64,000 nucleotides of DNA, from NCBI RefSeq assembly GCF_041435055.1, contig NZ_CP108002.1, forward strand, positions 6,076,001 to 6,140,000, given 5' to 3'. Below, in pieces: positions 1 through 64,000 of the stretch. Numbering within the stretch: the stretch's first letter is position 1; every line of letters begins with the position of its first letter. Under the pieces are notes generated by a model. The model had not been told where the DNA came from. It made no database searches and worked only from the letters and a program-made list of their open reading frames with translations. The position numbers were made by a program, and so were the translations under genes. The stretch is from Streptomyces sp. NBC_00341. Its GTDB lineage: Bacteria; Actinomycetota; Actinomycetes; Streptomycetales; Streptomycetaceae.

Positions 1-411
1 CGCGGGCTGGCGGCGCGGGTGCCGTTCCAGGTGGTGGAGGTGACGGGGCCCTCGATGGTGCCCACGCTCCACCACGGGGACTGGCTGCTCGTGCAGTACG
101 GGGCGCCGGTGCGTCCCGGTGATGTGGTGATCCTGAGACACCCGTTCCAGCAGGACCTGCTGGTCGTCAAACGGGCCATGGAGCGGCGGACCGGCGGCTG
201 GTGGGTGCGCGGTGACAACCGGTTCGCGGGTGGCGACAGCACGGATTACGGGACCGTGCCCGAGGAGCTGGTGCTGGCCAGGGTGCGGGCGCGCTACCGG
301 CCGTTGACGAAGGATCAGCGCTCGTTGCGCGGGGTGGCGGGCTGGGCGGTCTCCGCGTTGCGGCCCGTCTCGGCGGCGCGCTCCGTCTCCAGGCGCTTGC
401 GGGCCCGGTAG
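1..411 (+). CDS. sodX: Nickel-superoxide dismutase maturation protease SodX (5' truncated by window)
   Basis: This is an S26 (signal peptidase-like) protease of the kind that trims the N-terminal extension of nickel superoxide dismutase so that the Ni hook can form. The reading frame is open to the window edge, so the true start probably lies outside; the first in-window start codon is GTG at 19. From that GTG the protein shows the S26 Ser box (GPSMVPTL, about residues 10-17), a Lys-containing box (VVKRAMERR) and the GDN motif of box E. The last ~30 codons overlap the 3' end of the convergent CGNR gene and look like a low-value basic tail. sodN would be expected just outside the window. Family assignment is from remembered resemblance to streptomycete SodX; a generic S26 peptidase is the alternative. 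Confidence 0.82.
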   Translation, partial: RGLAARVPFQVVEVTGPSMVPTLHHGDWLLVQYGAPVRPGDVVILRHPFQQDLLVVKRAMERRTGGWWVRGDNRFAGGDSTDYGTVPEELVLARVRARYRPLTKDQRSLRGVAGWAVSALRPVSAARSVSRRLRAR

Positions 412-944
412 GCGGCGACGTTGGCGCGGGTGGCGCAGCGGTCGGAGCAGTAGCGGCGGGAGCGGTTGGTCGAGGTGTCGAGGTAGGCGTTGCGGCACGG
501 CGCCGCCTCGCACAGGCCGAGCCGGTCCACTCCGTAAGAGGTGAGGTGGAAGGCGAGGCCCATCGCCGCCGTGGCCGCGTAGCCCGCCGTGGCGTTGGAC
601 GGGTGGTCGGCCAGGTGCATGTGCCAGTCCGGCTTTCCGTCCGCGTCCCGGATGTCGTGGCCGGAGATCTGCGGGCTGACCGGGAACTCCAGCAGTAGTG
701 AGTTGAGCAGGTCCACGGCCAGCGTCTCGTCGCCGCCGTCGGCCGCCTCGAAGACCGAGCGGAGCCGGGCCCGGACGGACCGGAAGCGGGTCACGTCCGC
801 GTCGGTCGCCCGCCGGGCGGCCTGCCCGTTGACACCGAAGAGCTCGCGCACCGCGTCGACCGTGGTGAGGGTGTCCTTGTTGCGGGCCGGCTCCTCGGTG
901 TTGACCAGGCGCACGGCGTAGTCCGAGTAATAGGCCAGTTCCAC
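315..944 (-). CDS. CGNR zinc-finger (ABATE-type) putative transcriptional regulator
   Basis: The 209-aa protein has an N-terminal ABATE-like region beginning with the family's typical Tyr-rich start and ending in a C-terminal CGNR-like zinc finger: Cys residues in LCEAAPCRNAYLD and YCSDRCATRANVAAYRARK supply four metal ligands, followed by a basic helix likely to touch DNA. The finger reads CRN rather than CGN, a common variation. The GTG start at 944 has an AAGGA site six bases upstream. It is divergent from the methyltransferase at 1035 and converges on sodX with a ~97-bp 3' overlap. The role as a stress or autoregulated transcription factor is inferred from the family; no target is visible apart from the inverted repeat in the shared upstream region. 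Confidence 0.82.
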   Translation of the reverse strand: MELAYYSDYAVRLVNTEEPARNKDTLTTVDAVRELFGVNGQAARRATDADVTRFRSVRARLRSVFEAADGGDETLAVDLLNSLLLEFPVSPQISGHDIRDADGKPDWHMHLADHPSNATAGYAATAAMGLAFHLTSYGVDRLGLCEAAPCRNAYLDTSTNRSRRYCSDRCATRANVAAYRARKRLETERAAETGRNAETAQPATPRNER

Positions 945-986
945 TTGTAGTCCTTACGGCGTCGGTCTAAGGTCGGTGCGACGATG

Positions 987-1021
987 ATGTAATGGGCGTC
1001 TATGGGCCCAGGGTATTACAT
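987..1021. promoter_or_regulatory. Inverted repeat in divergent CGNR/methyltransferase upstream region
   Basis: Perfect 7-bp arms ATGTAAT (987-993) and ATTACAT (1015-1021) flank a GC-rich centre that itself holds GGGC and GCCC segments. The element sits between the two divergent starts (944 and 1035) and ends directly before the ribosome-binding site of the methyltransferase, so it could be an operator or a leader hairpin. Confidence 0.4.
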
Positions 1022-1034
1022 GGGAGGGTTTCGG

Positions 1035-1796
1035 GTGACGGAGTCAGCGCGGGGTGCCGACTGGAGGTCCTGGCAGGAGAGCTGGGACCGGCAGCAGGAG
1101 TGGTACATGCCCGACCGCGAGGAACGCTTCCGCGTGATGCTCGACATGGTCGAGGCCCTGGTGGGTCCCGAACCGAGGGTGCTCGACCTCGCGTGCGGTA
1201 CGGGAAGTATTACGGACCGGCTGCTCCGGCGGTTCCCCAAGGCCACCAGCACCGGTGTCGATCTCGATCCCGCACTGCTCGCCATCGCCCGCGGCACCTT
1301 CGACGGCGACGAGCGCGTTACCTTCGTCACCGCGGACCTCAAGGACCCGCGGTGGCCGGACGCCCTGCCGCACGGCTCCTACGACGCGGTCCTCACCGCA
1401 ACGGCCCTGCACTGGCTGCACAGCGAGCCGCTCGCCGCTCTCTACGGGCAGCTCGGCGGCCTCGTCCGGGACGGCGGGGTGTTCATGAACGCCGACCACA
1501 TGACCGATCCGGACACCCCCCGGATCAACGTCGCCGAACGCGCCCACCGGCACGCCGCCATGGACGGGGCCAGGGCCGGCGGCGCCCTCGACTGGGCGGA
1601 CTGGTGGGCACTGGCCGCGAAGGACCCGGTACTCGCCGGGCCGACCGCCGAGCGGTTCGAAATCTACGGCGAGCACGCGGACGGCGACACGCCCTCCGCG
1701 CGCTGGCACGCGGACACCCTGCGCGCGGCCGGCTTCGGTGAGGCGCGGGCCGTCTGGTCCTCGCCCTCGGACAGTCTGGTGCTCGCGGTGAAGTAG
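1035..1796 (+). CDS. Class I SAM-dependent methyltransferase
   Basis: The 253-aa product has a Rossmann methyltransferase fold: motif I VLDLACGTGSI (about residues 40-50), the acidic strand-2 end GVDLDP, and a motif IV-like region around YDAVLTATALHWL. The N-terminal stretch is rich in Trp, Gln and Glu (WRSWQESWDRQQEW), as in many unassigned actinomycete methyltransferases. GTG at 1035 is chosen because a GGGAGGG site ends seven bases before it; in-frame ATGs at 1002 and 1020 lack such a site and would read through the inverted repeat. The substrate cannot be deduced. It is followed by a terminator and is probably monocistronic. Confidence 0.85.
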   Translation: MTESARGADWRSWQESWDRQQEWYMPDREERFRVMLDMVEALVGPEPRVLDLACGTGSITDRLLRRFPKATSTGVDLDPALLAIARGTFDGDERVTFVTADLKDPRWPDALPHGSYDAVLTATALHWLHSEPLAALYGQLGGLVRDGGVFMNADHMTDPDTPRINVAERAHRHAAMDGARAGGALDWADWWALAAKDPVLAGPTAERFEIYGEHADGDTPSARWHADTLRAAGFGEARAVWSSPSDSLVLAVK

Positions 1797-1810
1797 CGGC
1801 ACCCTCGACG

Positions 1811-1846
1811 GAGGGGCGGCGCGGACTACGGTCCGGGCCGCCCCTC
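1811..1846 (+). terminator. Hairpin terminator after methyltransferase
   Basis: Sixteen-base arms (1811-1826 and 1831-1846) around a TACG loop, with one mismatch, lie 14 bases after the methyltransferase stop. There is no U-tract, as is usual for Streptomyces terminators. Confidence 0.7.
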
Positions 1847-1936
1847 AGTGTTTTCCGGCCGGCGCCGCAACCCGCCCGGCACCCCACCGCACTGGAAGGG
1901 TGAGACGGTCCGCACCAGCGGACCCGGAGAGGGGCG

Positions 1937-2431
1937 GTGACGATGCGGATCGATGACGATGCTGCTCTGCACGCCTTCGTCGAGAACAGACGCACCGCGC
2001 TGTTCCGCAGCGCGTACCTGCTCTGCGGCGACCGGTACGAGGCAGAGGACCTGGTCCAGACGGCCCTGGTCAAGGTGGTGCTCGGCGGGCGGCGGCACGG
2101 GCGGCTCGACAACATCGAGGCGTACGCGCGCAAGACCCTGGTCAACACCTTCATCGCCTCCCGCCGCCGGTTCTGGCGGCGGGAGCAGTCGTACGGCGAA
2201 CTGCCCGAGCGGGCGGACCACGCGCCCGACACGGACACCGGCCTCGCGGTCCGGGCGGCACTCGCCCGGCTCACCGCCAGGCAGCGGGCCGTACTGGTGC
2301 TGCGCTACTGGGAGGACCTGAGCGTCGAGGCCACGGCCGCGCTGCTCGGGATGCGGGAGAACACGGTCAAGAGCCACGCGGCTCGGGGGTTGGCGGCGCT
2401 GCGCGCCGAGATGGCGGAGGAGAAGGTATGA
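1937..2431 (+). CDS. SigE-family ECF RNA polymerase sigma factor
   Basis: The 164-aa protein has only sigma regions 2 and 4, the mark of an ECF factor. Region 2 is at about residues 15-75 (AYLLCGDRYEAEDLVQTALVKV, then NIEAYARKTLVNTFIASRRR), and region 4 at about 105-155 (LTARQRAVLVLRYWEDLSVEATAALLGM followed by the recognition helix ENTVKSHAARGLAAL). The pattern fits the SigE-family of small actinobacterial ECF factors. The GTG start has a GAGAGGGG site about five bases upstream. It overlaps the next gene in an ATGA, so the two are translationally coupled and the partner is the likely regulator of this sigma factor. No promoter preference can be read from the sequence. Confidence 0.9.
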   Translation: MTMRIDDDAALHAFVENRRTALFRSAYLLCGDRYEAEDLVQTALVKVVLGGRRHGRLDNIEAYARKTLVNTFIASRRRFWRREQSYGELPERADHAPDTDTGLAVRAALARLTARQRAVLVLRYWEDLSVEATAALLGMRENTVKSHAARGLAALRAEMAEEKV

Positions 2432-3198
2432 GCGACGTGCGGGAGCTGCTGGGGCGGGCCGCGGAGGACGCGGGCCGGCCGGTCATCAGTACGGAAGCGG
2501 TCTACGCCAAGGCGGCCAGGGTGCGGTGGCGCCGTCGGGCCGGGATCTCGGCGGCGGCGGTCTGCGCGGTCGCCGCGGGGGCGTTCGTGGTGCCGGGGCT
2601 CTCCTCGGGGCCGGCCACGCAGGACTCGTCGGTTGCGGCCCCCACCGAGCTCGTCGGCAACAGCGGACGTGCCCGGGATCTGGGACGGCTGCTGCCGAAG
2701 GGGGTCGGTGCGGTCGAGCAGGTGTCGCTGGCCGTCATCATCAAGCACGCGACGCCCGAACAGGCCGAGGAGCATCCGGTCGGGCCGCTGGACGGCCAGT
2801 ACTCCGTGCGCAGGGGCGGCGGGGTCGGCTATCTGACCGTCGACACCAGGACCGCGAAGAAGCTGGACGCCAAGCTCGGCGGCGCCCCCCGGGACACGGA
2901 CCTGTGCAAGGACAGGCCCGGGGAGCCCGCCCCCGCGGACTGCGTCCGGGAGGAGCTCCCGGGCGGCCGGGTGCTGACCATCTGGAGCGATGCGATGAAC
3001 TACGGCGGTGTCACGCCCGAATGGGGCCCGGAACTCGTGGGCCGGCTCATGCTCGAGGACGGCTCGATGCTGGGCATCCGGGACAGCACCGGCTTCGAGG
3101 CCGACACCGCCCAGGGACCGCTGCTCAAGTCCCCGCCGCTCACGCGGGCGCAGCTGCGGACGCTGATCCTCAGCCCGGAGCTGCTGCGGAAGAAGTAG
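2428..3198 (+). CDS. Single-pass membrane protein coupled to the ECF sigma factor (putative anti-sigma/sensor)
   Basis: The 256-aa protein has a short cytoplasmic N-terminus (about 40 residues), one transmembrane segment following RWRRR (about residues 38-58), and an extracytoplasmic domain with no motif I recognise. It lacks the HxxxCxxC zinc site of ZAS anti-sigma factors. The start codon overlaps the sigma gene stop, which is the typical place for a membrane partner of a SigE-family ECF factor. I infer an anti-sigma or accessory signalling role from context only; a secreted-domain protein merely co-transcribed with the sigma factor is equally compatible. The gene ends before a strong bidirectional terminator. 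Confidence 0.75.
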   Translation: MSDVRELLGRAAEDAGRPVISTEAVYAKAARVRWRRRAGISAAAVCAVAAGAFVVPGLSSGPATQDSSVAAPTELVGNSGRARDLGRLLPKGVGAVEQVSLAVIIKHATPEQAEEHPVGPLDGQYSVRRGGGVGYLTVDTRTAKKLDAKLGGAPRDTDLCKDRPGEPAPADCVREELPGGRVLTIWSDAMNYGGVTPEWGPELVGRLMLEDGSMLGIRDSTGFEADTAQGPLLKSPPLTRAQLRTLILSPELLRKK

Positions 3199-3210
3199 CG
3201 CACACATGGG

Positions 3211-3249
3211 GGAGGGCGGTGCGGACCCCGTAGGTCCGTACCGCCCTCC
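3211..3249. terminator. Bidirectional hairpin terminator
   Basis: Seventeen-base arms (3211-3227 and 3233-3249) with a five-base loop and one G-U pair separate two convergent operons: the sigma/membrane pair and the amino-acid ABC transporter. Confidence 0.85.
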
Positions 3250-3264
3250 GCCGTTCCGAACCGG

Positions 3265-4026
3265 CTACAGCACCTTGGACAGGAACGACTTCGTCCGGTC
3301 GTGCTGCGGGTTGGTCAGTACGTCGCGCGGGTGGCCCGATTCGACCACCACGCCGTCGTCCATGAAGACCAGCGCGTCCCCCACCTCGCGGGCGAAGCCC
3401 ATCTCGTGGGTCACCACGATCATCGTCATGCCGTCCTCCGCGAGGCCGCGCATGACGTCCAGGACATCGCCCACCAGCTCCGGGTCGAGCGCGGAGGTGG
3501 GCTCGTCGAAGAGCATCAGCTTCGGCTCCATGGCCAGCGCCCGGGCGATGGCCACCCGCTGCTGCTGACCGCCGGAGAGCTGCGAGGGGTAGCTGTTCGC
3601 CTTGTCGGACAGGCCGACCCGGTCCAGCAGCCGTTCGGCACGCGCCCGTGCGATGGCCTTGGACTCGCGCCTGACCTGGACCGGAGCCTCCATGACGTTC
3701 TCGATCGCCGTCATGTGCGGGAACAGGTTGAAGCGCTGGAAGACCATGCCGATGTCCCGCCGCTTCAGGGCGACTTCGCTGTCCTTGAGCTCGTAGAGCT
3801 TCTCGCCCTTCTGGCGGTACCCCACCAGCTCGCCGTCGACGGACAGCCGGCCGGCGCTGATCTGCTCCAGGTGGTTGATGCACCGCAGGAACGTCGACTT
3901 GCCGGAACCGGACGGGCCGATCAGACAGAAGACCTCGCGCGGGGCGACCTCCAGGTCGATGCCCTTGAGGATGTGTGCGGCGCCGAAGGACTTGTGGACG
4001 CCCTCGGCCTTCACCATGGCGGTCAT
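3265..4026 (-). CDS. Polar amino-acid ABC transporter, ATP-binding protein
   Basis: This 253-aa ATPase powers the importer encoded by the next two genes. It has the Walker [10 protein letters not shown] (about 37-45), Q-loop region [12 protein letters not shown], the signature [15 protein letters not shown], Walker [15 protein letters not shown] and the H-loop VVTHEMGF, all in the order and form of the GlnQ/GluA (PAAT) family. The ATG at 4026 overlaps the permease stop by four bases; an alternative ATG lies three codons in (MVKAEG). It is the last gene of a substrate-binding, permease, ATPase operon. The substrate (glutamate, glutamine, cystine or another polar amino acid) is not determinable here. 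Confidence 0.93.
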
Positions 4027-4973
4027 GCCATGCCTCCCTTCGGGCGGCCCAGTGACAGCAGGTTGGCCCGGATCTTCTGCATCGGGGTGGGCGGCAGGCT
4101 GCGGCTGGAGCCGCGGGCGTAGTACCGCTCCAGGTAGTACTGACCGACGCTCAGTACCGAGGTCATGATCAGGTACCAGGCCGCGGCGAGGAAGTACATC
4201 TCCACCGGTGCTCCGGACGCCTGCCCGATGTCCTGGGCGTACTTGAAGAGTTCGTAGAACTGCACGGCGGCCACCAGCGAGGTGGTCTTGAGCATGTTGA
4301 TGACCTCGTTGCCCGTCGGCGGCACGATCACCCGCATGGCCTGTGGGATCACGACGCGTCGCAGGGTCTTGCCGTGGCTCATGCCCAGCGCGTGGGACGC
4401 CTCCGTCTGGCCCTCGTCGACCGAGAGCAGACCGGCCCGGCAGATCTCCGCCATGTACGCGGCCTCGTTGAGGCCCAGGCCGAGCAGCGCCGTCAGCAGC
4501 GGCGTCATGAAGCTCGACCAGTAGTCCTTGTAGATCGGACCGAGGTTGATGTACTGGAAGACCAGTCCCAGGTTGAACCAGACGAACAGCTGGACCAGGA
4601 CCGGTGTCCCGCGGAAGAACCAGATGTAGGACCAGGCGATCGACGAGGTCACCGGGTTCTTCGAGAGGCGCATGACGGCCAGCAGGATGCCGCCGACCAC
4701 GCCGATCACCATGGAGAGGGCGGTCAGCAGCAGGGTCTGGCCGACCCCCTTGACGATGCGGTCGTCGAAGAAGTAGTCCGGGACCGCACCCCAGTTGATC
4801 TTGCCCTGGCTGAACGCGTAGATGATCGCGACCAGGGCGGCGATGGCGACGACCGCCGAGACGTACCGGCCGTAGTGCCGGACCGGGATGGCCTTGATCG
4901 CCTCCGGTCCGGCCGCCGGGGTGGGGGGTGTGGGCGGCTGGTCGGCCGGGCCCGACTTCTCGATGTCAATCAC
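4023..4973 (-). CDS. Polar amino-acid ABC transporter permease
   Basis: The 316-aa membrane protein begins with a Pro/Ala-rich cytoplasmic N-terminus (~35 residues), has about six hydrophobic segments, and carries the PAAT permease EAA loop, seen as [23 protein letters not shown] single permease gene suggests a homodimer, unlike GluCD-type systems with two different permeases. It lies 29 bases after the binding-protein gene and overlaps the ATPase gene by four bases, so all three are one operon on the minus strand. The assignment to the HisM/GlnP-type permease family is firm; the exact amino acid is unknown. Confidence 0.92.
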
Positions 4974-5002
4974 GGCTGATGCCTTTCAGCGCCGGGGTCC
5001 GG

Positions 5003-5968
5003 TCACGATCCGCCGTTCAGCTTGGCCTCGGTGACCGCACCGGCCTCGACGCCCCACTTCGCGATGATCTTCTTGTACTCGCCGCTCTTGATGATCGCGT
5101 CCATGGCCGCCTTGACGGCCTTGGTGAGCTGGTCGTTGCCCTTGGCGACGGCGATGCCGTACGGGGCCGCCTCGACCTGGTCACCGACGATCTGGAAGTC
5201 CTTGCCGCCGCCCGAGGTCTTCACCGCGTACGCGGCGACCGGGAAGTCGGAGGAACCGGCGTCGGCGCCGCCGGAGCGCAGCCGGGTCTGGGCCTCCAGG
5301 TCGTTGTCGTACGGCTCGATGGCGATCTTCTTGCCGCCGGTGCACTTCTTCGACTCGGACTTGGCCAGGTCGTGCGAGACGGTGTTGCGCTGGACGGCGA
5401 TCTTCTTGCCGCAGAGGTCGGACCAGGTCTTGATGCCCTGGTCGTCACCCTTCTTGGTGTAGATCGAGACGCCGGCGGTGAAGTAGTCGATGAAGTCGAC
5501 CCCCTCACCGACCTTCTTCTTCGTCTCGGGGTCGATGCCCTCCTGGCGCTCCTTGGTGTCGGTCATCGCCGACATGGCCAGGTCGTAGCGCTTGGACCGC
5601 AGCCCCGTGACCAGGGTGTCGAACGTGCCGTTCTCGAACTGGAACTCCACGCCCAGCTGCTTGCCCAGGGCCGCGGCGAGGTCCGGGTCGATGCCGACCG
5701 TCTTGCCGGACTTGTCCTTGAACTCGACCGGCGGGTAAGCGATGTCCGAGCCGACCTTGATGACGCCCTTGGACTTGATCTCGGGGGGGAGGAGGTCGGC
5801 GGGGGAGGCGGCGGCGCCGTCGCTCGCCTTCGTCGAGGCGGAGTCGCTGGAGTTGTTCTTCGTCTGGTCGCCACAGGCGGTCAGCAGCATGGTGCCGGCG
5901 ACCGCGATGGCGCCGACCGCTGCGATCCGGGACTTCGCGGTCGTACGACGAGTCTTGCGTGCGGTCAT
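5003..5968 (-). CDS. Polar amino-acid ABC transporter substrate-binding lipoprotein
   Basis: The 321-aa precursor has a basic N-terminus, a hydrophobic core and a lipobox LTAC with Cys32, so it is anchored to the outer face of the membrane. The mature part is an SBP_bac_3 fold: typical phrases are IKVGSDIAYPPVEF, GIDPDLAAALGKQLG, and YDLAMSAMTDTKERQEG. The ATG at 5968 is chosen because a GGAGGA site precedes it by eight bases; the frame stays open further upstream but those codons do not encode a signal peptide. First gene of the operon; its promoter must lie in the 525-bp divergent region shared with the malic enzyme gene. Confidence 0.93.
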   Translation of the reverse strand: MTARKTRRTTAKSRIAAVGAIAVAGTMLLTACGDQTKNNSSDSASTKASDGAAASPADLLPPEIKSKGVIKVGSDIAYPPVEFKDKSGKTVGIDPDLAAALGKQLGVEFQFENGTFDTLVTGLRSKRYDLAMSAMTDTKERQEGIDPETKKKVGEGVDFIDYFTAGVSIYTKKGDDQGIKTWSDLCGKKIAVQRNTVSHDLAKSESKKCTGGKKIAIEPYDNDLEAQTRLRSGGADAGSSDFPVAAYAVKTSGGGKDFQIVGDQVEAAPYGIAVAKGNDQLTKAVKAAMDAIIKSGEYKKIIAKWGVEAGAVTEAKLNGGS

Positions 5969-6493
5969 GATCGGGTTCCTCCGGCAGATGAGGGTGGTGT
6001 TGCCAGGCGGTGTGGCACACGTCGTCGGGTGTCGCCGCCGTGTGCGATTACGGCATCTTGCCATTCGGACCAGCGCATTCAGGGGGCCGGTCATGTCAAA
6101 ATCGGGTAACGGGCGATCCCCGATCCTCACGAGGCCGGTACACCAGGGCCGGACCTTCTATGGGGTTTCTTTCCCGCGACCGCAGAATCTGCGGCGTGTC
6201 TCGGACAGTGGACACTCATTCTTCGCGTGGCGGACATTGTCCAGATATTGGGCTATGAGTCAGGCCACCGAGGGGGTATGGACTCGTCCATGACCCGGTC
6301 CGTCCGGTATGAAAGACGTTTACACCCCTCATCCGGGGCTCAGGGCGCGTGTGCGGCGCGCCCGCGCGTACGTACCTCTCCCTGCGCCGGGCGGACCAAC
6401 CGCCCGGCGCAGGGCACGTACGCGGTGCCCGCCCACCCCTCCTCAACCAGGAGTGGCCACCCTCAAACGATGAAGACTTAAGGGGTCAACACC
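5969..6493. other. Divergent intergenic region between ABC operon and malic enzyme gene
   Basis: This 525-base non-coding stretch should hold the promoters of both flanking operons. I see no convincing protein-coding frame. It contains a strong hairpin at 6380-6414 and a weaker ATCGGG/CCCGAT inverted repeat near 6100-6125. No clear consensus sigma-70 pair could be assigned with confidence. Confidence 0.6.
6380..6414 (+). promoter_or_regulatory. Perfect 15-bp hairpin in malic enzyme leader region
   Basis: Arms at 6380-6394 and 6400-6414 pair perfectly around an ACCAA loop, about 80 bases before the malic enzyme start. No gene ends here, so a simple 3' terminator is not the explanation; an attenuator in the maeB leader or a block to transcription from further upstream are possible. 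Confidence 0.5.
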
Positions 6494-7723
6494 ATGGCAG
6501 CGGAGATCGTCAATCCTCGCAGCGACAGCAGCACAGACAGCACGGGCAGCACGGGCAGTGCGACCGACGAGCCGTTCGATCCGGCCTTCGCCCTCCACCG
6601 GGGCGGGAAGATGGCCGTGCAGGCCACCGTCCCGATCCGGGACAAGGACGACCTCTCCCTCGCGTACACGCCCGGTGTGGCGAAGGTGTGCAGCGCGATC
6701 GCGGAGAATCCCGAACTCGTTCACGACTACACCTGGAAGTCGCAGGTCGTCGCCGTCGTGACGGACGGCACCGCGGTGCTGGGGCTCGGGGACATCGGAC
6801 CCGAGGCCTCCCTCCCGGTGATGGAGGGCAAGGCGATCCTGTTCAAGCAGTTCGGCGGGGTCGACGCGGTGCCGATCGCGCTCGCGACCACCGACGCGGA
6901 CGAGATCGTCGAGACCGTCGTCAGGCTCGCCCCGTCCTTCGGCGGCGTGAACCTGGAGGACATCTCGGCCCCGCGCTGCTTCGAGATCGAGCGCAGGCTC
7001 CAGGAGCGGCTCGACATCCCGGTCTTCCACGACGACCAGCACGGCACCGCCGTGGTCACGCTCGCCGCTCTGCGCAACGCCGCGAAGCTGTCCGGGCGCA
7101 GCCTCGGTGATCTGCGCGCCGTCATCTCGGGCGCGGGCGCGGCCGGGGTGGCCATCGCCAAGTTCCTGCTGGAGGCGGGGCTCGGGGATGTCGCGGTCGC
7201 CGACCGCAAGGGCATCGTCAGCCGGGACCGCGAGGACCTCACGGAGGTCAAGCGGGAGCTGGCCGAGCTGACGAACAAGGCCGGCATCTCCGGGCCGCTG
7301 GACACCGCGCTGGCCGGCGCGGACGTCTTCATCGGCGTCTCCGGCGGTACGGTCCCGGAGCCGGCCGTCGCCTCGATGGCACCCGGCGCGTTCGTCTTCG
7401 CCATGGCGAACCCGAACCCCGAGGTGCACCCCGACATCGCGCACAAGTACGCGGCCGTCGTGGCGACCGGGCGCTCCGACTACCCGAACCAGATCAACAA
7501 CGTGCTGGCGTTCCCCGGCATTTTCGCGGGCGCGCTCCAGGTGCGGGCGTCCCGGATCACCGAGGGCATGAAGATCGCCGCGGCGACCGCGCTGGCGGAC
7601 GTGGTGGGCGACGAGCTGGCCGCGGACTACGTGATCCCGTCGCCGTTCGACGAGCGGGTCGCCCCTGCGGTCACTGCGGCCGTCGCCGCGGCGGCGCGGG
7701 CGGAGGGCGTGGCCCGGCGCTGA
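6494..7723 (+). CDS. NAD(P)-dependent malic enzyme
   Basis: The 409-aa enzyme decarboxylates malate to pyruvate with reduction of NAD(P), an anaplerotic/gluconeogenic branch that also supplies reducing power for lipid and secondary metabolism. It is the short bacterial type without a phosphotransacetylase extension. Seen in order: a variable Ser/Thr/Gly N-terminus, the malic N-terminal domain (LAYTPGVAKVCSAI; VVTDGTAVLGLGDIGPEASLPVMEGKA), metal-binding FHDDQHGTA, and the Rossmann GAGAAGVAIAKF. An AAGGGG site lies eight bases before the ATG. Cofactor specificity cannot be read safely. The flanking transporter and oxidoreductase do not form an operon with it. Confidence 0.93.
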   Translation: MAAEIVNPRSDSSTDSTGSTGSATDEPFDPAFALHRGGKMAVQATVPIRDKDDLSLAYTPGVAKVCSAIAENPELVHDYTWKSQVVAVVTDGTAVLGLGDIGPEASLPVMEGKAILFKQFGGVDAVPIALATTDADEIVETVVRLAPSFGGVNLEDISAPRCFEIERRLQERLDIPVFHDDQHGTAVVTLAALRNAAKLSGRSLGDLRAVISGAGAAGVAIAKFLLEAGLGDVAVADRKGIVSRDREDLTEVKRELAELTNKAGISGPLDTALAGADVFIGVSGGTVPEPAVASMAPGAFVFAMANPNPEVHPDIAHKYAAVVATGRSDYPNQINNVLAFPGIFAGALQVRASRITEGMKIAAATALADVVGDELAADYVIPSPFDERVAPAVTAAVAAAARAEGVARR

Positions 7724-7734
7724 GGTTCTGGGGT

Positions 7735-7782
7735 GGGGGTCCGGGGCGTCGCCCTTTTCGGGGGCGCTGCCCCCGGACCCCC
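7735..7782 (+). terminator. Hairpin terminator after malic enzyme
   Basis: Twelve-base perfect arms (7735-7746 and 7771-7782) with a second G/C-rich inner pairing form a long stem 12 bases after the stop codon. Confidence 0.7.
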
Positions 7783-7783
7783 G

Positions 7784-7904
7784 CTCCTCAAGCGCCGGAG
7801 GGGCTTGATTTGGCCGCTCGCCGCTCGAAAGGCAGGCGCGACATTCAGCCTCGCCGGCGTTTGAGGCGCGGGGTCCGGGGCGGAGCCCCGGGGCCCCCGC
7901 CCGG
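7784..7904. repeat. Streptomyces intergenic repeat (CTCAA-CGCCGG type)
   Basis: The stretch contains CTCAAGCGCCGGAGGGGCTT followed in opposite orientation by GCCTCGCCGGCGTTTGAGG and a GGGTCCGGGGCGGAGCCCC block. This is the recurrent intergenic repeat seen after many Streptomyces genes, with a self-complementary layout. It is degenerate here and probably acts with the adjacent hairpin in transcript termination. Confidence 0.65.
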
Positions 7905-7954
7905 CGCGGTGCGTGTCACACCCGTGGCCGGTTACGCGGGGCCGCCGCCCGGCC

Positions 7955-7960
7955 TATCGT
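7955..7960 (+). promoter_or_regulatory. Candidate -10 of a leaderless promoter
   Basis: TATCGT lies seven bases before the ATG at 7968, and no Shine-Dalgarno sequence is visible, so the transcript may begin at the start codon. The -35 region (TTACGC, 7932-7937) is weak. Confidence 0.4.
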
Positions 7961-7967
7961 CGGCCCC

Positions 7968-8939
7968 ATGTTCGCCGCCTACGCATCCCGCATCGACCGC
8001 GACCACCCCCTCAACGGCCTTGAGCTGGGCGAACGCCCGGCTCCCGGTGCGCGTCCGGGCTGGACCACCGTCAACGTCCGGGCCGCCTCCCTCAACCACC
8101 ACGACCTCTGGTCCCTGCGCGGCGTCGGCCTCGCCGAGGACAAGCTGCCGATGATCCTCGGCTGCGACGCCGCCGGGACCGACCAGGACGGCAACGAGGT
8201 CGTCCTGCACTCCGTCATCGGCCAGACCGGGCACGGAGTCGGCCCGGACGAGCCCCGCTCCATCCTCACCGAACGCCACCAGGGCACCTTCGCCGAACAG
8301 GTCACCGTCCCCACCTGGAACGTGCTGCCCAAGCCGAAGGAGCTCACCTTCGAGCAGGCCGCCTGCCTGCCCACCGCCTGGCTGACCGCGTACCGGATGC
8401 TCTTCACCAACGCCGGGGTGCGGCCCGGCGACTCCGTGCTCGTCCAGGGCGCCGGCGGCGGGGTCGCGACCGCCGCGATCGTGCTCGGCCGGGCCGCCGG
8501 ACTGCGGATCTACGCCACCAGCCGCGACGAGGCCAGGCGCAGGCGCGCCGTCGAACTCGGTGCCATCGAGGCGTACGAGCCCGGCGCGCGGCTGCCCCAC
8601 CGGGTCGACGCCGTCATCGAGACGGTCGGCGCCGCGACCTGGTCCCACTCCGTCAAGTCCCTGCGCCCCGGCGGCACGCTGGTCATCTCCGGCGCCACCA
8701 GCGGCGACCGGCCCTCGCACGCGGAGCTGACCCGGATCTTCTTCCTGGAGCTGAAGATCGTCGGCTCGACCATGGGGTCCAAGGACGAGCTGGAGGACCT
8801 GCTGGCGTTCTGCGCGGCCACCGGGGTGCGCCCCGTCATCGACGAGGTGCTGCCGCTGGACCGGGCGCGTGAGGGCTTCGAACGCCTCGCCTCTGGCGAC
8901 CAGTTCGGCAAGATCGTGCTGACTGTCAACCAGGATTGA
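7968..8939 (+). CDS. Zinc-binding-dehydrogenase-family (MDR) oxidoreductase
   Basis: The 323-aa protein is a medium-chain dehydrogenase/reductase. The N-terminal catalytic domain shows ASLNHHDLWSLRGVG and LGCDAAG, and the NAD(P)-binding domain shows VLVQGAGGGVATAAI followed by YATSRDEARRRRAVELGA. Cys/His zinc ligands of true alcohol dehydrogenases are not evident, so it is closer to quinone-reductase or zinc-free MDR members. Probably leaderless (see the -10 at 7955). The stop codon is embedded in the first of two TGTCAA-N6-TTGACA sites that control the next gene. The physiological substrate is unknown. Confidence 0.87.
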   Translation: MFAAYASRIDRDHPLNGLELGERPAPGARPGWTTVNVRAASLNHHDLWSLRGVGLAEDKLPMILGCDAAGTDQDGNEVVLHSVIGQTGHGVGPDEPRSILTERHQGTFAEQVTVPTWNVLPKPKELTFEQAACLPTAWLTAYRMLFTNAGVRPGDSVLVQGAGGGVATAAIVLGRAAGLRIYATSRDEARRRRAVELGAIEAYEPGARLPHRVDAVIETVGAATWSHSVKSLRPGGTLVISGATSGDRPSHAELTRIFFLELKIVGSTMGSKDELEDLLAFCAATGVRPVIDEVLPLDRAREGFERLASGDQFGKIVLTVNQD

Positions 8940-8969
8940 CATGCGGGGTCGTGTCAATGTAAGTTGACA
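8924..8969 (+). promoter_or_regulatory. Twin TGTCAA-N6-TTGACA operators overlapping a leaderless promoter
   Basis: Two identical-architecture inverted repeats lie 28 bp centre to centre: TGTCAA/TTGACA at 8924-8941 and at 8952-8969 (the second extended to GTGTCAA/TTGACAC, 8951-8970). The TTGACA at 8936-8941 doubles as a -35 element; TAAGTT at 8960-8965, 18 bases on, fits a -10, and the ATG follows six bases later. Occupancy of either site would cover promoter elements, so negative control, probably by the adjacent HTH protein, is likely. Confidence 0.65.
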
Positions 8970-8971
8970 CC

Positions 8972-9181
8972 ATGACCGAAGCAACGGAACTCGCCGCACG
9001 CGCCGGCGACCACGACCCCCGGGTGGGGCTGCGGTCGGTCGCCGCGCTGCGACGGCTGCTGGAGCAGCTCGAAGCCGTACAAGTCAGAAGCGCCCGCGCC
9101 CAGGGCTGGTCGTGGCAGGAGATCGCGGCCGAACTGGGCGTCAGCCGCCAGGCCGTGCACAAGAAGTACGGGAGGCATTGA
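8972..9181 (+). CDS. Small helix-turn-helix DNA-binding protein
   Basis: The 69-aa protein is essentially one DNA-binding domain. Its C-terminal half reads GWSWQEIAAELGVSRQAVHKKYG, a clear HTH with recognition helix SRQAVHKKY; the N-terminal half is a helical segment likely to dimerise. The gene follows twin inverted repeats and appears leaderless. Its stop overlaps the next start as TGATG, so it is translationally coupled to the Clp_N-domain gene. HTH/Clp_N pairs are common in Streptomyces; autoregulation through the TGTCAA-N6-TTGACA sites is inferred from position. Confidence 0.88.
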   Translation: MTEATELAARAGDHDPRVGLRSVAALRRLLEQLEAVQVRSARAQGWSWQEIAAELGVSRQAVHKKYGRH

Positions 9182-9753
9182 TGTTCGAGCGATTCACGAA
9201 GGGTGCCCGCGCCACCGTGACCGGCGCCGTCACCCATGCGGACCGGGCCGGCGCCGGCCCGGTCACCGAGGAGCATCTGCTGCTCGCCCTGCTGGACCAG
9301 GAGGGCAGCCGGGCCTCCTTCGCCGCCGCCTCGCTCGGCCTCACGGGCCGCAGGGCGTCGCTGGAGGCCGCACTGGTCGACGCGCGCAGGCGCGGCGGCA
9401 TGACGAAGGCCGATGCCGACGCCCTCGCGGGCATCGGCATCGACCTCACCGCGATCGTGTCCCGGATCGAGGAGGCGCACGGCGAGGGGGCCCTGCGGGA
9501 CGAGAGCGCGGACCGCCGCAAACGGATCGGTGGCCGGTTCAGCCGCGGGGCCAAGGGGATCCTGGAGAAGTCGCTGCGCATCGCGCTCGGCCGCGGGGAC
9601 AGGTTCATCGGCGAGGAGCACGTCCTGCTCGCCCTCGCCGCGTCCCCCGGTGTCGTCGCCGATGTGCTCGCGGAGCACGGTGCGAGCTACGCGGCGATCG
9701 AGCGCGCGCTCTACGGGGAGGGCGGCGCGCAGCAGGACCGCCGGGCGGGATGA
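9181..9753 (+). CDS. Clp N-terminal-domain protein (ClpA/ClpC N-domain only)
   Basis: The 190-aa protein carries Clp_N repeats (TEEHLLLALL at about residues 29-38 and GEEHVLLALAASPG at about 142-155) but has no AAA+ ATPase module, so it cannot be a chaperone on its own. Such stand-alone Clp_N proteins resemble the adaptor-binding domain of ClpC and could modulate ClpC or act as partners of the HTH protein. The ATG overlaps the HTH stop codon. A longer in-frame reading beginning at 9112 is rejected because it would run through the HTH gene in another frame. Confidence 0.85.
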   Translation: MFERFTKGARATVTGAVTHADRAGAGPVTEEHLLLALLDQEGSRASFAAASLGLTGRRASLEAALVDARRRGGMTKADADALAGIGIDLTAIVSRIEEAHGEGALRDESADRRKRIGGRFSRGAKGILEKSLRIALGRGDRFIGEEHVLLALAASPGVVADVLAEHGASYAAIERALYGEGGAQQDRRAG

Positions 9754-9758
9754 GTGAA

Positions 9759-9786
9759 GGGCGGCCCGGGTTCCCCCGGGCCGCCC
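9759..9786. terminator. Bidirectional hairpin terminator
   Basis: Perfect 12-base arms (9759-9770, 9775-9786) with a TTCC loop lie between the convergent Clp_N and padR genes. Confidence 0.85.
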
Positions 9787-9801
9787 GTCGTCCCCCGTCG
9801 T

Positions 9802-10836
9802 CTACTTCGTACTGCCGTCGGGGTCCTTCCGTAGGAGCGCCCCGATGTGGGCCGCCGCCGTCGACAGGTGGCGGCGGGCGTCCGCGAGCTGCTCCTCCGT
9901 CACCCCCCGGTCCCTGGCCGCGTCCCGGATGTCATCGCGGAAGCGGTCGAGGAGCCGGTCCAGATCGCGCGCCGGGTCGCCCGTACCGCCCGAGTCCTTG
10001 CCCCAGTCGGGGTCGGCCTCCGCGGGTTCCGGCTTGGTGTAGGGGGGTCGGCCGCCGGTGCGGGCGATGCCGCTCAGCTGGCCGGTGATCTCCGCCAGTC
10101 CCTCCCGTACGCCGGCCGGCCAGTCGCCGCGGGCGAAGTGCTCCTGGACCTGGCGGGCTGCGTTCTGCATCTGCTCGCGCGCCCGGTCCTGTGCCTCCTT
10201 GGCCTGGCGGCGGGCCTGCTGGGCGTCCTCGCGGGCGCGGCGGGACTCGTCCTTCGCCCGGCGGGCCTGCTCCTTCCACTCCTGCTTGGCCTTGCGCAGC
10301 TCCTCCTTCGCGGTCCGCCACGCCTCCCTGTCGCTGAGGTCTGACAGGTCGCCGAGGCCGCCGAAGTCCCCGAACCCGCCGAAGGGGGACTCCTTGCCGG
10401 CCTTCCCGCCTGGACGGGAGCCGGTGGAGCCGGTGGAGCCGGTGGTGTGCCGGGACTCGTCGGCGGCTGCGCGCATGTCGCTGCGCAGCTTGCCGGCCGC
10501 TCCGCGCACGTCGTCGCGCATCTCGGCGGCCAGCTCGGAGACCGACTCCCTGATCTCCAGCTCCAGATCGGCGAGCTCGCCGGTCCGGCCCGCGAGTTCG
10601 GCGCGGCCGGCGTCGGTGATCGAGTAGACCTTGCGGCCGCCCTCGGTGGCGTGGGTGACCAGGCCCTCGGCCTCCAGCTTGGCCAGCCGCGGGTAGACCG
10701 TGCCGGCCGAGGGCGCGTACAGCCCCTGGAAGCGCTCCTCCAGCAGCCGGATCACCTCGTAGCCGTGGCGGGGCGCCTCGTCGAGCAGCTTCAGCAGGTA
10801 GAGGCGCAGGCGGCCGTGGGCGAATACGGGGGGCAT
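9802..10836 (-). CDS. PadR-family transcriptional regulator with long charged C-terminal extension
   Basis: Residues 1-100 are a PadR winged-helix domain (RLYLLKLLDEAPRHGYEVIRLLEERFQGLYAPSAGTVYPRLAKLEAEGLV). The protein is 344 aa, far longer than the usual 110-200 aa. Residues ~165-235 form an uninterrupted helix of Arg, Lys, Glu, Asp, Gln and Ala (single-alpha-helix or coiled-coil type), after a Gly/Ser linker; the C-terminal ~80 residues are Asp/Arg-rich. The gene begins one base after the stop of the DUF4097 gene, so the two are one operon controlled by an ATATCG-type operator that PadR itself probably binds. Confidence 0.87.
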   Translation of the reverse strand: MPPVFAHGRLRLYLLKLLDEAPRHGYEVIRLLEERFQGLYAPSAGTVYPRLAKLEAEGLVTHATEGGRKVYSITDAGRAELAGRTGELADLELEIRESVSELAAEMRDDVRGAAGKLRSDMRAAADESRHTTGSTGSTGSRPGGKAGKESPFGGFGDFGGLGDLSDLSDREAWRTAKEELRKAKQEWKEQARRAKDESRRAREDAQQARRQAKEAQDRAREQMQNAARQVQEHFARGDWPAGVREGLAEITGQLSGIARTGGRPPYTKPEPAEADPDWGKDSGGTGDPARDLDRLLDRFRDDIRDAARDRGVTEEQLADARRHLSTAAAHIGALLRKDPDGSTK

Positions 10837-10837
10837 G

Positions 10838-11695
10838 TCAGAGCACCTTTCCGGTCGGCTCGGGGTCGTGCGCGTCGTCGTCGGCCGGTGGGCGGCGGAG
10901 CAGGGCGATCGACCCCGAGACCGTGGTCGCCTTCAGCGTCCCGCTCCCGGAGCCGAGTGTGCCGGTGATCCGCTTCGACCCCCACTGGCCGTTGACCCGC
11001 AGGTCCTCGAAGCCGTTGGAGACGGAGCCGCTCGCGGTGTTCGCCTCCACCTTCGCGTCCGCCGGGTGCGGCAGCCGGATGGCGACCTCGCCCGAGACGG
11101 TGGTGAGACGGATGTCGGTGGGCTTCCCGTTCGGGTCCAGGTCGAGCACCATGTTGCCGCTGACCGATTCGGCCCGTACGGACGCCCCGGCGCCCTCGAC
11201 GACCGTCAGATCGCCCGAGACCGAGTGGAAGCGCAGATCACCGGTGACGGCCTGGGCTTCCACGTTGCCGGACACGGTCTCCGCGCCGACCGGTCCCGCG
11301 AGTCCGACGAGGGTGGTGTCGCCGGTGACGCCGCGCACGTCCGTCCGGCCGCGGATCCCGGAGACGAAGGCCCCGGCGCCGACCACGCCGACCTCCACGG
11401 CCGATCCGGCCGGGACCGCGAGCGAGACGGCCGCGTGGCGGTGCCAGCCCTTGCGGTCGAACCACTTGAGGAGGCCCTGCCAGGCCAGGTCCTCGTAGGT
11501 GACGGTGAGGACGCCGTCCTTCTGGGTCACGATCAGCGGCGGCCCCTCGATGCCGGTGACCTCCAGCCGGGCGGTCGGTTCGTCGGTGCCGACGACATTG
11601 ACCGTGCCGCTGACGATACGCACGCTGAGCGCCGTCACGGGTTCGTCGAAGGTGAGCTTCTGAGGCTCGGCGATGGCCCACGTCGACACAGGCAT
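10838..11695 (-). CDS. DUF4097 (adhesin-like beta-helix) family protein
   Basis: The 285-aa protein is built of repeated short beta segments with the recurring signature (T/S)VSG(N/D/E/S) - for example ETVSGNVEA, HSVSGDLTV, ESVSGNMVL, TTVSGEVAI and TTVSGSIALL - which is the hallmark of DUF4097 right-handed beta-helix proteins. No signal peptide or transmembrane segment is visible, so it is probably cytoplasmic. A GGGAGG site lies eight bases before the ATG at 11695, making that start secure although the frame is open further upstream. It is co-transcribed with padR; the pair is conserved in actinobacteria, and its biochemical function is not known to me. Confidence 0.85.
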   Translation of the reverse strand: MPVSTWAIAEPQKLTFDEPVTALSVRIVSGTVNVVGTDEPTARLEVTGIEGPPLIVTQKDGVLTVTYEDLAWQGLLKWFDRKGWHRHAAVSLAVPAGSAVEVGVVGAGAFVSGIRGRTDVRGVTGDTTLVGLAGPVGAETVSGNVEAQAVTGDLRFHSVSGDLTVVEGAGASVRAESVSGNMVLDLDPNGKPTDIRLTTVSGEVAIRLPHPADAKVEANTASGSVSNGFEDLRVNGQWGSKRITGTLGSGSGTLKATTVSGSIALLRRPPADDDAHDPEPTGKVL

Positions 11696-11730
11696 GGATC
11701 TGACCTCCCGGGGAGCGCGGTTGACGCAAC

Positions 11731-11779
11731 ATATCGCGTCTCTTGTGGAACACGATATATCGCGGTTCGGGGAAGTCAA
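11731..11779 (-). promoter_or_regulatory. Promoter with PadR-type operator for DUF4097-padR operon
   Basis: On the minus strand a -35 TTGACT (11779-11774) and a -10 TATCGT (11757-11752) are 16 bases apart. The perfect palindrome CGATATATCG (11753-11762) overlaps the -10, and a second ATATCGCG copy lies at 11731-11738 just downstream. This fits autorepression by PadR. Confidence 0.6.
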
Positions 11780-11857
11780 GGCGGTCCGGGGTGGAGGCCG
11801 GGGTGAGGCTGGCGGGCCAAATGCCATCAAACAGCGATGAATAAGGATGATCTGTCC

Positions 11858-11863
11858 TACGGT
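11858..11863 (+). promoter_or_regulatory. Candidate -10 of a leaderless promoter
   Basis: TACGGT ends seven bases before the ATG at 11871 and no convincing ribosome site is present. Confidence 0.35.
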
Positions 11864-11870
11864 GTGGGGC

Positions 11871-12746
11871 ATGGACGCGACATCACCCGTGGGGGCACTG
11901 CTGCTGTGCCGGGCCGGACCCGAGGCCGTGCGGCCCGTCGCCCACCTGCTGCGCGAACCGATGCTGCTCGCGCCCGCCGGAGAGGGATGGAGCGTCCTCG
12001 TCCCCGGGGGAACGCCCTGGCAGGACCGGCCCGAGCGGGGCGCGGGGGCAGCGGCCGAGCCCGTCGACCGGGTGCTGGGCGGCTGGGCCACCGCACTCGC
12101 GGTCGGCTCCAGCTGGCCGGTCCTGGCGCTCTGGTGGGACGGCGACCGGGCCGGATACACCCTGGCCGCGGGCTTCCGCCGCCCGGTCGGCTACGTCTGG
12201 CTCGCGGACGGCACACCGGTGGGCGAGGACGAGGCGATGCGTACGTTCGCCGAGCGGCTCGGGCTCGATCCCGTACTGGACGTCCAGGTGCTCGAAGGCC
12301 TCACCCGCCCCGACCCGGAGGCGGACGCCCGCACCCGGCTGCGCGGGCTGCTCGCCGTCCTCACCCGCATCGGCCTGACGCTTCCGGCCGGGCTCGACCC
12401 CGGGGACCCCGCCGCCGCGCTGACCGCCGGAGCCGACGGCGGGCCCGCGGTCGAGCGGATCGCCTGGACGGGCTGGCGCGACGCGGTCATGGTCGAGCTG
12501 GACGCGGTCGAGAACAGCCGCGTCGGGCCCTGGATGCGCGGTCCCAGGGCCCGCGCCCTGGCAGGCGCCCAGCTGGCCGCGGGGCTCCCGCTCGCCCTCT
12601 GGGGGGCCGGCCGGCGCAGCGGTGGCTGGGCCTTCGCCGGGGCCCTGCTGGTGGCGCACGGCGCGCTCGGACTCGCGTACGACCGGATCAGGGCCGACGG
12701 GCCGGGCGGCGCGACCGCCTACGGGCGTCAGCCGCGGCGCCGGTAG
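11871..12746 (+). CDS. Conserved hypothetical actinomycete protein
   Basis: I do not recognise a named domain. The 291-aa product is Ala/Gly/Leu/Trp-rich, with phrases such as WSVLVPGGTPWQDRP, LALWWDGDRAGYTLAAGFRRP and a possible hydrophobic C-terminal segment (GAQLAAGLPLALWGAGRRSGGWAFAGALLVAHGALGLAY, cited as positions ~230-268), which may be one or two membrane passes. The ATG at 11871 is preferred over one at 11847 because TACGGT sits at the right distance for a leaderless transcript. Its last 19 bases overlap the 3' end of the opposite-strand kinase gene, so termination of the two genes must interfere. Confidence 0.72.
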   Translation: MDATSPVGALLLCRAGPEAVRPVAHLLREPMLLAPAGEGWSVLVPGGTPWQDRPERGAGAAAEPVDRVLGGWATALAVGSSWPVLALWWDGDRAGYTLAAGFRRPVGYVWLADGTPVGEDEAMRTFAERLGLDPVLDVQVLEGLTRPDPEADARTRLRGLLAVLTRIGLTLPAGLDPGDPAAALTAGADGGPAVERIAWTGWRDAVMVELDAVENSRVGPWMRGPRARALAGAQLAAGLPLALWGAGRRSGGWAFAGALLVAHGALGLAYDRIRADGPGGATAYGRQPRRR

Positions 12747-13879
12747 GGCGGGAAGCGGACCGGATCGGTGAAGTCCTGGTCCGCGTCGGGCCAGCGGCTC
12801 CGCAGGGTCGCCGCGATCCGGTCGGCCCACCCCGCCAGGTGCGGCAGCGAGGAGTGGTTCGAGGCGGTGCGGGCCGCCGCCTCCAGCGTCGCGACCAGCT
12901 GCGACCGGCTCTCGTCGCCCCGGGCGCGGGCGTCCAGCGCGGGGAAGCGCCGCAGGCGGATCAGCGCCCACGACAGGCACGCGGCCGCCAGGCCGAACCC
13001 GAACAACCGGTCGTCCTCGGCCTGCGGAACGCCCTGCGCCAGCGCGTGACGGTGCCGGCCGGCCAGGCCCGATGCCACCGGGTCCCCGACACTCAGCCAT
13101 CCCGGGCCCGGTACGTACAGGCACACCGCGTCGGCCAGCGCGTGGGTGAAGCGGGCGGCCTCGAAGTCGATGAGCCGGGCGTCGGCCCGGCCGCTCGCGT
13201 GCACCAGCAGGTTGTTGGCCTCCGCGTCCCCGTTGCTGAGCGCCAGGAACGGGCCGGGCTCGCTCAACACCGCGTCGGCCCGCGTCAGTTCGGCCGATAC
13301 CCGGACGCCGGGAGGCACTCCGAGGGCCGTGGCCCACCGCACCCCCTCCTGCCGGTGGTCCGCGAAGGGCTGCGTGTCGGCCGCCTCGCGGTCGACCGGG
13401 CCCAGGGCGGCCCGGCGGGAGCGGTAGGCGTCCGCCCGCCCCGCCGTGACCGCGCCCAGCCGGCCGAGCGCGCGGGCGAAGGCGGTCAGCCGCTCCGCGT
13501 GCGCCGCCGCACCGTCGCGGGCGAGCAGTGTGTCGAGGGCGACCCGGGGTGCGAGATCCTCCAGTACGAGCAGCCCGGCGGCCGGGTCGAAGGCGATGAC
13601 GCGGGGCGCGAGACGGGTTTCGACGTCCTCCGCGAGGAACCGCAGCGCCGCGCACTCGGCGGCCGGCCGCCAGGACTCACGACGGGCGGTGCGGCCGGTG
13701 CCGGGACGCACCCACTTGGCGATCGCGGTCCGCGCGGCTCCGGCGCCCTCCACCCGGAACCGGGCCACCGCCCACGGCTCCAGCGGCTGCCAGCCGCCTA
13801 CGGTGACCGGCGCGGAGCAGCGTTCGGTCAGGAGCCGCTGAACGGCAAGGGCCCGGGAGGGCGTCGGGGGCGCGGGCAT
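12728..13879 (-). CDS. Aminoglycoside-phosphotransferase-fold (APH) kinase-like protein
   Basis: The 383-aa protein has the APH/choline-kinase layout: a Lys in IAKWVRP as ATP anchor, an acidic region before LLVLEDLAP (hinge), the catalytic loop LSNGDAEANNLLV (Brenner-type GD....N; the usual His is Asn), and LIDFEAARF as the metal-binding DF. An actual antibiotic resistance role is unlikely to be readable from this; many such genes phosphorylate unknown small molecules. Start ATG at 13879. Tail-to-tail overlap of 19 bases with the preceding plus-strand gene. Downstream of DUF6104 gene on the same strand but separated by over 100 bases. Confidence 0.83.
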   Translation of the reverse strand: MPAPPTPSRALAVQRLLTERCSAPVTVGGWQPLEPWAVARFRVEGAGAARTAIAKWVRPGTGRTARRESWRPAAECAALRFLAEDVETRLAPRVIAFDPAAGLLVLEDLAPRVALDTLLARDGAAAHAERLTAFARALGRLGAVTAGRADAYRSRRAALGPVDREAADTQPFADHRQEGVRWATALGVPPGVRVSAELTRADAVLSEPGPFLALSNGDAEANNLLVHASGRADARLIDFEAARFTHALADAVCLYVPGPGWLSVGDPVASGLAGRHRHALAQGVPQAEDDRLFGFGLAAACLSWALIRLRRFPALDARARGDESRSQLVATLEAAARTASNHSSLPHLAGWADRIAATLRSRWPDADQDFTDPVRFPPYRRRG

Positions 13880-13948
13880 CCGCCCAGCCTAGGGGCGCGA
13901 TGCGCGAGGAGCCGGTGGCCTGCGCGGGGGGCCAGGACCACCGCCGGA

Positions 13949-14023
13949 CGCGGCGCGCTGCTCGTCCTCGTGGTCCAGCCTGACGCGGCGCGCTACTCGT
14001 CCTCGTCCTCGTCGTCGTCCAGC
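13949..14023. repeat. Imperfect tandem duplication covering the 3' end of the DUF6104 gene
   Basis: The segment 13949-13980 (beginning GACGCGGCGCGCTGCTCGTC) is repeated at 13982-14023 with one substitution and expansion of a CTCGTC run. The second copy includes the stop codon and the acidic C-terminal codons of the small gene, so the first copy is a decayed duplicate of the gene end. Confidence 0.6.
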
Positions 14024-14178
14024 CGGGCCAGCCAGGTGGCGAGGCGCTCGACCGGCACCTCGAAGTCGGGATTCAGGTCGACGAACGTACGCAGCTGCTC
14101 GGCGAGCCACTCGAAAGTGACCTCCTCCTCGCCTCGCCGCTTCTCCAGCTCCTCGATACCGCGGTCGGTGAAGTACAT
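13993..14178 (-). CDS. DUF6104-like small acidic protein
   Basis: The 61-aa product begins MYFTDRGIEELEKRRGEEEV and ends with a run of Asp and Glu; from memory it matches a small, highly conserved Streptomyces family annotated DUF6104. It is helical and acidic, with no metal or catalytic motif. The ATG at 14178 is chosen because the conserved family sequence begins there and because AGTTTA on the plus strand (TAAACT on the coding strand, 14191-14186) lies seven bases upstream, fitting a leaderless transcript. Function unknown. Confidence 0.8.
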   Translation of the reverse strand: MYFTDRGIEELEKRRGEEEVTFEWLAEQLRTFVDLNPDFEVPVERLATWLARLDDDEDEDE

Positions 14179-14185
14179 GCCGGCC

Positions 14186-14191
14186 AGTTTA
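14186..14191 (-). promoter_or_regulatory. Candidate -10 (TAAACT) of leaderless promoter
   Basis: On the coding strand TAAACT is followed by seven bases and then the ATG of the DUF6104-like gene; no ribosome-binding sequence intervenes. Confidence 0.4.
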
Positions 14192-14341
14192 ATGCCTGGT
14201 GAGAGCCCGCATCGGCGGCGGGAACCGACTGCGCGGGCGGCCCGTGAACCGATTCGCCGCACCCTCGCGTCCTCGTCCGTGTACCTCGCATCGGACGTCT
14301 ACGCCCGTTAACCTGCGGGTAGTTGGGGAACGGGGGGTGTC

Positions 14342-14929
14342 ATGGTTGACAGTGTGGCCCGTATTACGCGCATTGAGATGCCGGACGGCACGCCGGTCTG
14401 GGCCCGGATCTCGGGAGCCGAGGAACTGGACGGTCCGGCGGCCGGTTCCGGCCCGACATATACGGACACCGGGTTCGGTGACATCGCCGACCAGGTGCAG
14501 GCACGCGTCGAGAGCCTCCACTCCGTGGTGACCAGCGTCGCGCGCTCGCTCGCCGTGCCGCTGCGCGCCGTGCGGCCGGACGAGGTCAGCGTCGAGTTCG
14601 GGATCGAGCTCACCGCCAAGTCGGGCCGGATCGTCGGGCTCCTCGCGGACGGCGAGGCCAAGGGGGCCATCAAGGTCACGCTCACCTGGAACGGTGGCGG
14701 ACCCCCCGTCGACCCGCCCCCGCCGGCCCCCGTACCCGTACCCACGCCCGTCCCCGTACCCGCGCAGGCCCCCGCGCCTCCGGCGTCCGTGCCGCCGGTT
14801 CCGTTCGCGCCCCCGGGGGCCCCGCCCGCCGCACCGGCGCCCGCGCCCCCCGGCCCGCCCGCCGGTGCGTCTCCCGGCGCCCCGGCGCATCCGGACGGCG
14901 CGGACGGCACGGACGGCGGCGGGACATGA
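14342..14929 (+). CDS. Trypco1-domain (CU044_2847-type) protein, first gene of the conflict island
   Basis: The 195-aa protein has an N-terminal ~115-residue domain ending in the typical EVSVEFGIELTAKSGRIVGLLADGEAKGAIKVTLTW, the trypsin-co-occurring domain 1 (Trypco1). The rest is an extreme Pro/Val/Ala linker (PVPVPTPVPVPAQ and similar) ending in DGADGTDGGGT. Trypco1 proteins accompany trypsin- or CHAT-type proteases in regulated conflict systems and are thought to be adaptors or substrates. The stop overlaps the next start as ATGA, so it is translationally coupled to the trypsin gene. A GGGGGGTG site precedes the ATG. A second Trypco1 gene opens the third block of the island at 28079. Confidence 0.85.
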   Translation: MVDSVARITRIEMPDGTPVWARISGAEELDGPAAGSGPTYTDTGFGDIADQVQARVESLHSVVTSVARSLAVPLRAVRPDEVSVEFGIELTAKSGRIVGLLADGEAKGAIKVTLTWNGGGPPVDPPPPAPVPVPTPVPVPAQAPAPPASVPPVPFAPPGAPPAAPAPAPPGPPAGASPGAPAHPDGADGTDGGGT

Positions 14930-16995
14930 GTCCGGAGGCCGACGGGGGCGCGGACGGGGGCTCGGGGCAGCCGGAGACTGCGCTCATGGGCCTCGTGCAC
15001 GACGCCACCGTGCGCATCCATCGCCCCGGGGCCGGGTATGCCCAGGACGGACCCGGCGGGGAGTTCCTGGGGAGCGGCTTCTTCATCGCCCCGAGCTGGA
15101 TCCTCACGTGTGCGCACGTGGCGATGCGGGGGGAGGGGGGCGTGGTGAACGTGTGGTTCAAGGAGGACCGCTACAGCACCGAACTGAGCGAGGTGCCGGG
15201 CAAGGTCGTCGTCGCGATGCCCGGCGCCCGTCCGCAGGGAGCCCCCGGCTGGCCGGCCCCCGACCTCGCGCTCATCAAGCTCCAGCGGCCCGTCGAGCAC
15301 ACCTGCGTCTACGTCACCGAGCGCTCCGAGGCCATGCTCCGCAGCCGGGAGATCCACTGCGTGGGCTGGGCGCCCTCGCAGGGCGGCGGGCTGCTGAAGC
15401 GCAGCGGCGTCTGCGTGGTGAAGGGGTCCTACGGCGCCTCGGACGACGCCGAACAGGTCGTCCGGCTCGACGGGGACTGGCTGGAGCCCGGCATGTCCGG
15501 CGGACCCGTGGTCGATCTCGCCCGGGGGGAGGTGGTCGGCGTGATCAAGTCGCGGCTCGACAACCACCAGGGCGGCACAGCCGTGGGGATCGAGCGGCTG
15601 CGCACCCTGAAGGTGCCGTCCGCGCCCGTCGAGACCGAGGCCGACGACACCTACCAGTCCGTCTTCCACGCCCACGACCGCTACCACGCGGACCGGCACA
15701 ACAGCCCGGCCAGCACCGAGCGGACCTGGGCCGACGTGCAGAGCGAGCTGGCGAACCCGCCCGGCGGCGCCCTCGGCCCCAAGCGGCGGGCGGACCTGCT
15801 GGGGCGGCTCGCCGAGTTCCCGCCCCCGGTCAGCACCCGCGGCCTGCTCCTGCTCCTGGACGCCCTGCCCGGCGTCCACTCCCGTGACCACCGCCCGGCC
15901 CCGCGCGGCTGGCGCGACGGTCTGGGCGCGCTGTACGACACCCGCGCCCGCGACCGGGACGCCCCGCTCGAACTGGTCCTGCGCTACTGCATGGGCGTCC
16001 TCGTCGCGGAGCGCCCGTTCGACGTGCCCTCCACCAGGACCGCCGCGAAGTCGCTGTGGGAGTGGGTGAAGCGGATCGCGGAGGAGGAGCTGTCCCGGGA
16101 CTTCCGCCGGCAGCTCGCCATGGAGTGGGCGGCCGTGCGGCTGCGTCTTGAGGAGAACCGCCGCCGGGCCGTCACCCGGACGGGTGGGTCCGGCCGCCAC
16201 GCTGAACGCCCCTGTGTACTGCTGGCGCTGGAACCCCAGGGGTGGGCCCGGGACCGCTACGACTGGCGGATCGGGGTAGCCCGCCACACCGGGGAGATGC
16301 TGCCCGTCGACGAGGACAGCCAGGGCGCCGCGCTCGACCCGCTGCCGGACCGGCTCGTGGCCGCGCTGACCGAGGCTTTCCGGCAGTGCGACGAGCCGGG
16401 CAGCCCCGCCGTCCTCCAGGTCGCCCTCACGCCCGCGCTGTTCGGCCTGCAGGTCGACCGCTGGACGCTTCCCTCGGACGGGCTGCCGCTCGGTGTCGTA
16501 CGCCCGGTGGTGCTGCGCAGCACCGTCCACGGGCCGGCCGAAGAGCGCCTGGCGCGCTGGACGCCCACCCAGGGCAGCGGGACACGGGCCGAAGTCGTCG
16601 ACTGCGAGAACGAAATGCGGGTACGAGTACCGGAGGTCGCGCAGCTGCGCACCCTGGCCCACGAGAGCGTGCCGGTGCTCTGCCGTTACGGCAGCCGGCC
16701 GGACCCCGAGATCACGGCCGGGGTGGTGCGGGTGCTGGAGACCGGCTTCGGCGTGGCCCTGCTGCAACGGCGGCCGACGGAGACCGACACGGTCTGCCGG
16801 GAATTCCACCGACGCGTGACCGAGGCCGTCTCCGACGCCCGGTCCCGTGACGTGCTGCCGCTGAAAATGCTGGAGCTGAGAAAGGGAGTACGTGCGGAAC
16901 GCCCCGAGACGTACTGGTCCGATGGAATTGCCCTGTTCTACGACGATCCGCACCATCCGCTGCCCGGTTCGGACGAGTTCTTGGAGGCGCCGTGA
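14926..16995 (+). CDS. Trypsin-like serine protease with VMAP-type C-terminal region
   Basis: Residues ~20-215 form a chymotrypsin-fold protease with an intact triad: His64 in TCAHVA, Asp113 in APDLALIKL and Ser191 in EPGMSGGPVVD. There is no signal peptide, so it acts in the cytoplasm. The remaining ~470 residues include a helical middle domain (QSELANPPGGALGPKRRADL) and a C-terminal region (LALEPQGWARDRYDWRIGVARH onward) that resembles the VMAP (vWA-MoxR-associated protein) middle and C-terminal domains. With the Trypco1 gene before and MoxR and vWA genes after, this is the protease effector of a vWA-MoxR-VMAP ternary system. The system role is from published comparative genomics; specific activity here is inferred. 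Confidence 0.85.
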   Translation: MSPEADGGADGGSGQPETALMGLVHDATVRIHRPGAGYAQDGPGGEFLGSGFFIAPSWILTCAHVAMRGEGGVVNVWFKEDRYSTELSEVPGKVVVAMPGARPQGAPGWPAPDLALIKLQRPVEHTCVYVTERSEAMLRSREIHCVGWAPSQGGGLLKRSGVCVVKGSYGASDDAEQVVRLDGDWLEPGMSGGPVVDLARGEVVGVIKSRLDNHQGGTAVGIERLRTLKVPSAPVETEADDTYQSVFHAHDRYHADRHNSPASTERTWADVQSELANPPGGALGPKRRADLLGRLAEFPPPVSTRGLLLLLDALPGVHSRDHRPAPRGWRDGLGALYDTRARDRDAPLELVLRYCMGVLVAERPFDVPSTRTAAKSLWEWVKRIAEEELSRDFRRQLAMEWAAVRLRLEENRRRAVTRTGGSGRHAERPCVLLALEPQGWARDRYDWRIGVARHTGEMLPVDEDSQGAALDPLPDRLVAALTEAFRQCDEPGSPAVLQVALTPALFGLQVDRWTLPSDGLPLGVVRPVVLRSTVHGPAEERLARWTPTQGSGTRAEVVDCENEMRVRVPEVAQLRTLAHESVPVLCRYGSRPDPEITAGVVRVLETGFGVALLQRRPTETDTVCREFHRRVTEAVSDARSRDVLPLKMLELRKGVRAERPETYWSDGIALFYDDPHHPLPGSDEFLEAP

Positions 16996-17155
16996 CCAGA
17001 CGCGCCGGTCATCATGTGGAAAGGACACCTGAGGACCGTGCCGGTCCTCTTACGGGGGGTGCGGCTGATCGCTACGGTAAAGCACGTTCGACGGCTGCCG
17101 TCCCGGGTGGACCAGCTGCCGTACCCCGGCGGACGAGTGACACAAGGACCACGCT

Positions 17156-18178
17156 ATGAGTGAACCCACTGAGTGGCTCATCTACCGCGGGATCGGTGAA
17201 CCGCACGACGGTTTACCGCAGTTGCCGCCACCGCCGCCCTGGCGTGACTTCTCGGGCGGCCTGGGCGCCCCGGCGGACGGGGACGACTCCGCGGACCGCC
17301 GGCTCGGCATCCCCGGACGCATCGCGGAGGAGCACCGGCCGGGCGCCGAGGAGCTCGAAATGATCAACGCCGCGCTGTATCTGCGGCGGCCACTGCTCGT
17401 CACCGGGGACCCGGGGGCCGGGAAGAGCACGCTGGCCCACTCGGTGGCCCGTGAGCTCGAATTCGGCAAGGTGCTGCGCTGGCCCATCGTCAGCCGCTCC
17501 ACGTTGCTGGACGGCCTCTACCACTACGACGCGATCGCCCGGCTGCAGGACGTGCAGATCGCCTCGCACGCGGCCGCGAACGGCGGCGACGGAGCCGACT
17601 CCGCCCAGAACGTGGGCAGTTACATCCGGCTCGGCCCGCTCGGCACCGCCCTGCTCCCCTCGGACCGGCCCCGGGTGCTGCTCATCGACGAGCTCGACAA
17701 GAGCGATATCGACCTGCCGAACGACCTGCTCAACGTGCTGGAGGAGGGCGAGTTCGCCATTCCCGAGCTGGAGCGGATCGTGGACCGGCTGCCCGACGGC
17801 GAGGCGGACGTGCTCGACCACGACGGCAACAAGGTGCGGATCAAGGGCGGCCGGGTGCAGTGCCGGGCGTTCCCGTTCGTCGTCCTCACCAGCAACGGCG
17901 AGCGGGACTTCCCGGCCCCCCTGATGCGCCGCTGCATCCATCTGGAGCTGGACCGCCCCGACCACAAGCGGCTGGCCTCCTTCGTCAAGGCCCATCTGGG
18001 CGAGGAGGCGGCCCGCTCCAGCGAGGACCTCATCGCCCGATTCCTGGAGCGCTCCCGCAGCGAACTCCTGGCCACGGACCAGTTGTTGAACGCCATCTAC
18101 CTCACCCACGCCGCTGCGCCGGCCGGCCGTGACCGGCTGGCCGAACTGCTCATCCAGCGGCTCGACCGGCCGAGGTGA
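17156..18178 (+). CDS. MoxR-type AAA+ ATPase of the VMAP ternary system
   Basis: The 340-aa ATPase has Walker A GDPGAGKST (residues 84-92), Walker B VLLIDELDKSD (about 174-184), a sensor-1 Asn in VVLTSNGERDF and a sensor-2-like Arg in LMRRCIHLEL. The N-terminal ~55 residues are Pro-rich and unstructured. MoxR ATPases act as remodelling chaperones with vWA partners, and the next gene is a vWA protein starting eight bases after this stop. It lies 160 bases after the trypsin/VMAP gene, so it may have its own promoter in that gap. Conserved acidic and aromatic residues around LLDGLYHYDAIARLQD are typical of the subgroup linked to SAV_2336 proteins. Confidence 0.9.
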   Translation: MSEPTEWLIYRGIGEPHDGLPQLPPPPPWRDFSGGLGAPADGDDSADRRLGIPGRIAEEHRPGAEELEMINAALYLRRPLLVTGDPGAGKSTLAHSVARELEFGKVLRWPIVSRSTLLDGLYHYDAIARLQDVQIASHAAANGGDGADSAQNVGSYIRLGPLGTALLPSDRPRVLLIDELDKSDIDLPNDLLNVLEEGEFAIPELERIVDRLPDGEADVLDHDGNKVRIKGGRVQCRAFPFVVLTSNGERDFPAPLMRRCIHLELDRPDHKRLASFVKAHLGEEAARSSEDLIARFLERSRSELLATDQLLNAIYLTHAAAPAGRDRLAELLIQRLDRPR

Positions 18179-18185
18179 GGTACTG

Positions 18186-21100
18186 ATGCCAGGGGCGGAC
18201 GACGCCGGCGCACTGCCCGGTGCGGCCGGCGCCTCGGAGCCGTACGACGGAGAGCTCCTGCAGGCGCTGGTGGCCCGGCTGCGCGGGGCCGGGCTCGACC
18301 CCGACGTCGAGCAGCTCTGCGACGCCCTCTGGCTGGCGAGCCGGACCGGTGCGCCCGACGGCCCGGAGCAGGAGGGGGACGAGCCCGGGGCGCCGTCCCC
18401 GGACGCGCCGACCCCCCGGGAGCAGGCCGGCCCGGGAGTGCGGCAGGGGCCGGGCGCGGGCGGCGGTCGCACCGCGGACACCGGCCGACCCGACGAGGAC
18501 CGTGAGCCGGGTGACGGGCCGGCCGCCGACGGACGCATCGCCCTGTACCCCGACCCCGGCACCCCGCGCTCGGGAGCCAACCGGGACGGAGACGACCGGG
18601 ACGGGGGCGGCGCGCCGGACCGCCGCAGATCCGCGGCCGGGACCCGAGGCACCGAACTCGCGCTCGGTGTACCGGCCGCCCCGGTCCTGCCCGCACCCCT
18701 GGAACTCACCCGCGCGCTGCGCCCGTTGCAGCGCTACCGCCCGGTCTCCGCCCCGCTGCGCCGCACCCTGGACGAGACGGCCACCGCCGATCTCAGCGCC
18801 CGCGCGGGCGGCATGGTCATGCCAGTGTTCCGTGGCGTCGGCCGGGGCGACGCGATCCTCCAGTGCGTCATGGACGCCTCGTCCTCCATGCTGGTGTGGG
18901 ACCGGATGTTCGGTGAACTCCAGCAGATCTTCGGCCAGTTGGGCGCCTTCCGGGATGTGCAGGTGCGCTATCTGCACCAGGGCCCGGACGGCGGCTGCAC
19001 AGTCAGCCGGAGCTCCGACCCCGCCGCGGCCCCGCTGCACTCCGCCGACCGGCTCAGCGATCCGACCGGGCGCCGGGTCACCGTGGTGATCAGCGACTGC
19101 GCCGGGCCGCTCTGGCGCAGCGGACGCGCCCACCGGCTGCTGCACCAGCTCGCCCGGCAGGCCCCGGTCGCCGTGCTCCAGCCGCTGCCGCAGCGCATGT
19201 GGAACCGCACCCGGCTGCCGGTCACCTTCGGTTCGCTCTCCCGGGGTGACGGCCTCGCCGGAGCCACCCTGCTGAAGGTCACGGAGGACGCCGGAACCGG
19301 CCCCGCCGTGCACCCCGGCGCCCTCGCCGTCCCGGTCCTCCCGCCGGCGCCGGACGCGCTGGCGGCCTGGGCCAGGCTGCTCTCCGGCACCGGTGCGGCC
19401 CGGATCTCCGGAGCGGTCGGCTGGGTGCGGGCCGACCAGCCCCCGGCGGCCGTCCAGCGCTCCGGCGCCGTCCTGTCCTCGCTCCAACTGGTCAGCCGCT
19501 TCCGGTCGACGGCCTCACCTGCCGCCGGACAGCTGGCCGTCTACCTCGCCGCCGCGCCCCTCTACCTGCCGGTGATGCAGCTCGTGCAGCGCACCATGCT
19601 GCCGCAGTCGGGCCCCTCGGAACTGGCCGAGGTGCTGCTGAGCGGACTGCTCTCGCGCGCCGACGGCGCGGGCGGCGGACGCGGCCAGTGGTACGCGTTC
19701 GAGCCCGGCGTCCAGGAGGCGCTGCTCGGACCGCTGGGCCGGGACGAGGCACTGCTCGTACTCAAGCACTGTTCGCAGTACATCGAGACACGGTTCGGCA
19801 AGGGCGGTCCCAACTTCCCGGCGCTGGCCTTCGCCCAGCTCGGTGACGCGGGGGCGGACGACTCCCCGTACGCCACCGGACACGCCGGCACGGGCACCGG
19901 GTACCGGGAGTCCGGCCGGGGTGACCGGGGTGACCAGGGTGAGGAGAAGGAAGAGAGCGACGACAGCGAGGAGAACGAGGCGGACGGGACGGCGGGGGTG
20001 CGCGGCGGCCCCCGCGCACCCCATGCCTTTGCCGAGGTCGCAGCCCGCGTACTGGAGCGATTCATGCCTGTGCCCCCCAGATTCGTGATCCCGCCGAAGC
20101 CCCCCGTCCCCGGACCGCCGCCCCCCGGCACCACCTCGGTCGTGGAGCGGGCCCGCGAGCTGGTGCGGCAGTTCGACGCCGACAAGATGGTGCAGCGCCT
20201 GATCGACGCGGTCCAACTCCTGCGCGGAGCCACCGAGAACGGCCCGCGGCAGTTCGTCGACCCCGGACTCTGGGCGGAGTACGCCCGCTGCGTCCTGCGG
20301 CTCTGGGAGGTGCAGGGCGGCGGCGAGCTGCTCCGCGAGGCCGAGCGCGCCGCGGAGCGGGCCGCCGCCGTCCCCGGCGCGGTACGCGAACGGGCGGTGC
20401 TGGCCAAGGTGCTGCACGCGGCGGCCGACGACCGGCGGCGCCACGGCGACCGGCGCGGCGCCCTGGAGCTCCTGCGGCGCGCCGACCGCGAGTACACCGC
20501 CGCCTGCGCCGCCCCCGGCCTCGCCCCGGCAGAGGCGCTCCGGCTCACCCTGGAGCGGGTGCGGGCCCTGGAGGCGCAGTGGCGGCTCGACGGGGACAGC
20601 GCCCTGCTGCAGAGCGCCTGCGGGATGCTGGAGGCCTTCGCGGACGCCTGGCCCGACCAGGAGAACCGGCCGGCCGCCCTCCCGCTCCAGCACGGCCGGA
20701 CGCTGCTGAAGCTGGCCGGCGCCACCGAGGACACCGAACGGGCCAGGGAGTTCGCCCGGCAGGCAGCCCGCTCGCTGCGCACGGCCTTCGCCCAGGGCGG
20801 CCGGCACACCATGGGCACCGAGGTCCGCATCGTGCTGGACCTGGTGGACGCGCTGCTGGCCTCCGGCGAGGAACCGGACGAGGCCGCCACCCTGACCGGC
20901 CAGGCGCTGGAGACGGTACGGGAACAGCGTCAGCGCGCCCAGCTGCAGACCAGGGCCGGACGCGTCCGGGTCGCCCGCTACGAGCACACCGGCGACCCGG
21001 ACGAACTGGTGGCGGCCGCCGACTGGTTCGCACGGGCGGCCCGAGGCACCCCCCGGGACTCCCGGGCGCACGCCGACCTGCTCGCCGAATGGGGCGGCAC

Positions 21101-21677
21101 GCTGCTGCGCCGCGCCGAACTCCCGGACGGCGCGGCGCACATCGGGGCCGCGGTGCGCGTGCTGCGCGACTGCCGGACCGAGACGCCGGCCGGCGGCCCG
21201 CACCAGTCGGAGCGGCTGCTGATGCTCGGCCGGGCCCTGATGCTGCGGCACCGGGCGACCGCGGACCGGGTGGACCTGCGGGAGGCCGAGTACCTCTTCG
21301 GGCTGGCGGCGCAGGAGGCCGCGGACCCGCTGACCGCGGCGCGCTGCTGGCTGGAGCTGGGCCGGGCACTCCTCGACGCCGCCGACGCGCTGGCCCGGCC
21401 GACCCGGCGCGACGAGGCGGCGGAGGCCTTCCGCTCGGCCGCCGCGTCCGCCGCGGCGGCGGAAACGGAGCTGGAGAGTCCGCAACAGCTCCGGGAAGCC
21501 GTCGAGTTGGGTGCTACAGCCAACCACTGGCGGGGTATGACCTATGAGAGAGCGGGGCGTCCCCGGGCCGCGCGAGAGGCCTACCGGGCGGCCCGCCTGG
21601 AGTGGCGCAAGCTGCCGGACGGCGGCGGAGCCGCGGGCGACCGGACCGCGGAGCGGCTGGCGGAGCTGGAGCGCTGA
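18186..21677 (+). CDS. SAV_2336-type vWA protein with TPR-like C-terminus
   Basis: The 1163-aa protein starts with a SAV_2336 N-terminal-like helix (LLQALVARLRGAGLDPDVEQLCDALWLA), followed by a disordered acidic/Pro linker, then a von Willebrand A domain with an intact MIDAS DASSS (Asp230, Ser232, Ser234) and TVVISDCAGPLW. Residues ~600-1160 are Ala/Leu/Arg-rich helical repeats with TPR-like spacing (RGALELLRRADREYTAA; ARTLTGQALETVREQRQRA region). It is the large scaffold partner of the MoxR ATPase. ATG 18186 is preferred over an in-frame upstream start because a GAGGT site lies just before it and the earlier start would overlap the MoxR gene. Stop is followed at once by the first of two hairpins preceding fxsA. 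Confidence 0.87.
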   Translation: MPGADDAGALPGAAGASEPYDGELLQALVARLRGAGLDPDVEQLCDALWLASRTGAPDGPEQEGDEPGAPSPDAPTPREQAGPGVRQGPGAGGGRTADTGRPDEDREPGDGPAADGRIALYPDPGTPRSGANRDGDDRDGGGAPDRRRSAAGTRGTELALGVPAAPVLPAPLELTRALRPLQRYRPVSAPLRRTLDETATADLSARAGGMVMPVFRGVGRGDAILQCVMDASSSMLVWDRMFGELQQIFGQLGAFRDVQVRYLHQGPDGGCTVSRSSDPAAAPLHSADRLSDPTGRRVTVVISDCAGPLWRSGRAHRLLHQLARQAPVAVLQPLPQRMWNRTRLPVTFGSLSRGDGLAGATLLKVTEDAGTGPAVHPGALAVPVLPPAPDALAAWARLLSGTGAARISGAVGWVRADQPPAAVQRSGAVLSSLQLVSRFRSTASPAAGQLAVYLAAAPLYLPVMQLVQRTMLPQSGPSELAEVLLSGLLSRADGAGGGRGQWYAFEPGVQEALLGPLGRDEALLVLKHCSQYIETRFGKGGPNFPALAFAQLGDAGADDSPYATGHAGTGTGYRESGRGDRGDQGEEKEESDDSEENEADGTAGVRGGPRAPHAFAEVAARVLERFMPVPPRFVIPPKPPVPGPPPPGTTSVVERARELVRQFDADKMVQRLIDAVQLLRGATENGPRQFVDPGLWAEYARCVLRLWEVQGGGELLREAERAAERAAAVPGAVRERAVLAKVLHAAADDRRRHGDRRGALELLRRADREYTAACAAPGLAPAEALRLTLERVRALEAQWRLDGDSALLQSACGMLEAFADAWPDQENRPAALPLQHGRTLLKLAGATEDTERAREFARQAARSLRTAFAQGGRHTMGTEVRIVLDLVDALLASGEEPDEAATLTGQALETVREQRQRAQLQTRAGRVRVARYEHTGDPDELVAAADWFARAARGTPRDSRAHADLLAEWGGTLLRRAELPDGAAHIGAAVRVLRDCRTETPAGGPHQSERLLMLGRALMLRHRATADRVDLREAEYLFGLAAQEAADPLTAARCWLELGRALLDAADALARPTRRDEAAEAFRSAAASAAAAETELESPQQLREAVELGATANHWRGMTYERAGRPRAAREAYRAARLEWRKLPDGGGAAGDRTAERLAELER

Positions 21678-21695
21678 GTGCTCAATGGCGAGCAC
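21678..21695 (+). repeat. Hairpin copy 1 (loop AATGGC) upstream of fxsA
   Basis: GTGCTC (21678-21683), loop AATGGC, GAGCAC (21690-21695). It starts directly after the stop codon of the vWA gene and shares the 14-base core GCTCAATGGCGAGC with a second copy exactly 120 bases downstream. Confidence 0.6.
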
Positions 21696-21796
21696 CCGGC
21701 ACGGCCGTGCGCCCGGACCGGGCCGGGGCACGACCGGCGCAGGGCGGCGGCACGGGCAGAGGGACGAAGCGGGTCAGGGACGTGGGACCGGCGGTG

Positions 21797-21816
21797 CGCG
21801 CTCAATGGCGAGCGCG
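21797..21816 (+). repeat. Hairpin copy 2 (loop AATGGC) upstream of fxsA
   Basis: CGCGCTC (21797-21803), loop AATGGC, GAGCGCG (21810-21816). The flanking stem bases differ from copy 1 but remain complementary. It lies 36 bases before the fxsA start. Confidence 0.6.
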
Positions 21817-21852
21817 GCGCGGGCGGCCCGGTGCTGAGTACGGGGAGGCGTG

Positions 21853-22068
21853 ATGAACGAGTCGACACGTAACGACGGGGCGGCAGTACCTGACGGCACG
21901 GGCGGCGGTACGCCCGGAGCCGCGGGTGCGCTGCCGGATCTGCTGGGTCTCGATCTGGAGACCCTGCGGACCCTGCACCACCCGGTGCTGGCCGAGGTGG
22001 TCGCGGATCTGCGCGGCCGGGCCGAACAGCCCAGGGAAATGCTCTGGGGGTTCAACAACGCCTTCTGA
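21853..22068 (+). CDS. fxsA: FxSxx-COOH-family RiPP precursor with FxNxx ending
   Basis: The 71-aa precursor has a disordered Gly/Ala N-terminus, then the conserved Fxs leader helix (LPDLLGLDLETLRTLHHPVLAEVVADLRGR, positions ~28-57), and ends LWGFNNAF. In the FxSxx-COOH family the last five residues are F-x-S-x-x, where the maturase joins the Phe ring to the beta carbon of the third residue (three-residue cyclophane). Here residues 67-71 are F-N-N-A-F, so Asn replaces the Ser. A GGGGAGG site lies six bases before ATG 21853; an adjacent GTG at 21850 is possible. It is followed by the maturase gene after ~170 bases. Family identity is firm; the final modified form is inferred. Confidence 0.9.
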   Translation: MNESTRNDGAAVPDGTGGGTPGAAGALPDLLGLDLETLRTLHHPVLAEVVADLRGRAEQPREMLWGFNNAF

Positions 22069-22085
22069 GCGGGGCGGCCCCGCAG

Positions 22086-22125
22086 CGCCCCGGCCCGGAC
22101 CCGCACGGTTTCGGCCCGGGGCGCG
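22086..22125 (+). terminator. Weak hairpin between fxsA and fxsB
   Basis: CGCCCCGGCC on the left can pair with GGCCCGGGGCG on the right with one bulge. A partial terminator here would leave the precursor transcript in excess over the maturase, as is common in RiPP loci. Confidence 0.4.
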
Positions 22126-22240
22126 GCCGATCAGGACATCATCGTCCGGTCCGGGTCTGCCCGCGCCGCGCGCCGGGGATACTCACCCCGGGCCGGTGCC
22201 GGTGACCGTCCCGGCAGACGTACAGCACGGGGGTGCCGGA

Positions 22241-23533
22241 GTGGTCCGACGGGCGACGCCGCAGGGGGAGCAGCTTCACGAGGACGGGAGCGGTGAGCCG
22301 TTCCCGGGTGCCGCGCGCCCCACGGGGGCCGAACCGCGCCCGGAACCGGCCGGCGGCGCCGGACCGCCCGCACCCGTGCCGTTCGGGCAGTTCATCGTCA
22401 AGGTGCACGGCCGCTGCAACCTCGCCTGCCGGTACTGCTACCTGTACGAGGGCCCCGACCGCACCTGGCGGGACCGGCCCGCCGCTGCCGCGCCCGCCGT
22501 CCTGGAGCGCACCGCCGACCGGATCGCCGAACACGCCGCCGCCCACCGGCTGCGCCACGTCGCCCTGGTGCTGCACGGCGGCGAACCCCTGCTCGCGGGC
22601 CCCGACCGGCTGGCCGCCCTGGCCGACCGGGTACGGGAGCGGGTACCCGCCGGCTGCACCGTCCACGCGACCGTGCAGACCAACGCCACCCTGCTCACCG
22701 ACGCGGGCGTCACCGTGCTCGCCCGGCACGGCATCAGTATCGGCATCAGCCTGGACGGCGGACTGGCCGCCCACAACACCCAGCGCACCGACCACGCGGG
22801 CCGCCCCTCCTGGCCCGCCGCCGCACGCGGCGCCCGGCTCCTCGCGGACCGCCACCCCGGCGCGTACGCGGGCATCCTCACCGTCGTGGACCCGCGCACG
22901 GACCCCGTCGAGATGTACGAGTCACTGCTCGCCCTGCGCCCGCCGGCCCTGGACCTGCTCCTGCCGCACGGCAACTGGACCAGCCCGCCGCCCGGACTGC
23001 CGGTCCTCACGGGCATCCCCATGGGCCCGGGTTCCGGCCGCGCCACCCCGTACGGCGACTGGCTGTGCGCCGTCTTCGACCGCTGGTGGCCGGCGGCCCG
23101 TCGGGAGACCCGGATCCGGCTCTTCGAGGAGTGCGTCGCGCTGCTCCTCGGCCTGCCCGCCGCCACCGAGTCCCTGGGCCTTGACCCCGTCAACGCGGTC
23201 GTGGTCGAGACCGACGGGTCGATCGAACAGGTCGACTCCCTCAAGTCCGCCTACGACACGGCCGCCGCCACCGGCCTCGACGTCTTCCGGCACACCTTCG
23301 ACGACGCCCTGCGCCACCCCGGCGTCGCCGCCCGCCAGGCAGGAGCCGGTGCGCTCGCCGCCGCCTGCCGGGCCTGCCCGCTGCTGACCGTCTGCGGCGG
23401 CGGCCACTACGCACACCGCTACCGCGCAGAGAACGGCTTCATCAACCCGTCCGTCTACTGCGCGGACCTCGAACGGCTGGTCCGCCACGTGGCGGACCGG
23501 CTCGCCGACGCAACCGCAGGAGACCCCCCATGA
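22241..23533 (+). CDS. fxsB: FxsB-type radical SAM/SPASM cyclophane maturase
   Basis: This enzyme reductively cleaves S-adenosylmethionine and is expected to install the C-C crosslink in FxsA. Seen: the radical SAM cluster motif CNLACRYC (Cys59, Cys63, Cys66 counted from GTG 22241), the glycine motif LHGGEPLLAG, TNATLLTDAG, a GISIGISLDGG strand, and C-terminal SPASM-type cysteines in ACRACPLLTVCGGGHYAHRY and YCADLERL. The start is uncertain: GTG 22241 has a GGGGG site eight bases upstream, but GTG 22196, 22202 and 22376 are also in frame; the conserved core begins VPFGQFIVKVHGRC. The stop overlaps the next ATG by four bases. Cytoplasmic, in the RiPP cassette with fxsA. Confidence 0.9.
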   Translation: MVRRATPQGEQLHEDGSGEPFPGAARPTGAEPRPEPAGGAGPPAPVPFGQFIVKVHGRCNLACRYCYLYEGPDRTWRDRPAAAAPAVLERTADRIAEHAAAHRLRHVALVLHGGEPLLAGPDRLAALADRVRERVPAGCTVHATVQTNATLLTDAGVTVLARHGISIGISLDGGLAAHNTQRTDHAGRPSWPAAARGARLLADRHPGAYAGILTVVDPRTDPVEMYESLLALRPPALDLLLPHGNWTSPPPGLPVLTGIPMGPGSGRATPYGDWLCAVFDRWWPAARRETRIRLFEECVALLLGLPAATESLGLDPVNAVVVETDGSIEQVDSLKSAYDTAAATGLDVFRHTFDDALRHPGVAARQAGAGALAAACRACPLLTVCGGGHYAHRYRAENGFINPSVYCADLERLVRHVADRLADATAGDPP

Positions 23534-24921
23534 GCCCCGCCATACCCGAGCGCGTACTGCGCGAACTCGGCCGCACCGAGGGCGACACCGACTCCCTCGG
23601 CCTGCTCGTCCGCGACCAGGACACCCGCCGCCTCGTCCTCCTGCGGGCCCTGCTCGACGCGGCGGCCGCCGCCCCCACGACCGTGTGCCCGCCCCCTCTG
23701 CTCGACCGGCTGCGCGAGGACTGGGCGCTGCTCGAAGCCGCCGAACGCGCCGACCGGGCCGCCGCGCGCACCGTGCTGTTCCACCCCATGACCGGCCCCT
23801 GGGCGCAACGGCTCCTGGGCGGCCTCACCGGCACCGCCGCCGCGGGCCCGGAACTCCACACCGACCTGGCCCACCTCGGCGCCCTCGCCGCGGCGGCCGC
23901 CGTCCGTGCCGCGCTGCCCTGCACCGCCCGGCTCACCGCCCGCGAAGGACTGCTCTCGCTGCCCACCCTGGGCGCGGTACGGGCGGCCGACGGACCGGTC
24001 GAACTCGCCTACACGGAGGGCGAAATGACGATCCGTCCGGGCGGCGCCCCGCCCCTCTCGGTACGGGCCCTGCCGGACGGCACCATGAGCTCGGCCGACC
24101 CCCGCTGGCTGCCGGTGCTCACCCTGCCGGCCGTACTGCCGGGCGCCGGCCCCGTACCCCTGGACGACCTCGACCCGTACCGCACCCGGGGCACCGGGCT
24201 CGAACGCCACGGTCTCAGCGCCGCCACCCACATCGACGACCACGAACGCAAGGCCTGGACCGAATCCTGGTCCGGGGTCGAGCCACTGCTGCGGGTGGGC
24301 GGCGAACACCGGCTCACCGAGGCGGCCGTACTGCTGCGCTGCCTCGTCCCGCTCGGACCGCCGCCCGGCTCCGGGCCGGACGGCCGGGGCGCGGCCCACT
24401 GCAGCGGCACCCGGCGCGAGGCGTTCGGCGCCGTCCTCAGCAGCAAGCCCGCGACCCCCGCCTACTTCGCCTCGACCCTCGTGCACGAACTCCAGCACAC
24501 CAAGCTGGCCGCGCTCGGCGCACTCGTCCGGCTGCACCACGAGGACGCCACCCCACGCCACTTCGCACCGTGGCGCTCCGACCCCAGGCCCTTCGACGGG
24601 CTGCTCCAGGGGGCCTACTCGCACCTGGCGCTGGCCGACTACTGGCAGCGGTTCGCGCTCGGCGCCCGGCGCGTCACCCACCGCGATCTGGCCTGGGCGG
24701 AACACGCGCGCTGCCGCCAACAGGTCGGCGCCGTACTGCCGGTCCTGGCCGGCTCGGGCGCGCTCACCGCGGAGGGCCGGGTACTCGTCAACGAGATGAT
24801 CACCGTCTACCACCGTCTGGAGGATTCGCCGCCCCCCACGGGTCACCTGGCTCGCGCGGAGGCCTATGTGAGCACCGCCAAGGTGATATGGCAGCAGAGG
24901 AACGCATCACCCGGTAGCTGA
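23530..24921 (+). CDS. HExxH-type putative peptide beta-hydroxylase of the Fxs cassette
   Basis: The 463-aa protein carries a single HELQH motif (His319, Glu320, His323) in STLVHELQHTKLAALGALVRLHH and otherwise Leu/Ala-rich helices. In the FxSxx-COOH systems this companion was first taken for a zinc peptidase and is now usually annotated as an alpha-ketoglutarate-type HExxH peptide beta-hydroxylase, that is, an oxygenase that modifies the RiPP precursor. The downstream phrase YSHLALADYWQRFALGA is also typical of the family. The start overlaps the fxsB stop (ATGA). Reaction and substrate (FxsA core) are inferred from family and context; a metalloprotease remains the older alternative. Confidence 0.85.
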   Translation: MSPAIPERVLRELGRTEGDTDSLGLLVRDQDTRRLVLLRALLDAAAAAPTTVCPPPLLDRLREDWALLEAAERADRAAARTVLFHPMTGPWAQRLLGGLTGTAAAGPELHTDLAHLGALAAAAAVRAALPCTARLTAREGLLSLPTLGAVRAADGPVELAYTEGEMTIRPGGAPPLSVRALPDGTMSSADPRWLPVLTLPAVLPGAGPVPLDDLDPYRTRGTGLERHGLSAATHIDDHERKAWTESWSGVEPLLRVGGEHRLTEAAVLLRCLVPLGPPPGSGPDGRGAAHCSGTRREAFGAVLSSKPATPAYFASTLVHELQHTKLAALGALVRLHHEDATPRHFAPWRSDPRPFDGLLQGAYSHLALADYWQRFALGARRVTHRDLAWAEHARCRQQVGAVLPVLAGSGALTAEGRVLVNEMITVYHRLEDSPPPTGHLARAEAYVSTAKVIWQQRNASPGS

Positions 24922-25001
24922 GCGGCCAGGTGATTCCGGCCGGAGCGAGAGGCTCCGGTGTATCTTGAAACAGCTCGCAACGAGGTCAGGGAGACTGTTG
25001 A

Positions 25002-27995
25002 ATGCCCGGAACGCGTAAGCAAGTTGGAGCAACCGGGGCGCAGACCGTCACCCTCAGTTTCGCCGGTTTCAACCGGGCCTGGGCGGCGTGGATCGCGGAC
25101 CGGCTGGAGCGGCGTGGGGTGACGGTCGTCCAGCAGCGCTGGGACCCTCCGGTGGAGGTACCGTTGGAGGACGCCCTGCGTGACCTGATGCTCTCCCGCG
25201 GCCGGATCCTGGTCCTGCTCAGCGACTGGTACTTCCAGGTCGGGCCCCGCGGCCACGAGGAGTGGAACCGGGCCCTGCGCGAGGTCGTCGCCGCCGACCC
25301 GGACCGCTTCGCCGCGGCGTCCGTCACCACCTCGGCGCTGCCCGGCGCCACCTCCGTCTTCGGCGCCGCGGACCTGACGAACGTCGGCGCGGACGAGGCG
25401 GAGCGCAGGCTGCTCGTACGGCTGGGACTGCCCACGGACCCGCTGCCCGAGGCCGCGGAGGCGCGGCCGGGCCCGCGCTACCCGGCCGACACCCCCGAGG
25501 TGTGGGGCGGGGTGCCGCGCCGCAACACCCGCTTCACCGGCCGCGAGGAACTGCTCAGCAAGGCCTACACCGCACTCCAGGACGCCGGCGCCGGAGCGGG
25601 CGTCGTCACGCTGCACGGCATGTCGGGCGTGGGCAAGACACAGCTGGCCGCCGAGTACGTCTACCGGTTCGGCTCCGAGTACGACGTGGTGTGGTGGGTG
25701 CCCGCCGACCGGCGCGCCCTCTACCGCCAGAAGCTCGCCGAACTCGCCCCGGAGCTCGGCCTGTCCACCGGTGCCGAGTACGGGGAACGGCTGCGCGCGG
25801 TCCGCGACTCGCTGCGCCGCGGCGACCCGCACTCCCACTGGCTGCTGGTCCTGGACGGCGCGGACGAGCCGGAACAGATCTGGGACCTGGTGCCGACCGG
25901 CCCCGGCCATGTCCTGATCACCTCCCGCAACCCCGAGTGGGGCGAGCACAACAGCAACCTGGTCGAGGTGCCGGTCTACACCCGCGACGAGTCGGTCGCC
26001 TTCATCCTCCGCCGGGCCCCACGCCTCAACCGTCCCGAGGCCGACCAGCTGGCCGAGGCGCTGGAGGACCTCCCGCTGCTGCTCGACCAGACCGCGGGCT
26101 GGCTGAACGACTCCGACATGTCGGTCGAGGAGTACATCGAGCTCCTCGGCGGCGGCATCGACCAGGACGTCGTCAAGGTCTCCGCCGACTTCCCGCTGGC
26201 CTTCCAGACCGCCTGGTCGATACTGCTGAACAAGCTCCGGGACACCGTCCCCGAGTCCGTCGACCTGCTGCGGCTGTGCAGCTTCTTCGCACCCGGCTCC
26301 ATTCCGGTAAGGCTGCTGAAGGAAATGCCACCGGGCGAACTGCCCGAGCAGCTCTCCGGCCTGATGAACGACCCGCTGCTGTGGAACAAGGCGATCAGCC
26401 AGCTGCGCCAGTACTCCGTGGTCCGCCTGGAGTCGCACGAGTCGGCCATCGACGAGTCGTCCTCCGGCGAGTCCATCTACCTGCACCGCATGGTCCACCA
26501 GATCGTCCGCAAGGACATGCCGGAGCGCGACCGCGCGGAATTCATCGACGTGGTCCGCCGCGCCCTCGCCTCCGCCGACCCGGGCCGCCCCTCCGACACC
26601 CGGCTGTGGCCCGGATACGCCGAGATCACCCCGCACCTCAAGTGGGCCGACGTGCTGCGCAGCACCGACCCCGCCGTGCACTCCCTGGTGCTCAACTGCC
26701 TGCGCTACATGTACCTCTCCGGCGAGTACCGGGCCGGTATCAAGCTGGGCTCCCGCGCCATGCCGGCCTGGAGCGAGCTGCTGGGCGAGGACCACCCCCG
26801 CGTCTGGGACCTCAGCTACCACTACGCCAACCTGCTGCGCGCGGTCGGCGACTACGCCGGGACCGAGGCGATCGAGCGGGCCGCCGTCGACCACCTGCGC
26901 GCCGAACGCGGCGCCCAGGACCTGGAGCACCTGCGCGCCGCCGGCGGCCTCGCGGCCGACCTGCGCGGCCTCGGCCGGTACGAAGAGGCGCGGGAGATGT
27001 CCGGCTGGATCCTGGCCTCGTACCGCGAACTCCTGGGCGACCAGGACGCGCGCACGCTGAGCGCGCAGAACAACCTGGGTACGTCCCTGCGGCTGCTCGG
27101 ACGGTACGAGGAGGCGCTGGAACTCAACCGGCGCACTATGGAAGCGCGTCGCCAGTTGCTGCGCCCGCGCCACAACTGGACCCTCTACTCCGAGATCAAC
27201 TACGCCACCGACCTGCGCCTGCTCGGGCGGTACGCGGAGGCGGAGTCGATCCAGAGCCAGAGCGTCCGGGTGCACCGGATCGTCATGGGCCAGGACAACC
27301 CGCAGACCCTGACCGCCGAGCACAACCTCGCGCTCTGCCAGTACCGGTCGGGGGAGCGGAGTAAGGCTGCCGTGCTCTTCGCCCGGGTGCTGGAGCGGGG
27401 CGAGCGGGTGCTGGGTGAGGACGACCCGCTCACCAGGATGTTCGCGGCCAGCCAGAGCTTCTTCGCCCGGGAGCACGCCGACATCGACCAGGCCCGCGCC
27501 ATAAGCGAGAAGGTCATGGAGGGGTACGCGGACATGCTGGGCGACCAGCACCCCTACGTGGCGGGCACCCGCGCCAACCACGCCCTGATCCTGCGCAACG
27601 TCGGGGAGCGGGACAACGCGTACCACCTCCTGGAGGAGGCCCTCGTCGACATGGGTCGGGCGGTCGGCGAGAACCACCCCTGGACGCTGGGCTGCGCGGT
27701 CAACGCCGCGGCCCTGCGCAACCTCGTGGGCGACCCCGAGTCCGCCGCCGCGCTGACGGACTCGGTCATCTCCCGGGCCACCGAGGTCCTCGGCAGGACC
27801 CACCCGCTGACCCTCACCGCCCGCATCGCGCACGCCGCCGATCTGCGCGCCCTGCGCGAGCGGCAGCGGGCGGAGAAGGTCGAGGCGGAGGCGCTCGACG
27901 ATCTGGCGGCCACCCTGGGGGCACAGCACGTCCACACCATCTCGGCGCGCTCCCGCAACCGGCCGTTCTGGGACTTCGAACCCCAGATGATCTGA
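25002..27995 (+). CDS. fxsT: FxSxx-COOH system TIR-like / NB-ARC / TPR protein (FxsT)
   Basis: The 997-aa protein is a STAND-type NTPase. Residues ~15-150 form a TIR-like domain (VTLSFAGFNRAWAAWIADRLERRG; ILVLLSDWYF), then an NB-ARC ATPase with Walker A GMSGVGKTQ (206-214), Walker B WLLVLDGADEP and LITSRN, a winged-helix segment (LLRLCSFFAPGSIPVRLL), and residues ~570-970 of tetratricopeptide repeats (GRYEEALELNRRTMEARR). It ends FWDFEPQMI. Such proteins are built like NLR immune receptors: TPRs sense, NB-ARC oligomerises, and the TIR domain acts or signals. An AGGGAG site lies eight bases before the ATG. It is 80 bases after the HExxH gene. A paralogue with an extra N-terminal domain ends the island. 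Confidence 0.9.
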   Translation: MPGTRKQVGATGAQTVTLSFAGFNRAWAAWIADRLERRGVTVVQQRWDPPVEVPLEDALRDLMLSRGRILVLLSDWYFQVGPRGHEEWNRALREVVAADPDRFAAASVTTSALPGATSVFGAADLTNVGADEAERRLLVRLGLPTDPLPEAAEARPGPRYPADTPEVWGGVPRRNTRFTGREELLSKAYTALQDAGAGAGVVTLHGMSGVGKTQLAAEYVYRFGSEYDVVWWVPADRRALYRQKLAELAPELGLSTGAEYGERLRAVRDSLRRGDPHSHWLLVLDGADEPEQIWDLVPTGPGHVLITSRNPEWGEHNSNLVEVPVYTRDESVAFILRRAPRLNRPEADQLAEALEDLPLLLDQTAGWLNDSDMSVEEYIELLGGGIDQDVVKVSADFPLAFQTAWSILLNKLRDTVPESVDLLRLCSFFAPGSIPVRLLKEMPPGELPEQLSGLMNDPLLWNKAISQLRQYSVVRLESHESAIDESSSGESIYLHRMVHQIVRKDMPERDRAEFIDVVRRALASADPGRPSDTRLWPGYAEITPHLKWADVLRSTDPAVHSLVLNCLRYMYLSGEYRAGIKLGSRAMPAWSELLGEDHPRVWDLSYHYANLLRAVGDYAGTEAIERAAVDHLRAERGAQDLEHLRAAGGLAADLRGLGRYEEAREMSGWILASYRELLGDQDARTLSAQNNLGTSLRLLGRYEEALELNRRTMEARRQLLRPRHNWTLYSEINYATDLRLLGRYAEAESIQSQSVRVHRIVMGQDNPQTLTAEHNLALCQYRSGERSKAAVLFARVLERGERVLGEDDPLTRMFAASQSFFAREHADIDQARAISEKVMEGYADMLGDQHPYVAGTRANHALILRNVGERDNAYHLLEEALVDMGRAVGENHPWTLGCAVNAAALRNLVGDPESAAALTDSVISRATEVLGRTHPLTLTARIAHAADLRALRERQRAEKVEAEALDDLAATLGAQHVHTISARSRNRPFWDFEPQMI

Positions 27996-28078
27996 GTCGC
28001 TGCCCGCATTCCGACCCATGGGTGAGGGAGCGTCAGTAACCTTGTAACGCAGGTCGGTTGGTGATCCAGGGGGCGCGT

Positions 28079-28492
28079 ATGGCTGTCGTTGTGGGTTCTG
28101 TGGCACCGGGGGAGGACGGTCCGATACCGGTCGTGGTGGACGCCGAGGCGTATCTCACGACCGGGGCGCCCGCCACCGACGTGGACTCCCTGTACGACAG
28201 CGAGGAGACCCGGGCCGCGTCCGACGCGGCCCGGCGCGCCCTGGGGGCGGCCGGCGATCTGTACGGGGACGGCCTGGACCTCGCCCGTCGGTGCGCCTCC
28301 CAGGCCATGCGCAGACTCGGTGACCTGGGGCAGGGGCTGCGGCCCGACGAGATCGAACTCCAGGTCGGCATCACCTTCGAGGCCGGGATGGCCGCCGTGG
28401 TGAAGACCGGTGCGCAGGCGCAGATCCAGCTCACCTTCCGCTGGCAGCCGGGGCGCGAGGACCTGGCCACGGCGACGGTGACGCCTTCATGA
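28079..28492 (+). CDS. Second Trypco1-like protein, first gene of CHAT block
   Basis: The 137-aa protein ends in EIELQVGITFEAGMAAVVKTGAQAQIQLTFRW, clearly the same fold as the C-terminal half of the Trypco1 protein at 14342, followed by a short tail rather than a long Pro linker. The N-terminal half has a helix (AASDAARRALGAAGDLYGDGLDLARRCASQAM). ATG 28079 is preceded at seven bases by CAGGGGG; an upstream GTG at 28058 lacks a site. Its stop overlaps the next ATG (ATGA), coupling it to the ChlI-type ATPase. By analogy with block A it should partner the CHAT protease encoded downstream. Confidence 0.82.
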   Translation: MAVVVGSVAPGEDGPIPVVVDAEAYLTTGAPATDVDSLYDSEETRAASDAARRALGAAGDLYGDGLDLARRCASQAMRRLGDLGQGLRPDEIELQVGITFEAGMAAVVKTGAQAQIQLTFRWQPGREDLATATVTPS

Positions 28493-29427
28493 GCGAGCCG
28501 GACCGCGCGGTCCCGATCCTCCCGTACAGCCGCGTCGTCGGGCAGGACGAGCTGAAGCTCGCGCTGGAGCTGAACTTCGTCGCCCCGGGCATCGGCGGCG
28601 TCCTGATCGCGGGACAGCGCGGCACGGCCAAGTCCACCGTCGTACGCGCCTTCGCGCTGATGACCGGCGGCCGGCTGCCCGTCACCCTGCCGATCAACGC
28701 GACCGACGACCGGGTGCTCGGCGGCTGGGAGCTGGACGCGCTGATGCGCGGCGAGGCGAGAAGGCAGACCGGACTGCTCGAAGAGGCCCACGTGAAAGGG
28801 CTGTTGTACGTCGACGAGGTCAACCTCCTGGACGACCACATCGTCAACATCATCCTGGACGTGGTCTCCACGGGCGTGCTGTCCGTCCAGCGCGAGGGCA
28901 TCGACACCGAGACCCATGTCTCCTTCGGGCTCGTCGGCACCATGAACCCGGAGGAGGGCAGCCTGCGCGCCCAGTTGCTCGACAGGTTCGGACTGATGGT
29001 CACCGCCGCCGGGCTCACCATCGAGCAGCGGCACCGGATGATCACCACCGTGCTCACCTTCGAGGAGGAGCTCGCAGTCGACGGCTCGGCCTGGCTGCGG
29101 GCCGCGCACGAGGAGAACGGGCGGCTGCGCGAACGGCTGCTGGCCGCCCGGGAGCGGCTCACCGGGGTCCGGCTGGAGGAGGACATCAGCCGGCTCTGCG
29201 CCGAGGCGGCCGCCCGGTCCGGCGCCGTCGGACAGCGCGGTGACCTCCTGGTGGCCAAGGCGGCCCGCGCGCTGGCGGCCATGGAGGACGAGCGGCGGGT
29301 GGAGCCCCGGCATGTGCACCGGGTGCTGCCGCTCGCGCTGCGCCACCGCAGGCCCGAGTCCGCCCACGGCGCGGAGTTCGCCTGGGGGCCGGACGAGTAC
29401 GGCATCCTCGACGATCTGTTCGGCTGA
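28489..29427 (+). CDS. Mg-chelatase subunit I (ChlI/BchI)-type AAA+ ATPase
   Basis: The 312-aa ATPase carries Walker A GQRGTAKST (42-50) in the form typical of Mg-chelatase I, not of MoxR, then LLYVDEVNLLDD (Walker B, about 105-116), REGIDTETHVSF, GTMNPEEGSLRAQLLDRFGLMV (sensor 1 and the Arg finger region). No porphyrin or cobalamin genes are near, and its partner is the following ChlD-like vWA gene, so chlorophyll or cobalt chelation is unlikely; an AAA+/vWA remodelling pair serving the CHAT protease is the better reading. Starts on an ATGA overlap with the Trypco1 gene and ends five bases before the next start. Confidence 0.9.
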   Translation: MSEPDRAVPILPYSRVVGQDELKLALELNFVAPGIGGVLIAGQRGTAKSTVVRAFALMTGGRLPVTLPINATDDRVLGGWELDALMRGEARRQTGLLEEAHVKGLLYVDEVNLLDDHIVNIILDVVSTGVLSVQREGIDTETHVSFGLVGTMNPEEGSLRAQLLDRFGLMVTAAGLTIEQRHRMITTVLTFEEELAVDGSAWLRAAHEENGRLRERLLAARERLTGVRLEEDISRLCAEAAARSGAVGQRGDLLVAKAARALAAMEDERRVEPRHVHRVLPLALRHRRPESAHGAEFAWGPDEYGILDDLFG

Positions 29428-29432
29428 GCCGC

Positions 29433-31385
29433 GTGTCCGCCCGGCCGCCGCACGCCCAGGAGCCGCAGGAGCGGGACGACGACGCCCACCGGCTGCTGAC
29501 CGCGCTCGTCTGTTCCGCGCTGGAGCCCGCCCTGACCGGTGTGCTGCTCTTCGACCTGCCGCCCGAGCACGTCCCCGCCGTGGCCGGGGTGTTCGCCGAG
29601 GTGCTCGGAGTGGCCGCGGACCGCCCGCCGGGGGCCGTGCCCCGCACCACGCTCGACGCGGCGACCGCCGACGAGGACCTGTGGCTGCGGCCCCTGGTGC
29701 GGCGGAGCGCGGGCGGCATCGAATTCACCCTCGGGCCCGGACCGCTGGCCGAGACGGCGGACAGCCCACCGCTCGTCCTCGTGCCCGACCTGGCCCGGCT
29801 GAGCGTTCCGGGGATGCGGGCCGCCGTCCAGCTCCTCGGCGCGGACACCGCCACCCTCGAACACTCCGGCATCCGGCGCCGGTGGACGCCCCGCGCCCGG
29901 TGGTTGGCGTTCTGCCGGGCCGAGGACGCCGCGCACCTCTCGCCGCACCTCCTGGACCGCTTCCCCGTCCGGCTCGGCGTACCCGGTCTGCCCCCCCTGC
30001 CGGGCCACGAGCCGCTCGGCCCGCTCCCCGCCGCCTGGGCCGCCGCGCTGAGCCCGCGCACCCCGCGCCGCCCCACCACGCTCAGCGACGGGTTCGCCGC
30101 GTCGGTGCTGGAGCAGCTGGACGACCGGGAGGGCCTCGGCCACCGCAGAGCGCTCGCCCTGGGCCGCATCGCACGCGCCCTGGCCCGGCTGGACGCCGCC
30201 GAGGAACGGGAGCGGCCCGAGACCTCCGCCGAGGCCGGTACCCCGGCCCCGGTGATCCCCGACGCCCCCGTCCTCGTCACCCCCGTCCACGTCACCCCCG
30301 TACACGTCGGCCGGGCCGCCCGGCTGATCCGGCTGCGGACGGCCCACCGGCCGTCGGCGCCACCGCCCGAGTCCAACCCCGCGCAGGAGCCGCCGCCCAC
30401 GCCAAGGCCCGGCCCGTACCGGCCGGCTCCGGACCACGGCCCCGGACCCGAACCGCCGCCCGAGACCGGCCCGTTCGTACGGGAGCCGGAGTCCGCCGTC
30501 CCGCTCGGCCCGGCACCGGTCCGGAGCGAGGCGCCCGGCCCCTTCTCCCCGTACCCGGAGGACGGCGCGGGGTCGGGACCCGACGGGGCGACGCTGCGGA
30601 TTCCCGCCCGCCGGACAGCGGGCGCCCGCGCCTCGCGCGGTGCCGTCGTCGGGGTGCGGCGCGCTCGGGACCTGTGGGACCTCGCGCCGGTCCGCACCGC
30701 GATGGAGGCCGCGAAGTACCGGGCGATACGCGGCGGCCGGGGCCCGCTCGTGATCGTCCCGCAGGACCTGCGCGGCTATGTCCGGGCGCCGGAGCCCGTC
30801 CGGCTGCTCACCCTCGTGCTCGACCACACCTGCCGGGGGGACTGGGACTGGCACCCGGCGCTCGAACCGTTCCTGCGGTGGGCCTACGTCACCCGGGCCG
30901 CCGTCCACGTCGTGGAGGTCGGTGCCCGGGGAGCGGCGAACGAGCTGCGGGCCGGTTCGTTCTCCGCCCGGTCCACCAGGGACCCGAGGATCGCCGCCGC
31001 ACTCGCGCGGCCGGCCGGCCGCGCCACCCCGCTCGCCCACGGCCTCGACCAGGCCGGCAGCGCCCTGCGCCGGGCCTTGCGGCACCATCGCGCCGGACTC
31101 GTCGAGGCCGTGCTCGTGGTCGTGACCGACGGCCGGGGCAATGTGCCGCTGGCCGCGGGCCGTACCGGACGCCGGGGGAGCGGACCGGCCGGCCGCACCG
31201 GCACCACGGACGCGGTGCGGGCCGCGGAGCGGATCCGGGCCCTCGGCCGCAGCCGGCTGCACAGCGTGGTGATCGACCCCGGGCGGCGGCCGTACACCGC
31301 ACTGCCCGCCGAACTCGCGGACGCACTCGGCGCCCACGTGATCGCGGCGCGGGCCGACGAGGAGGGGGCCGGCCGTGCGCGATGA
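29433..31385 (+). CDS. ChlD-like protein: degenerate AAA region, Pro-rich linker and vWA domain with altered MIDAS
   Basis: The 650-aa protein resembles Mg-chelatase subunit D: an N-terminal region related to AAA+ but without Walker motifs (residues ~20-240), a Pro/Glu-rich linker (~250-370), and a C-terminal vWA domain introduced by ARDLWDLAPVRTAMEAAKYRAIRGG. The MIDAS is partly lost: the expected DxSxS is D464-H-T-C-R, while the Thr (T532, ATPLAHGLDQAG) and the Asp of VVVTDGRGNVPL (D566) remain. Metal-dependent ligand binding may thus be weak or altered. GTG start at 29433. The last 11 bases overlap the CHAT gene. Functional partner of the preceding ATPase. Confidence 0.82.
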   Translation: MSARPPHAQEPQERDDDAHRLLTALVCSALEPALTGVLLFDLPPEHVPAVAGVFAEVLGVAADRPPGAVPRTTLDAATADEDLWLRPLVRRSAGGIEFTLGPGPLAETADSPPLVLVPDLARLSVPGMRAAVQLLGADTATLEHSGIRRRWTPRARWLAFCRAEDAAHLSPHLLDRFPVRLGVPGLPPLPGHEPLGPLPAAWAAALSPRTPRRPTTLSDGFAASVLEQLDDREGLGHRRALALGRIARALARLDAAEERERPETSAEAGTPAPVIPDAPVLVTPVHVTPVHVGRAARLIRLRTAHRPSAPPPESNPAQEPPPTPRPGPYRPAPDHGPGPEPPPETGPFVREPESAVPLGPAPVRSEAPGPFSPYPEDGAGSGPDGATLRIPARRTAGARASRGAVVGVRRARDLWDLAPVRTAMEAAKYRAIRGGRGPLVIVPQDLRGYVRAPEPVRLLTLVLDHTCRGDWDWHPALEPFLRWAYVTRAAVHVVEVGARGAANELRAGSFSARSTRDPRIAAALARPAGRATPLAHGLDQAGSALRRALRHHRAGLVEAVLVVVTDGRGNVPLAAGRTGRRGSGPAGRTGTTDAVRAAERIRALGRSRLHSVVIDPGRRPYTALPAELADALGAHVIAARADEEGAGRAR

Positions 31386-32676
31386 CCCCCGCAACGTGAT
31401 CCGGCGTCTCGGCCGGCTGGCCGGACAGGCGCTGCCCGTGCCCCGGGCCGCCGTGCCGGCCGGGGCACGGACCGGCGCACCGCAGGGGCTCGGCGCGGTG
31501 GCCGTCGACGCCGGACAGGCACCCGGCACGAGGTACGCCCGGGTCCGGGTGCGGCGCCACCGCTCCTCGCCGGGGCTGCCGGAGGCGTACGGCTTCGAGG
31601 CCTGGTGCCACGGTGTCGCGCCGCTTCCGTACACCTCGGGCGACGGCCAGCGGCGCCCGGCCGCCATCAGCCTCGGTAACGCCCGGCCCGGCGGCGAGCC
31701 GCCGTCCGAACTGCTCCGCTCCATCCGCCGCTGGTCGCAGAACCAGGGCCCGCTGACCGGCTGGATCAACCGGTGCCGGCAGGTGCACGGCGACAGCCTC
31801 CAGCTCGTGGTACTCGACCAGACCGGCTTCGACCTGCCCTGGGAGGCGCTCACCCTGCCCCCGGCGCCAGAGGCGGGGCTGCCCGGCGGGATGCTCGGGA
31901 CGCTCGTCGACCTGGCGCGCTGGTTCGACGCGGTCCGCGGCGGCGACGACTTCCCGACCGGTGTCGCGGCCCCGGCCGGCGCGGTGCTCGGCTACTTCCA
32001 CCCGGACATGCGCGCCGACCGGGAGGTCTTCCACGGCTACGAACACCGCCCGCACTCCGGCATCGTGTCCTTCCTGAGAAGCCTGGACGAACACACCGCG
32101 GACCCCACCGGCCTGGTCTACATGGGCTGTCACGGAACCTTCGACCAGGAGCTCAGCAAACTCACCCTGGCCGATGTGACCTGGGCGGAGTACCACGACC
32201 ACGGCATGAGCCTGCTCGGCCGGGACGGTTCACTGGTCTGCCTCAACGCCTGCCACTCCGGCCGCTTCCTGGACCACGACGGGGACGGCAGGCAGTATCT
32301 GCGGGGCTTCACGGAGGTCTTCCTCGGCAACGGGGCGGGCGGCTGCATCGTCACCGCGGGGAAGGTCGGTGACGCGGAGGCCCGCGAGCTGATCCGCGGG
32401 CTCGTCGAGACGGTGACCGCGGACCCGGCCCGGCCGGTGGCGCGGGCGCTGCGGGCCTTCCGGACCGGAGCGCACGAGAGGTTTCTCGCGGAGGGCGGGG
32501 TTCCGTTGATGGTCAGGGACGACGGCACGTTCGACGAGCGGGGACAGCGCAACGCCCTGCGGCTGCTGTACAGCCTGATGTTCCAGTACTACGGGCACCC
32601 GCTCAGCACCCTGCACCTCACCGGCCGGTCCCCGGACGGCGGCCCGCGCGGGGGAGGGGCCCGCGGTGAACGGTGA
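31375..32676 (+). CDS. CHAT-domain (caspase-like) protease
   Basis: The 433-aa protein has a CHAT/caspase-HetF-type cysteine protease domain in its C-terminal two thirds. The catalytic dyad is visible: His253 in VYMGCHGTFD and Cys293 in SLVCLNACHSGRFLD, with the usual spacing and the G-x-x-I-V-T-A strand (GGCIVTAG) after it. A preceding segment LVVLDQTGFDLPWEALTLP is characteristic of CHAT N-terminal parts. It takes the place held by the trypsin gene in block A. Starts with a GTG overlapping the vWA gene by 11 bases, and its own end overlaps the next gene by 11 bases. CHAT proteases are often effectors of cell death or immunity; substrate here is unknown. Confidence 0.88.
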   Translation: MRDDPRNVIRRLGRLAGQALPVPRAAVPAGARTGAPQGLGAVAVDAGQAPGTRYARVRVRRHRSSPGLPEAYGFEAWCHGVAPLPYTSGDGQRRPAAISLGNARPGGEPPSELLRSIRRWSQNQGPLTGWINRCRQVHGDSLQLVVLDQTGFDLPWEALTLPPAPEAGLPGGMLGTLVDLARWFDAVRGGDDFPTGVAAPAGAVLGYFHPDMRADREVFHGYEHRPHSGIVSFLRSLDEHTADPTGLVYMGCHGTFDQELSKLTLADVTWAEYHDHGMSLLGRDGSLVCLNACHSGRFLDHDGDGRQYLRGFTEVFLGNGAGGCIVTAGKVGDAEARELIRGLVETVTADPARPVARALRAFRTGAHERFLAEGGVPLMVRDDGTFDERGQRNALRLLYSLMFQYYGHPLSTLHLTGRSPDGGPRGGGARGER

Positions 32677-35600
32677 CGAGCGGCCGCTGCTGATCGAGCC
32701 CGTCGTGGGCTGGCTGAGCGAGGTCGGACCCGGGGTGGTCCAGTGCGTCGGCGTCGACCTGCGCGGCCCGCTGAACGCCCGCGACGAGGAGGACAGCGAG
32801 GCGTGGCCGTACGAGGAGGAGGAGCTGGCCTTCAGCGTCTCCCTGGACGGTGCCCCGCACTTCGTCTGCGAGGTGCTCGACGACCCGGGACTCGTACTGC
32901 ACCGCTTCGGCGGTACGTACGGGCCTGCCAGGTTCCTCGTCACCGCGGGCCCCGCGACCGGGCCCGGCGTACTGCGCCTGACCATCTCCAACCAGTGGGG
33001 CGCCCCGGTCCGCAGGGCCGAACTGCCCTGCCGCATCCAGGAGTCCGCAGAACCGGTCGGGACGTGGGCCGGGAAGTACGCGGGGCGGCCGCCGGACTCC
33101 GAGGACGTCGACGAGACCGTGGGCGCCGAACCGCCCGAGCGGAACAGCGGACCGGTGACGGCCCGGCGGCCCCGGCCGGACACCTCCGCCCCGGCCCCGG
33201 ACACCTCCGCCCCGGCCCCGGACACCTCCGCCCCGCCCGCTCCGTCGTCCCCCTCCCCCTCCGGAGCAGACGGCGCCATCACCCTCAGCTACGCCGACTC
33301 CGACCGGGCCTGGGCGGCATGGACCGCGGACCGGCTGGAACGCCGCGGGGTGACGGTCCATCGGAAGCGCCGGGACCCCCGGACGGGCGATTCGCCGGCG
33401 GACACCCTGCGGGCGCTGGCCCGTACCGGCGGCCGGATCCTGCTCCTGCTCAGCTCCCGCTACGTCCGGCTCGCCGGCCACGGCCGCGAGGAGTGGGACC
33501 GGGCCCTGCGCGAGGTCGTCGGCCCGGAACGCGAGCGGTTCGCGGCGATCTGGTTCACCCACACCGCCCCGCTGCGCGGCGCGGTCTCCCTGCTGGACCC
33601 GCTGGAGCTGTACGGCGTCGGCGCGGACGACGCCGAGCGCCGGCTGCTCGTACGCCTCGGGCTGCCCACCGGTCCGCTGCCCGAGGACGTCGCCGCCAGG
33701 CCCGGCCCCCACCACCCGGCCCACACGCCCGAGGTGTGGGGCGGGGTGCCGCGCCGCAACACCCGCTTCACCGGCCGCGAGGAACTGCTCGCCGGGATCG
33801 GCGAGGCCTTCCACTCGGGAGCGCCCGACGGGGCCACCGTCACCCTGTCCGGGATGCCGGGGGTGGGCAAGACGCAGCTGGCCGCCGAATACGTCCACCG
33901 GTTCGGCTTCGAGTACGACGTGGTGTGGTGGGTGCCCGCCGACCGGCGCGCCGCGACCCGCCAGAAGCTCGCCGAACTCGCGCCCGAACTGGGCCTGTCC
34001 ACCGGCCCGGAGTACGGGGAGCGGCTGCGCGCCGTGCACGAGTCGCTGCGGCGCGGCGAACCGCACGAGCGGTGGCTGGTCGTGCTGGACGGGGCCGACG
34101 AACCGGACCAGATCCGGGACCTGGTACCGGCCGGCACCGGACACGTACTGATCACCTCCCGCTCCACCGGGGAGGAGGAGGGGCGGCGGGACACACCGGT
34201 CGAGGTGCCCGCCTACCGGCGCGAGGAGTCGGTCGACTTCATCCGGCGCCGCGCCCCCCGGCTGACCCGCGCGGAGGCGGACCGGCTGGCCGAGGCGCTG
34301 GAGGACCTCCCGCTGCTGCTCGACCAGACCGCCGGCTGGCTCACCGACTCCGGCCTGCCGGTCGAGGAGTACCTCGGACTCCTGGAGCACCCGCGGCGCC
34401 ACGACGTCGTCAAGGTCTCTGCCGACTACCCGCTCGCCTTCCACACGGGCTGGTCGGTCCAGCTGACGCAGCTCCGCGAGAGCGCCCCGGAATCCTACGA
34501 ACTGCTGCGACTCTGCGCCTTCTTCGCGCCGGGCTCCATCCCGGTACGGCTGCTGGACGGCGCCGCCCTCCCCGGCCCGCTGGCGGACGACGCCCGGCGT
34601 GCGCGCGCGGTGCGTCATCTGGTCGACCGCTCCGCCGTACGCCTGGAGGCCGACCCGGACCCGCTCGCCGCCGTGGACGGCGAGGCGCTCCAGATCCACC
34701 GCATGGTCCACCAGTTCGTCCGGGACGGCATCGCCGGGAGCGACCGCCCGGTCTACCGCGAAGCGGCCCGGCGGGCACTCGCCGCCGCCGACCCCGGCGA
34801 CCCCGCCGACATCCGCCACTGGCCGGCCTACGCCGCGCTCACCCCGCACCTCAAATGGGCCGAGGTCCTGGAGAGCGAGGAACCACCGGTACAGCGGCTG
34901 GTCCTCAACTGCCTCCGTTACATGTACCTTTCGGGCGAGTACGGCAGCGGCGTCCGGTTCGCCGCCCCCGCGATGGAGTCCTGGCAGGCGCTGCTCGGCC
35001 CGGCCCATCCCCGTATCCGGGACCTGAGCCACCACTACGCCAACCTGCTGCGCGCCCTGGGCGACTACACCCGCAGCGAGGCCGTGGAGCGCACCACCGC
35101 CGAGTTCCTGGCGGCCGAGCGCGGTGAACTGGACCCGGACCACCTGCGCGCCGCCGGCGGGCTCGCCGCGGATCTGCGGGGCCTGGGCCGCTACCGGGAG
35201 GCGCTGGACCTGTCCCTCTCGATCCGGGACCGCTACCGGCGGCTGCTGGGCGACGACGACCCCCGGACCCTCAACGCGGAGAACAACCTCGCCGTGTCGC
35301 TGCGGCTGCTCGGCCGGTACCGACAGGCCCTGGAGGCCGACGAGTTCACCCTGGAGCGGCGGCGTGCCGTGCTGCCGGAGCGGGCGCCCGCCACGCTGTA
35401 CTCGGAGATCAACCTCGCCATGGACCTGCGGCTGCTCGGCCGGCACCGGGAGGCGGAGACCGCCCTGCGGCAGACGGCCCGACACCATCTGCGCTGGATG
35501 GGCGGCAACAATCCGCAGACGCTGCGCGCCCAGTACCACCTGACGCTCTGCCAGTACGCCCTGGAGGGAGCCCGTTCCGCCCTCCCGGCGCTCACCGCCA

Positions 35601-36106
35601 CCAGGGACAGCTCACTGCGGCTGCTGGGCGAGCACGACCCGCTCACCCTCCTGATCACCACGGCGGCGGCCGGCGCGGAACGGGAGGCGGGCGACCCCGG
35701 CCGGGCGCTGGAGCTGCACGAACAGGTGGTGGACGGCTACCGGCGGATGCTGGGCGAGCGGCACCCGTACACCGTCGGCACCCAGGGCAACCTGGGCCTG
35801 ATGCGATGGGCCCTGGGGGACCGGGACCACGGGTACGACGAGATCGAACGTGCCCGCACCCGGATGTCCTGGGCGGTCGGGGAGAGCCACCCGTGGACGA
35901 TCGGCTGCGCGCTCAACGCGGTGCTCATGCGGGCCCGGACGGGGCGGCCCGGGGCCGCCGTCGAGCTGGGGCGGGCCACCTGCGAGCGCGCCAACGCCGA
36001 ACTGGGCAGTCGGCACCCGCTGTCCGTGCGCTGCTACGCGGCGATCGCCACCGTACCGGCGGATACCGAACCGGACTTCTGGCTCTTCGAGCCGCTCATC
36101 ATCTGA
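32666..36106 (+). CDS. FxsT-like TIR/NB-ARC/TPR protein with extra N-terminal domain
   Basis: This 1146-aa protein is a paralogue of the FxsT at 25002. From about residue 205 it has the TIR-like domain (ITLSYADSDRAWAAWTADRLERRG), NB-ARC with Walker A GMPGVGKTQ (396-404) and WLVVLDGADEPDQ, and C-terminal TPRs, ending FWLFEPLII. Residues 1-150 are a separate, beta-rich acidic domain (EEEELAFSVSLDG; VLRLTISNQWG) with no family I recognise, joined by a linker with three DTSAPAP repeats. GTG start overlapping the CHAT gene by 11 bases. Several stretches are nucleotide-identical to fxsT, so the pair arose by duplication. Proposed role: NLR-like sensor for the CHAT block. Confidence 0.88.
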   Translation: MNGDERPLLIEPVVGWLSEVGPGVVQCVGVDLRGPLNARDEEDSEAWPYEEEELAFSVSLDGAPHFVCEVLDDPGLVLHRFGGTYGPARFLVTAGPATGPGVLRLTISNQWGAPVRRAELPCRIQESAEPVGTWAGKYAGRPPDSEDVDETVGAEPPERNSGPVTARRPRPDTSAPAPDTSAPAPDTSAPPAPSSPSPSGADGAITLSYADSDRAWAAWTADRLERRGVTVHRKRRDPRTGDSPADTLRALARTGGRILLLLSSRYVRLAGHGREEWDRALREVVGPERERFAAIWFTHTAPLRGAVSLLDPLELYGVGADDAERRLLVRLGLPTGPLPEDVAARPGPHHPAHTPEVWGGVPRRNTRFTGREELLAGIGEAFHSGAPDGATVTLSGMPGVGKTQLAAEYVHRFGFEYDVVWWVPADRRAATRQKLAELAPELGLSTGPEYGERLRAVHESLRRGEPHERWLVVLDGADEPDQIRDLVPAGTGHVLITSRSTGEEEGRRDTPVEVPAYRREESVDFIRRRAPRLTRAEADRLAEALEDLPLLLDQTAGWLTDSGLPVEEYLGLLEHPRRHDVVKVSADYPLAFHTGWSVQLTQLRESAPESYELLRLCAFFAPGSIPVRLLDGAALPGPLADDARRARAVRHLVDRSAVRLEADPDPLAAVDGEALQIHRMVHQFVRDGIAGSDRPVYREAARRALAAADPGDPADIRHWPAYAALTPHLKWAEVLESEEPPVQRLVLNCLRYMYLSGEYGSGVRFAAPAMESWQALLGPAHPRIRDLSHHYANLLRALGDYTRSEAVERTTAEFLAAERGELDPDHLRAAGGLAADLRGLGRYREALDLSLSIRDRYRRLLGDDDPRTLNAENNLAVSLRLLGRYRQALEADEFTLERRRAVLPERAPATLYSEINLAMDLRLLGRHREAETALRQTARHHLRWMGGNNPQTLRAQYHLTLCQYALEGARSALPALTATRDSSLRLLGEHDPLTLLITTAAAGAEREAGDPGRALELHEQVVDGYRRMLGERHPYTVGTQGNLGLMRWALGDRDHGYDEIERARTRMSWAVGESHPWTIGCALNAVLMRARTGRPGAAVELGRATCERANAELGSRHPLSVRCYAAIATVPADTEPDFWLFEPLII
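33179..33238 (+). repeat. 21-bp tandem repeat encoding DTSAPAP
   Basis: Two complete 21-base units (33179-33199, 33200-33220) and a third nearly complete one encode D-T-S-A-P-A-P repeats in the linker between the N-terminal domain and the TIR-like domain. The units are identical at nucleotide level, so copy number may vary between strains. Confidence 0.8.
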
Positions 36107-36128
36107 ACCCGACGGCAGGCGGCAACGG

Positions 36129-36173
36129 CCGGGGGCCCGGCCCCGCGCGTGATGCGCGGGACCGGGCCCCCGG
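36129..36173. terminator. Strong bidirectional terminator at the island end
   Basis: Twenty-base arms (36129-36148 and 36154-36173) with a GTGAT loop and one mismatch lie between the last island gene and the convergent kgd gene. Confidence 0.88.
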
Positions 36174-36188
36174 TTCGTGAGGTGCGGC

Positions 36189-39100
36189 TCAGGCCTCGAA
36201 GACCTCGTCGAGCAGCTGGGTCTGCTCGGCCTGGTGACGCTTGGCCGAGCCGACCGCGGGCGAGGAGCCGCGCGGCCGCGAGATGCGGCGCAGGCGCTCA
36301 CCGTGCGGGACGTCGGCGCCGACGGCCAGGTCCAGGTGGTCGATCAGGTTCAGCGCGATGAACGGCCACGCGCCCTGGTTGGCCGGCTCCTCCTGCGTCC
36401 ACAGGTACTTCTCGGCGTTCGGGTACTTGGCGATCTCCGCCTGGAGCTCGGCACCCGGCAGCGGGTACAGGCGCTCCAGTCGGATGATCGCGGTGTCCGT
36501 CACGCCACGCTTCTCGCGCTCGGCCTCAAGGTCGTAGTAGACCTTGCCGGCGCAGAAGACGACCTTGCGGACCGCGTTCGGGTCGACCGAATCGTCGCCG
36601 ATGACCGGACGGAAGCCACCGGTGGTGAACTCCTCCGCCTTCGACGCGGCCGCCTTCAGCCGGAGCATCGACTTCGGGGTGAAGACGATCAGCGGCTTGT
36701 GGTGCGGGTTGTGCACCTGCCACCGCAGGAGGTGGAAGTAGTTCGACGGCAGCGTCGGCATGGCGACCGTCATGTTGTCCTGCGCGCACATCTGGAGGAA
36801 GCGCTCCGGGCGGGCGGACGAGTGGTCCGGTCCCTGGCCCTCGTAGCCGTGCGGCAGCAGCAGCGTGACGCCGGAGGTCTGGCCCCACTTCTGCTCGGCC
36901 GAGGAGATGAACTCGTCGACGACGGTCTGCGCGCCGTTGACGAAGTCACCGAACTGGGCCTCCCAGATGACCAGCGACTCCGGGCGGGCCAGCGAGTAGC
37001 CGTACTCGAAGCCCATCGCCGCGTACTCGCTGAGCAGCGAGTCGTAGACGTTGTAACGGGCCTGCTCCTCGGAGAGGTAGAGCAGCGGGGTGTAGTCCTC
37101 GCCGGTCTTCTGGTCGACGAGCACCGCGTGCCGCTGGCCGAAGGTGCCGCGGCGGGTGTCCTGGCCGGCGAGCCGGACCGGGGTGCCCTCCATCAGCAGC
37201 GAGCCGATGGCGAGCGTCTCGCCCATGCCCCAGTCGATGGTGCCGTTGTCCACGGAGGCGGCACGGCGCTGCATCTGCGGCATCAGGCGCGGGTGGACCG
37301 TGATCGAGTCGGGGATGTTGACCTGCGACTCGGCGATCAGCTTCACGACCTCCGAGGACACCGCGGTGGTCACAGCCACCGGGAACTCGGCCTGGACGTC
37401 CGGGACATGCGGCTGGGACGGCGCCGAGGTGGCCTCGCGGACCTCCGCGAAGACCTTCTCCAGCTGGCCCTGGAAGTCCTGGAGCGCCTGCTCGGCCTCC
37501 TCCAGCGTGATGTCGCCGCGACCGATGAGGGACTCGGTGTACAGCTTGCGCACCGAGCGCTTCTTGTCGATCAGGGTGTACATCTGCGGGTTGGTGAACT
37601 CCGGGTTGTCGCCCTCGTTGTGACCGCGGCGGCGGTAGCAGATGAGGTCGATGACGACGTCCTTGTTGAACGTCTGCCGGTACTCGAAGGCGAGCCGCGC
37701 GACGCGGACCACGGCCTCCGGGTCGTCGCCGTTGACGTGGATGATCGGCGCCTCGATCATGCGCGCGACGTCCGTCGCGTACATCGAGGAGCGCGAGGCC
37801 TCCGGGGCGGCGGTGAAGCCGACCTGGTTGTTGATCACCACGTGCACGGTGCCGCCGGTGCGGTAGCCGCGCAGCTGCGACATGTTGAGCGTCTCGGCGA
37901 CGACGCCCTGGCCCGCGAAGGCCGCGTCGCCGTGGAGCGCGACGGGCAGGACCGTGAAGTCCGTGCCCGCCTTGTTGATGATGTCCTGCTTGGCGCGGGC
38001 GATGCCCTCCAGGACCGGGTCGACCGCCTCCAGGTGCGAGGGGTTGGCGGCCAGCGAGACCTTGATCTGCTCGCCGTCCAGACCGGTGAAGGTGCCCTCG
38101 GCGCCCAGGTGGTACTTGACGTCACCGGAGCCGTGCATCGACCGGGGGTCGAGGTTGCCCTCGAACTCGCGGAAGATCTGCGCGTACGACTTGCCGACGA
38201 TGTTCGCCAGGACGTTCAGCCGGCCGCGGTGGGCCATGCCGATGACGACCTCGTCCAGGCGCGCCTCCGCGGCGGAGTCGATGACCGCGTCGAGCAGCGG
38301 GATGACGGACTCGCCGCCCTCCAGCGAGAACCGCTTCTGGCCGACGTACTTGGTCTGCAGGAACGTCTCGAACGCCTCCGCGGCGTTGAGCCGGCGCAGG
38401 ATCCGCAGCTGCTCCTCGCGCTCCGGCGCGGGGCGCGGACGCTCCACCCGGTCCTGGAGCCACTTGCGCTCCTTCGGGTCCTGGATGTGCATGAACTCGA
38501 TGCCGGTGGTGCGGCAGTACGACTCACGCAGCACACCGAGGATGTCGCGGAGCTTCATCAGGGTCTGCCCGGCGAAGCCGCCGACGGCGAAGTCCCGCTC
38601 CAGGTCCCACAGGGTGAGGCCGTGCTCGGTGATGTCCAGGTCGGGGTGCTTGCGCTGGCGGTACTCCAGCGGGTCGGTGTCGGCCATGACGTGGCCGCGG
38701 ACCCGGTAGGAGTGGATCAGCTCGAAGACCCGTGCGGCCTTGGTGACGTCGTCGTCGTGCGAGGCGTCGATGTCCTTGAGCCAGCGGACCGGCTCGTAGG
38801 GGATGCGCAGCGCCTTGAAGATCTCGTCGTAGAAGTCGTTCTCGCCGAGCAGCAGCTGGGAGAGGATCCGCAGGAACTCGCCGGAGGCGGCACCCTGGAT
38901 GACCCGGTGGTCGTACGTCGAGGTCAGGGTCATGACCTTCGAGATGCCCAGCTTGTTCAGGGTGTCCTGCGAGGTGCCCTGGAACTCCGCCGGGTAGTCC
39001 ATCGCGCCGACGCCCATGATGAGGCCCTGTCCGGGCATCAGGCGGGGCACCGAGTGGACGGTGCCGATGCCGCCGGGGTTGGTCAGCGAGGCGGTGACGC

Positions 39101-40034
39101 CGGTGAAGTCGTCCATGCCGAGCTTGCCGTTGCGGGCCCGGCGGACGATGTCCTCGTAGGCCTGCCAGAACTCGAAGAAGTTGAGCGTCTCGGCCTTCTT
39201 GATGGCCGCGACGACCAGCTGGCGGTCGCCGTTCGGCTTCACCAGGTCGATGGCCAGGCCGAGGTTGACGTGCTCCGGCTTGACCAGGGTCGGCTTGCCG
39301 TCCTTCACCGCGAAGGAGTGGTTCATCGCCGGCATGGCCTTGAGGGCCTGCACCATCGCGTACCCGATGAGGTGCGTGAAGGAGATCTTCCCGCCCCGGG
39401 CGCGCTTGAGGTGGTTGTTGATGACGATGCGGTTGTCGAAGAGCAGCTTCACCGGGACGGCGCGGACGGACGTGGCCGTCGGCAGCTCCAGCGAGGCGTT
39501 CATGTTCTTCGCGACAGCGGCCGAGGGGCCGCGCAGCGTCACGTACTCCGGCCCGGCAGGGGCCTCGGTGGCCGGTTCCGCGGCGGCCTTGGCGGCCGGA
39601 GCCGGGGCGGCCTTCGCGGGAGCCGGTGCCGGAGCCGCCTTCGCCGGAGCGGCCGGAGCCGCTGGGGCGGGTGCGGGTGCGGGCGCCGGGGCAGCGGGTG
39701 CGGCCGGGGCCGGAGCCTGGGCCGCGGGCTGCGCGGGCGCCGCAGGGGCGGTGTGGTTGGTGGCGGTCGGCGCGGTCACGGCCGGAGCCGTGGGCACCGC
39801 AGCCCCCGCGGCTGCGGCGCCGGGAACGGGCTTGTCCGCCGTGCCGGACGTACCCGGCTTGTAGTCGGCGAAGAAGTCCCACCAGGCGCGATCGACCGAA
39901 TTGGGATCCTGGAGGTACTGCTGGTAGATCTCGTCGACGAGCCACTCATTGGGGCCGAAAGCAGCAGCCGGGTTCGAACCCGGGCTGGCTTGGTCGGTCG
40001 AGATGCTCGAGTTACTGGGGGACTGAGACGACAC
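36189..40034 (-). CDS. kgd: Multifunctional 2-oxoglutarate decarboxylase/dehydrogenase E1-E2 (KGD)
   Basis: The 1281-aa protein is the actinobacterial fused enzyme of the TCA cycle. In order: the N-terminal E1o-type helix ([20 protein letters not shown]), a long Ala/Pro/Lys-rich linker (~55-155), an E2 succinyltransferase catalytic domain with [16 protein letters not shown] (His near residue 376), and the thiamine-dependent E1 domain ([29 protein letters not shown]; transketolase pyrimidine part; C-terminal [14 protein letters not shown]). There is no lipoyl domain, as usual for KGD. GTG 40034 is chosen because relatives begin with [10 protein letters not shown]; another GTG at 40061 would add nine basic residues. 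Monocistronic, ended by a strong terminator. Confidence 0.95.
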
Positions 40035-40292
40035 GGCGGCAACCGCCCTCTTCCGCTTCACAAAGGTGGTGGACAGCGGAAATCAAGGCTACGCCTCCCG
40101 GACCGTTCCATGCGGACCGGGCCGGTCTTCGTCGTGCAAGTCACATCGAAAGTCGGGTTTCGGCGCAGGAAATGGCGGGAAACAAGCCTGGTTCCGCATT
40201 GCTCCGGGTACGCGAGACCGCAGTTACGGCCCCTTGGACCGTACCCCTTGAACAGAACACGCAGAACGTGCCCTTCCGCTTCGAACCCTATG

Positions 40293-41369
40293 TCAACCTC
40301 GCGGTTGATGGATCCCCGGAAGGGTGACGCGGATGCGGCATCCGCGAGCTGATTCGGCCACACCGATCCGTCCGCCGTGCAGATCCACCGCCCAGCGGGC
40401 GATCGCCAGGCCGAGCCCGGTGCCGCCGTCGCTGCCCGGACCGTGCGGGGACGTCACGTCGCCCCGGTTGAAACGCTCGAAGACCCGGTGCCGCTCGGAC
40501 TCCGGGATGCCGGGGCCCTCGTCCAGGACCTCCAGATGCAGTGACTCGGGCTGACCGCCGCGCCGGGCGCGCACCGTCACCCGGCCGTGCGGCGGGCTGT
40601 GCTTCACCGCGTTGTCGATCAGGTTCGCCACCACCTGGTGCAGCCGCTCCGCGTCCGCGTGCGCGGTCAGCTCGGGCGGCGACACGTCCAGATGGAGATG
40701 GACGTCCTTACGGGTGGAGTTCCCGGAGCCGGAGGACAGCCGGCGGTGGCCGGTGGCCAGGTTCGCCTCCTTCAGCACCCCCGACAGATACGGCCACACC
40801 TCGAAACGGCGGGCCTTCAGCGTGACGACGCCGTTGTCCAGCCGGGACAGGTCCAGCAGCGTCTCCACCAGCCTGCCGAGCCGCTCGGTCTGCTTGAGGG
40901 CGGTGCGCATGGTCTCCGGATCGGGCGAGGACACCCCGTCCACGACGTTCTCCAGCACGGCTCTCAGCGCCGCGATGGGGGTGCGCAGCTCGTGTGAGAC
41001 ATTCGCCACCAGCTCCTTGCGGTGCCGGTCCACGGCCGCCAGATCGTCCGCCATCAGGTTGATCGTCTGGGCCAGATCGCCCAGCTCGTCACGCCGGTCG
41101 GCGCCGCTCACCCGTCTGGTGTAGTCGCCGTGCGAGATCGACCGGGCCACGGCCCGCATCTCGTCCAGCGGCGCGGTCAGCCCGTGCGCCACGAACTGGG
41201 TGATCAGCAGGGTCGCGATGACCGAGAACACCGTGATGAACCGCAGCTCGGTACGGGTGCGCAGGGCGACCATCAGCAGCCCGGTCGTGATGAAGACCGA
41301 GACCACGACGAGAGTGCCCAGCTTGGCCTTGATCGAGAACGGCCGCAGCCCCGGTCCGGGCACGGTCAT
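40293..41369 (-). CDS. Two-component sensor histidine kinase
   Basis: The 358-aa kinase has two N-terminal membrane segments (about 18-36 and 44-62) with almost no extracytoplasmic loop, a HAMP domain (LDEMRAVARSISHGDYTRRV), the HisKA H-box NVSHELRTPI with His126, and a HATPase domain (N box LHQVVANLIDNAVKHSP, DEGPGIPESE, GTGLGLAIARW). The tiny loop suggests sensing within the membrane or from the cytoplasm. ATG start overlaps the response-regulator stop by four bases (ATGA), so the pair is one operon. It lies just upstream of kgd on the same strand, about 260 bases away, but is probably separate. Confidence 0.92.
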   Translation of the reverse strand: MTVPGPGLRPFSIKAKLGTLVVVSVFITTGLLMVALRTRTELRFITVFSVIATLLITQFVAHGLTAPLDEMRAVARSISHGDYTRRVSGADRRDELGDLAQTINLMADDLAAVDRHRKELVANVSHELRTPIAALRAVLENVVDGVSSPDPETMRTALKQTERLGRLVETLLDLSRLDNGVVTLKARRFEVWPYLSGVLKEANLATGHRRLSSGSGNSTRKDVHLHLDVSPPELTAHADAERLHQVVANLIDNAVKHSPPHGRVTVRARRGGQPESLHLEVLDEGPGIPESERHRVFERFNRGDVTSPHGPGSDGGTGLGLAIARWAVDLHGGRIGVAESARGCRIRVTLPGIHQPRG

Positions 41370-42103
41370 GGCGCGGGGGTCTCCAGGGCGTAGCCGACAC
41401 CGTGCACGGTACGGATGCGCTCCGCGCCGATCTTCCGGCGCAGCGCCTTGATGTGGCTGTCGACGGTCCTGGTGCCGGAGGCGTCCGCCCAGTCCCAGAC
41501 CTCGGCCAGCAGCTGCTCCCGGGACAGCACCGCGCGCGGCGTGTTGGCCAGGCAGACCAGCAGGTCGAACTCGGTCGGCGTCAGATGGACGTCGTCCGCC
41601 CGCACCCGCACCCGGCGCTGCGCGTGGTCGATCTCCAGCTCACCGAGGCGCAGTATGCCGCTGCGCGGCGTCACAGCGGCCAGCGCGGCCCGCTCGACGC
41701 GGCGCAGCAGGACGTGCACCCGGGCCGCCAGCTCACGCATGGAGAACGGCTTGGTCATGTAGTCGTCGGCGCCGACCCCGAGCCCGACGAGCATGTCGGT
41801 CTCGTCGTCCCTGGCGGTCAGCATCAGCACCGGCACCGGGCGCTGGGCCTGCACCCGGCGGCAGACCTCCAGCCCGTCGAAACCGGGCAGCATGATGTCG
41901 AGCACCATCAGATCCGGCTGCCAGGCCTCGGCCGCGTCCACGGCCGCGGGGCCGTCGAGCGCGGTCTGCACCAGGAAGCCCTCGGCCCGCAGCCGGGCGG
42001 AAATGGCATCGACGATCGTCGCGTCGTCCTCGACCACCAGAACCCGGCGCTGCGCGCCAGGGGTGGCCGCGACACCGTTGTGGGTGGTGTGTGTCTGTTC
42101 CAT
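41366..42103 (-). CDS. OmpR/PhoB-family response regulator
   Basis: The 245-aa regulator has a receiver domain with the acidic pair VVEDD, phospho-acceptor Asp69 in LMVLDIMLPG, the Thr/Lys switch in LTARDD and YMTKPFS, and a C-terminal winged helix (LTPTEFDLLVCLANTPRAVLSREQLLAEVW ... TVDSHIKALRRKIG). The ATG at 42103 gives the sequence MEQTHTTHNG, which I remember as the conserved start of this Streptomyces regulator; an upstream ATG at 42136 is in frame. First gene of the operon with the adjacent kinase. Regulon unknown. Confidence 0.92.
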   Translation of the reverse strand: MEQTHTTHNGVAATPGAQRRVLVVEDDATIVDAISARLRAEGFLVQTALDGPAAVDAAEAWQPDLMVLDIMLPGFDGLEVCRRVQAQRPVPVLMLTARDDETDMLVGLGVGADDYMTKPFSMRELAARVHVLLRRVERAALAAVTPRSGILRLGELEIDHAQRRVRVRADDVHLTPTEFDLLVCLANTPRAVLSREQLLAEVWDWADASGTRTVDSHIKALRRKIGAERIRTVHGVGYALETPAP

Positions 42104-42294
42104 CGCCCCGCCCCTGCCCGTTCTCGCGGGGGTCATTCCCCCGGACGCACGGTTATCGCTTGTGAATTTCGCGGGAGATCCCGTTATCGGTCAGCAGCGT
42201 AAAGGCAGCGGACGGTTCCCGGCTACGCAGGGTGCAAGGGTGCGGGGGCGCGCCACCCGCGCGAAGGAGGCGGAGTGTCGCTCTTGTGACGCTT

Positions 42295-42317
42295 GGCCCC
42301 CGGGCGTCCCGGGGGCC
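42295..42317 (-). terminator. Hairpin terminator after spermidine synthase-like gene
   Basis: Perfect 10-base arms GGCCCCCGGG and CCCGGGGGCC around a CGT loop lie 21 bases past the stop of the minus-strand gene. Confidence 0.7.
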
Positions 42318-42338
42318 CGGATACCCGGCGGGGGAATC

Positions 42339-43031
42339 TCAGTCGGCGCGAATTGCGAGATGGACCACGTCGGGCACACCTCGGGCAACGCCCACCTCTT
42401 CGGTCCGAACCCCATGGAATCCGGCATCGCGCAGGGCTTCCTCGAACTCCGCGGACGGCTGCGCCGACCACACCGCGAGCACTCCGCCGGGCGTGAGGCA
42501 CCGGAGGCAGTCGGCCAGACCGGCGGGGGAGTAGAGGTTTCCGTTGTCCTCCGTGACCGTCCAGTCCGGCCCGTTGTCGATGTCCAGACACAGCGCGTCG
42601 TAACGTTCCGTAGTGGTACGGAGATGGGTGACGAGATCCGCCGTCAGGATCGCGGCCCGCGGATCGGCCAGCGCCTCTCCCGAGATCCCGGCCAGCGGCC
42701 CGCCCAGATGCCAGTCCACGATGGCCTGTTCCCGCTCCACCACCGCGATCCGCCCCCAGCGCGGCTCCGCGGCGGCCCGCGCGAGCGAGAACCCGACGCC
42801 GAGGCCGCCGATGAGCACGGCCGGGGCCGGCCGGTCCGCGGGCAGCGCGGCCAGGGCGGCGTCGATCAGCAGCCGCTCGGAGCGCCCGTCCGAGGTGTCC
42901 ATCAGGAAGCACCCGTTGGCGATGATCTCGAAGTCGTCGCCCCGCCTGCGCAGGACGACCTCCCCGTACGGTCCCTCGCGGCGGTCGAGGGTGACGGGGG
43001 CGAGGGCGTCGGGGCCGTAGGTGTGGTGCAT
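42339..43031 (-). CDS. Spermidine synthase-like aminopropyltransferase-fold protein
   Basis: The 230-aa protein has a class I Rossmann fold in the form of SpeE relatives: VLIGGLGVGFSLARA as the nucleotide-binding loop, VVEREQAIVDWH as the acidic strand end, YDALCLDIDNGPDW, and a C-terminal LAVWSAQPSAEFEEALRDAGF. The decarboxylated-SAM-specific gatekeeping Asp and Tyr motif cannot be confirmed, so a methyltransferase role is not excluded. Start ATG at 43031. It lies upstream of the response regulator on the same strand but is closed by a terminator. Confidence 0.82.
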   Translation of the reverse strand: MHHTYGPDALAPVTLDRREGPYGEVVLRRRGDDFEIIANGCFLMDTSDGRSERLLIDAALAALPADRPAPAVLIGGLGVGFSLARAAAEPRWGRIAVVEREQAIVDWHLGGPLAGISGEALADPRAAILTADLVTHLRTTTERYDALCLDIDNGPDWTVTEDNGNLYSPAGLADCLRCLTPGGVLAVWSAQPSAEFEEALRDAGFHGVRTEEVGVARGVPDVVHLAIRAD

Positions 43032-43206
43032 GGCGCGGGTCTCCGGTGGCTCGGTCGGCGGGTGCGGGCACCGCCGTTCGGTGTCGGGCCCATCCTGGCC
43101 CGCGCGGCGGTGCCGGGGCCAGCGGGTTGCCCGAGGCGCGGTGTCCGGGCGGGTGGGGTGCCCGAGCGGGCAGGGGCCGGTACGGTCCGGTCGCCGCCCG
43201 GCCGGT

Positions 43207-44025
43207 TCAGGGGCGCGGTGCCTTCTCGCCGTGCGCCGCGATGTGTTCGGCCGCCAGCCACGGGGCGAGGTCGTCGACGAGCATCGACAGGACGGCCGGG
43301 TCGGCGGTGGGGGCGTGGCCCGTGCGGGCGGCCAGCCGTATCTGTTCGGCCCGCTCGGGCAGGTGCGGGTAGTAGCGGGCGAAGAGTTCGGCGCACTCGG
43401 TCAGGTCACTGGTCCAGCCGCCCCACCTGGGCATCACCAGCGTGAAGCCGGTCCGCACGATCCGGCGGGCGACGCGGCGGCTCATGGCGCGGCGTTCGGA
43501 GTCCGTCGCGGACCCGGCCGCCCGCTCGTGCCAGCGCGGCAGCAGCAGGCACAGGTCGCCGTTGGTCTCCCGGGCGAGCAGCGAGGACGGGCGGTAGCGC
43601 GGCAGCCGCCCGGCGAGGTCGTCGCCGAGCAGCGGGGTGCACAGGCAGGCGATGAAGAAGCCCGCGTCATGGCGTTCGAGGTCGCTGAGCACGGTGTCCC
43701 TGCCGGACAGCAGGATGCCGACGCCGTCGATCTCCTCGAACGACGCGTCGAGTCCGGCCTCGACGGCGTCGGCGTCGGCGCGGTCCGCCTCGGTGGGTTC
43801 GGCGCGCAGGACCAGTTGCAGATCCAGGTCGGAGACGCCGGGAACGGCCGTGCCGCGCGGAATGCTGCCGTAGATGTAGGCACTGTCCAGCCGGTCGGGG
43901 CCGAAGACCTCGGAGATCCGGGAACGGGCAGCCGCCACGACCGGCGCGAACCGCTCCGGCACCCGGCTCAGCGAGCCCTCGCGGGCGATGGTGCCGTCCG
44001 GTTCCAGCCCTCTGTCTTCGTTCAT
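43207..44025 (-). CDS. Nucleotidyltransferase-domain protein
   Basis: The 272-aa protein has a MNT/ANT-type polymerase-beta fold with YGSIPRGTAVPGVSDLDLQLVL near residues 50-70: the GS...R/S and D-x-D metal motifs are intact. The C-terminal half is helical, with WGGWTSDLTECAELFARYYP, like the substrate-binding part of aminoglycoside-type or toxin/antitoxin-type nucleotidyltransferases. ATG 44025 (MNEDRG) is preferred, but an upstream GTG at 44055 is in frame. No partner HEPN gene is adjacent, so a MNT-HEPN module is not supported. Substrate unknown. Confidence 0.8.
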   Translation of the reverse strand: MNEDRGLEPDGTIAREGSLSRVPERFAPVVAAARSRISEVFGPDRLDSAYIYGSIPRGTAVPGVSDLDLQLVLRAEPTEADRADADAVEAGLDASFEEIDGVGILLSGRDTVLSDLERHDAGFFIACLCTPLLGDDLAGRLPRYRPSSLLARETNGDLCLLLPRWHERAAGSATDSERRAMSRRVARRIVRTGFTLVMPRWGGWTSDLTECAELFARYYPHLPERAEQIRLAARTGHAPTADPAVLSMLVDDLAPWLAAEHIAAHGEKAPRP

Positions 44026-44074
44026 AGAGGCACTCTGCCCTGTCGCCGATCCCACGCCGAACGCTTTTCGCGGC

Positions 44075-44659
44075 TCAGTGCGGAGGGGACGGCGGGGCGG
44101 CGAACGTCACGTCCGCGGCCGGCACGGTGACCTCGGCGTCGCCGCTGATCGCCCACGCCGCGACCCGGGACACCACGGCGGCCGGGACGGCGGCGCTGAT
44201 GCCGGGGGCGGCCGGGATGTCCTGCGTCGCGTGGGCGTCGTACGGCAGGACGACCCGGTGGCCGAGGGCCAGGGCGGTACGGGCGGTGGCCTGGACGCAC
44301 ATCTCCGACATCACCCCGCACACCGCGAGCGACCGGGCCCCGGCACCGCTCAGCAGCTCTCCCAGCCGGGTGCCCGCGAAGCCGTCGTCCCTGGTCTTGC
44401 GGATCACCACCTCCCCGGGACCGGCCTCGACGGGCAGGTGGAGCGCCCAGCCCGGGGTGTGCGGCTCGTCGCCGGAGCCGGGCGCGCCGTCGTTCTGGAG
44501 GTGCACGACCAGCGCGCCGCCGCGCCGGGCCCGGTCGATCAGGTCCGCCACCCGCTCCAGGAGTCCGGCCGCGCCGGGCACCGCCCGTTCGCCCGTCACC
44601 CCCGCCTTCTGGACGTCCACGACCAGCAGGGCCTGCGCGGGGCGCGCGAAATCGTTCAT
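44075..44659 (-). CDS. Isochorismatase-family cysteine hydrolase
   Basis: The 194-aa enzyme has the cysteine hydrolase triad: Asp15 in LLVVDVQ, Lys88 in VIRKTRDD and Cys121 in GVMSEMCVQATAR, followed by the ALALGHRVVLPYDAHAT strand. Members hydrolyse amides or vinyl ethers such as nicotinamide, ureidoacrylate or isochorismate; which applies cannot be told. ATG 44659 (MNDFARP) is chosen as the start of the conserved fold; a further in-frame start lies 12 codons upstream. It reads toward the nucleotidyltransferase gene and could be co-transcribed with it (49-base gap). Confidence 0.87.
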   Translation of the reverse strand: MNDFARPAQALLVVDVQKAGVTGERAVPGAAGLLERVADLIDRARRGGALVVHLQNDGAPGSGDEPHTPGWALHLPVEAGPGEVVIRKTRDDGFAGTRLGELLSGAGARSLAVCGVMSEMCVQATARTALALGHRVVLPYDAHATQDIPAAPGISAAVPAAVVSRVAAWAISGDAEVTVPAADVTFAAPPSPPH

Positions 44660-44815
44660 GGCGTCATCCTGTCCGGCGCGGCCCACGCCTTCCACGGGAT
44701 TACGCGGGATTTCGCGGGCCCTTCTCCGTGTTGCACGAGGGGCACACGGAGGCGGTCGTCCTGCTGATCGCTCACAGCGAACACATCCCCGGGAACATTG
44801 AGCGGCTCAGGAGCA

Positions 44816-44834
44816 TTGAGTCTGCATAGCTCAA
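44816..44834. promoter_or_regulatory. HAIR-like HspR operator upstream of lon
   Basis: TTGAGT (44816-44821), seven bases, GCTCAA (44829-44834): this matches the HAIR layout CTTGAGT-N7-ACTCAAG with one mismatch inside the arms. It lies 22 bases before the lon start. HspR control of lon is known in Streptomyces; a further TTGAG half lies just upstream. Confidence 0.7.
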
Positions 44835-44856
44835 CTTGACTGCCGAAGGGGAGATC

Positions 44857-47283
<2,427 letters not shown>

Positions 47284-47329
47284 GTGCCATGTCGTGACGG
47301 GCGTGGCAGCACGTACCCGGCCGGTACGG

Positions 47330-47364
47330 ACGGCCCGTCGCCCCCTCGTGGGGAGGCGGGCCGT
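47330..47364. terminator. Bidirectional terminator after lon
   Basis: Fifteen-base arms (47330-47344, 47350-47364) with a CTCGT loop, one mismatch and one wobble pair, between the convergent lon and deacetylase genes. Confidence 0.78.
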
Positions 47365-47381
47365 TTCGCGTACGCGAGGTC

Positions 47382-48146
47382 CTACGGGCGGTAGATCGTG
47401 CCCGGGACCGGCTCGGCGGGCGCCATCAGCTGGGGGACCGTCACGAAGGTGTAGCCCTGCTTCTTCAGCGCGTGGATGATGCCCGGCACCGCGGGAACCG
47501 AGCCCTTGTAGATGTCGTGCAGCAGGATGATGCCGTCCTTGCTCGCCTGGTCGAGTATCCGCTTCTTGATCAGCGCGGAGTCGGTCGTCGAGTAGTCCTT
47601 GGCGGTGGCGCTCCACAGGATCTGGGAGAGCCCCAGGTCCTTGCTTATGTTGGAGACGGTGTCGTCGGTGCGGCCCTGCGGCGGGCGCATCAGCCTCGGC
47701 TTCTTGCCGGTGATCGCCGCTATCGCGTTCTGGGTCTTCTCCAGCTCGGCGCGTATCTGGGCGGGCTTCTTGTCCGTCAGGATCTCGTGCGACCAGGTGT
47801 GGTTGGCCACCTCGTGCCCCTCGGCCTGGATCCGGCGGACCGTGTCGGGGTGCTTCTTCACATGGTTCTTGCCCAGCAGGAAGAAGGTCGCGTGGACCTT
47901 CTCCTTCTTGAGGATGTCCAGCAGGTGGGGGGTGTCCTCGGCCGGGCCCGCGTCGAACGTCAGGGCTATGCACTTGGCCTTGCGGCAGTCCACCGGGCCG
48001 AAAGAGCCCTTGGAGTCCGAGGCGGCGTCGGCGCGTGCGGATCCGGGGGCGGTGGTCTCCATCGAGCAGCCGCTGAGCGTGAGGGTGAGGGCCGTCACAA
48101 GGGTGACGGCCAACCCCGTACCGATCGACTTCGTCCTACTGCGCAA
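47382..48146 (-). CDS. Polysaccharide deacetylase (NodB-homology) lipoprotein
   Basis: The 254-aa precursor has a lipoprotein signal with lipobox LSGC (Cys27), so it works at the outer face of the membrane, probably on peptidoglycan or another GlcNAc polymer. The NodB domain shows motif 1 as TFDAGP (63-68), motif 2 HTWSH (His116, His120), motif 3 around RPPQGR and a late IILLHD. In motif 1 the second Asp of TFDDGP, normally a metal ligand, is Ala. The start is TTG at 48146, supported by AAGGAG nine bases upstream. Two palindromes lie in the ~100 bases before it, suggesting specific repression. Confidence 0.87.
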   Translation of the reverse strand: MRSRTKSIGTGLAVTLVTALTLTLSGCSMETTAPGSARADAASDSKGSFGPVDCRKAKCIALTFDAGPAEDTPHLLDILKKEKVHATFFLLGKNHVKKHPDTVRRIQAEGHEVANHTWSHEILTDKKPAQIRAELEKTQNAIAAITGKKPRLMRPPQGRTDDTVSNISKDLGLSQILWSATAKDYSTTDSALIKKRILDQASKDGIILLHDIYKGSVPAVPGIIHALKKQGYTFVTVPQLMAPAEPVPGTIYRP

Positions 48147-48226
48147 GGCGGGTCACTCCTTCTTGGCTGAATGTCCTGGCTGAATGGCGCACTCGGCGTG
48201 CGCCCGGAGGGACTATACACACCGCG

Positions 48227-48243
48227 TATACATGCCATGTATA
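48227..48243. promoter_or_regulatory. Palindromic operator candidate upstream of deacetylase gene
   Basis: TATACATG-C-CATGTATA is a perfect 17-base palindrome (48227-48243); a second imperfect TATAC...GTATA repeat overlaps it at 48213-48230. The minus-strand TATAGT at 48217-48212 could be a -10 element for the deacetylase gene. Confidence 0.55.
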
Positions 48244-48298
48244 GCGGGGTGCTCGCCTTCGCCTGAGGCTGAATGCCTGGTCAGGAGCGTGGAACGGG

Positions 48299-48333
48299 AA
48301 GAACCCGGCGACGGGGTGCGTCACCGGGTTCTT
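48299..48333 (-). terminator. Hairpin terminator after lysozyme gene
   Basis: AAGAACCCGG and GACG pair with CGTC and CCGGGTTCTT across one mismatch with a GGGTG loop, about 40 bases past the lysozyme stop. Confidence 0.75.
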
Positions 48334-48373
48334 CTGCGGGGAGGGTGCGCCGGGCGGCTGCCGGCGGGGTGGC

Positions 48374-49228
48374 TCAGCCGTTGGCCAGTGCCTGTACGCG
48401 GTCGAGGGCGCCGTTGAAGTGGCTGTGGTCGCCCACGGTGGGGCCGGTCGAGGTGTACTGCCACATCGTGTAGAAGCCCCAGCCGGCCGGGAGTGCGCCG
48501 ACCGTGGTGTTGTAGCGGGCCACCCAGAGCGGGTTGGTGGTGCCGAAGCCGGCGTTGTTGCCCGTGCAGGTCTGCCACCAGCTCGTCGCGGTGTAGATGA
48601 CCGCGTCGCGTCCGGTGCGCGCCTTGTAGGTGTTCACGAAGTCGCGGATCCAGGAGACCATCGCGGCCGGGGTCTTGCCGTAGCACTGGTCGCCGTACGG
48701 ATTCCACTCGATGTCGAGTGCGCCCGGCAGTGTCCTGCCGTCCTTGGACCAGCCGCCGCCGTGGTCGACGAAGTGGTTGGCCTGGACGGCACCGCTCGTG
48801 GTGTCCGGGGTGGCGAAGTGGTACGAGCCGCGGATCATCCCCACGTTGTACGAACCGTTGTACTGCTGGGTGAAGTCCTCGTTCGTGTAGTACGTGCCCT
48901 CGGTCGCCTTCACGTACGCCCACTTGACGCCGCTGCTCCAGAGGGCGGCCCAGTTCACGGCGTTCTGGTGGCCGCTGACGTCCACGCCCTCCGTCTGCAC
49001 GGCACGGGTGTCGGCCGGCAGTCCGCCCCGGCCGTCGTGGGCGACGACGCCCATGCCCATGGTGGCCGAGCCCCGGGCGGGCTTCGTGGGGTCCCCGGTG
49101 GCCGGGTTGCCCGCGGCGCCCGCGGCGCCGGGCAGGGTGATGAGGAGGGAGAGTGCTGCGAGCAGAGTTCCCGCGGCCGCGATGCGTGAGCGGCGGGCGG
49201 TCTTCGAGCCGGATCTGTGCACGGGCAT
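48374..49228 (-). CDS. Secreted GH25 lysozyme (N-acetylmuramidase)
   Basis: The 284-aa precursor has a Sec signal peptide (basic N-terminus, LLAALSLLITLPGAAGAAG, likely cleaved near residue 40). The mature enzyme has the GH25 fold: GVDVSGHQ with the catalytic-region Asp83, VKATEGTYYTNEDF, GMIRGSYHFATPDTTSGAVQANHF, and the DIE motif ALDIEWNP (Asp172, Glu174). It cleaves the beta-1,4 bond of peptidoglycan and is related to cellosyl-type muramidases. No cell-wall binding domain is fused. ATG 49228 has a GGAGG site six bases upstream; the frame extends further but without a signal sequence. Divergent from the MarR gene. Confidence 0.93.
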   Translation of the reverse strand: MPVHRSGSKTARRSRIAAAGTLLAALSLLITLPGAAGAAGNPATGDPTKPARGSATMGMGVVAHDGRGGLPADTRAVQTEGVDVSGHQNAVNWAALWSSGVKWAYVKATEGTYYTNEDFTQQYNGSYNVGMIRGSYHFATPDTTSGAVQANHFVDHGGGWSKDGRTLPGALDIEWNPYGDQCYGKTPAAMVSWIRDFVNTYKARTGRDAVIYTATSWWQTCTGNNAGFGTTNPLWVARYNTTVGALPAGWGFYTMWQYTSTGPTVGDHSHFNGALDRVQALANG

Positions 49229-49422
49229 TGCGTGCCTCCGAGGCCTCAGTGGGGGGATCTGCTGACTCGGGGACCGGCGGGCGCACCCCCGAAGGCACGT
49301 CATGGTGTGAACATGCCATACATGACGCTACGCACGTAGACCCGCGTCGCGGAAGAGGGCCAGGGCGGTGCCGTTGGTCTACTCCTGCGAAATACTGGCG
49401 GAGCTGCGGCGATGACCAGCGG

Positions 49423-49437
49423 TGAAAGAAACTTTCA
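49423..49437. promoter_or_regulatory. TGAAAG-AAA-CTTTCA palindrome before marR-type gene
   Basis: Perfect six-base arms with a three-base centre, 15 bases before the MarR start. It also contains GAAACTTTC, a smaller palindrome centred three bases downstream. Likely the MarR regulator's own operator. Confidence 0.5.
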
Positions 49438-49452
49438 GCGGCAGGAAAGCTC

Positions 49453-49950
49453 ATGAGGGGTGTTGACGTGCACGGGAGCGAAAGAGGGAGTGAACCCGGC
49501 GCAGCCGGGGCTAGTGGTGTGGACCACGAATTCCTTGCCCTGGAGCTGGAATTGGCGGTGTTCCTGCGCCGTGCGCGGGCGAATTCCGGCGAGATGGCGC
49601 GGGAGGTGCACCCGGAGCTGGAGGCCGCCGCCTACGGGCTCTTCGTGCGCCTGGAGTCGGCGGGCCGGCAGCGGGCCACGGATCTCGCCTCGTACTTCGG
49701 GGTCGGGAAGGCCACCATGAGCCGTCAACTGCGCGCCCTCGAAGGTCTCGGACTGGTGGCGCGCGAGCCCGATCCGGCCGACGGGCGGGCCTTCCTCGTC
49801 CGCCTCACCGACGAGGGCCTCGAACGCTTCCGGCACGTCCGTGACGCCCGCCGGGACCGCTACGTGAGCAAGCTCGCGGACTGGGACCGGGCCGAGGTCG
49901 CGGAACTGGCCCGGTTGCTGCACCACTTGAACGCCCGCGCGGAGGACTGA
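49453..49950 (+). CDS. MarR-family transcriptional regulator
   Basis: The 165-aa protein has a winged helix-turn-helix of MarR type: AYGLFVRLESAGRQRATDLASYFGVGKATMSRQLRALEGLGLVAREPDPADGRAFLVRLT (about residues 60-120), including the DxRxxLV wing (DGRAFLV), flanked by dimerisation helices. The ATG follows an AGGAAAG site. It is divergent from the lysozyme gene, sharing ~220 bases, and preceded by a good palindrome. The ligand is unknown; control of the lysozyme gene, itself, or both is possible. Confidence 0.9.
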   Translation: MRGVDVHGSERGSEPGAAGASGVDHEFLALELELAVFLRRARANSGEMAREVHPELEAAAYGLFVRLESAGRQRATDLASYFGVGKATMSRQLRALEGLGLVAREPDPADGRAFLVRLTDEGLERFRHVRDARRDRYVSKLADWDRAEVAELARLLHHLNARAED

Positions 49951-49987
49951 CCGGGACGGTTGCCGGGGCGCGTCGCCGCGCACCGGC

Positions 49988-50773
49988 TCACAGCTCCGTG
50001 TAGAGCGCCGTCGCGTCGTCGTGGGTCTTGGCGCGCCGCAGCCGGATACGGTCCGTGTCCGCGTCCTCCAGGGCCCGGACCCGGTCGATCAGCCCCTGGG
50101 GCCCCTCCTTGCGCAGCACCCCGAGGCAGTCCGTCCAGTCGCCCTCGCCGAACATCTCCGTCCAGCGGCTCGCGCCGTCCGTCATCGCGGCCAGGGCCCG
50201 CACCTCGGCGCGGGGCGTACGCCCCGTCACCGCGCGCTGCGCCACGGCCGGATCGGCGGCGGCGGTGAAGAAGCCGCCCTCCTTGTTCCGGGCCCGCGCG
50301 TCGGTGATCGCCTCCGAGGCGAGCGAGGTGGCCGGCAGCCGGTCGAGCCGGTCGTCCAGCAGGGCGCGCACGGTTCCGTCGGGCGATTCGAGGAGCAGCA
50401 CGGAATCGGACAGGACCAGGTGTTCGATGGCCGTCTCGTCCCAACGCACCATGACGACGGTTGCCTGCGGTGTGCGCACGTGAGAAAGGTCACACAGGGA
50501 ACGGTGCGCGTCCGCGGTGCGCCGGATGGACGCGGCCAGGATCTCCCGCAGGGTCAGATCTCGCCGCGAACCCGACAGTTCGACCAGTGCGCCGCCCAGC
50601 CGTGCGGTGAACCACGGGACCGAGTGCACACAACCGTCGTCCCCCTGCGGCGGGGTGACCCCGTCGAGCAGCACCAGCCCCCCGCCCTGGCCGGAAGCGG
50701 GGAGGACGGTGGCGGCCCAGTCCTCGTTCGAGCGCCCGGGAATGCCGGCGGTGGTGGCGAGCTCCATACGCAT
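49988..50773 (-). CDS. PP2C-like serine/threonine phosphatase-fold protein
   Basis: The 261-aa protein has the layout of a PP2C/PPM phosphatase: GRSNEDWAATV near the N-terminus (metal-binding region of motif 1), LVLLDGV (motif 2 Asp), QATVVMVRWD, HLVLSDSVLLLE, and AAMTDGASRW (motif 8 Asp). Several of the Asp residues for metal binding are present, but the family is divergent, so activity is uncertain. The start is taken at ATG 50773 (MRMEL); a GTG at 50788 with GAAGG nearby is an alternative. It converges with the MarR gene with no clear terminator between them and is divergent from the conservon. Confidence 0.72.
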   Translation of the reverse strand: MRMELATTAGIPGRSNEDWAATVLPASGQGGGLVLLDGVTPPQGDDGCVHSVPWFTARLGGALVELSGSRRDLTLREILAASIRRTADAHRSLCDLSHVRTPQATVVMVRWDETAIEHLVLSDSVLLLESPDGTVRALLDDRLDRLPATSLASEAITDARARNKEGGFFTAAADPAVAQRAVTGRTPRAEVRALAAMTDGASRWTEMFGEGDWTDCLGVLRKEGPQGLIDRVRALEDADTDRIRLRRAKTHDDATALYTEL

Positions 50774-51136
50774 ACGGTCAGTCTGCACGACGCCTTCACG
50801 AGGCGTGCACGGAGCCGGGCCGGCTCGTACCAGCAGGTCAGGCGGGCGGCTGGAGCGGAGGTAATCACTCCGCCAGGTGTGCGGGCGGGCATCCTGCCAA
50901 AGCCCGCCCGGAAGTTCCAGCCGGACGGCCAGGTGTACCCACGGGGCCCCGTGGGGAGAGTTGTTCGTCAACTCTTGAGTGTTGTTCACTCGTTCGAGTG
51001 GCGGAGCGGTTGATGCGCGCCCCCCTCTCAAAAGCACTGGAATGGTCAGAAGCCGTACCAGGAGGCGGGGCGCTCGTTCAAGTGGCCGTGCGTCACCTCT
51101 GCTTCAAGGGCGGACGAGTCAAGATTGCGAGCACCG
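50774..51136. other. Intergenic region before the conservon
   Basis: About 360 bases with no credible gene. It contains two palindromes near 50971-51000 and presumably the promoters of the PP2C-like gene and the conservon. A fragment at 50995-51012 looks slightly like the 5' end of tRNA-Ser but has no other tRNA parts. Confidence 0.55.
50971..51000. promoter_or_regulatory. Paired ACTC-GAGT palindromes upstream of conservon
   Basis: ACTCTTGAGT (50971-50980) and CACTCGTTCGAGTG (50987-51000) are both perfect palindromes sharing ACTC and GAGT ends, about 140-165 bases before the first conservon gene. Confidence 0.45.
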
Positions 51137-54100
51137 GTGCAGAAGAAGCGGCCTCGGAGCAAGGGCAGCAAGAACAGCGGTTCCGAGGTGGCGTCTTCGG
51201 CGCCGGCCGAAGGCGGGCGCACCGTGCGCGTACGCAGTCGGCTGGTCGCGGGAGTCGCGGTCGTCGGGATCACCGTCATAGCCGCGGGGGCTCCGGCCGC
51301 CCTCAGCGCCTCCTCAGAGCTGAACGACTCGCAGCGGTTGGTCACCCTCGCCGAGCTGAACCAGCAGGCCATCGCGCTGGCGCACTCCCTCGCGGACGAG
51401 CGCGACGAGGTCACCGCGTACATCGCCGCCGGCCGGGAGGGAAAGCCCGGTCAGGGCGGCGCCACCGGGAGCCGGAGCGCCCGCGTCGACCAGCAGGTCG
51501 ACGAGATCCGCGACGCGGCCCCCGAAGTCCTGCGCCGCGACCTCTCCACCATCCCCTCGCTGCGCCGCGACGCCGTCAGCGGCAAGGGTTCGGCGCTGGA
51601 GGCCCACCAGTCGTACTCCGAGGTCATCGCCAAGCTCCACGGCCTCGCGGACGAGCTCGCGGAGAAGACCCCGCCGCGCGCCGCCGGAGCGGGCCGCGCC
51701 CCGCTCGCCCTCGGCCAGGCCACCGAGCACGCCTCGGCCACCCGCGGGCTGCTGCTCGCCGCGCTCGCCGTCCCCCGCAAGGAGCCGGTGACACAGACCG
51801 ACCCCTTCACCGGGCTGCCCGTCCAGACCCAGGACGAGGGCGCCACCAAGGACGACCGCACCCGGGACGAGCTGAGCGCCGCCGCCCAGCAGGCCCGGGT
51901 CGGCGAGCTGTCCTCGCTCGCCGACTTCGACCAGGCGGCCGGCGCCACCGCCCGCGACAAGCTCGCGTCCACCGTCACCGGCCCCGAGGTCAACAACGCG
52001 GAGAAGTACCTCGCGGAGCTCACCGACCGCCCCGAGCTCTCCGACGCCGACCAGAAGGTCAGCAGCAAGAAGACCGGAGCGGCGCTCTCCGCCCGGATCG
52101 ACCGGATGCGCAGCGTCGAGTCCGCGCTCGGCACCGCCCAGGTGCAGCGGCTGGAGCAGCTGCGCGACGACGACGTCACCGCGCTCGAACTGCGGATCGC
52201 GCTGCTCGGCGGCTGCTTCCTGATCGCCGTCGGCGTCTCCACCGCCGTGGCCCGCACCCTCACCCAGCCGCTCGCCGTGCTGCGGATCGGTGCCGCCCGC
52301 CTCGCGACGGAACCCGACACCGCGGAACCGGTCCGCTACACCGGCCGCAACGACGAGTTCGCCCAGGTCGTCCGGTCCATCAACGCCCTGCACGGCAGGC
52401 TGCACGGACTGCTCCACGACTTCAACGGGCGGTTCGGGAAGCTGGAGAGCGAACGCGCCGAGCTGATCGCGGGCCGCGAGGCGCTCACCATCCAGCGCGC
52501 CGAACTCCAGGTCCACACGGCCGACCTGACCGCCCAGCTGGAGAAGCTGAAGAACACCGTCCACCACACCTTCGTCAACCTCTCGCTGCGCAACCTCGGC
52601 CTCGTCGAGCGCCAGCTCGGGGTCGTCGAGTCGATGGAGGAGCGCGAGCAGGACCCGGACCGGCTCGCCACCCTCTTCAAGCTCGACCACATGGCCACGG
52701 TCATGCGCCGCCACAGCGAGAACATGCTGGTCCTCGCGGGCGCCGAGCACGGACACGCCCACCCGGGCCCGATTCCGCTGGTCGACGTGGCGCGCGCGGC
52801 GGTCAGCGAGATCGAGCGGTACGAGCGGGTCACCATCCAGTCCCTGCCGCCGCACGCCCAGATCGCCGGATTCGCCGCCGACGACCTCAGCCACCTGGTC
52901 GCGGAACTCCTGGAGAACGCCACCTCCTTCTCGCCGCCCGACTCCAAGGTCCAGCTCTCCGGCTGGCTGCTGGAGACCGGCGAGGTCATGCTCTCCGTGC
53001 AGGACGAGGGCATCGGCATGTCGTCCGTACGGATGGGCGAGCTCAACACCCGGCTGGCCGACCCGTCGCTCTTCGAGGCGGGCGAACAGAACGCGGACGG
53101 CGCCGGTCTCGGCCTCCAGGTGACCTCGCTGCTGGCCGCGCGCCACGCCGTGCGGGTCCAGCTGCGCGAGCAGAAGGGCAACGGGGTGACGGCGGTCGTC
53201 GTCCTGCCCACCGCCCTGCTGCCGAAGGCACCGCCCGCCGCCACCCCGCCGCCGGTCACCGCGCCCGGCGACGCACCGACGCTGAACCTGCCGGGCTCGG
53301 TGGCGGAGGCCAACTCCAACGCACTGCCGAGCCGCACACCGGCACTCTCGGCCGACCCGCTGATCGCGGCGGCCGAACAGACGATCGCCGAGTCCGAGGC
53401 CGGAACCCAGCCGCAGCCCGAGGCCGGAACCCAGCCGCAGCCCGAGGCCGCACCGGCACCCCAGCCCGAACCCGAGTCCGCACCGGCAACAGAGCCCACG
53501 TCCGCAACAGAGCCCGCGTCCGCACCGGAATCCGCGCCCGAGCCGCCCTCGGCGCGTCCGGAGAGCGACTCCGAGACCACGATGCAGGTCCGGCTTCCCC
53601 GGGTGCCCGAGTTCGACGACGTACCCGAGTTCACCCACGCGCCCGCCTTCGGCGAAGGACCCGAGCCCACGCTCGCGTCCGGCCCCTACGCCATCGGCCC
53701 CGACACCCACGAGCGCGCCGCCGACGAGGGCCCGCAGCCGGAGCCCGGCCCGGCGCCCACCCCGGCGCCTGCCCCGGCCCCGCCCGCCCCGGCCCCCGCG
53801 CCCGTCGCCGCCCCGGCGGCCGACACCGTGCCCGGTCCGCGCCACCCGGAGCCCGACCGCGCCGCGGCCCGGGTCACGGAGAAGGGGCTGCCCAAGCGCA
53901 CCCCCAAGGTCGTCGCGCCGGCCGCCGCCCCCGCCGCGGACCGCACGGGCAGCGTGGACAAGGACGCCCTGCGCCGCCGGCTGGGCGGCTTCCACCAGGG
54001 CGCGAAGGACGGCCGCAGGGACGTCGAGGCGGAGATCGCCGAGTCCACCACGCCGGGGACGGCCGTTCCGGCCGCGCGCACCGCACGTACAGGCCAAACT

Positions 54101-54169
54101 GAGGCGGCCGACCGTACCGACGGTCGAACCGACGAGACGGGGGACACAGTCGAGGAGGCACGCAGTTGA
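51137..54169 (+). CDS. cvnA: Conservon sensor kinase CvnA (nitrate/nitrite-sensing-type)
   Basis: The 1010-aa membrane protein has one N-terminal membrane helix (VAGVAVVGITVIAAGAPAALS), a large extracytoplasmic sensing domain of the NIT/nitrate-nitrite-sensor kind (residues ~55-340), a second membrane helix (LRIALLGGCFLIAVGVSTAVA), a HAMP-like region (LTQPLAVLRIGAARLA), a dimerisation segment without a canonical H-box, and a HATPase (LVAELLENATSFSPP; VQDEGIGMSS; GLGLQVTSLLAARH). The C-terminal ~300 residues are disordered Pro/Ala/Glu sequence with EAGTQPQP repeats. GTG 51137 (MQKKRP) is taken; TTG 51125 is possible. First gene of a CvnABCD operon, overlapping cvnB by four bases. Confidence 0.88.
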   Translation: MQKKRPRSKGSKNSGSEVASSAPAEGGRTVRVRSRLVAGVAVVGITVIAAGAPAALSASSELNDSQRLVTLAELNQQAIALAHSLADERDEVTAYIAAGREGKPGQGGATGSRSARVDQQVDEIRDAAPEVLRRDLSTIPSLRRDAVSGKGSALEAHQSYSEVIAKLHGLADELAEKTPPRAAGAGRAPLALGQATEHASATRGLLLAALAVPRKEPVTQTDPFTGLPVQTQDEGATKDDRTRDELSAAAQQARVGELSSLADFDQAAGATARDKLASTVTGPEVNNAEKYLAELTDRPELSDADQKVSSKKTGAALSARIDRMRSVESALGTAQVQRLEQLRDDDVTALELRIALLGGCFLIAVGVSTAVARTLTQPLAVLRIGAARLATEPDTAEPVRYTGRNDEFAQVVRSINALHGRLHGLLHDFNGRFGKLESERAELIAGREALTIQRAELQVHTADLTAQLEKLKNTVHHTFVNLSLRNLGLVERQLGVVESMEEREQDPDRLATLFKLDHMATVMRRHSENMLVLAGAEHGHAHPGPIPLVDVARAAVSEIERYERVTIQSLPPHAQIAGFAADDLSHLVAELLENATSFSPPDSKVQLSGWLLETGEVMLSVQDEGIGMSSVRMGELNTRLADPSLFEAGEQNADGAGLGLQVTSLLAARHAVRVQLREQKGNGVTAVVVLPTALLPKAPPAATPPPVTAPGDAPTLNLPGSVAEANSNALPSRTPALSADPLIAAAEQTIAESEAGTQPQPEAGTQPQPEAAPAPQPEPESAPATEPTSATEPASAPESAPEPPSARPESDSETTMQVRLPRVPEFDDVPEFTHAPAFGEGPEPTLASGPYAIGPDTHERAADEGPQPEPGPAPTPAPAPAPPAPAPAPVAAPAADTVPGPRHPEPDRAAARVTEKGLPKRTPKVVAPAAAPAADRTGSVDKDALRRRLGGFHQGAKDGRRDVEAEIAESTTPGTAVPAARTARTGQTEAADRTDGRTDETGDTVEEARS

Positions 54170-54645
54170 CTGCGCCCAGCACATTCGGCCTGAGTACCGA
54201 GGCCCGGAACCTTCAGTGGTTGCTGAGCAATCTGGTGGAGGAGGTGCCAGGGGTCCACTCGGTCACCGTCGTCTCGTCGGACGGCCTGATGCTGCTCTCC
54301 TCCGACCCCGGCCACCAGGCCGCCCGGATCACAGGCAAGCAGGACGGCCCCCGGGGCTCCAGCGCCGACCTGGCGACCATCGTCTCCGGGATCGGCAGCC
54401 TCACCGTCGGCGCCGCGAAGCTGATGGAGGGCGGCGGTGTCAAGCAGACGATGGTCGCCATGGAGGAGGGCAGCGTCTTCGTCATGTCGATCAGCGACGG
54501 CTCGCTGCTCGGCGTGCACGCCACCCCCGACTGCGACATGAGCGTCATCGCCTACCACATGGCGCTCTTCGTCGGCCGAGCCGGCCACGTACTCACCCCC
54601 GAACTCCGCAGTGAGCTGCGCAAATCGATGGAGAGCGCCCAGTGA
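54166..54645 (+). CDS. cvnB: Conservon roadblock/LC7 protein CvnB
   Basis: The 159-aa protein is a roadblock/LC7 fold: LSNLVEEVPGVHSVTVVSSDGLMLLSS at the N-terminus, the central QMVAMEEGSVFVMSISDGSLLGVHA-type strands, and a C-terminal helix with AYHMALFVGRAGHVL. These small proteins bind the GTPase CvnD and complete the G-protein-like complex. The start is TTG at 54166, overlapping the cvnA stop as TTGA and preceded by AGGAGG at seven to eight bases. The order and overlaps with neighbours mark a tight operon. Confidence 0.93.
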   Translation: MTAPSTFGLSTEARNLQWLLSNLVEEVPGVHSVTVVSSDGLMLLSSDPGHQAARITGKQDGPRGSSADLATIVSGIGSLTVGAAKLMEGGGVKQTMVAMEEGSVFVMSISDGSLLGVHATPDCDMSVIAYHMALFVGRAGHVLTPELRSELRKSMESAQ

Positions 54646-55058
54646 CCCCCGCCGCCGCCGAACCCGCCCGCAGGCTCCCCGTCCGGGGGGCGGACAAACG
54701 CCCCGCCCGGGTCCGCCCGTACTCGCTCACCGGCGGCCGCACCCGGTTCGGCCACGTCCTGCTCGTCGAGACGTTCGTGGCCGCGCTCGAAGCCCCGCAC
54801 GAGCGGCGTGAACTGACGAACGGCAACCTTGCCTCGCGCGTCATGCCGGAGCTCCAGGCCATCGTCGAGCTCTGCCGCCGGATGCGTACCGTCGCGGAGA
54901 TCTCCGCACTGCTGAAGATGCCGCTCGGCGTGGTCCGGGTACTGCTCAGCGACTTGGCCGACCAGGGAAAGATCCGCGTGTACGGGACCGGGCACGGCAC
55001 CGGCCAGCCCGACCGCGCACTGCTCGAAAGGGTGCTCAATGGACTCCGTCGTCTCTGA
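54642..55058 (+). CDS. cvnC: Conservon DUF742 protein CvnC
   Basis: The 138-aa protein is a DUF742 winged-helix member: RPYSLTGGRTRFGH near the N-terminus (the typical P-Y-x-x-T-x-G-R motif), then LPELQAIVELCRRMRTVAEISALLKMPLGVVRVLLSDLADQGKIRVYG, a helix-turn-helix-like part. It starts GTGA over the cvnB stop and overlaps the cvnD start by 20 bases, all translationally coupled. In described conservons it associates with the kinase and GTPase at the membrane. Confidence 0.93.
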   Translation: MTPAAAEPARRLPVRGADKRPARVRPYSLTGGRTRFGHVLLVETFVAALEAPHERRELTNGNLASRVMPELQAIVELCRRMRTVAEISALLKMPLGVVRVLLSDLADQGKIRVYGTGHGTGQPDRALLERVLNGLRRL

Positions 55059-55698
55059 CGTCTCCGAGTCGCAGCTGTTCGCCCCGCGTCAGCCGGGGCC
55101 CGGGGACCAGGCGGAAGAAGGCCTGCAGGACTGGCAGCTGGACCACACCAGGGCCCCGGTCGCCACGAAGATAGTGGTCGCGGGCGGCTTCGGCGTCGGC
55201 AAGACCACCTTCGTGGGCGCGGTCTCCGAGATCACCCCGCTGAAGACCGAAGCGATGATGACCCAGGCCAGCGAGGAGACCGACGACCTCAGCGCCACGC
55301 CCGACAAGGTCACCACGACCGTCGCCATGGACTTCGGCCGCCTCACGCTCGGCGACGACCTCGTGCTGTACGTCTTCGGCACCCCGGGCCAGCAGCGCTT
55401 CTGGTTCATGTGGGACGACCTGGTGCGCGGCTCGATCGGCGCGATCGTGATGGCCGACACCCGACGGCTGGCCGACTGCTTCCCGGCCCTCGACTACTTC
55501 GAGAGCTGCGGACTGCCGTACATCGTGGCCGTCAACCACTTCGAGGGCACGCCCGGGTTCGACTCCGAGGACGTCAGGGAGGCCCTGACCGTACCCCCGC
55601 ACGTACCTGTTGTGATCATGGACGCGCGTAACAGGATCAACGTCGTCGAGGCTCTGCTGGCCCTGGTGGGCCACGCCCTCGAGGTATCCCCGGAATAG
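55039..55698 (+). CDS. cvnD: Conservon GTPase CvnD
   Basis: The 219-aa protein is a Ras-like/MglA-type GTPase of the conservon family: P-loop GGFGVGKTT (49-57), TTVAMDFGRLTL (switch I strand with Thr), VFGTPGQQRFWFMW (G3, in the form typical of CvnD), and VAVNHFEG as the NKxD-like base motif (NHFE), with VIMDAR near the end. It is thought to cycle between membrane-bound GDP and GTP forms with CvnB and CvnC. It is followed 30 bases later by a flavin monooxygenase gene that may belong to the same transcript. Confidence 0.93.
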   Translation: MDSVVSDVSESQLFAPRQPGPGDQAEEGLQDWQLDHTRAPVATKIVVAGGFGVGKTTFVGAVSEITPLKTEAMMTQASEETDDLSATPDKVTTTVAMDFGRLTLGDDLVLYVFGTPGQQRFWFMWDDLVRGSIGAIVMADTRRLADCFPALDYFESCGLPYIVAVNHFEGTPGFDSEDVREALTVPPHVPVVIMDARNRINVVEALLALVGHALEVSPE

Positions 55699-55728
55699 CT
55701 CGCACGTCACACACAACGGAGAACCGCG

Positions 55729-56964
55729 ATGCGGAAGATACTCATAGTCGGAGCCGGTCAGTCCGGGCTCCAGCTCGCCCTGGGACTGCAGTCCAGAGGG
55801 TACGAAGTCACCCTCATGTCCAACCGCACCGCCGACGAGATCCGTTCGGGGCGGGTCATGTCGACGCAGTGCATGTTCCACACCGCGCTCCAGCACGAGC
55901 GGGACTACCAGCTCAACTTCTGGGAGTCCCAGGCCCCGCGCATCGAGGGCCTCGGCGTCTCGGTGACCGCACCCGACTCCTCGCGCGCCGTCGACTGGGT
56001 CGGCAAGCTGGACGGCTTCGCGCAGTCCGTGGACCAGCGCGTGAAGATGGCCGGCTGGATGGACACCTTCGCCCAGCGCGGTGGACAGCTCGTCATCCAC
56101 GGCGCTGCCGTCTCGGACCTGGACTACTTCTCCCGCACCTACGACCTGGTGATGGTCTCCGCGGGCAAGGGCGAGCTGGTCTCCATGTTCGGCCGGGACG
56201 CGTCCCGCTCCCCGTTCGACGCCCCGCAGCGCGCCCTCGCCGTCGCGTACGTCCACGGCATGGGTCCGCGCCCGGAGCACCCCGAGTTCGACGCGGTGCG
56301 GTGCAACCTGGTCCCGGGCGTGGGCGAGCTGTTCGTGATGCCGACGCTGACCACGTCCGGCCGGGCCGACATCCTGTTCTGGGAGGGCGTGCCGGGCGGT
56401 CCGCTCGACGTCTTCCAGGGCATCAAGGACCCCTCGGAGCACCTGGCCATGACGCTGGAGCTGATGGAGCGGTTCGTCCCGTGGGAGTACGCCCGCGCCA
56501 CGAAGGTCGAACTGACCGACGCCAACGGCACCCTCGCCGGCCGCTACGCCCCCACCGTCCGCAAGCCGATCGGCCGGCTGCCCGGCGGCGGTCTGGTGCT
56601 CGGCGTAGCGGACGTGGTCGTCGCCAACGACCCGATCACCGGCCAGGGTTCCAACTCGGCGTCCAAGTGCGCGAACGCCTACCTGGACTCGATCATCGAG
56701 CACGGCGACGGCGAGTTCGACGCGGCGTGGATGCAGTCCACGTTCGACCGCTACTGGGACACCGCCCAGCACGCCGTGAGGTGGACGAACGCGATGCTCG
56801 GCGTGCCGCCGGAGCACGTGCTGAACCTGATCGGCGCCGCCGGCCAGCTCCAGCCGGTCGCGGACCGCTTCGCCAACGGATTCAACGACCCGGCGGACTT
56901 CGACAACTTCTTCTTCGAGCCGGAGAAGACGAACGCGTACCTCGCCTCGGTGTCCGGGGCCTGA
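55729..56964 (+). CDS. Styrene/indole monooxygenase (StyA)-like flavoprotein
   Basis: The 411-aa protein begins with a Rossmann FAD motif (ILIVGAGQSGLQLALGLQSRGY), has the internal GDPV-like sequence LGVADVVVANDPITGQGSNSASKCANAYLD, and matches the StyA-type monooxygenase layout without a fused reductase; a separate FAD reductase must supply reduced flavin. Substrates of this branch (styrene, indole or other aromatics) cannot be chosen. It follows cvnD after 30 bases with the same direction and is closed by a strong terminator. Some conservons end in a P450; here a flavin monooxygenase stands in that position. Confidence 0.88.
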   Translation: MRKILIVGAGQSGLQLALGLQSRGYEVTLMSNRTADEIRSGRVMSTQCMFHTALQHERDYQLNFWESQAPRIEGLGVSVTAPDSSRAVDWVGKLDGFAQSVDQRVKMAGWMDTFAQRGGQLVIHGAAVSDLDYFSRTYDLVMVSAGKGELVSMFGRDASRSPFDAPQRALAVAYVHGMGPRPEHPEFDAVRCNLVPGVGELFVMPTLTTSGRADILFWEGVPGGPLDVFQGIKDPSEHLAMTLELMERFVPWEYARATKVELTDANGTLAGRYAPTVRKPIGRLPGGGLVLGVADVVVANDPITGQGSNSASKCANAYLDSIIEHGDGEFDAAWMQSTFDRYWDTAQHAVRWTNAMLGVPPEHVLNLIGAAGQLQPVADRFANGFNDPADFDNFFFEPEKTNAYLASVSGA

Positions 56965-56972
56965 GTGCTCTC

Positions 56973-57020
56973 CACCCGCTGAACGGACCTGCCCGCCCCG
57001 GCCGGTCCGTTCAGCGGGTG
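56973..57020. terminator. Bidirectional terminator
   Basis: Perfect 17-base arms (56973-56989 and 57004-57020) with a 14-base loop between the convergent monooxygenase and NlpC/P60 genes. Confidence 0.88.
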
Positions 57021-57025
57021 CGCTG

Positions 57026-58204
57026 TCATCCGGTGGGCGCGGTGGAGACGCTGTAGCCCTCGTCCGAGCCACCGGAGGCCCCTCCGGGGAGCTCCGGAGC
57101 CTTGTACGTACGCAGCGGGGTGCTCTCCGGGTCCGGCCTGACCGCGCCCAGCAGCGGGTTCGAGGCCAGTGGTGAGACCTTCACCAGGGAGCCCGGGCGG
57201 GGTGCCTGCACCACCAGCCCGTTGCCGATGTACAGCGCCACGTGCGTGGCCTTCGGGAAGTAGACCACCAGGTCACCCGGGCGCAGCGCGCTCACCGGCA
57301 CCTTGCGGAGCTGCCGCCACTGCTCCTGCGACGTACGCGGAATGGTGCGTCCGGCGTCCGCCCAGGCCTGCGAGGTGAGCCCGGAGCAGTCGAAGGACGA
57401 GGGGCCCTCCGCGCCCCACACGTACGGCTTGCCGATCTGCCGGACCGCGTACCGGACCGCCTCGCCGCCCTCCTCCGACGGCGGCCGGGTCGAGGACAGG
57501 GCGCCCGAGGTGACCAGTGCGTTCTGGGCCTCTGCCGTGCCCTTCTGTTCGAGGCCGGACACCTCGGCGAGCTGGTCCGCGGAGAGCGTGGCGAGCTTCG
57601 CCTCGACCTCCTTCAGACGTTTCTGCACGGCGTCGCGGTCCTTCTTCTGCCGTGCGGCCAGCACCTGCTGCCGGTCGAGCACCTTGCGGGATTCCTTGGC
57701 CAGTTCGTCGGCGTGCTTCTCGGCACCGGTGAGCCGTTTCACGGCCGCCACCCGGCCTGCGGCCAGCCGCTGGATGACCTGGCCCTGGTCCAGGGCCTGC
57801 GCGGGGTCGCGGGACAGCAGCAGTCGCAGATACGAGGAGAAGTCGGACCGGCCCTGGTACTGCTCGCGGGCGAGGCGTCCGGCGGCGTCGCGGCCGCGCG
57901 ACAGCGAGAGCCGGGCGGTGACGAGGGCGGCGTCCAGCTTCTTCGCCTCGGCCGTCCGCTTCTTCAGCTCGGCCGCCGTCCCGTTGTAGGTCTCGGTGGC
58001 CTCCTCGGCCTGCTGGTACAGCTTCTGCAGCTCCACCAGCAGCGCGGCGGCGCCGGTGGCGGGATCCGCCGCTTCCGGGGCGGCCTCGCCCACGGGAGAG
58101 GGGGACGGGGAGGGGGAGGGTGCGGCCACGGCGGCGGCCGGTGACGTCACGACGACGGCTGCGAGCGCCGCCGTGCAGACGGAGCGCAAGACACTGCCCG
58201 GCAC
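57026..58204 (-). CDS. Secreted NlpC/P60 (C40) peptidoglycan endopeptidase
   Basis: The 392-aa precursor has a signal peptide ending near AAAVAAPS, a Ser/Pro linker, a long coiled-coil region (residues ~55-220; ELKKRTAEAKKLDAALV, EKHADELAKESRKVLDRQQVL) like RipA-type hydrolases, and a C-terminal NlpC/P60 domain with catalytic Cys273 in SFDCSGLT and His321 in ATHVALYIG; the third polar residue should be near QAPRPG. It cuts D-Glu-meso-DAP-type crosspeptides during growth or division, with the coiled coil probably autoinhibitory. GTG 58204 has GGAGGTGAT seven bases upstream. Confidence 0.93.
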   Translation of the reverse strand: MPGSVLRSVCTAALAAVVVTSPAAAVAAPSPSPSPSPVGEAAPEAADPATGAAALLVELQKLYQQAEEATETYNGTAAELKKRTAEAKKLDAALVTARLSLSRGRDAAGRLAREQYQGRSDFSSYLRLLLSRDPAQALDQGQVIQRLAAGRVAAVKRLTGAEKHADELAKESRKVLDRQQVLAARQKKDRDAVQKRLKEVEAKLATLSADQLAEVSGLEQKGTAEAQNALVTSGALSSTRPPSEEGGEAVRYAVRQIGKPYVWGAEGPSSFDCSGLTSQAWADAGRTIPRTSQEQWRQLRKVPVSALRPGDLVVYFPKATHVALYIGNGLVVQAPRPGSLVKVSPLASNPLLGAVRPDPESTPLRTYKAPELPGGASGGSDEGYSVSTAPTG

Positions 58205-58332
58205 GACATCACCTCCGGTAGCGGGGCGAATCGTCGGACTACCCCATAAGTGAGCGCAATGCCTCTATACGCTCACCTGCCGTCAGGTGATTCAAGAACC
58301 GAGGTGCGTGGCGGCGGCCGGATCCCCCGGAA

Positions 58333-58352
58333 GGCGGCGGTTCCACGCCGCC
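58333..58352 (-). terminator. Hairpin near the pseudokinase upstream side / NlpC upstream region
   Basis: GGCGGCG (58333-58339), loop GTTCCA, CGCCGCC (58346-58352). It lies after the pseudokinase stop on the minus strand and before the NlpC gene, fitting a terminator for the former. Confidence 0.5.
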
Positions 58353-58377
58353 CTCCGGACCGGCGGCCGACCGGCCG

Positions 58378-58414
58378 GTCAGTTCGACTGATCAGTCCGG
58401 CGGGTCAGTTCGAC
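58378..58414. repeat. Direct repeat GGTCAGTTCGAC
   Basis: GGTCAGTTCGAC occurs at 58378-58389 and 58403-58414, a 25-base period, with further GGTCAGT and GATCAGT variants between and after. It lies just past the pseudokinase stop codon. Confidence 0.45.
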
Positions 58415-58417
58415 CGG

Positions 58418-61162
58418 TCAGTCGATCGGGAACGCGTAGACCATCCGGCCGCGCCGGACGACGGCGCTCTTCCCGAAGGGCAGTACCTGGTACGTGGTGG
58501 TGACCGTGGCGCCCTTCGGGTCCTGTTCCCCGATGTCCTGGAACTTCCACAGCCGCCGTCCGTCGGCCGCCGCGAACGCGGTGACCTGGCCGGAGCTCGC
58601 CGCGAGCAGGGTCTTGCCGGTGCCGCTGACGCTGATCACGGGAGTCACGTCGGTGCGCGGCCCCTCCGTCGACCGCTGCCAGCGTGACCGCCCGGTCTCC
58701 CGGTCGACCGCCCCCACCTCCTGGTTGCTGTTGGTGGTGTGCAGCAGCGCGCCGGCCTCGACCGAGTTCCCGAAGTGGGAGCCGTGGGTGCCGTTGAGCG
58801 TCCACTTCGGCTTTCCGTCGGGCGTCCCGAAGGCCCGGAGGTCGTCACCGACGGCCGCGTACAGCAGGCCGTCCGCATCGCCCACGGCAGCGCCGCCGGG
58901 TGTGACGGTGCCGAACGCCTCGGTCCACTTCGCCTTCCCGGTCTTCCGGTCGAAGCTGCGGAACCTGCCCTTGCCCTTGGCCGCCTTCACGTCCGCCGCG
59001 GTGAGCGACTGCTGGCTCTGCCGTACGACGATGTCGTCCGGCCGCACCGCGATCAGCCGGTACTCCGGCGCCTCCGGGCCCCGGCCGGTGGGTACGGGCG
59101 TCCGCCACAGCTCCTTGCGCTGCTCGATGTCGTACCCGAACAGGTACGACTTGACGAGCACCTTGTCCTTCCCGCGCTTCTTGCCCTTCTTCGGCTTGGG
59201 GGCCTTCACGGTGGACTTGGTGGAGCCGGTGAACCAGACGGTCGAACCGGACGCGCCGACGAGCTCGGGCACCACCAGGTGCGGAGCGCCGTCGAACCCG
59301 TCGGCGTACGTCAGCCGGTGGGCGACCTTGCCGTCCTTCGCCGACAGCCACAGGAACTCGTCAGGAGCGGCGACGAAGCACAGCTCCTTGCCCGCGGGCA
59401 GGGCCGCCTGTCCCTTGGCGGCGTCCGCGTTCTGCCAGACCCGGCGGCCGGTGCGCAGGTCGATGGCGGTGGCGTGGGCCGCGTCGGTGAGCACCAGCAG
59501 CCGGTCGTTCCAGAGCGCGGCGGTGCGCGGGGCCGGTTCGGACTCCGGGTGCGCGTGGACCCAGCGCGGCTGCGGAGGCAGTCCGGCGACGGCGGCCCTG
59601 CTGGTGCTCGGGGCGGGCTTTGCGTCGTCCGTGGGCTCGTCGTCGTCGCCGGAACCGAACGCGAACACCGCGCCACCGCCGACCAGGAGCCCGGCGACCC
59701 CGGCCGCGGCCCCGATCAGCAGGCTCCGGCGTCCGGCGGAGAGGCGCTCGGGAGCGGCCCGGAGAGGGAAGGGGGTGGGAAGCGGAGCAGGGCCCTGGGC
59801 AGCCGGGTGAGGCACCGGGAGGGCCGCGTGGGGGAAGGGCGCCGCGGGGGCGTTGTAGGGCAGCGGCTGAGGAGCCTGGGGGGACTGAGGAGCCTGGGGG
59901 GACTGAGGGGGCTGATGCGCCTGACCGGCCGGCGGTCCGGCGGGGCCGGGCAGCTCACGGTTGAGTGAGAGCTGCGTCGTCGCCAGGTCGGACCGGGGTG
60001 CACGGGGGTCGATGATCCCGAACTGGGCGGTACGGGTGTCCCGGCCGGTCGCGGGTTCCCCGGAGCCGTCCCCGGCGGGGAGCGCGAGGGGCACGGCGTC
60101 CTGCACGTCAGGGACTTCGGGGGCGTCGGGCACGTCCGGGTCCGCCGGGGTGCCCGCCGCGTCCGCCGCAGCGACCGCGTCCGCCGCGTCTGTCGCATCC
60201 GTCGCGTCCGTCGCATCCGTGGCGGGCACGGCGTCCTCGATGACGGGCGGCGCGGTCTCCAGCGCCTGGGCGCGCACGCCCTGTTCCGCCACCGCCGCCG
60301 ACAGCGGAGCCGGCAGCCAGTCGCCGCCCTTCGCGAGCCCTGCCGCGCCCTCCAGGGCCAGTTCCGCGGCCACCGCGCCGGCCGTCGGCCGGTCGTCCGG
60401 GTCCTTCGCCAGGCAGCGGCCGACCAGATCGCGCAACGCGTCCGGCACGGAGGCCAGTTCCGGGTCGGTGTGGGCGATCCGCTCGGCCGCCTCCGTCGCG
60501 GGGCCGTCCGCCAGCGGGGTGCTGCCGGTCGCCGCGTACGCGAGCAGCAGGCCCAGCACGAAGAGGTCGGAGGCCGGACCGGCCTCCTCACCCTCGATCT
60601 GCTCCGGGGTCAGATAGCCGAGCCGGACGGAGAGCTGCCCGCCCGGCCGCGCCTCCGCGTCGGCCGCCGCGCCCAGCGGGCCGAAGGCGGTGAGCCGTGG
60701 CCCGTCCCCGGCCAGCAGCACCGTCCTGGGTGCGAGCCCCTGCAGTACGGCTCCGGTGGCGTGCACCCGGGAGAGGGTCTCCGCGATGCCCGCGCCCAGT
60801 ATCCGCACGGCCCGTTCGGGGAGCGGCCCGGCGGTCTCGATCGCCTCGGCCAGGGTCAGCGCCGGCACGTACTCCGCGGCCGTCCACAGCGGCCCGTCGT
60901 CCTCCGCCCCGTCCCTGCCGGTGTCCAGTTGCGCCGCCACCCAGCCACCGGCCAGCCGGTCCGCGGTCCGGGCCTCCGCCTCGAAGTGCCGCCGGAAGCC
61001 GGGCAGCGCGGCCAGCTCGGGCCGCGCCGCCGTGATCACGGCGAGGTCCTGCGGGGTCGCGCCGCGCGCGAGGTAGTGCACCGCCGCGGCCGTCTCACGC
61101 AGCCGCACCAGCGCCGTGTACGGGCCGAAGCGACGTGGATCGTCCTGACGCAGCGCCTCCAT
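58418..61162 (-). CDS. Membrane pseudokinase with PQQ-type beta-propeller sensor
   Basis: The 914-aa protein has an N-terminal Ser/Thr-kinase-like domain (residues ~10-265), a disordered linker with DAT repeats and PQ repeats, one membrane helix (about 478-502, LLIGAAAGVAGLLVGGGAVFAF) and an outer PQQ/WD-like propeller (DLRTGRRVWQNAD, DRETGRSRWQRS, GRRLWKFQD repeats). Catalytic positions are missing: no Lys in the LAVITAARPE strand, LQGLAPRTVLL in place of the HRD loop, and TAFGPLG for DFG. ATG 61162 has an AGGGGG site about eight bases upstream. It should bind ligand outside and signal by binding inside rather than by phosphorylation. Confidence 0.87.
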   Translation of the reverse strand: MEALRQDDPRRFGPYTALVRLRETAAAVHYLARGATPQDLAVITAARPELAALPGFRRHFEAEARTADRLAGGWVAAQLDTGRDGAEDDGPLWTAAEYVPALTLAEAIETAGPLPERAVRILGAGIAETLSRVHATGAVLQGLAPRTVLLAGDGPRLTAFGPLGAAADAEARPGGQLSVRLGYLTPEQIEGEEAGPASDLFVLGLLLAYAATGSTPLADGPATEAAERIAHTDPELASVPDALRDLVGRCLAKDPDDRPTAGAVAAELALEGAAGLAKGGDWLPAPLSAAVAEQGVRAQALETAPPVIEDAVPATDATDATDATDAADAVAAADAAGTPADPDVPDAPEVPDVQDAVPLALPAGDGSGEPATGRDTRTAQFGIIDPRAPRSDLATTQLSLNRELPGPAGPPAGQAHQPPQSPQAPQSPQAPQPLPYNAPAAPFPHAALPVPHPAAQGPAPLPTPFPLRAAPERLSAGRRSLLIGAAAGVAGLLVGGGAVFAFGSGDDDEPTDDAKPAPSTSRAAVAGLPPQPRWVHAHPESEPAPRTAALWNDRLLVLTDAAHATAIDLRTGRRVWQNADAAKGQAALPAGKELCFVAAPDEFLWLSAKDGKVAHRLTYADGFDGAPHLVVPELVGASGSTVWFTGSTKSTVKAPKPKKGKKRGKDKVLVKSYLFGYDIEQRKELWRTPVPTGRGPEAPEYRLIAVRPDDIVVRQSQQSLTAADVKAAKGKGRFRSFDRKTGKAKWTEAFGTVTPGGAAVGDADGLLYAAVGDDLRAFGTPDGKPKWTLNGTHGSHFGNSVEAGALLHTTNSNQEVGAVDRETGRSRWQRSTEGPRTDVTPVISVSGTGKTLLAASSGQVTAFAAADGRRLWKFQDIGEQDPKGATVTTTYQVLPFGKSAVVRRGRMVYAFPID

Positions 61163-61252
61163 GGCGCACCCCCTATGTGACCGTCCTCGGACCTGACCGT
61201 CGATCTTAGACCGACCGGGGCACAAGGCCGGGACCGCTCCACCCCGCCGACG

Positions 61253-61519
61253 TCATCCCGGCTTCGACCAGGGCCACTTGGGGCTGTGGCGCTCGCGGCC
61301 GCCCGGGGCGTACTCGTACACCCAGCCGCGCTGGATGCCCAGCCGCTTGGAGTACCCGGCCGGGACCCGCCGGTACGCGTGCACGGTGGCGGGCCCGCCG
61401 TCGGCGTCCGGGACCGGGACCTCGTACCACTTGGGCGGGTGGCCGGTCGCGCCGAGGAGTACGGGCAGGGCCCGCCCGTCCAGCGGGCCGCCGGTGAAGG
61501 GGACGTTCTCGCTTCTCAC
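61253..61519 (-). CDS. Small conserved hypothetical protein
   Basis: The 88-aa protein contains VPFTGGPLDGRALPVLLGATGHPPKWYEVP and YRRVPAGYSKRLGIQRGWVYEYAPGG, rich in Gly, Pro, Trp and Tyr, suggesting a small beta barrel; I do not recognise a family name. GTG 61519 is taken as start; it lies 17 bases after the TetR gene stop on the same strand, so the two may be co-transcribed. A GGGCGG site lies directly before it, closer than usual. No membrane or catalytic feature. Confidence 0.72.
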   Translation of the reverse strand: MRSENVPFTGGPLDGRALPVLLGATGHPPKWYEVPVPDADGGPATVHAYRRVPAGYSKRLGIQRGWVYEYAPGGRERHSPKWPWSKPG

Positions 61520-61536
61520 CCGCCCAGTCTGACCGA

Positions 61537-62289
61537 TCAGTCCGGGGGCAGCAGATGCGCCGCCGCACCGACCACCGGGATCAGCCGCTCCGCCAGCCGG
61601 CCGGCCGGACCCGCCGCGGTCTCCAGGGGCAGCAGCTCGGCGACGGCGGTGGCGGTGGCCGGGTCCGTGGCCGCGGTGACCGCGAGGAGTCCGATGAACT
61701 GGTCGACGAGCCAGTCGCGCAGCTCGGACGCGGCCGGCTGCTTCCCCTCGTCCAGCCAGATCAGCGAGGCCGCCTCGACGGCCGCTATCCAGGTGCGCAC
61801 CATCATCCGCAGCCGGGGCCCGGGATCGCTGCCCGCGCCCCGGCCCAGGTGCAGCAGTATCTGGTCGGCCGCCGCCCGCCGCACCTCGTCGACGATCGTG
61901 CTCGTACGGGACGTCTCGGCGACACTGCCGCCGCGCAGCAGCGCGCTGAACCCGGCGTCGTGCTGGTCGACGAAGGCGAGATAGCGGTCCAGCACCCGCG
62001 TCACCCGCTCCGTGGGCGGGCCCACGGCCGGTTCCGCGAAGCACAGGATCAGTTCCTCGGAGGCGGACCTGAGGGCCGCCTCGTACAACTGCTGGCGCCC
62101 GCCGGGGAAGTAGCGGTAGACCAGCGGCCGGGAGACTCCGGCCACCGTGGCGACCTCGTCGAGCGAGACCTCGTCGGGGGCCCGGTGCGCGAAGAGGGTG
62201 AGTGCCGCACCGAGGAGCTGGGTGCGCCGCTCCTCGACGCTGAGCCTTCGGTACGCGCGCTGCGGGGGCGCGGCTGCGGCAGGGGTCAT
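61537..62289 (-). CDS. TetR-family transcriptional regulator
   Basis: The 250-aa regulator has an N-terminal TetR HTH: RRTQLLGAALTLFAHRAPDEVSLDEVATVAGVSRPLVYRYFPGGRQQLYEAAL (about residues 15-68), followed by an all-helical ligand domain. ATG 62289 is preferred because AGCGTA on the plus strand (TACGCT on the coding strand, 62302-62297) lies seven bases upstream, fitting leaderless transcription; an in-frame start 18 codons earlier would run into the next gene's 3' end. It lies downstream of the diiron-oxygenase gene (26-base gap) on the same strand and may regulate it. Confidence 0.9.
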   Translation of the reverse strand: MTPAAAAPPQRAYRRLSVEERRTQLLGAALTLFAHRAPDEVSLDEVATVAGVSRPLVYRYFPGGRQQLYEAALRSASEELILCFAEPAVGPPTERVTRVLDRYLAFVDQHDAGFSALLRGGSVAETSRTSTIVDEVRRAAADQILLHLGRGAGSDPGPRLRMMVRTWIAAVEAASLIWLDEGKQPAASELRDWLVDQFIGLLAVTAATDPATATAVAELLPLETAAGPAGRLAERLIPVVGAAAHLLPPD

Positions 62290-62296
62290 ACCCGCA

Positions 62297-62302
62297 AGCG
62301 TA
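62297..62302 (-). promoter_or_regulatory. Candidate -10 (TACGCT) of leaderless promoter
   Basis: On the coding strand TACGCT is followed by seven bases and the TetR ATG, with no ribosome site between. Confidence 0.35.
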
Positions 62303-62315
62303 ATCGCCACCGCCG

Positions 62316-63251
62316 TCAGGCGAGCAGGCCCGAGTTCTTCCACAGTCTGCGGCCCACCCCGTTGAGTACTCCGATGTCGTCGAAGAAGTCGGTGAGCCGC
62401 TTGGCGCCCGACTGCATGACCTCCGCCCGGTGTCCGCTCTCCCGCACCTGGGCCACGGCCTCCTGGCGGTCCAGGCCCACGTGTCCGTACACCTGCGGGT
62501 TGACGAAGCAGACGGAGAAGACGCGGGCCGCCTCGCCGCAGCTGACCCGGGTCAGCTCGCGCTCCCAGCGCGGTGCGGTCACCATCTGGCGGCGCAGCTC
62601 CTCGCGGGCGTACCGGACGTGCCTGGCCTCCTCGATCACATGGATGCGGGTCACACCGCGCACCAGGCTCTGGACGCGCTCGTCGGGGAAGGTCAGCCGC
62701 TGCATCCAGTCGAGGATCTCCTCACCGAGCAGGGTGGCCGCGAATGAACCGGGCGTGGTGGAGATGGTCTTCAGCACCCGCGCGAGGTTGTGGTAGCGGC
62801 GGGGGACCGGGTAGCAGGGCGCCCCGCCCCAGGTGATCATCCGGCCGAACATCATCGAGTGCCGGCACTCGTCGGCTATCTCGGTGAGGGCGTAGCGGAC
62901 GTGGTTGCTGACCACCGGCTTGTCGTAGATGTGCCGGACCAGCAGCTGCATCAGGATGATCTCGAACCAGATGCCGAGCGAGGCCAGCGAGGCCGACTCG
63001 TGCCGGGCCAGCTCCTGCTGCTGCTCCAGCGACATCTTCCGCCACATCGGGGTGTCGTAGAGGGAGACCAGCTCGGGCGGCCAGAACCACTTGCCGTCCT
63101 CGGCCACCGAGTCCCAGTCGAGCTCCTTGTCGGGGTCGAAGGAGTGCTTGGCCGAAGCCTCCAGCAGCCGTTCCGCGATCTGTTCGCGGTCCCGGAGCGG
63201 GCCGAGTGCGTCACGGAGCAGCCGCACGTCGTCTTCGGTCACTGTCGTCAT
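62316..63251 (-). CDS. AurF-type diiron oxygenase
   Basis: The 311-aa protein has the AurF/PF11583-like four-helix diiron arrangement: HESASLASLGIWFEI (Glu ligand region), YALTEIADECRHSMMFGR (Glu and E-x-x-H), LLGEEILDWMQR and VIEEARHVRYAREELRR (E-x-x-R-H type ligand). Such enzymes use a diiron centre and O2 to oxidise aromatic amines or other substrates. ATG 63251 (MTTVTEDD) is preferred over an in-frame GTG at 63263. It is divergent from a second diiron protein gene at 63430, and followed by the TetR gene. Substrate unknown. Confidence 0.88.
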   Translation of the reverse strand: MTTVTEDDVRLLRDALGPLRDREQIAERLLEASAKHSFDPDKELDWDSVAEDGKWFWPPELVSLYDTPMWRKMSLEQQQELARHESASLASLGIWFEIILMQLLVRHIYDKPVVSNHVRYALTEIADECRHSMMFGRMITWGGAPCYPVPRRYHNLARVLKTISTTPGSFAATLLGEEILDWMQRLTFPDERVQSLVRGVTRIHVIEEARHVRYAREELRRQMVTAPRWERELTRVSCGEAARVFSVCFVNPQVYGHVGLDRQEAVAQVRESGHRAEVMQSGAKRLTDFFDDIGVLNGVGRRLWKNSGLLA

Positions 63252-63290
63252 GGCTGGATCCACCTCACACCTGGGTTACCGGCGGTCACC

Positions 63291-63300
63291 TCTTATAAGA
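63291..63300. promoter_or_regulatory. TCTTATAAGA palindrome in divergent diiron-gene promoter region
   Basis: A perfect 10-base A/T-rich palindrome between the divergent diiron genes, likely the -10 region of the minus-strand gene (TTATAA after a TTGACG at a rather long 19-base spacing) and possibly a regulator site. Confidence 0.4.
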
Positions 63301-63429
63301 CCTTCTGTCAGCAAGCTCGTCAATCCCTTGCGCACGACTTGTTGACCCGGCGTCTACCAACGTGTGAACCTGCCAACTGAGCCAGTCGGCATGTGAATTG
63401 CCGAAGCATGCGAGGCGAAGGAGCCGTCC

Positions 63430-64000
63430 ATGTCGACCCACGACCTCTACACCACCGCCCCCGACCAGCCGCTGTGGACCGTACCCGCCTCCGGAGCCGC
63501 CCGCTTCAGCTGGGACTACGACGACGGCCGCGAACGCCTCCTCGCCCTCTACCAGAAGGGCAAGGACAAGCAGTGGGACGGCAACAAGCGCATCGACTGG
63601 AGCCTGGAGGTCGATCCCACCGACCCGCTCGGCACCCCTGACGAGGCCCTCACCCTGTACGGCACCCCGCACTGGGCGAAGATGACCGAGAAGGACCGGG
63701 GCGAGCTGCGCCAGCACTACACCTCCTGGCAGTTCAGCCAGTTCCTCCACGGCGAGCAGGGCGCGATGGTCTGCGCGGCCCGGATCGTGGAGTCGGTCCC
63801 CGACCTGGACGCCAAGTTCTACTCCGCGACCCAGACCATGGACGAGGCCCGGCACGCGGAGATCTACGGCCGGTTCCTGCACGAGAAGATCGGGATGCTG
63901 TACCCGGTCAACGACAACCTCCAGGGCCTCCTCGGGGACACCCTGCGCGACTCCCGCTGGGACATGCCCTACCTGGGCATGCAGGTCCTCATCGAGGGCC
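63430..64000 (+). CDS. Second diiron (ferritin-like) oxygenase, 3' end beyond window
   Basis: The first 190 residues are visible, starting at ATG 63430 with GAAGGAG six bases upstream. The ferritin-like diiron motifs are FSQFLHGEQGAMVCAARIVE (Glu ligand) and TQTMDEARHAEIYGRFLHEK (E-x-x-H), followed by DMPYLGMQVLIEG where the window ends. It resembles the large family of actinomycete ferritin-like desaturase/oxygenase proteins found next to AurF-type genes. Acting with the divergent AurF-like enzyme on one substrate is plausible but inferred. Confidence 0.85.
   Translation, partial: MSTHDLYTTAPDQPLWTVPASGAARFSWDYDDGRERLLALYQKGKDKQWDGNKRIDWSLEVDPTDPLGTPDEALTLYGTPHWAKMTEKDRGELRQHYTSWQFSQFLHGEQGAMVCAARIVESVPDLDAKFYSATQTMDEARHAEIYGRFLHEKIGMLYPVNDNLQGLLGDTLRDSRWDMPYLGMQVLIEG

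Follow-up and report, generated by a model that had tools for sequence, protein, structure and literature searches.

A chelatase-type ATPase-vWA-CHAT module with a variable effector gene, joined to a VMAP ternary FxSxx-type system beside kgd in Streptomyces

The window, a stretch of 64,000 nucleotides from Streptomyces sp. NBC_00341 analysed here as a whole, carries between positions 14342 and 36106 an island of 13 genes, all on the plus strand, in which open reading frames and profile searches delimit three successive blocks, A, B and C (Table 1). The island probably combines two ATP-driven conflict modules that have an effector family in common, the first made up of A and B, and the second of C, which would constitute an independent ChlI-ChlD-CHAT-HRFGG system, HRFGG being the name coined in this analysis for the N-terminal domain, of about 125 residues, of the last protein, FxsT2. 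As a whole, the island may act as a two-part cell-suicide or antiviral device. An earlier note on this DNA treated the island as one integrated arrangement; its novelty does not extend to the whole, because A and B together correspond to a system already published (Kaur 2020, PMC7159879), and the new part is block C.

Table 1. Features of the island and its right border in the window.
Feature	Position	Strand	Evidence
Trypco1 protein, block A	14342..14929	+	PF19493 66.9 bits, cut-off 24.6; NF041216
Trypsin-VMAP-C protein	14926..16995	+	Trypsin_2 55 bits, VMAP-C 111 bits
MoxR-like AAA+ ATPase	17156..18178	+	AAA_5 29.6 bits, cut-off 22; P-loop GDPGAGKS
SAV_2336-type vWA protein, long C-terminal part	18129..21677, start maybe ATG 18186	+	NF041121 478 bits, cut-off 200
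FxsA precursor, 71 residues, tail MLWGFNNAF	21853..22068	+	ORF reading; homologues
FxsB radical SAM/SPASM maturase	21926..23533	+	TIGR04269 426.6 bits, cut-off 370; CNLACRYC
HExxH peptide hydroxylase family protein	23530..24921	+	TIGR04267 162.8 bits, cut-off 40; HELQH
FxsT1, TIR-NB-ARC-TPR	25002..27995	+	NF040586 (FxSxx_TPR) 873 bits, cut-off 300; Pfam TIR_2, NB-ARC, TPR
Trypco1 protein, block C	28058..28492	+	PF19493 45.3 bits, cut-off 24.6
ChlI-type AAA+ ATPase	28489..29427	+	P-loop GQRGTAKS; BchI-ChlI 220.7 bits, below cut-off 467
ChlD-type protein: AAA+ part without Walker A, linker, vWA	29433..31385	+	AlphaFold model, start reading
CHAT protease, His253/Cys293	31375..32676	+	PF12770 37.5 bits, cut-off 24; dyad conserved
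FxsT2, HRFGG-TIR-NB-ARC-TPR	32666..36106	+	NF040586 762 bits, cut-off 300; Pfam
HRFGG domain of FxsT2 (putative adaptor), about residues 1-125	32666..33040	+	Protein search, alignments, AlphaFold model
Low-complexity linker HRFGG-TIR, proposed CHAT cut region	33041..33277	+	Sequence
Strong hairpin, between convergent FxsT2 and kgd	36125..36178	+	-56.2 kcal/mol, z -4.06
kgd, 2-oxoglutarate decarboxylase/dehydrogenase, right border	36189..40061	-	NF008907 2095 bits; Pfam

The single direction of the 13 genes and the tight packing described in the earlier note are borne out, with overlaps of 4 bases in three pairs (Trypco1-A/VMAP, FxsB/HExxH and Trypco1-C/ChlI) and of 11 bases in two (ChlD/CHAT and CHAT/FxsT2). 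Between the genes for ChlI and ChlD there is no overlap, since position 29424 has a CTG and the first usual start codon is the GTG at 29433. The overlap between MoxR and vWA may be an effect of ORF calling, an ATG at 18186 lying downstream of the MoxR stop, and the interval given for FxsB is that of the longest ORF, the real start of which is probably located beyond the FxsA stop. The left flank contains PadR and DUF4097 genes, both in the window and, where it was read, in relatives. On the right, kgd lies outside the system. The hairpin that precedes it agrees in its strength with the 'very strong terminator' of the earlier note, but it is not followed by a T-run and does not figure in the output of the terminator scan.

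Block A presents the order of a VMAP ternary system, with the VMAP-C protein, MoxR and vWA following each other. A motif check of the trypsin-type protease found all three of its regions (His, Asp and Ser), and the MoxR N-terminus contains WLIYRG and PPWRDF, which by eye correspond to the VMAP-ternary motifs WxhapG and PsWRxa. In the FxSxx type the vWA protein is fused to TPRs only; the SAV_2336-type vWA protein of the window gave no match to any Pfam model. Block B contains the radical SAM-SPASM gene, the HExxH gene and the separate downstream TIR-AP-ATPase-TPR gene that characterise the FxSxx type. In the VMAP ternary systems of FxSxx type described in Kaur 2020 (PMC7159879), the precursor is accompanied by radical SAM-SPASM and zincin-like genes and, downstream, by a TIR-AP-ATPase-TPR protein encoded separately; A and B of the window resemble them in the VMAP, MoxR, vWA order, in the company of Trypco1 and trypsin, and in the succession of precursor, radical SAM-SPASM, HExxH and TIR-AP-ATPase-TPR, and differ from them in the precursor core and in the additional block C. 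Taking into account the tail of FxsA, the third residue of its core is N and not S; the strict FxSxx ending fails (FNNAF), and relatives ending in FDNSF, FTNAF, FNSAF, FDSVL and others define a loose form. The product of the HExxH gene is called a peptidase in the same paper, a name that differs from that of the NCBIfam family, aKG-HExxH peptide beta-hydroxylase.

The parallel between A and C drawn in the earlier note is confirmed, each block containing an ATPase, a vWA protein and a protease, and no VMAP-C component was detected among the block C proteins of the window by profile search. ChlI and ChlD have the AAA+ pair architecture of magnesium and cobalt chelatases, from which block C differs in its CHAT and effector partners and in scores that fall below the equivalog cut-offs (274.7 vs 779, and 220.7 vs 467). 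The ChlD-type protein has no Pfam match; its AlphaFold model consists of a BchI-like AAA+ part and a C-terminal vWA part, the metal site of which is only partly a standard MIDAS, with DHTCR where DxSxS is expected. The CHAT protein scores above the Pfam cut-off and has both catalytic residues.

No Pfam model matches the HRFGG domain. Its AlphaFold model is an all-beta, eight-stranded, Ig-like sandwich (pLDDT 89.9), and alignments reveal 16 invariant columns in 13 diverse members and 14 in 45. Searching some 5.8 billion proteins retrieved 124 and 36 matches, in which the domain is joined to TIR-NB-ARC-TPR, caspase, trypsin with EAD2, VMAP-C, CHAT-STAND-TPR, WD40 with EAD2, NACHT-HEAT, phosphoesterase, GlgX-like and exoribonuclease-like proteins (ten fusions were verified, that to the exoribonuclease-like protein through precomputed Pfam only). 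This variety of partners is what might be expected of an adaptor domain bringing exchangeable effectors to CHAT. HRFGG resembles the EADs of Kaur 2020 and Burroughs 2021 in being a small non-enzymatic domain present on many effectors, and differs from EADs in its all-beta Ig-like fold and in occurring once per locus, with no copy seen on a core component.

The distribution of block C was determined by scanning genomes, one for each species, with the HRFGG alignment and a single peptide pattern, by which divergent members are missed; of the 77 stretches obtained, 61 were kept as loci (two of these, L187 and L190, are the ends of one chromosome). By hand count, 46 loci belong to Actinomycetota, 14 to Cyanobacteriota and one to Chloroflexota. 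The genera concerned are all known as filamentous or mycelial. The recurrent order is ChlI, ChlD, CHAT and a variable effector, with CHAT in 60 loci, ChlD in 58, ChlI in 49 and Trypco1 in 40, many misses being due to contig ends; where enough upstream sequence was available, Trypco1 was present in 40/47 loci and absent in 7/47. The CHAT His and Cys are conserved in 60/63 ORFs, the exceptions being two fragments of the frameshifted locus L201 and L241, and the L219 gene in the CHAT position had no Pfam match. Each of the 61 loci has one HRFGG ORF, mostly right behind CHAT, and no second copy was found on a core component (E 1e-5, within the stretches covered). In the 20 of 28 non-FxsT loci that were scanned, the effector carries VMAP-C (3), caspase (3, one with FGS), an amylase-like domain (2), TIR (1), AAA_16-TPR (1), a STAND-type ATPase with TPR (3), TPR only (3), CHAT-FHA (1), NACHT-HEAT (1), NACHT-GUN4 (1) or none of these (1). 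Outside Streptomycetaceae, C mostly occurs without A or B, and the module is a system able to exist independently of both.

FxsB scored above its cut-off in 77/121 genomes, and 60 FxsB loci were fetched, a set leaving out 46 matches above 500 bits (hand count) and six others; 31 of the 60 adjoin kgd and have vWA upstream of FxsB. These 31 loci, which lack C, together with 14 that have it (eight of them from a C-directed search), form a set of 45 kgd-linked A-B loci. Compared with the window, identity over the best segment ranges from 26 to 90% for VMAP (37 loci) and from 82 to 98% for kgd (44 loci), which suggests a locus of constant place and fast-changing content. A strong block-C CHAT was obtained by CHAT-profile search in at least 15 of 246 Streptomyces genomes, with a sixteenth weak, a lower bound obtained by scoring 7 of some 43-113 first-look candidates per genome; a second count, of 2 in 296 with the own genome included, is also a lower bound (4 of some 53-96 first-look candidates scored per genome). 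Fourteen of the 15 C loci lie between FxsT1 and kgd, that of G068 being at another site. The contig of G028 ends too early on either side, but in each of the 14 loci with readable upstream sequence C is immediately preceded by FxsB and FxsT in the same orientation. The gene-order comparison called for in the earlier note speaks, in these 14 loci, for a neighbourhood that is not due to chance.

This neighbourhood is not an obligate one. C is absent from 31/45 kgd-linked A-B loci, a sample enriched in C, and from 31/37 within the 121-genome sample. The 13 readable kgd-linked C loci include nine with a whole block A, one (G070) with its vWA gene only and three (G109, G014 and G469) with no A, absence being stated for the locus and not for the genome. 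With A judged by MoxR in a table drawn up from locus reading, MoxR is absent from 4/13 C loci vs 0/30 loci without C (L074, cut upstream, being excluded), a difference with a Fisher p of 0.006 that reflects about two events, because G109, G014 and G469 group in the FxsT tree. In loci without C, Trypco1-A was unmatched in 10/31 and VMAP in 2/31. All 13 readable kgd-linked C loci contain HExxH, which is absent from 12/31 without C. The FxsT1-kgd gap of the loci lacking C measures 76-353 bases in 19/31 and 766-4106 bases in 12/31, several of the latter with other genes; this gap contains a piece resembling Trypco1-C in L071 and one of 282 residues resembling FxsT2 in L106, both of which look like scars of a lost block C.

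These data bear on the reading of the island as one machine, in which A, B and C would all be needed, both FxsT proteins would read the RiPP as their signal, and the output would be proteolysis. The strict order and spacing in the 13 readable kgd-linked C loci and the fusion of HRFGG to VMAP-C and FxsC fit it, but the frequent absence of C from A-B loci, the absence of MoxR from some C loci and the solitary state of C in most loci outside Streptomycetaceae make it rather unlikely. Because C is missing from 31/45 loci and MoxR from 4/13, the blocks do not form one obligate system. The integration suggested in the earlier note is supported as far as the non-random link of C and the fusions of HRFGG to A- and B-type parts go; obligate integration is not supported.

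The ties of C to the other blocks follow its effector. Where 10 kb upstream could be read, a second FxsT together with FxsB or HExxH accompanies 26/27 loci with FxsT-type effectors, and FxsB accompanies 1/23 with other effectors (Fisher 6e-12, kinship ignored). L201 was assigned to the FxsT type by hand, and the truncated L189 was placed in the other group, outside the loci with 10 kb upstream. The two exceptions are L222, of FxsT type without FxsB in the stretch covered, and L223, with another effector and FxsB. In the ChlD tree, 33 FxsT-type rows form one clade (SH-aLRT 99), and L222, which is long-branched, and L223 fall elsewhere. Beyond the Streptomycetaceae clade, C is rarely linked with A or with B, in one locus each among the 61: the partner of HRFGG in the fusion protein is VMAP-C in L213 (Actinomadura sp. 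OS1-43), where MoxR and a SAV_2336-type vWA come after it, and FxsC (NF040588 141 bits, cut-off 130) in L223 (Actinoplanes xinjiangensis), where FxsB and FxsT come after it. B and C are also found together at sites other than that beside kgd in loci of the G068 and L191 types. C is linked to A or B on more than one occasion, the cases outside Streptomycetaceae being single loci.

That two independent conflict systems merely share a slot beside kgd would account for the fixed position and for the longer FxsT1-kgd gaps with other genes; it is nevertheless quite improbable in view of the nature of C's effector, a duplicated FxsT, of the association of this effector type with FxsB, of the B-C pairs retained elsewhere and of the HRFGG fusions in L213 and L223. 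We hold least probable a housekeeping or developmental regulator, be it a chelatase-like cofactor system or a 2-oxoglutarate sensor acting through kgd and HExxH. The ChlI-like score, the constancy of kgd as a neighbour and the aKG-dependent name of the HExxH family point in this direction; against it are the scores below the chelatase cut-offs, the presence of CHAT and variable effectors, the location of C away from kgd in other loci (kgd is present in 28/61, all of FxsT type), the convergent and slow-changing nature of kgd, and the lack of HExxH in part of the loci beside kgd.

Returning to the two modules with a common effector family, a mechanism may be proposed. In the first, MoxR, vWA and trypsin-VMAP would together work as a chaperone switch, maturation of the FxsA C-terminus would fall to FxsB and the HExxH enzyme, and FxsT1 would be its NLR-like TIR-NB-ARC-TPR protein. 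In the second, the ChlI-type AAA+ and its ChlD-type vWA partner would control the CHAT protease, and HRFGG, on the product of the next gene, would bring an exchangeable effector to the CHAT complex. At rest, the complex would hold FxsT2 through HRFGG; upon a trigger (phage or damage), ChlI/ChlD would remodel it with ATP, rendering CHAT active, and CHAT would cut the HRFGG-TIR linker, which is variable and of low complexity among the members, freeing FxsT2. This protein, presumably acting like FxsT1, would then assemble, licensed or amplified by the matured FxsA peptide as its ligand, and NAD consumption or signalling by the TIR domain of FxsT2 would stop the compartment. It is gene association that suggests such a part for the RiPP, as a ligand of FxsT or a licence for it. 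Because C's effector is here a duplicated FxsT, both modules would converge on TIR-NLRs. Proteolysis was the output in the earlier note; we rate it likelier that cleavage by CHAT is what activates the system, because CHAT is constant and the gene that follows it varies.

Among known systems, the plan of block C, with a constant ATPase pair and protease and a variable effector on an adaptor, is that put forward for ATPase-vWA conflict systems in Kaur 2020 and Burroughs 2021 (PMC8195603), there with other third components. ChlI resembles that of the beta-propeller/FtsH MoxR-vWA systems of Kaur 2020 (Pfam bpMoxR 38.3, cut-off 27; GXXXTAKS P-loop), and block C differs from these in containing neither beta-propeller nor FtsH, in its CHAT and HRFGG-effector, and in reaching other phyla. 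With iSTAND2/TERNS3 of Burroughs 2021 it shares an ATPase-vWA pair, exchangeable effectors and a distribution in multicellular bacteria; their third components appear to be others, and 'CHAT' does not occur as a whole word in the main text of that paper. As in Craspase TPR-CHAT, judging from partial accounts, a CHAT protease would be activated inside a partner complex; unlike Craspase, block C has no CRISPR parts, and its activation by ATPase/vWA is conjectural. Co-expressed CHAT, MoxR and VWA genes are named in Nostoc in the available part of PMC12691664. No PADLOC model matches block C, with weak AAA matches only, and no description of its arrangement or of the HRFGG domain was found in the accessible main texts and passages, those of PMC10907252 included.

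A bolder proposal, which could well prove wrong, is that ChlI-ChlD-CHAT-HRFGG represents an undescribed class of conflict systems of filamentous bacteria, and that at the kgd locus block C captured the RiPP NLR, which would have come under two separate ATP-driven protease switches (trypsin-VMAP and CHAT), C standing in for A where A was lost. The range of ATPase-vWA conflict systems in multicellular bacteria would be widened by a branch of chelatase type, in which CHAT is the constant protease and a new modular adaptor domain is used, and which is tied to a RiPP-NLR pathway. Effectors can be sought with the HRFGG signature, and proteins encoded right after CHAT are predicted to be its clients. 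Moreover, the role of the FxSxx peptide becomes testable, because A-B, B-C and A-B-C loci exist as natural comparisons.

As regards the evolution of the effector, FxsT2 evolves fastest of the 13 genes between the window and G453 (dN/dS 0.51, compared with 0.16 for FxsT1 and 0.08 for kgd), and an arms race is unsupported because dN/dS is below 1 in all windows tested. A tree built from 62 FxsT proteins places the FxsT2 proteins of kgd-linked C loci in two clades beside the FxsT1 clade, and FxsT2, judged from sequence, originated by duplication of FxsT. The two FxsT copies of G068 are sisters in the same tree (SH-aLRT 97), which would be explained either by independent recruitment or by gene conversion.

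In Streptomyces, the locus composed of blocks A (protease/AAA+/vWA genes) and B (the FxSxx cassette) keeps a constant position beside kgd, as found in the window and in 45 related loci, despite the fast divergence of the A and B proteins. The stretch separating FxsT1, the TIR-NB-ARC-TPR gene closing block B, from kgd serves as a slot for cargo. In the loci L076, L085, L080, L082 and L109 it is filled by other genes, located at the place that block C takes in other loci, and additional FxsT-like ORFs lie inside it in L076 and L085.

Among the kgd-linked loci without block C, the HExxH gene is absent in 12 of 31 (L066, L072 and ten others), and it is present in all 13 readable kgd-linked loci carrying C. 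In Streptomyces sp. P3 (L201), the B-C stretch is split over many frames, due to either sequencing error or decay.

The FxsT proteins encoded in the kgd loci, the window included, have in common a C-terminal tail, [FYW]WxFEPxx, which is retained even when their last TPRs differ, and which is a possible short binding motif.

Coordinates of the FxsT tails and of kgd in the window
Feature	Position	Strand
FxsT1 tail, [FYW]WxFEPxx	27969-27995	+
FxsT2 tail, [FYW]WxFEPxx	36080-36106	+
kgd	36189-40061	-

A second FxSxx locus of the same genome (L013, G000:C1:1656001-1675000) encodes a distant FxsB and a distant FxsT, with no matches to A or C. Elsewhere, at both chromosome ends of Streptomyces cyaneochromogenes (L187 and L190), a gene joining HRFGG, the Ig-like adaptor domain of block C effectors, to trypsin and EAD2 adjoins CHAT, and HRFGG is fused to GlgX- or amylase-like proteins, putative enzymes or decoys, in L215, L220 and P0097.
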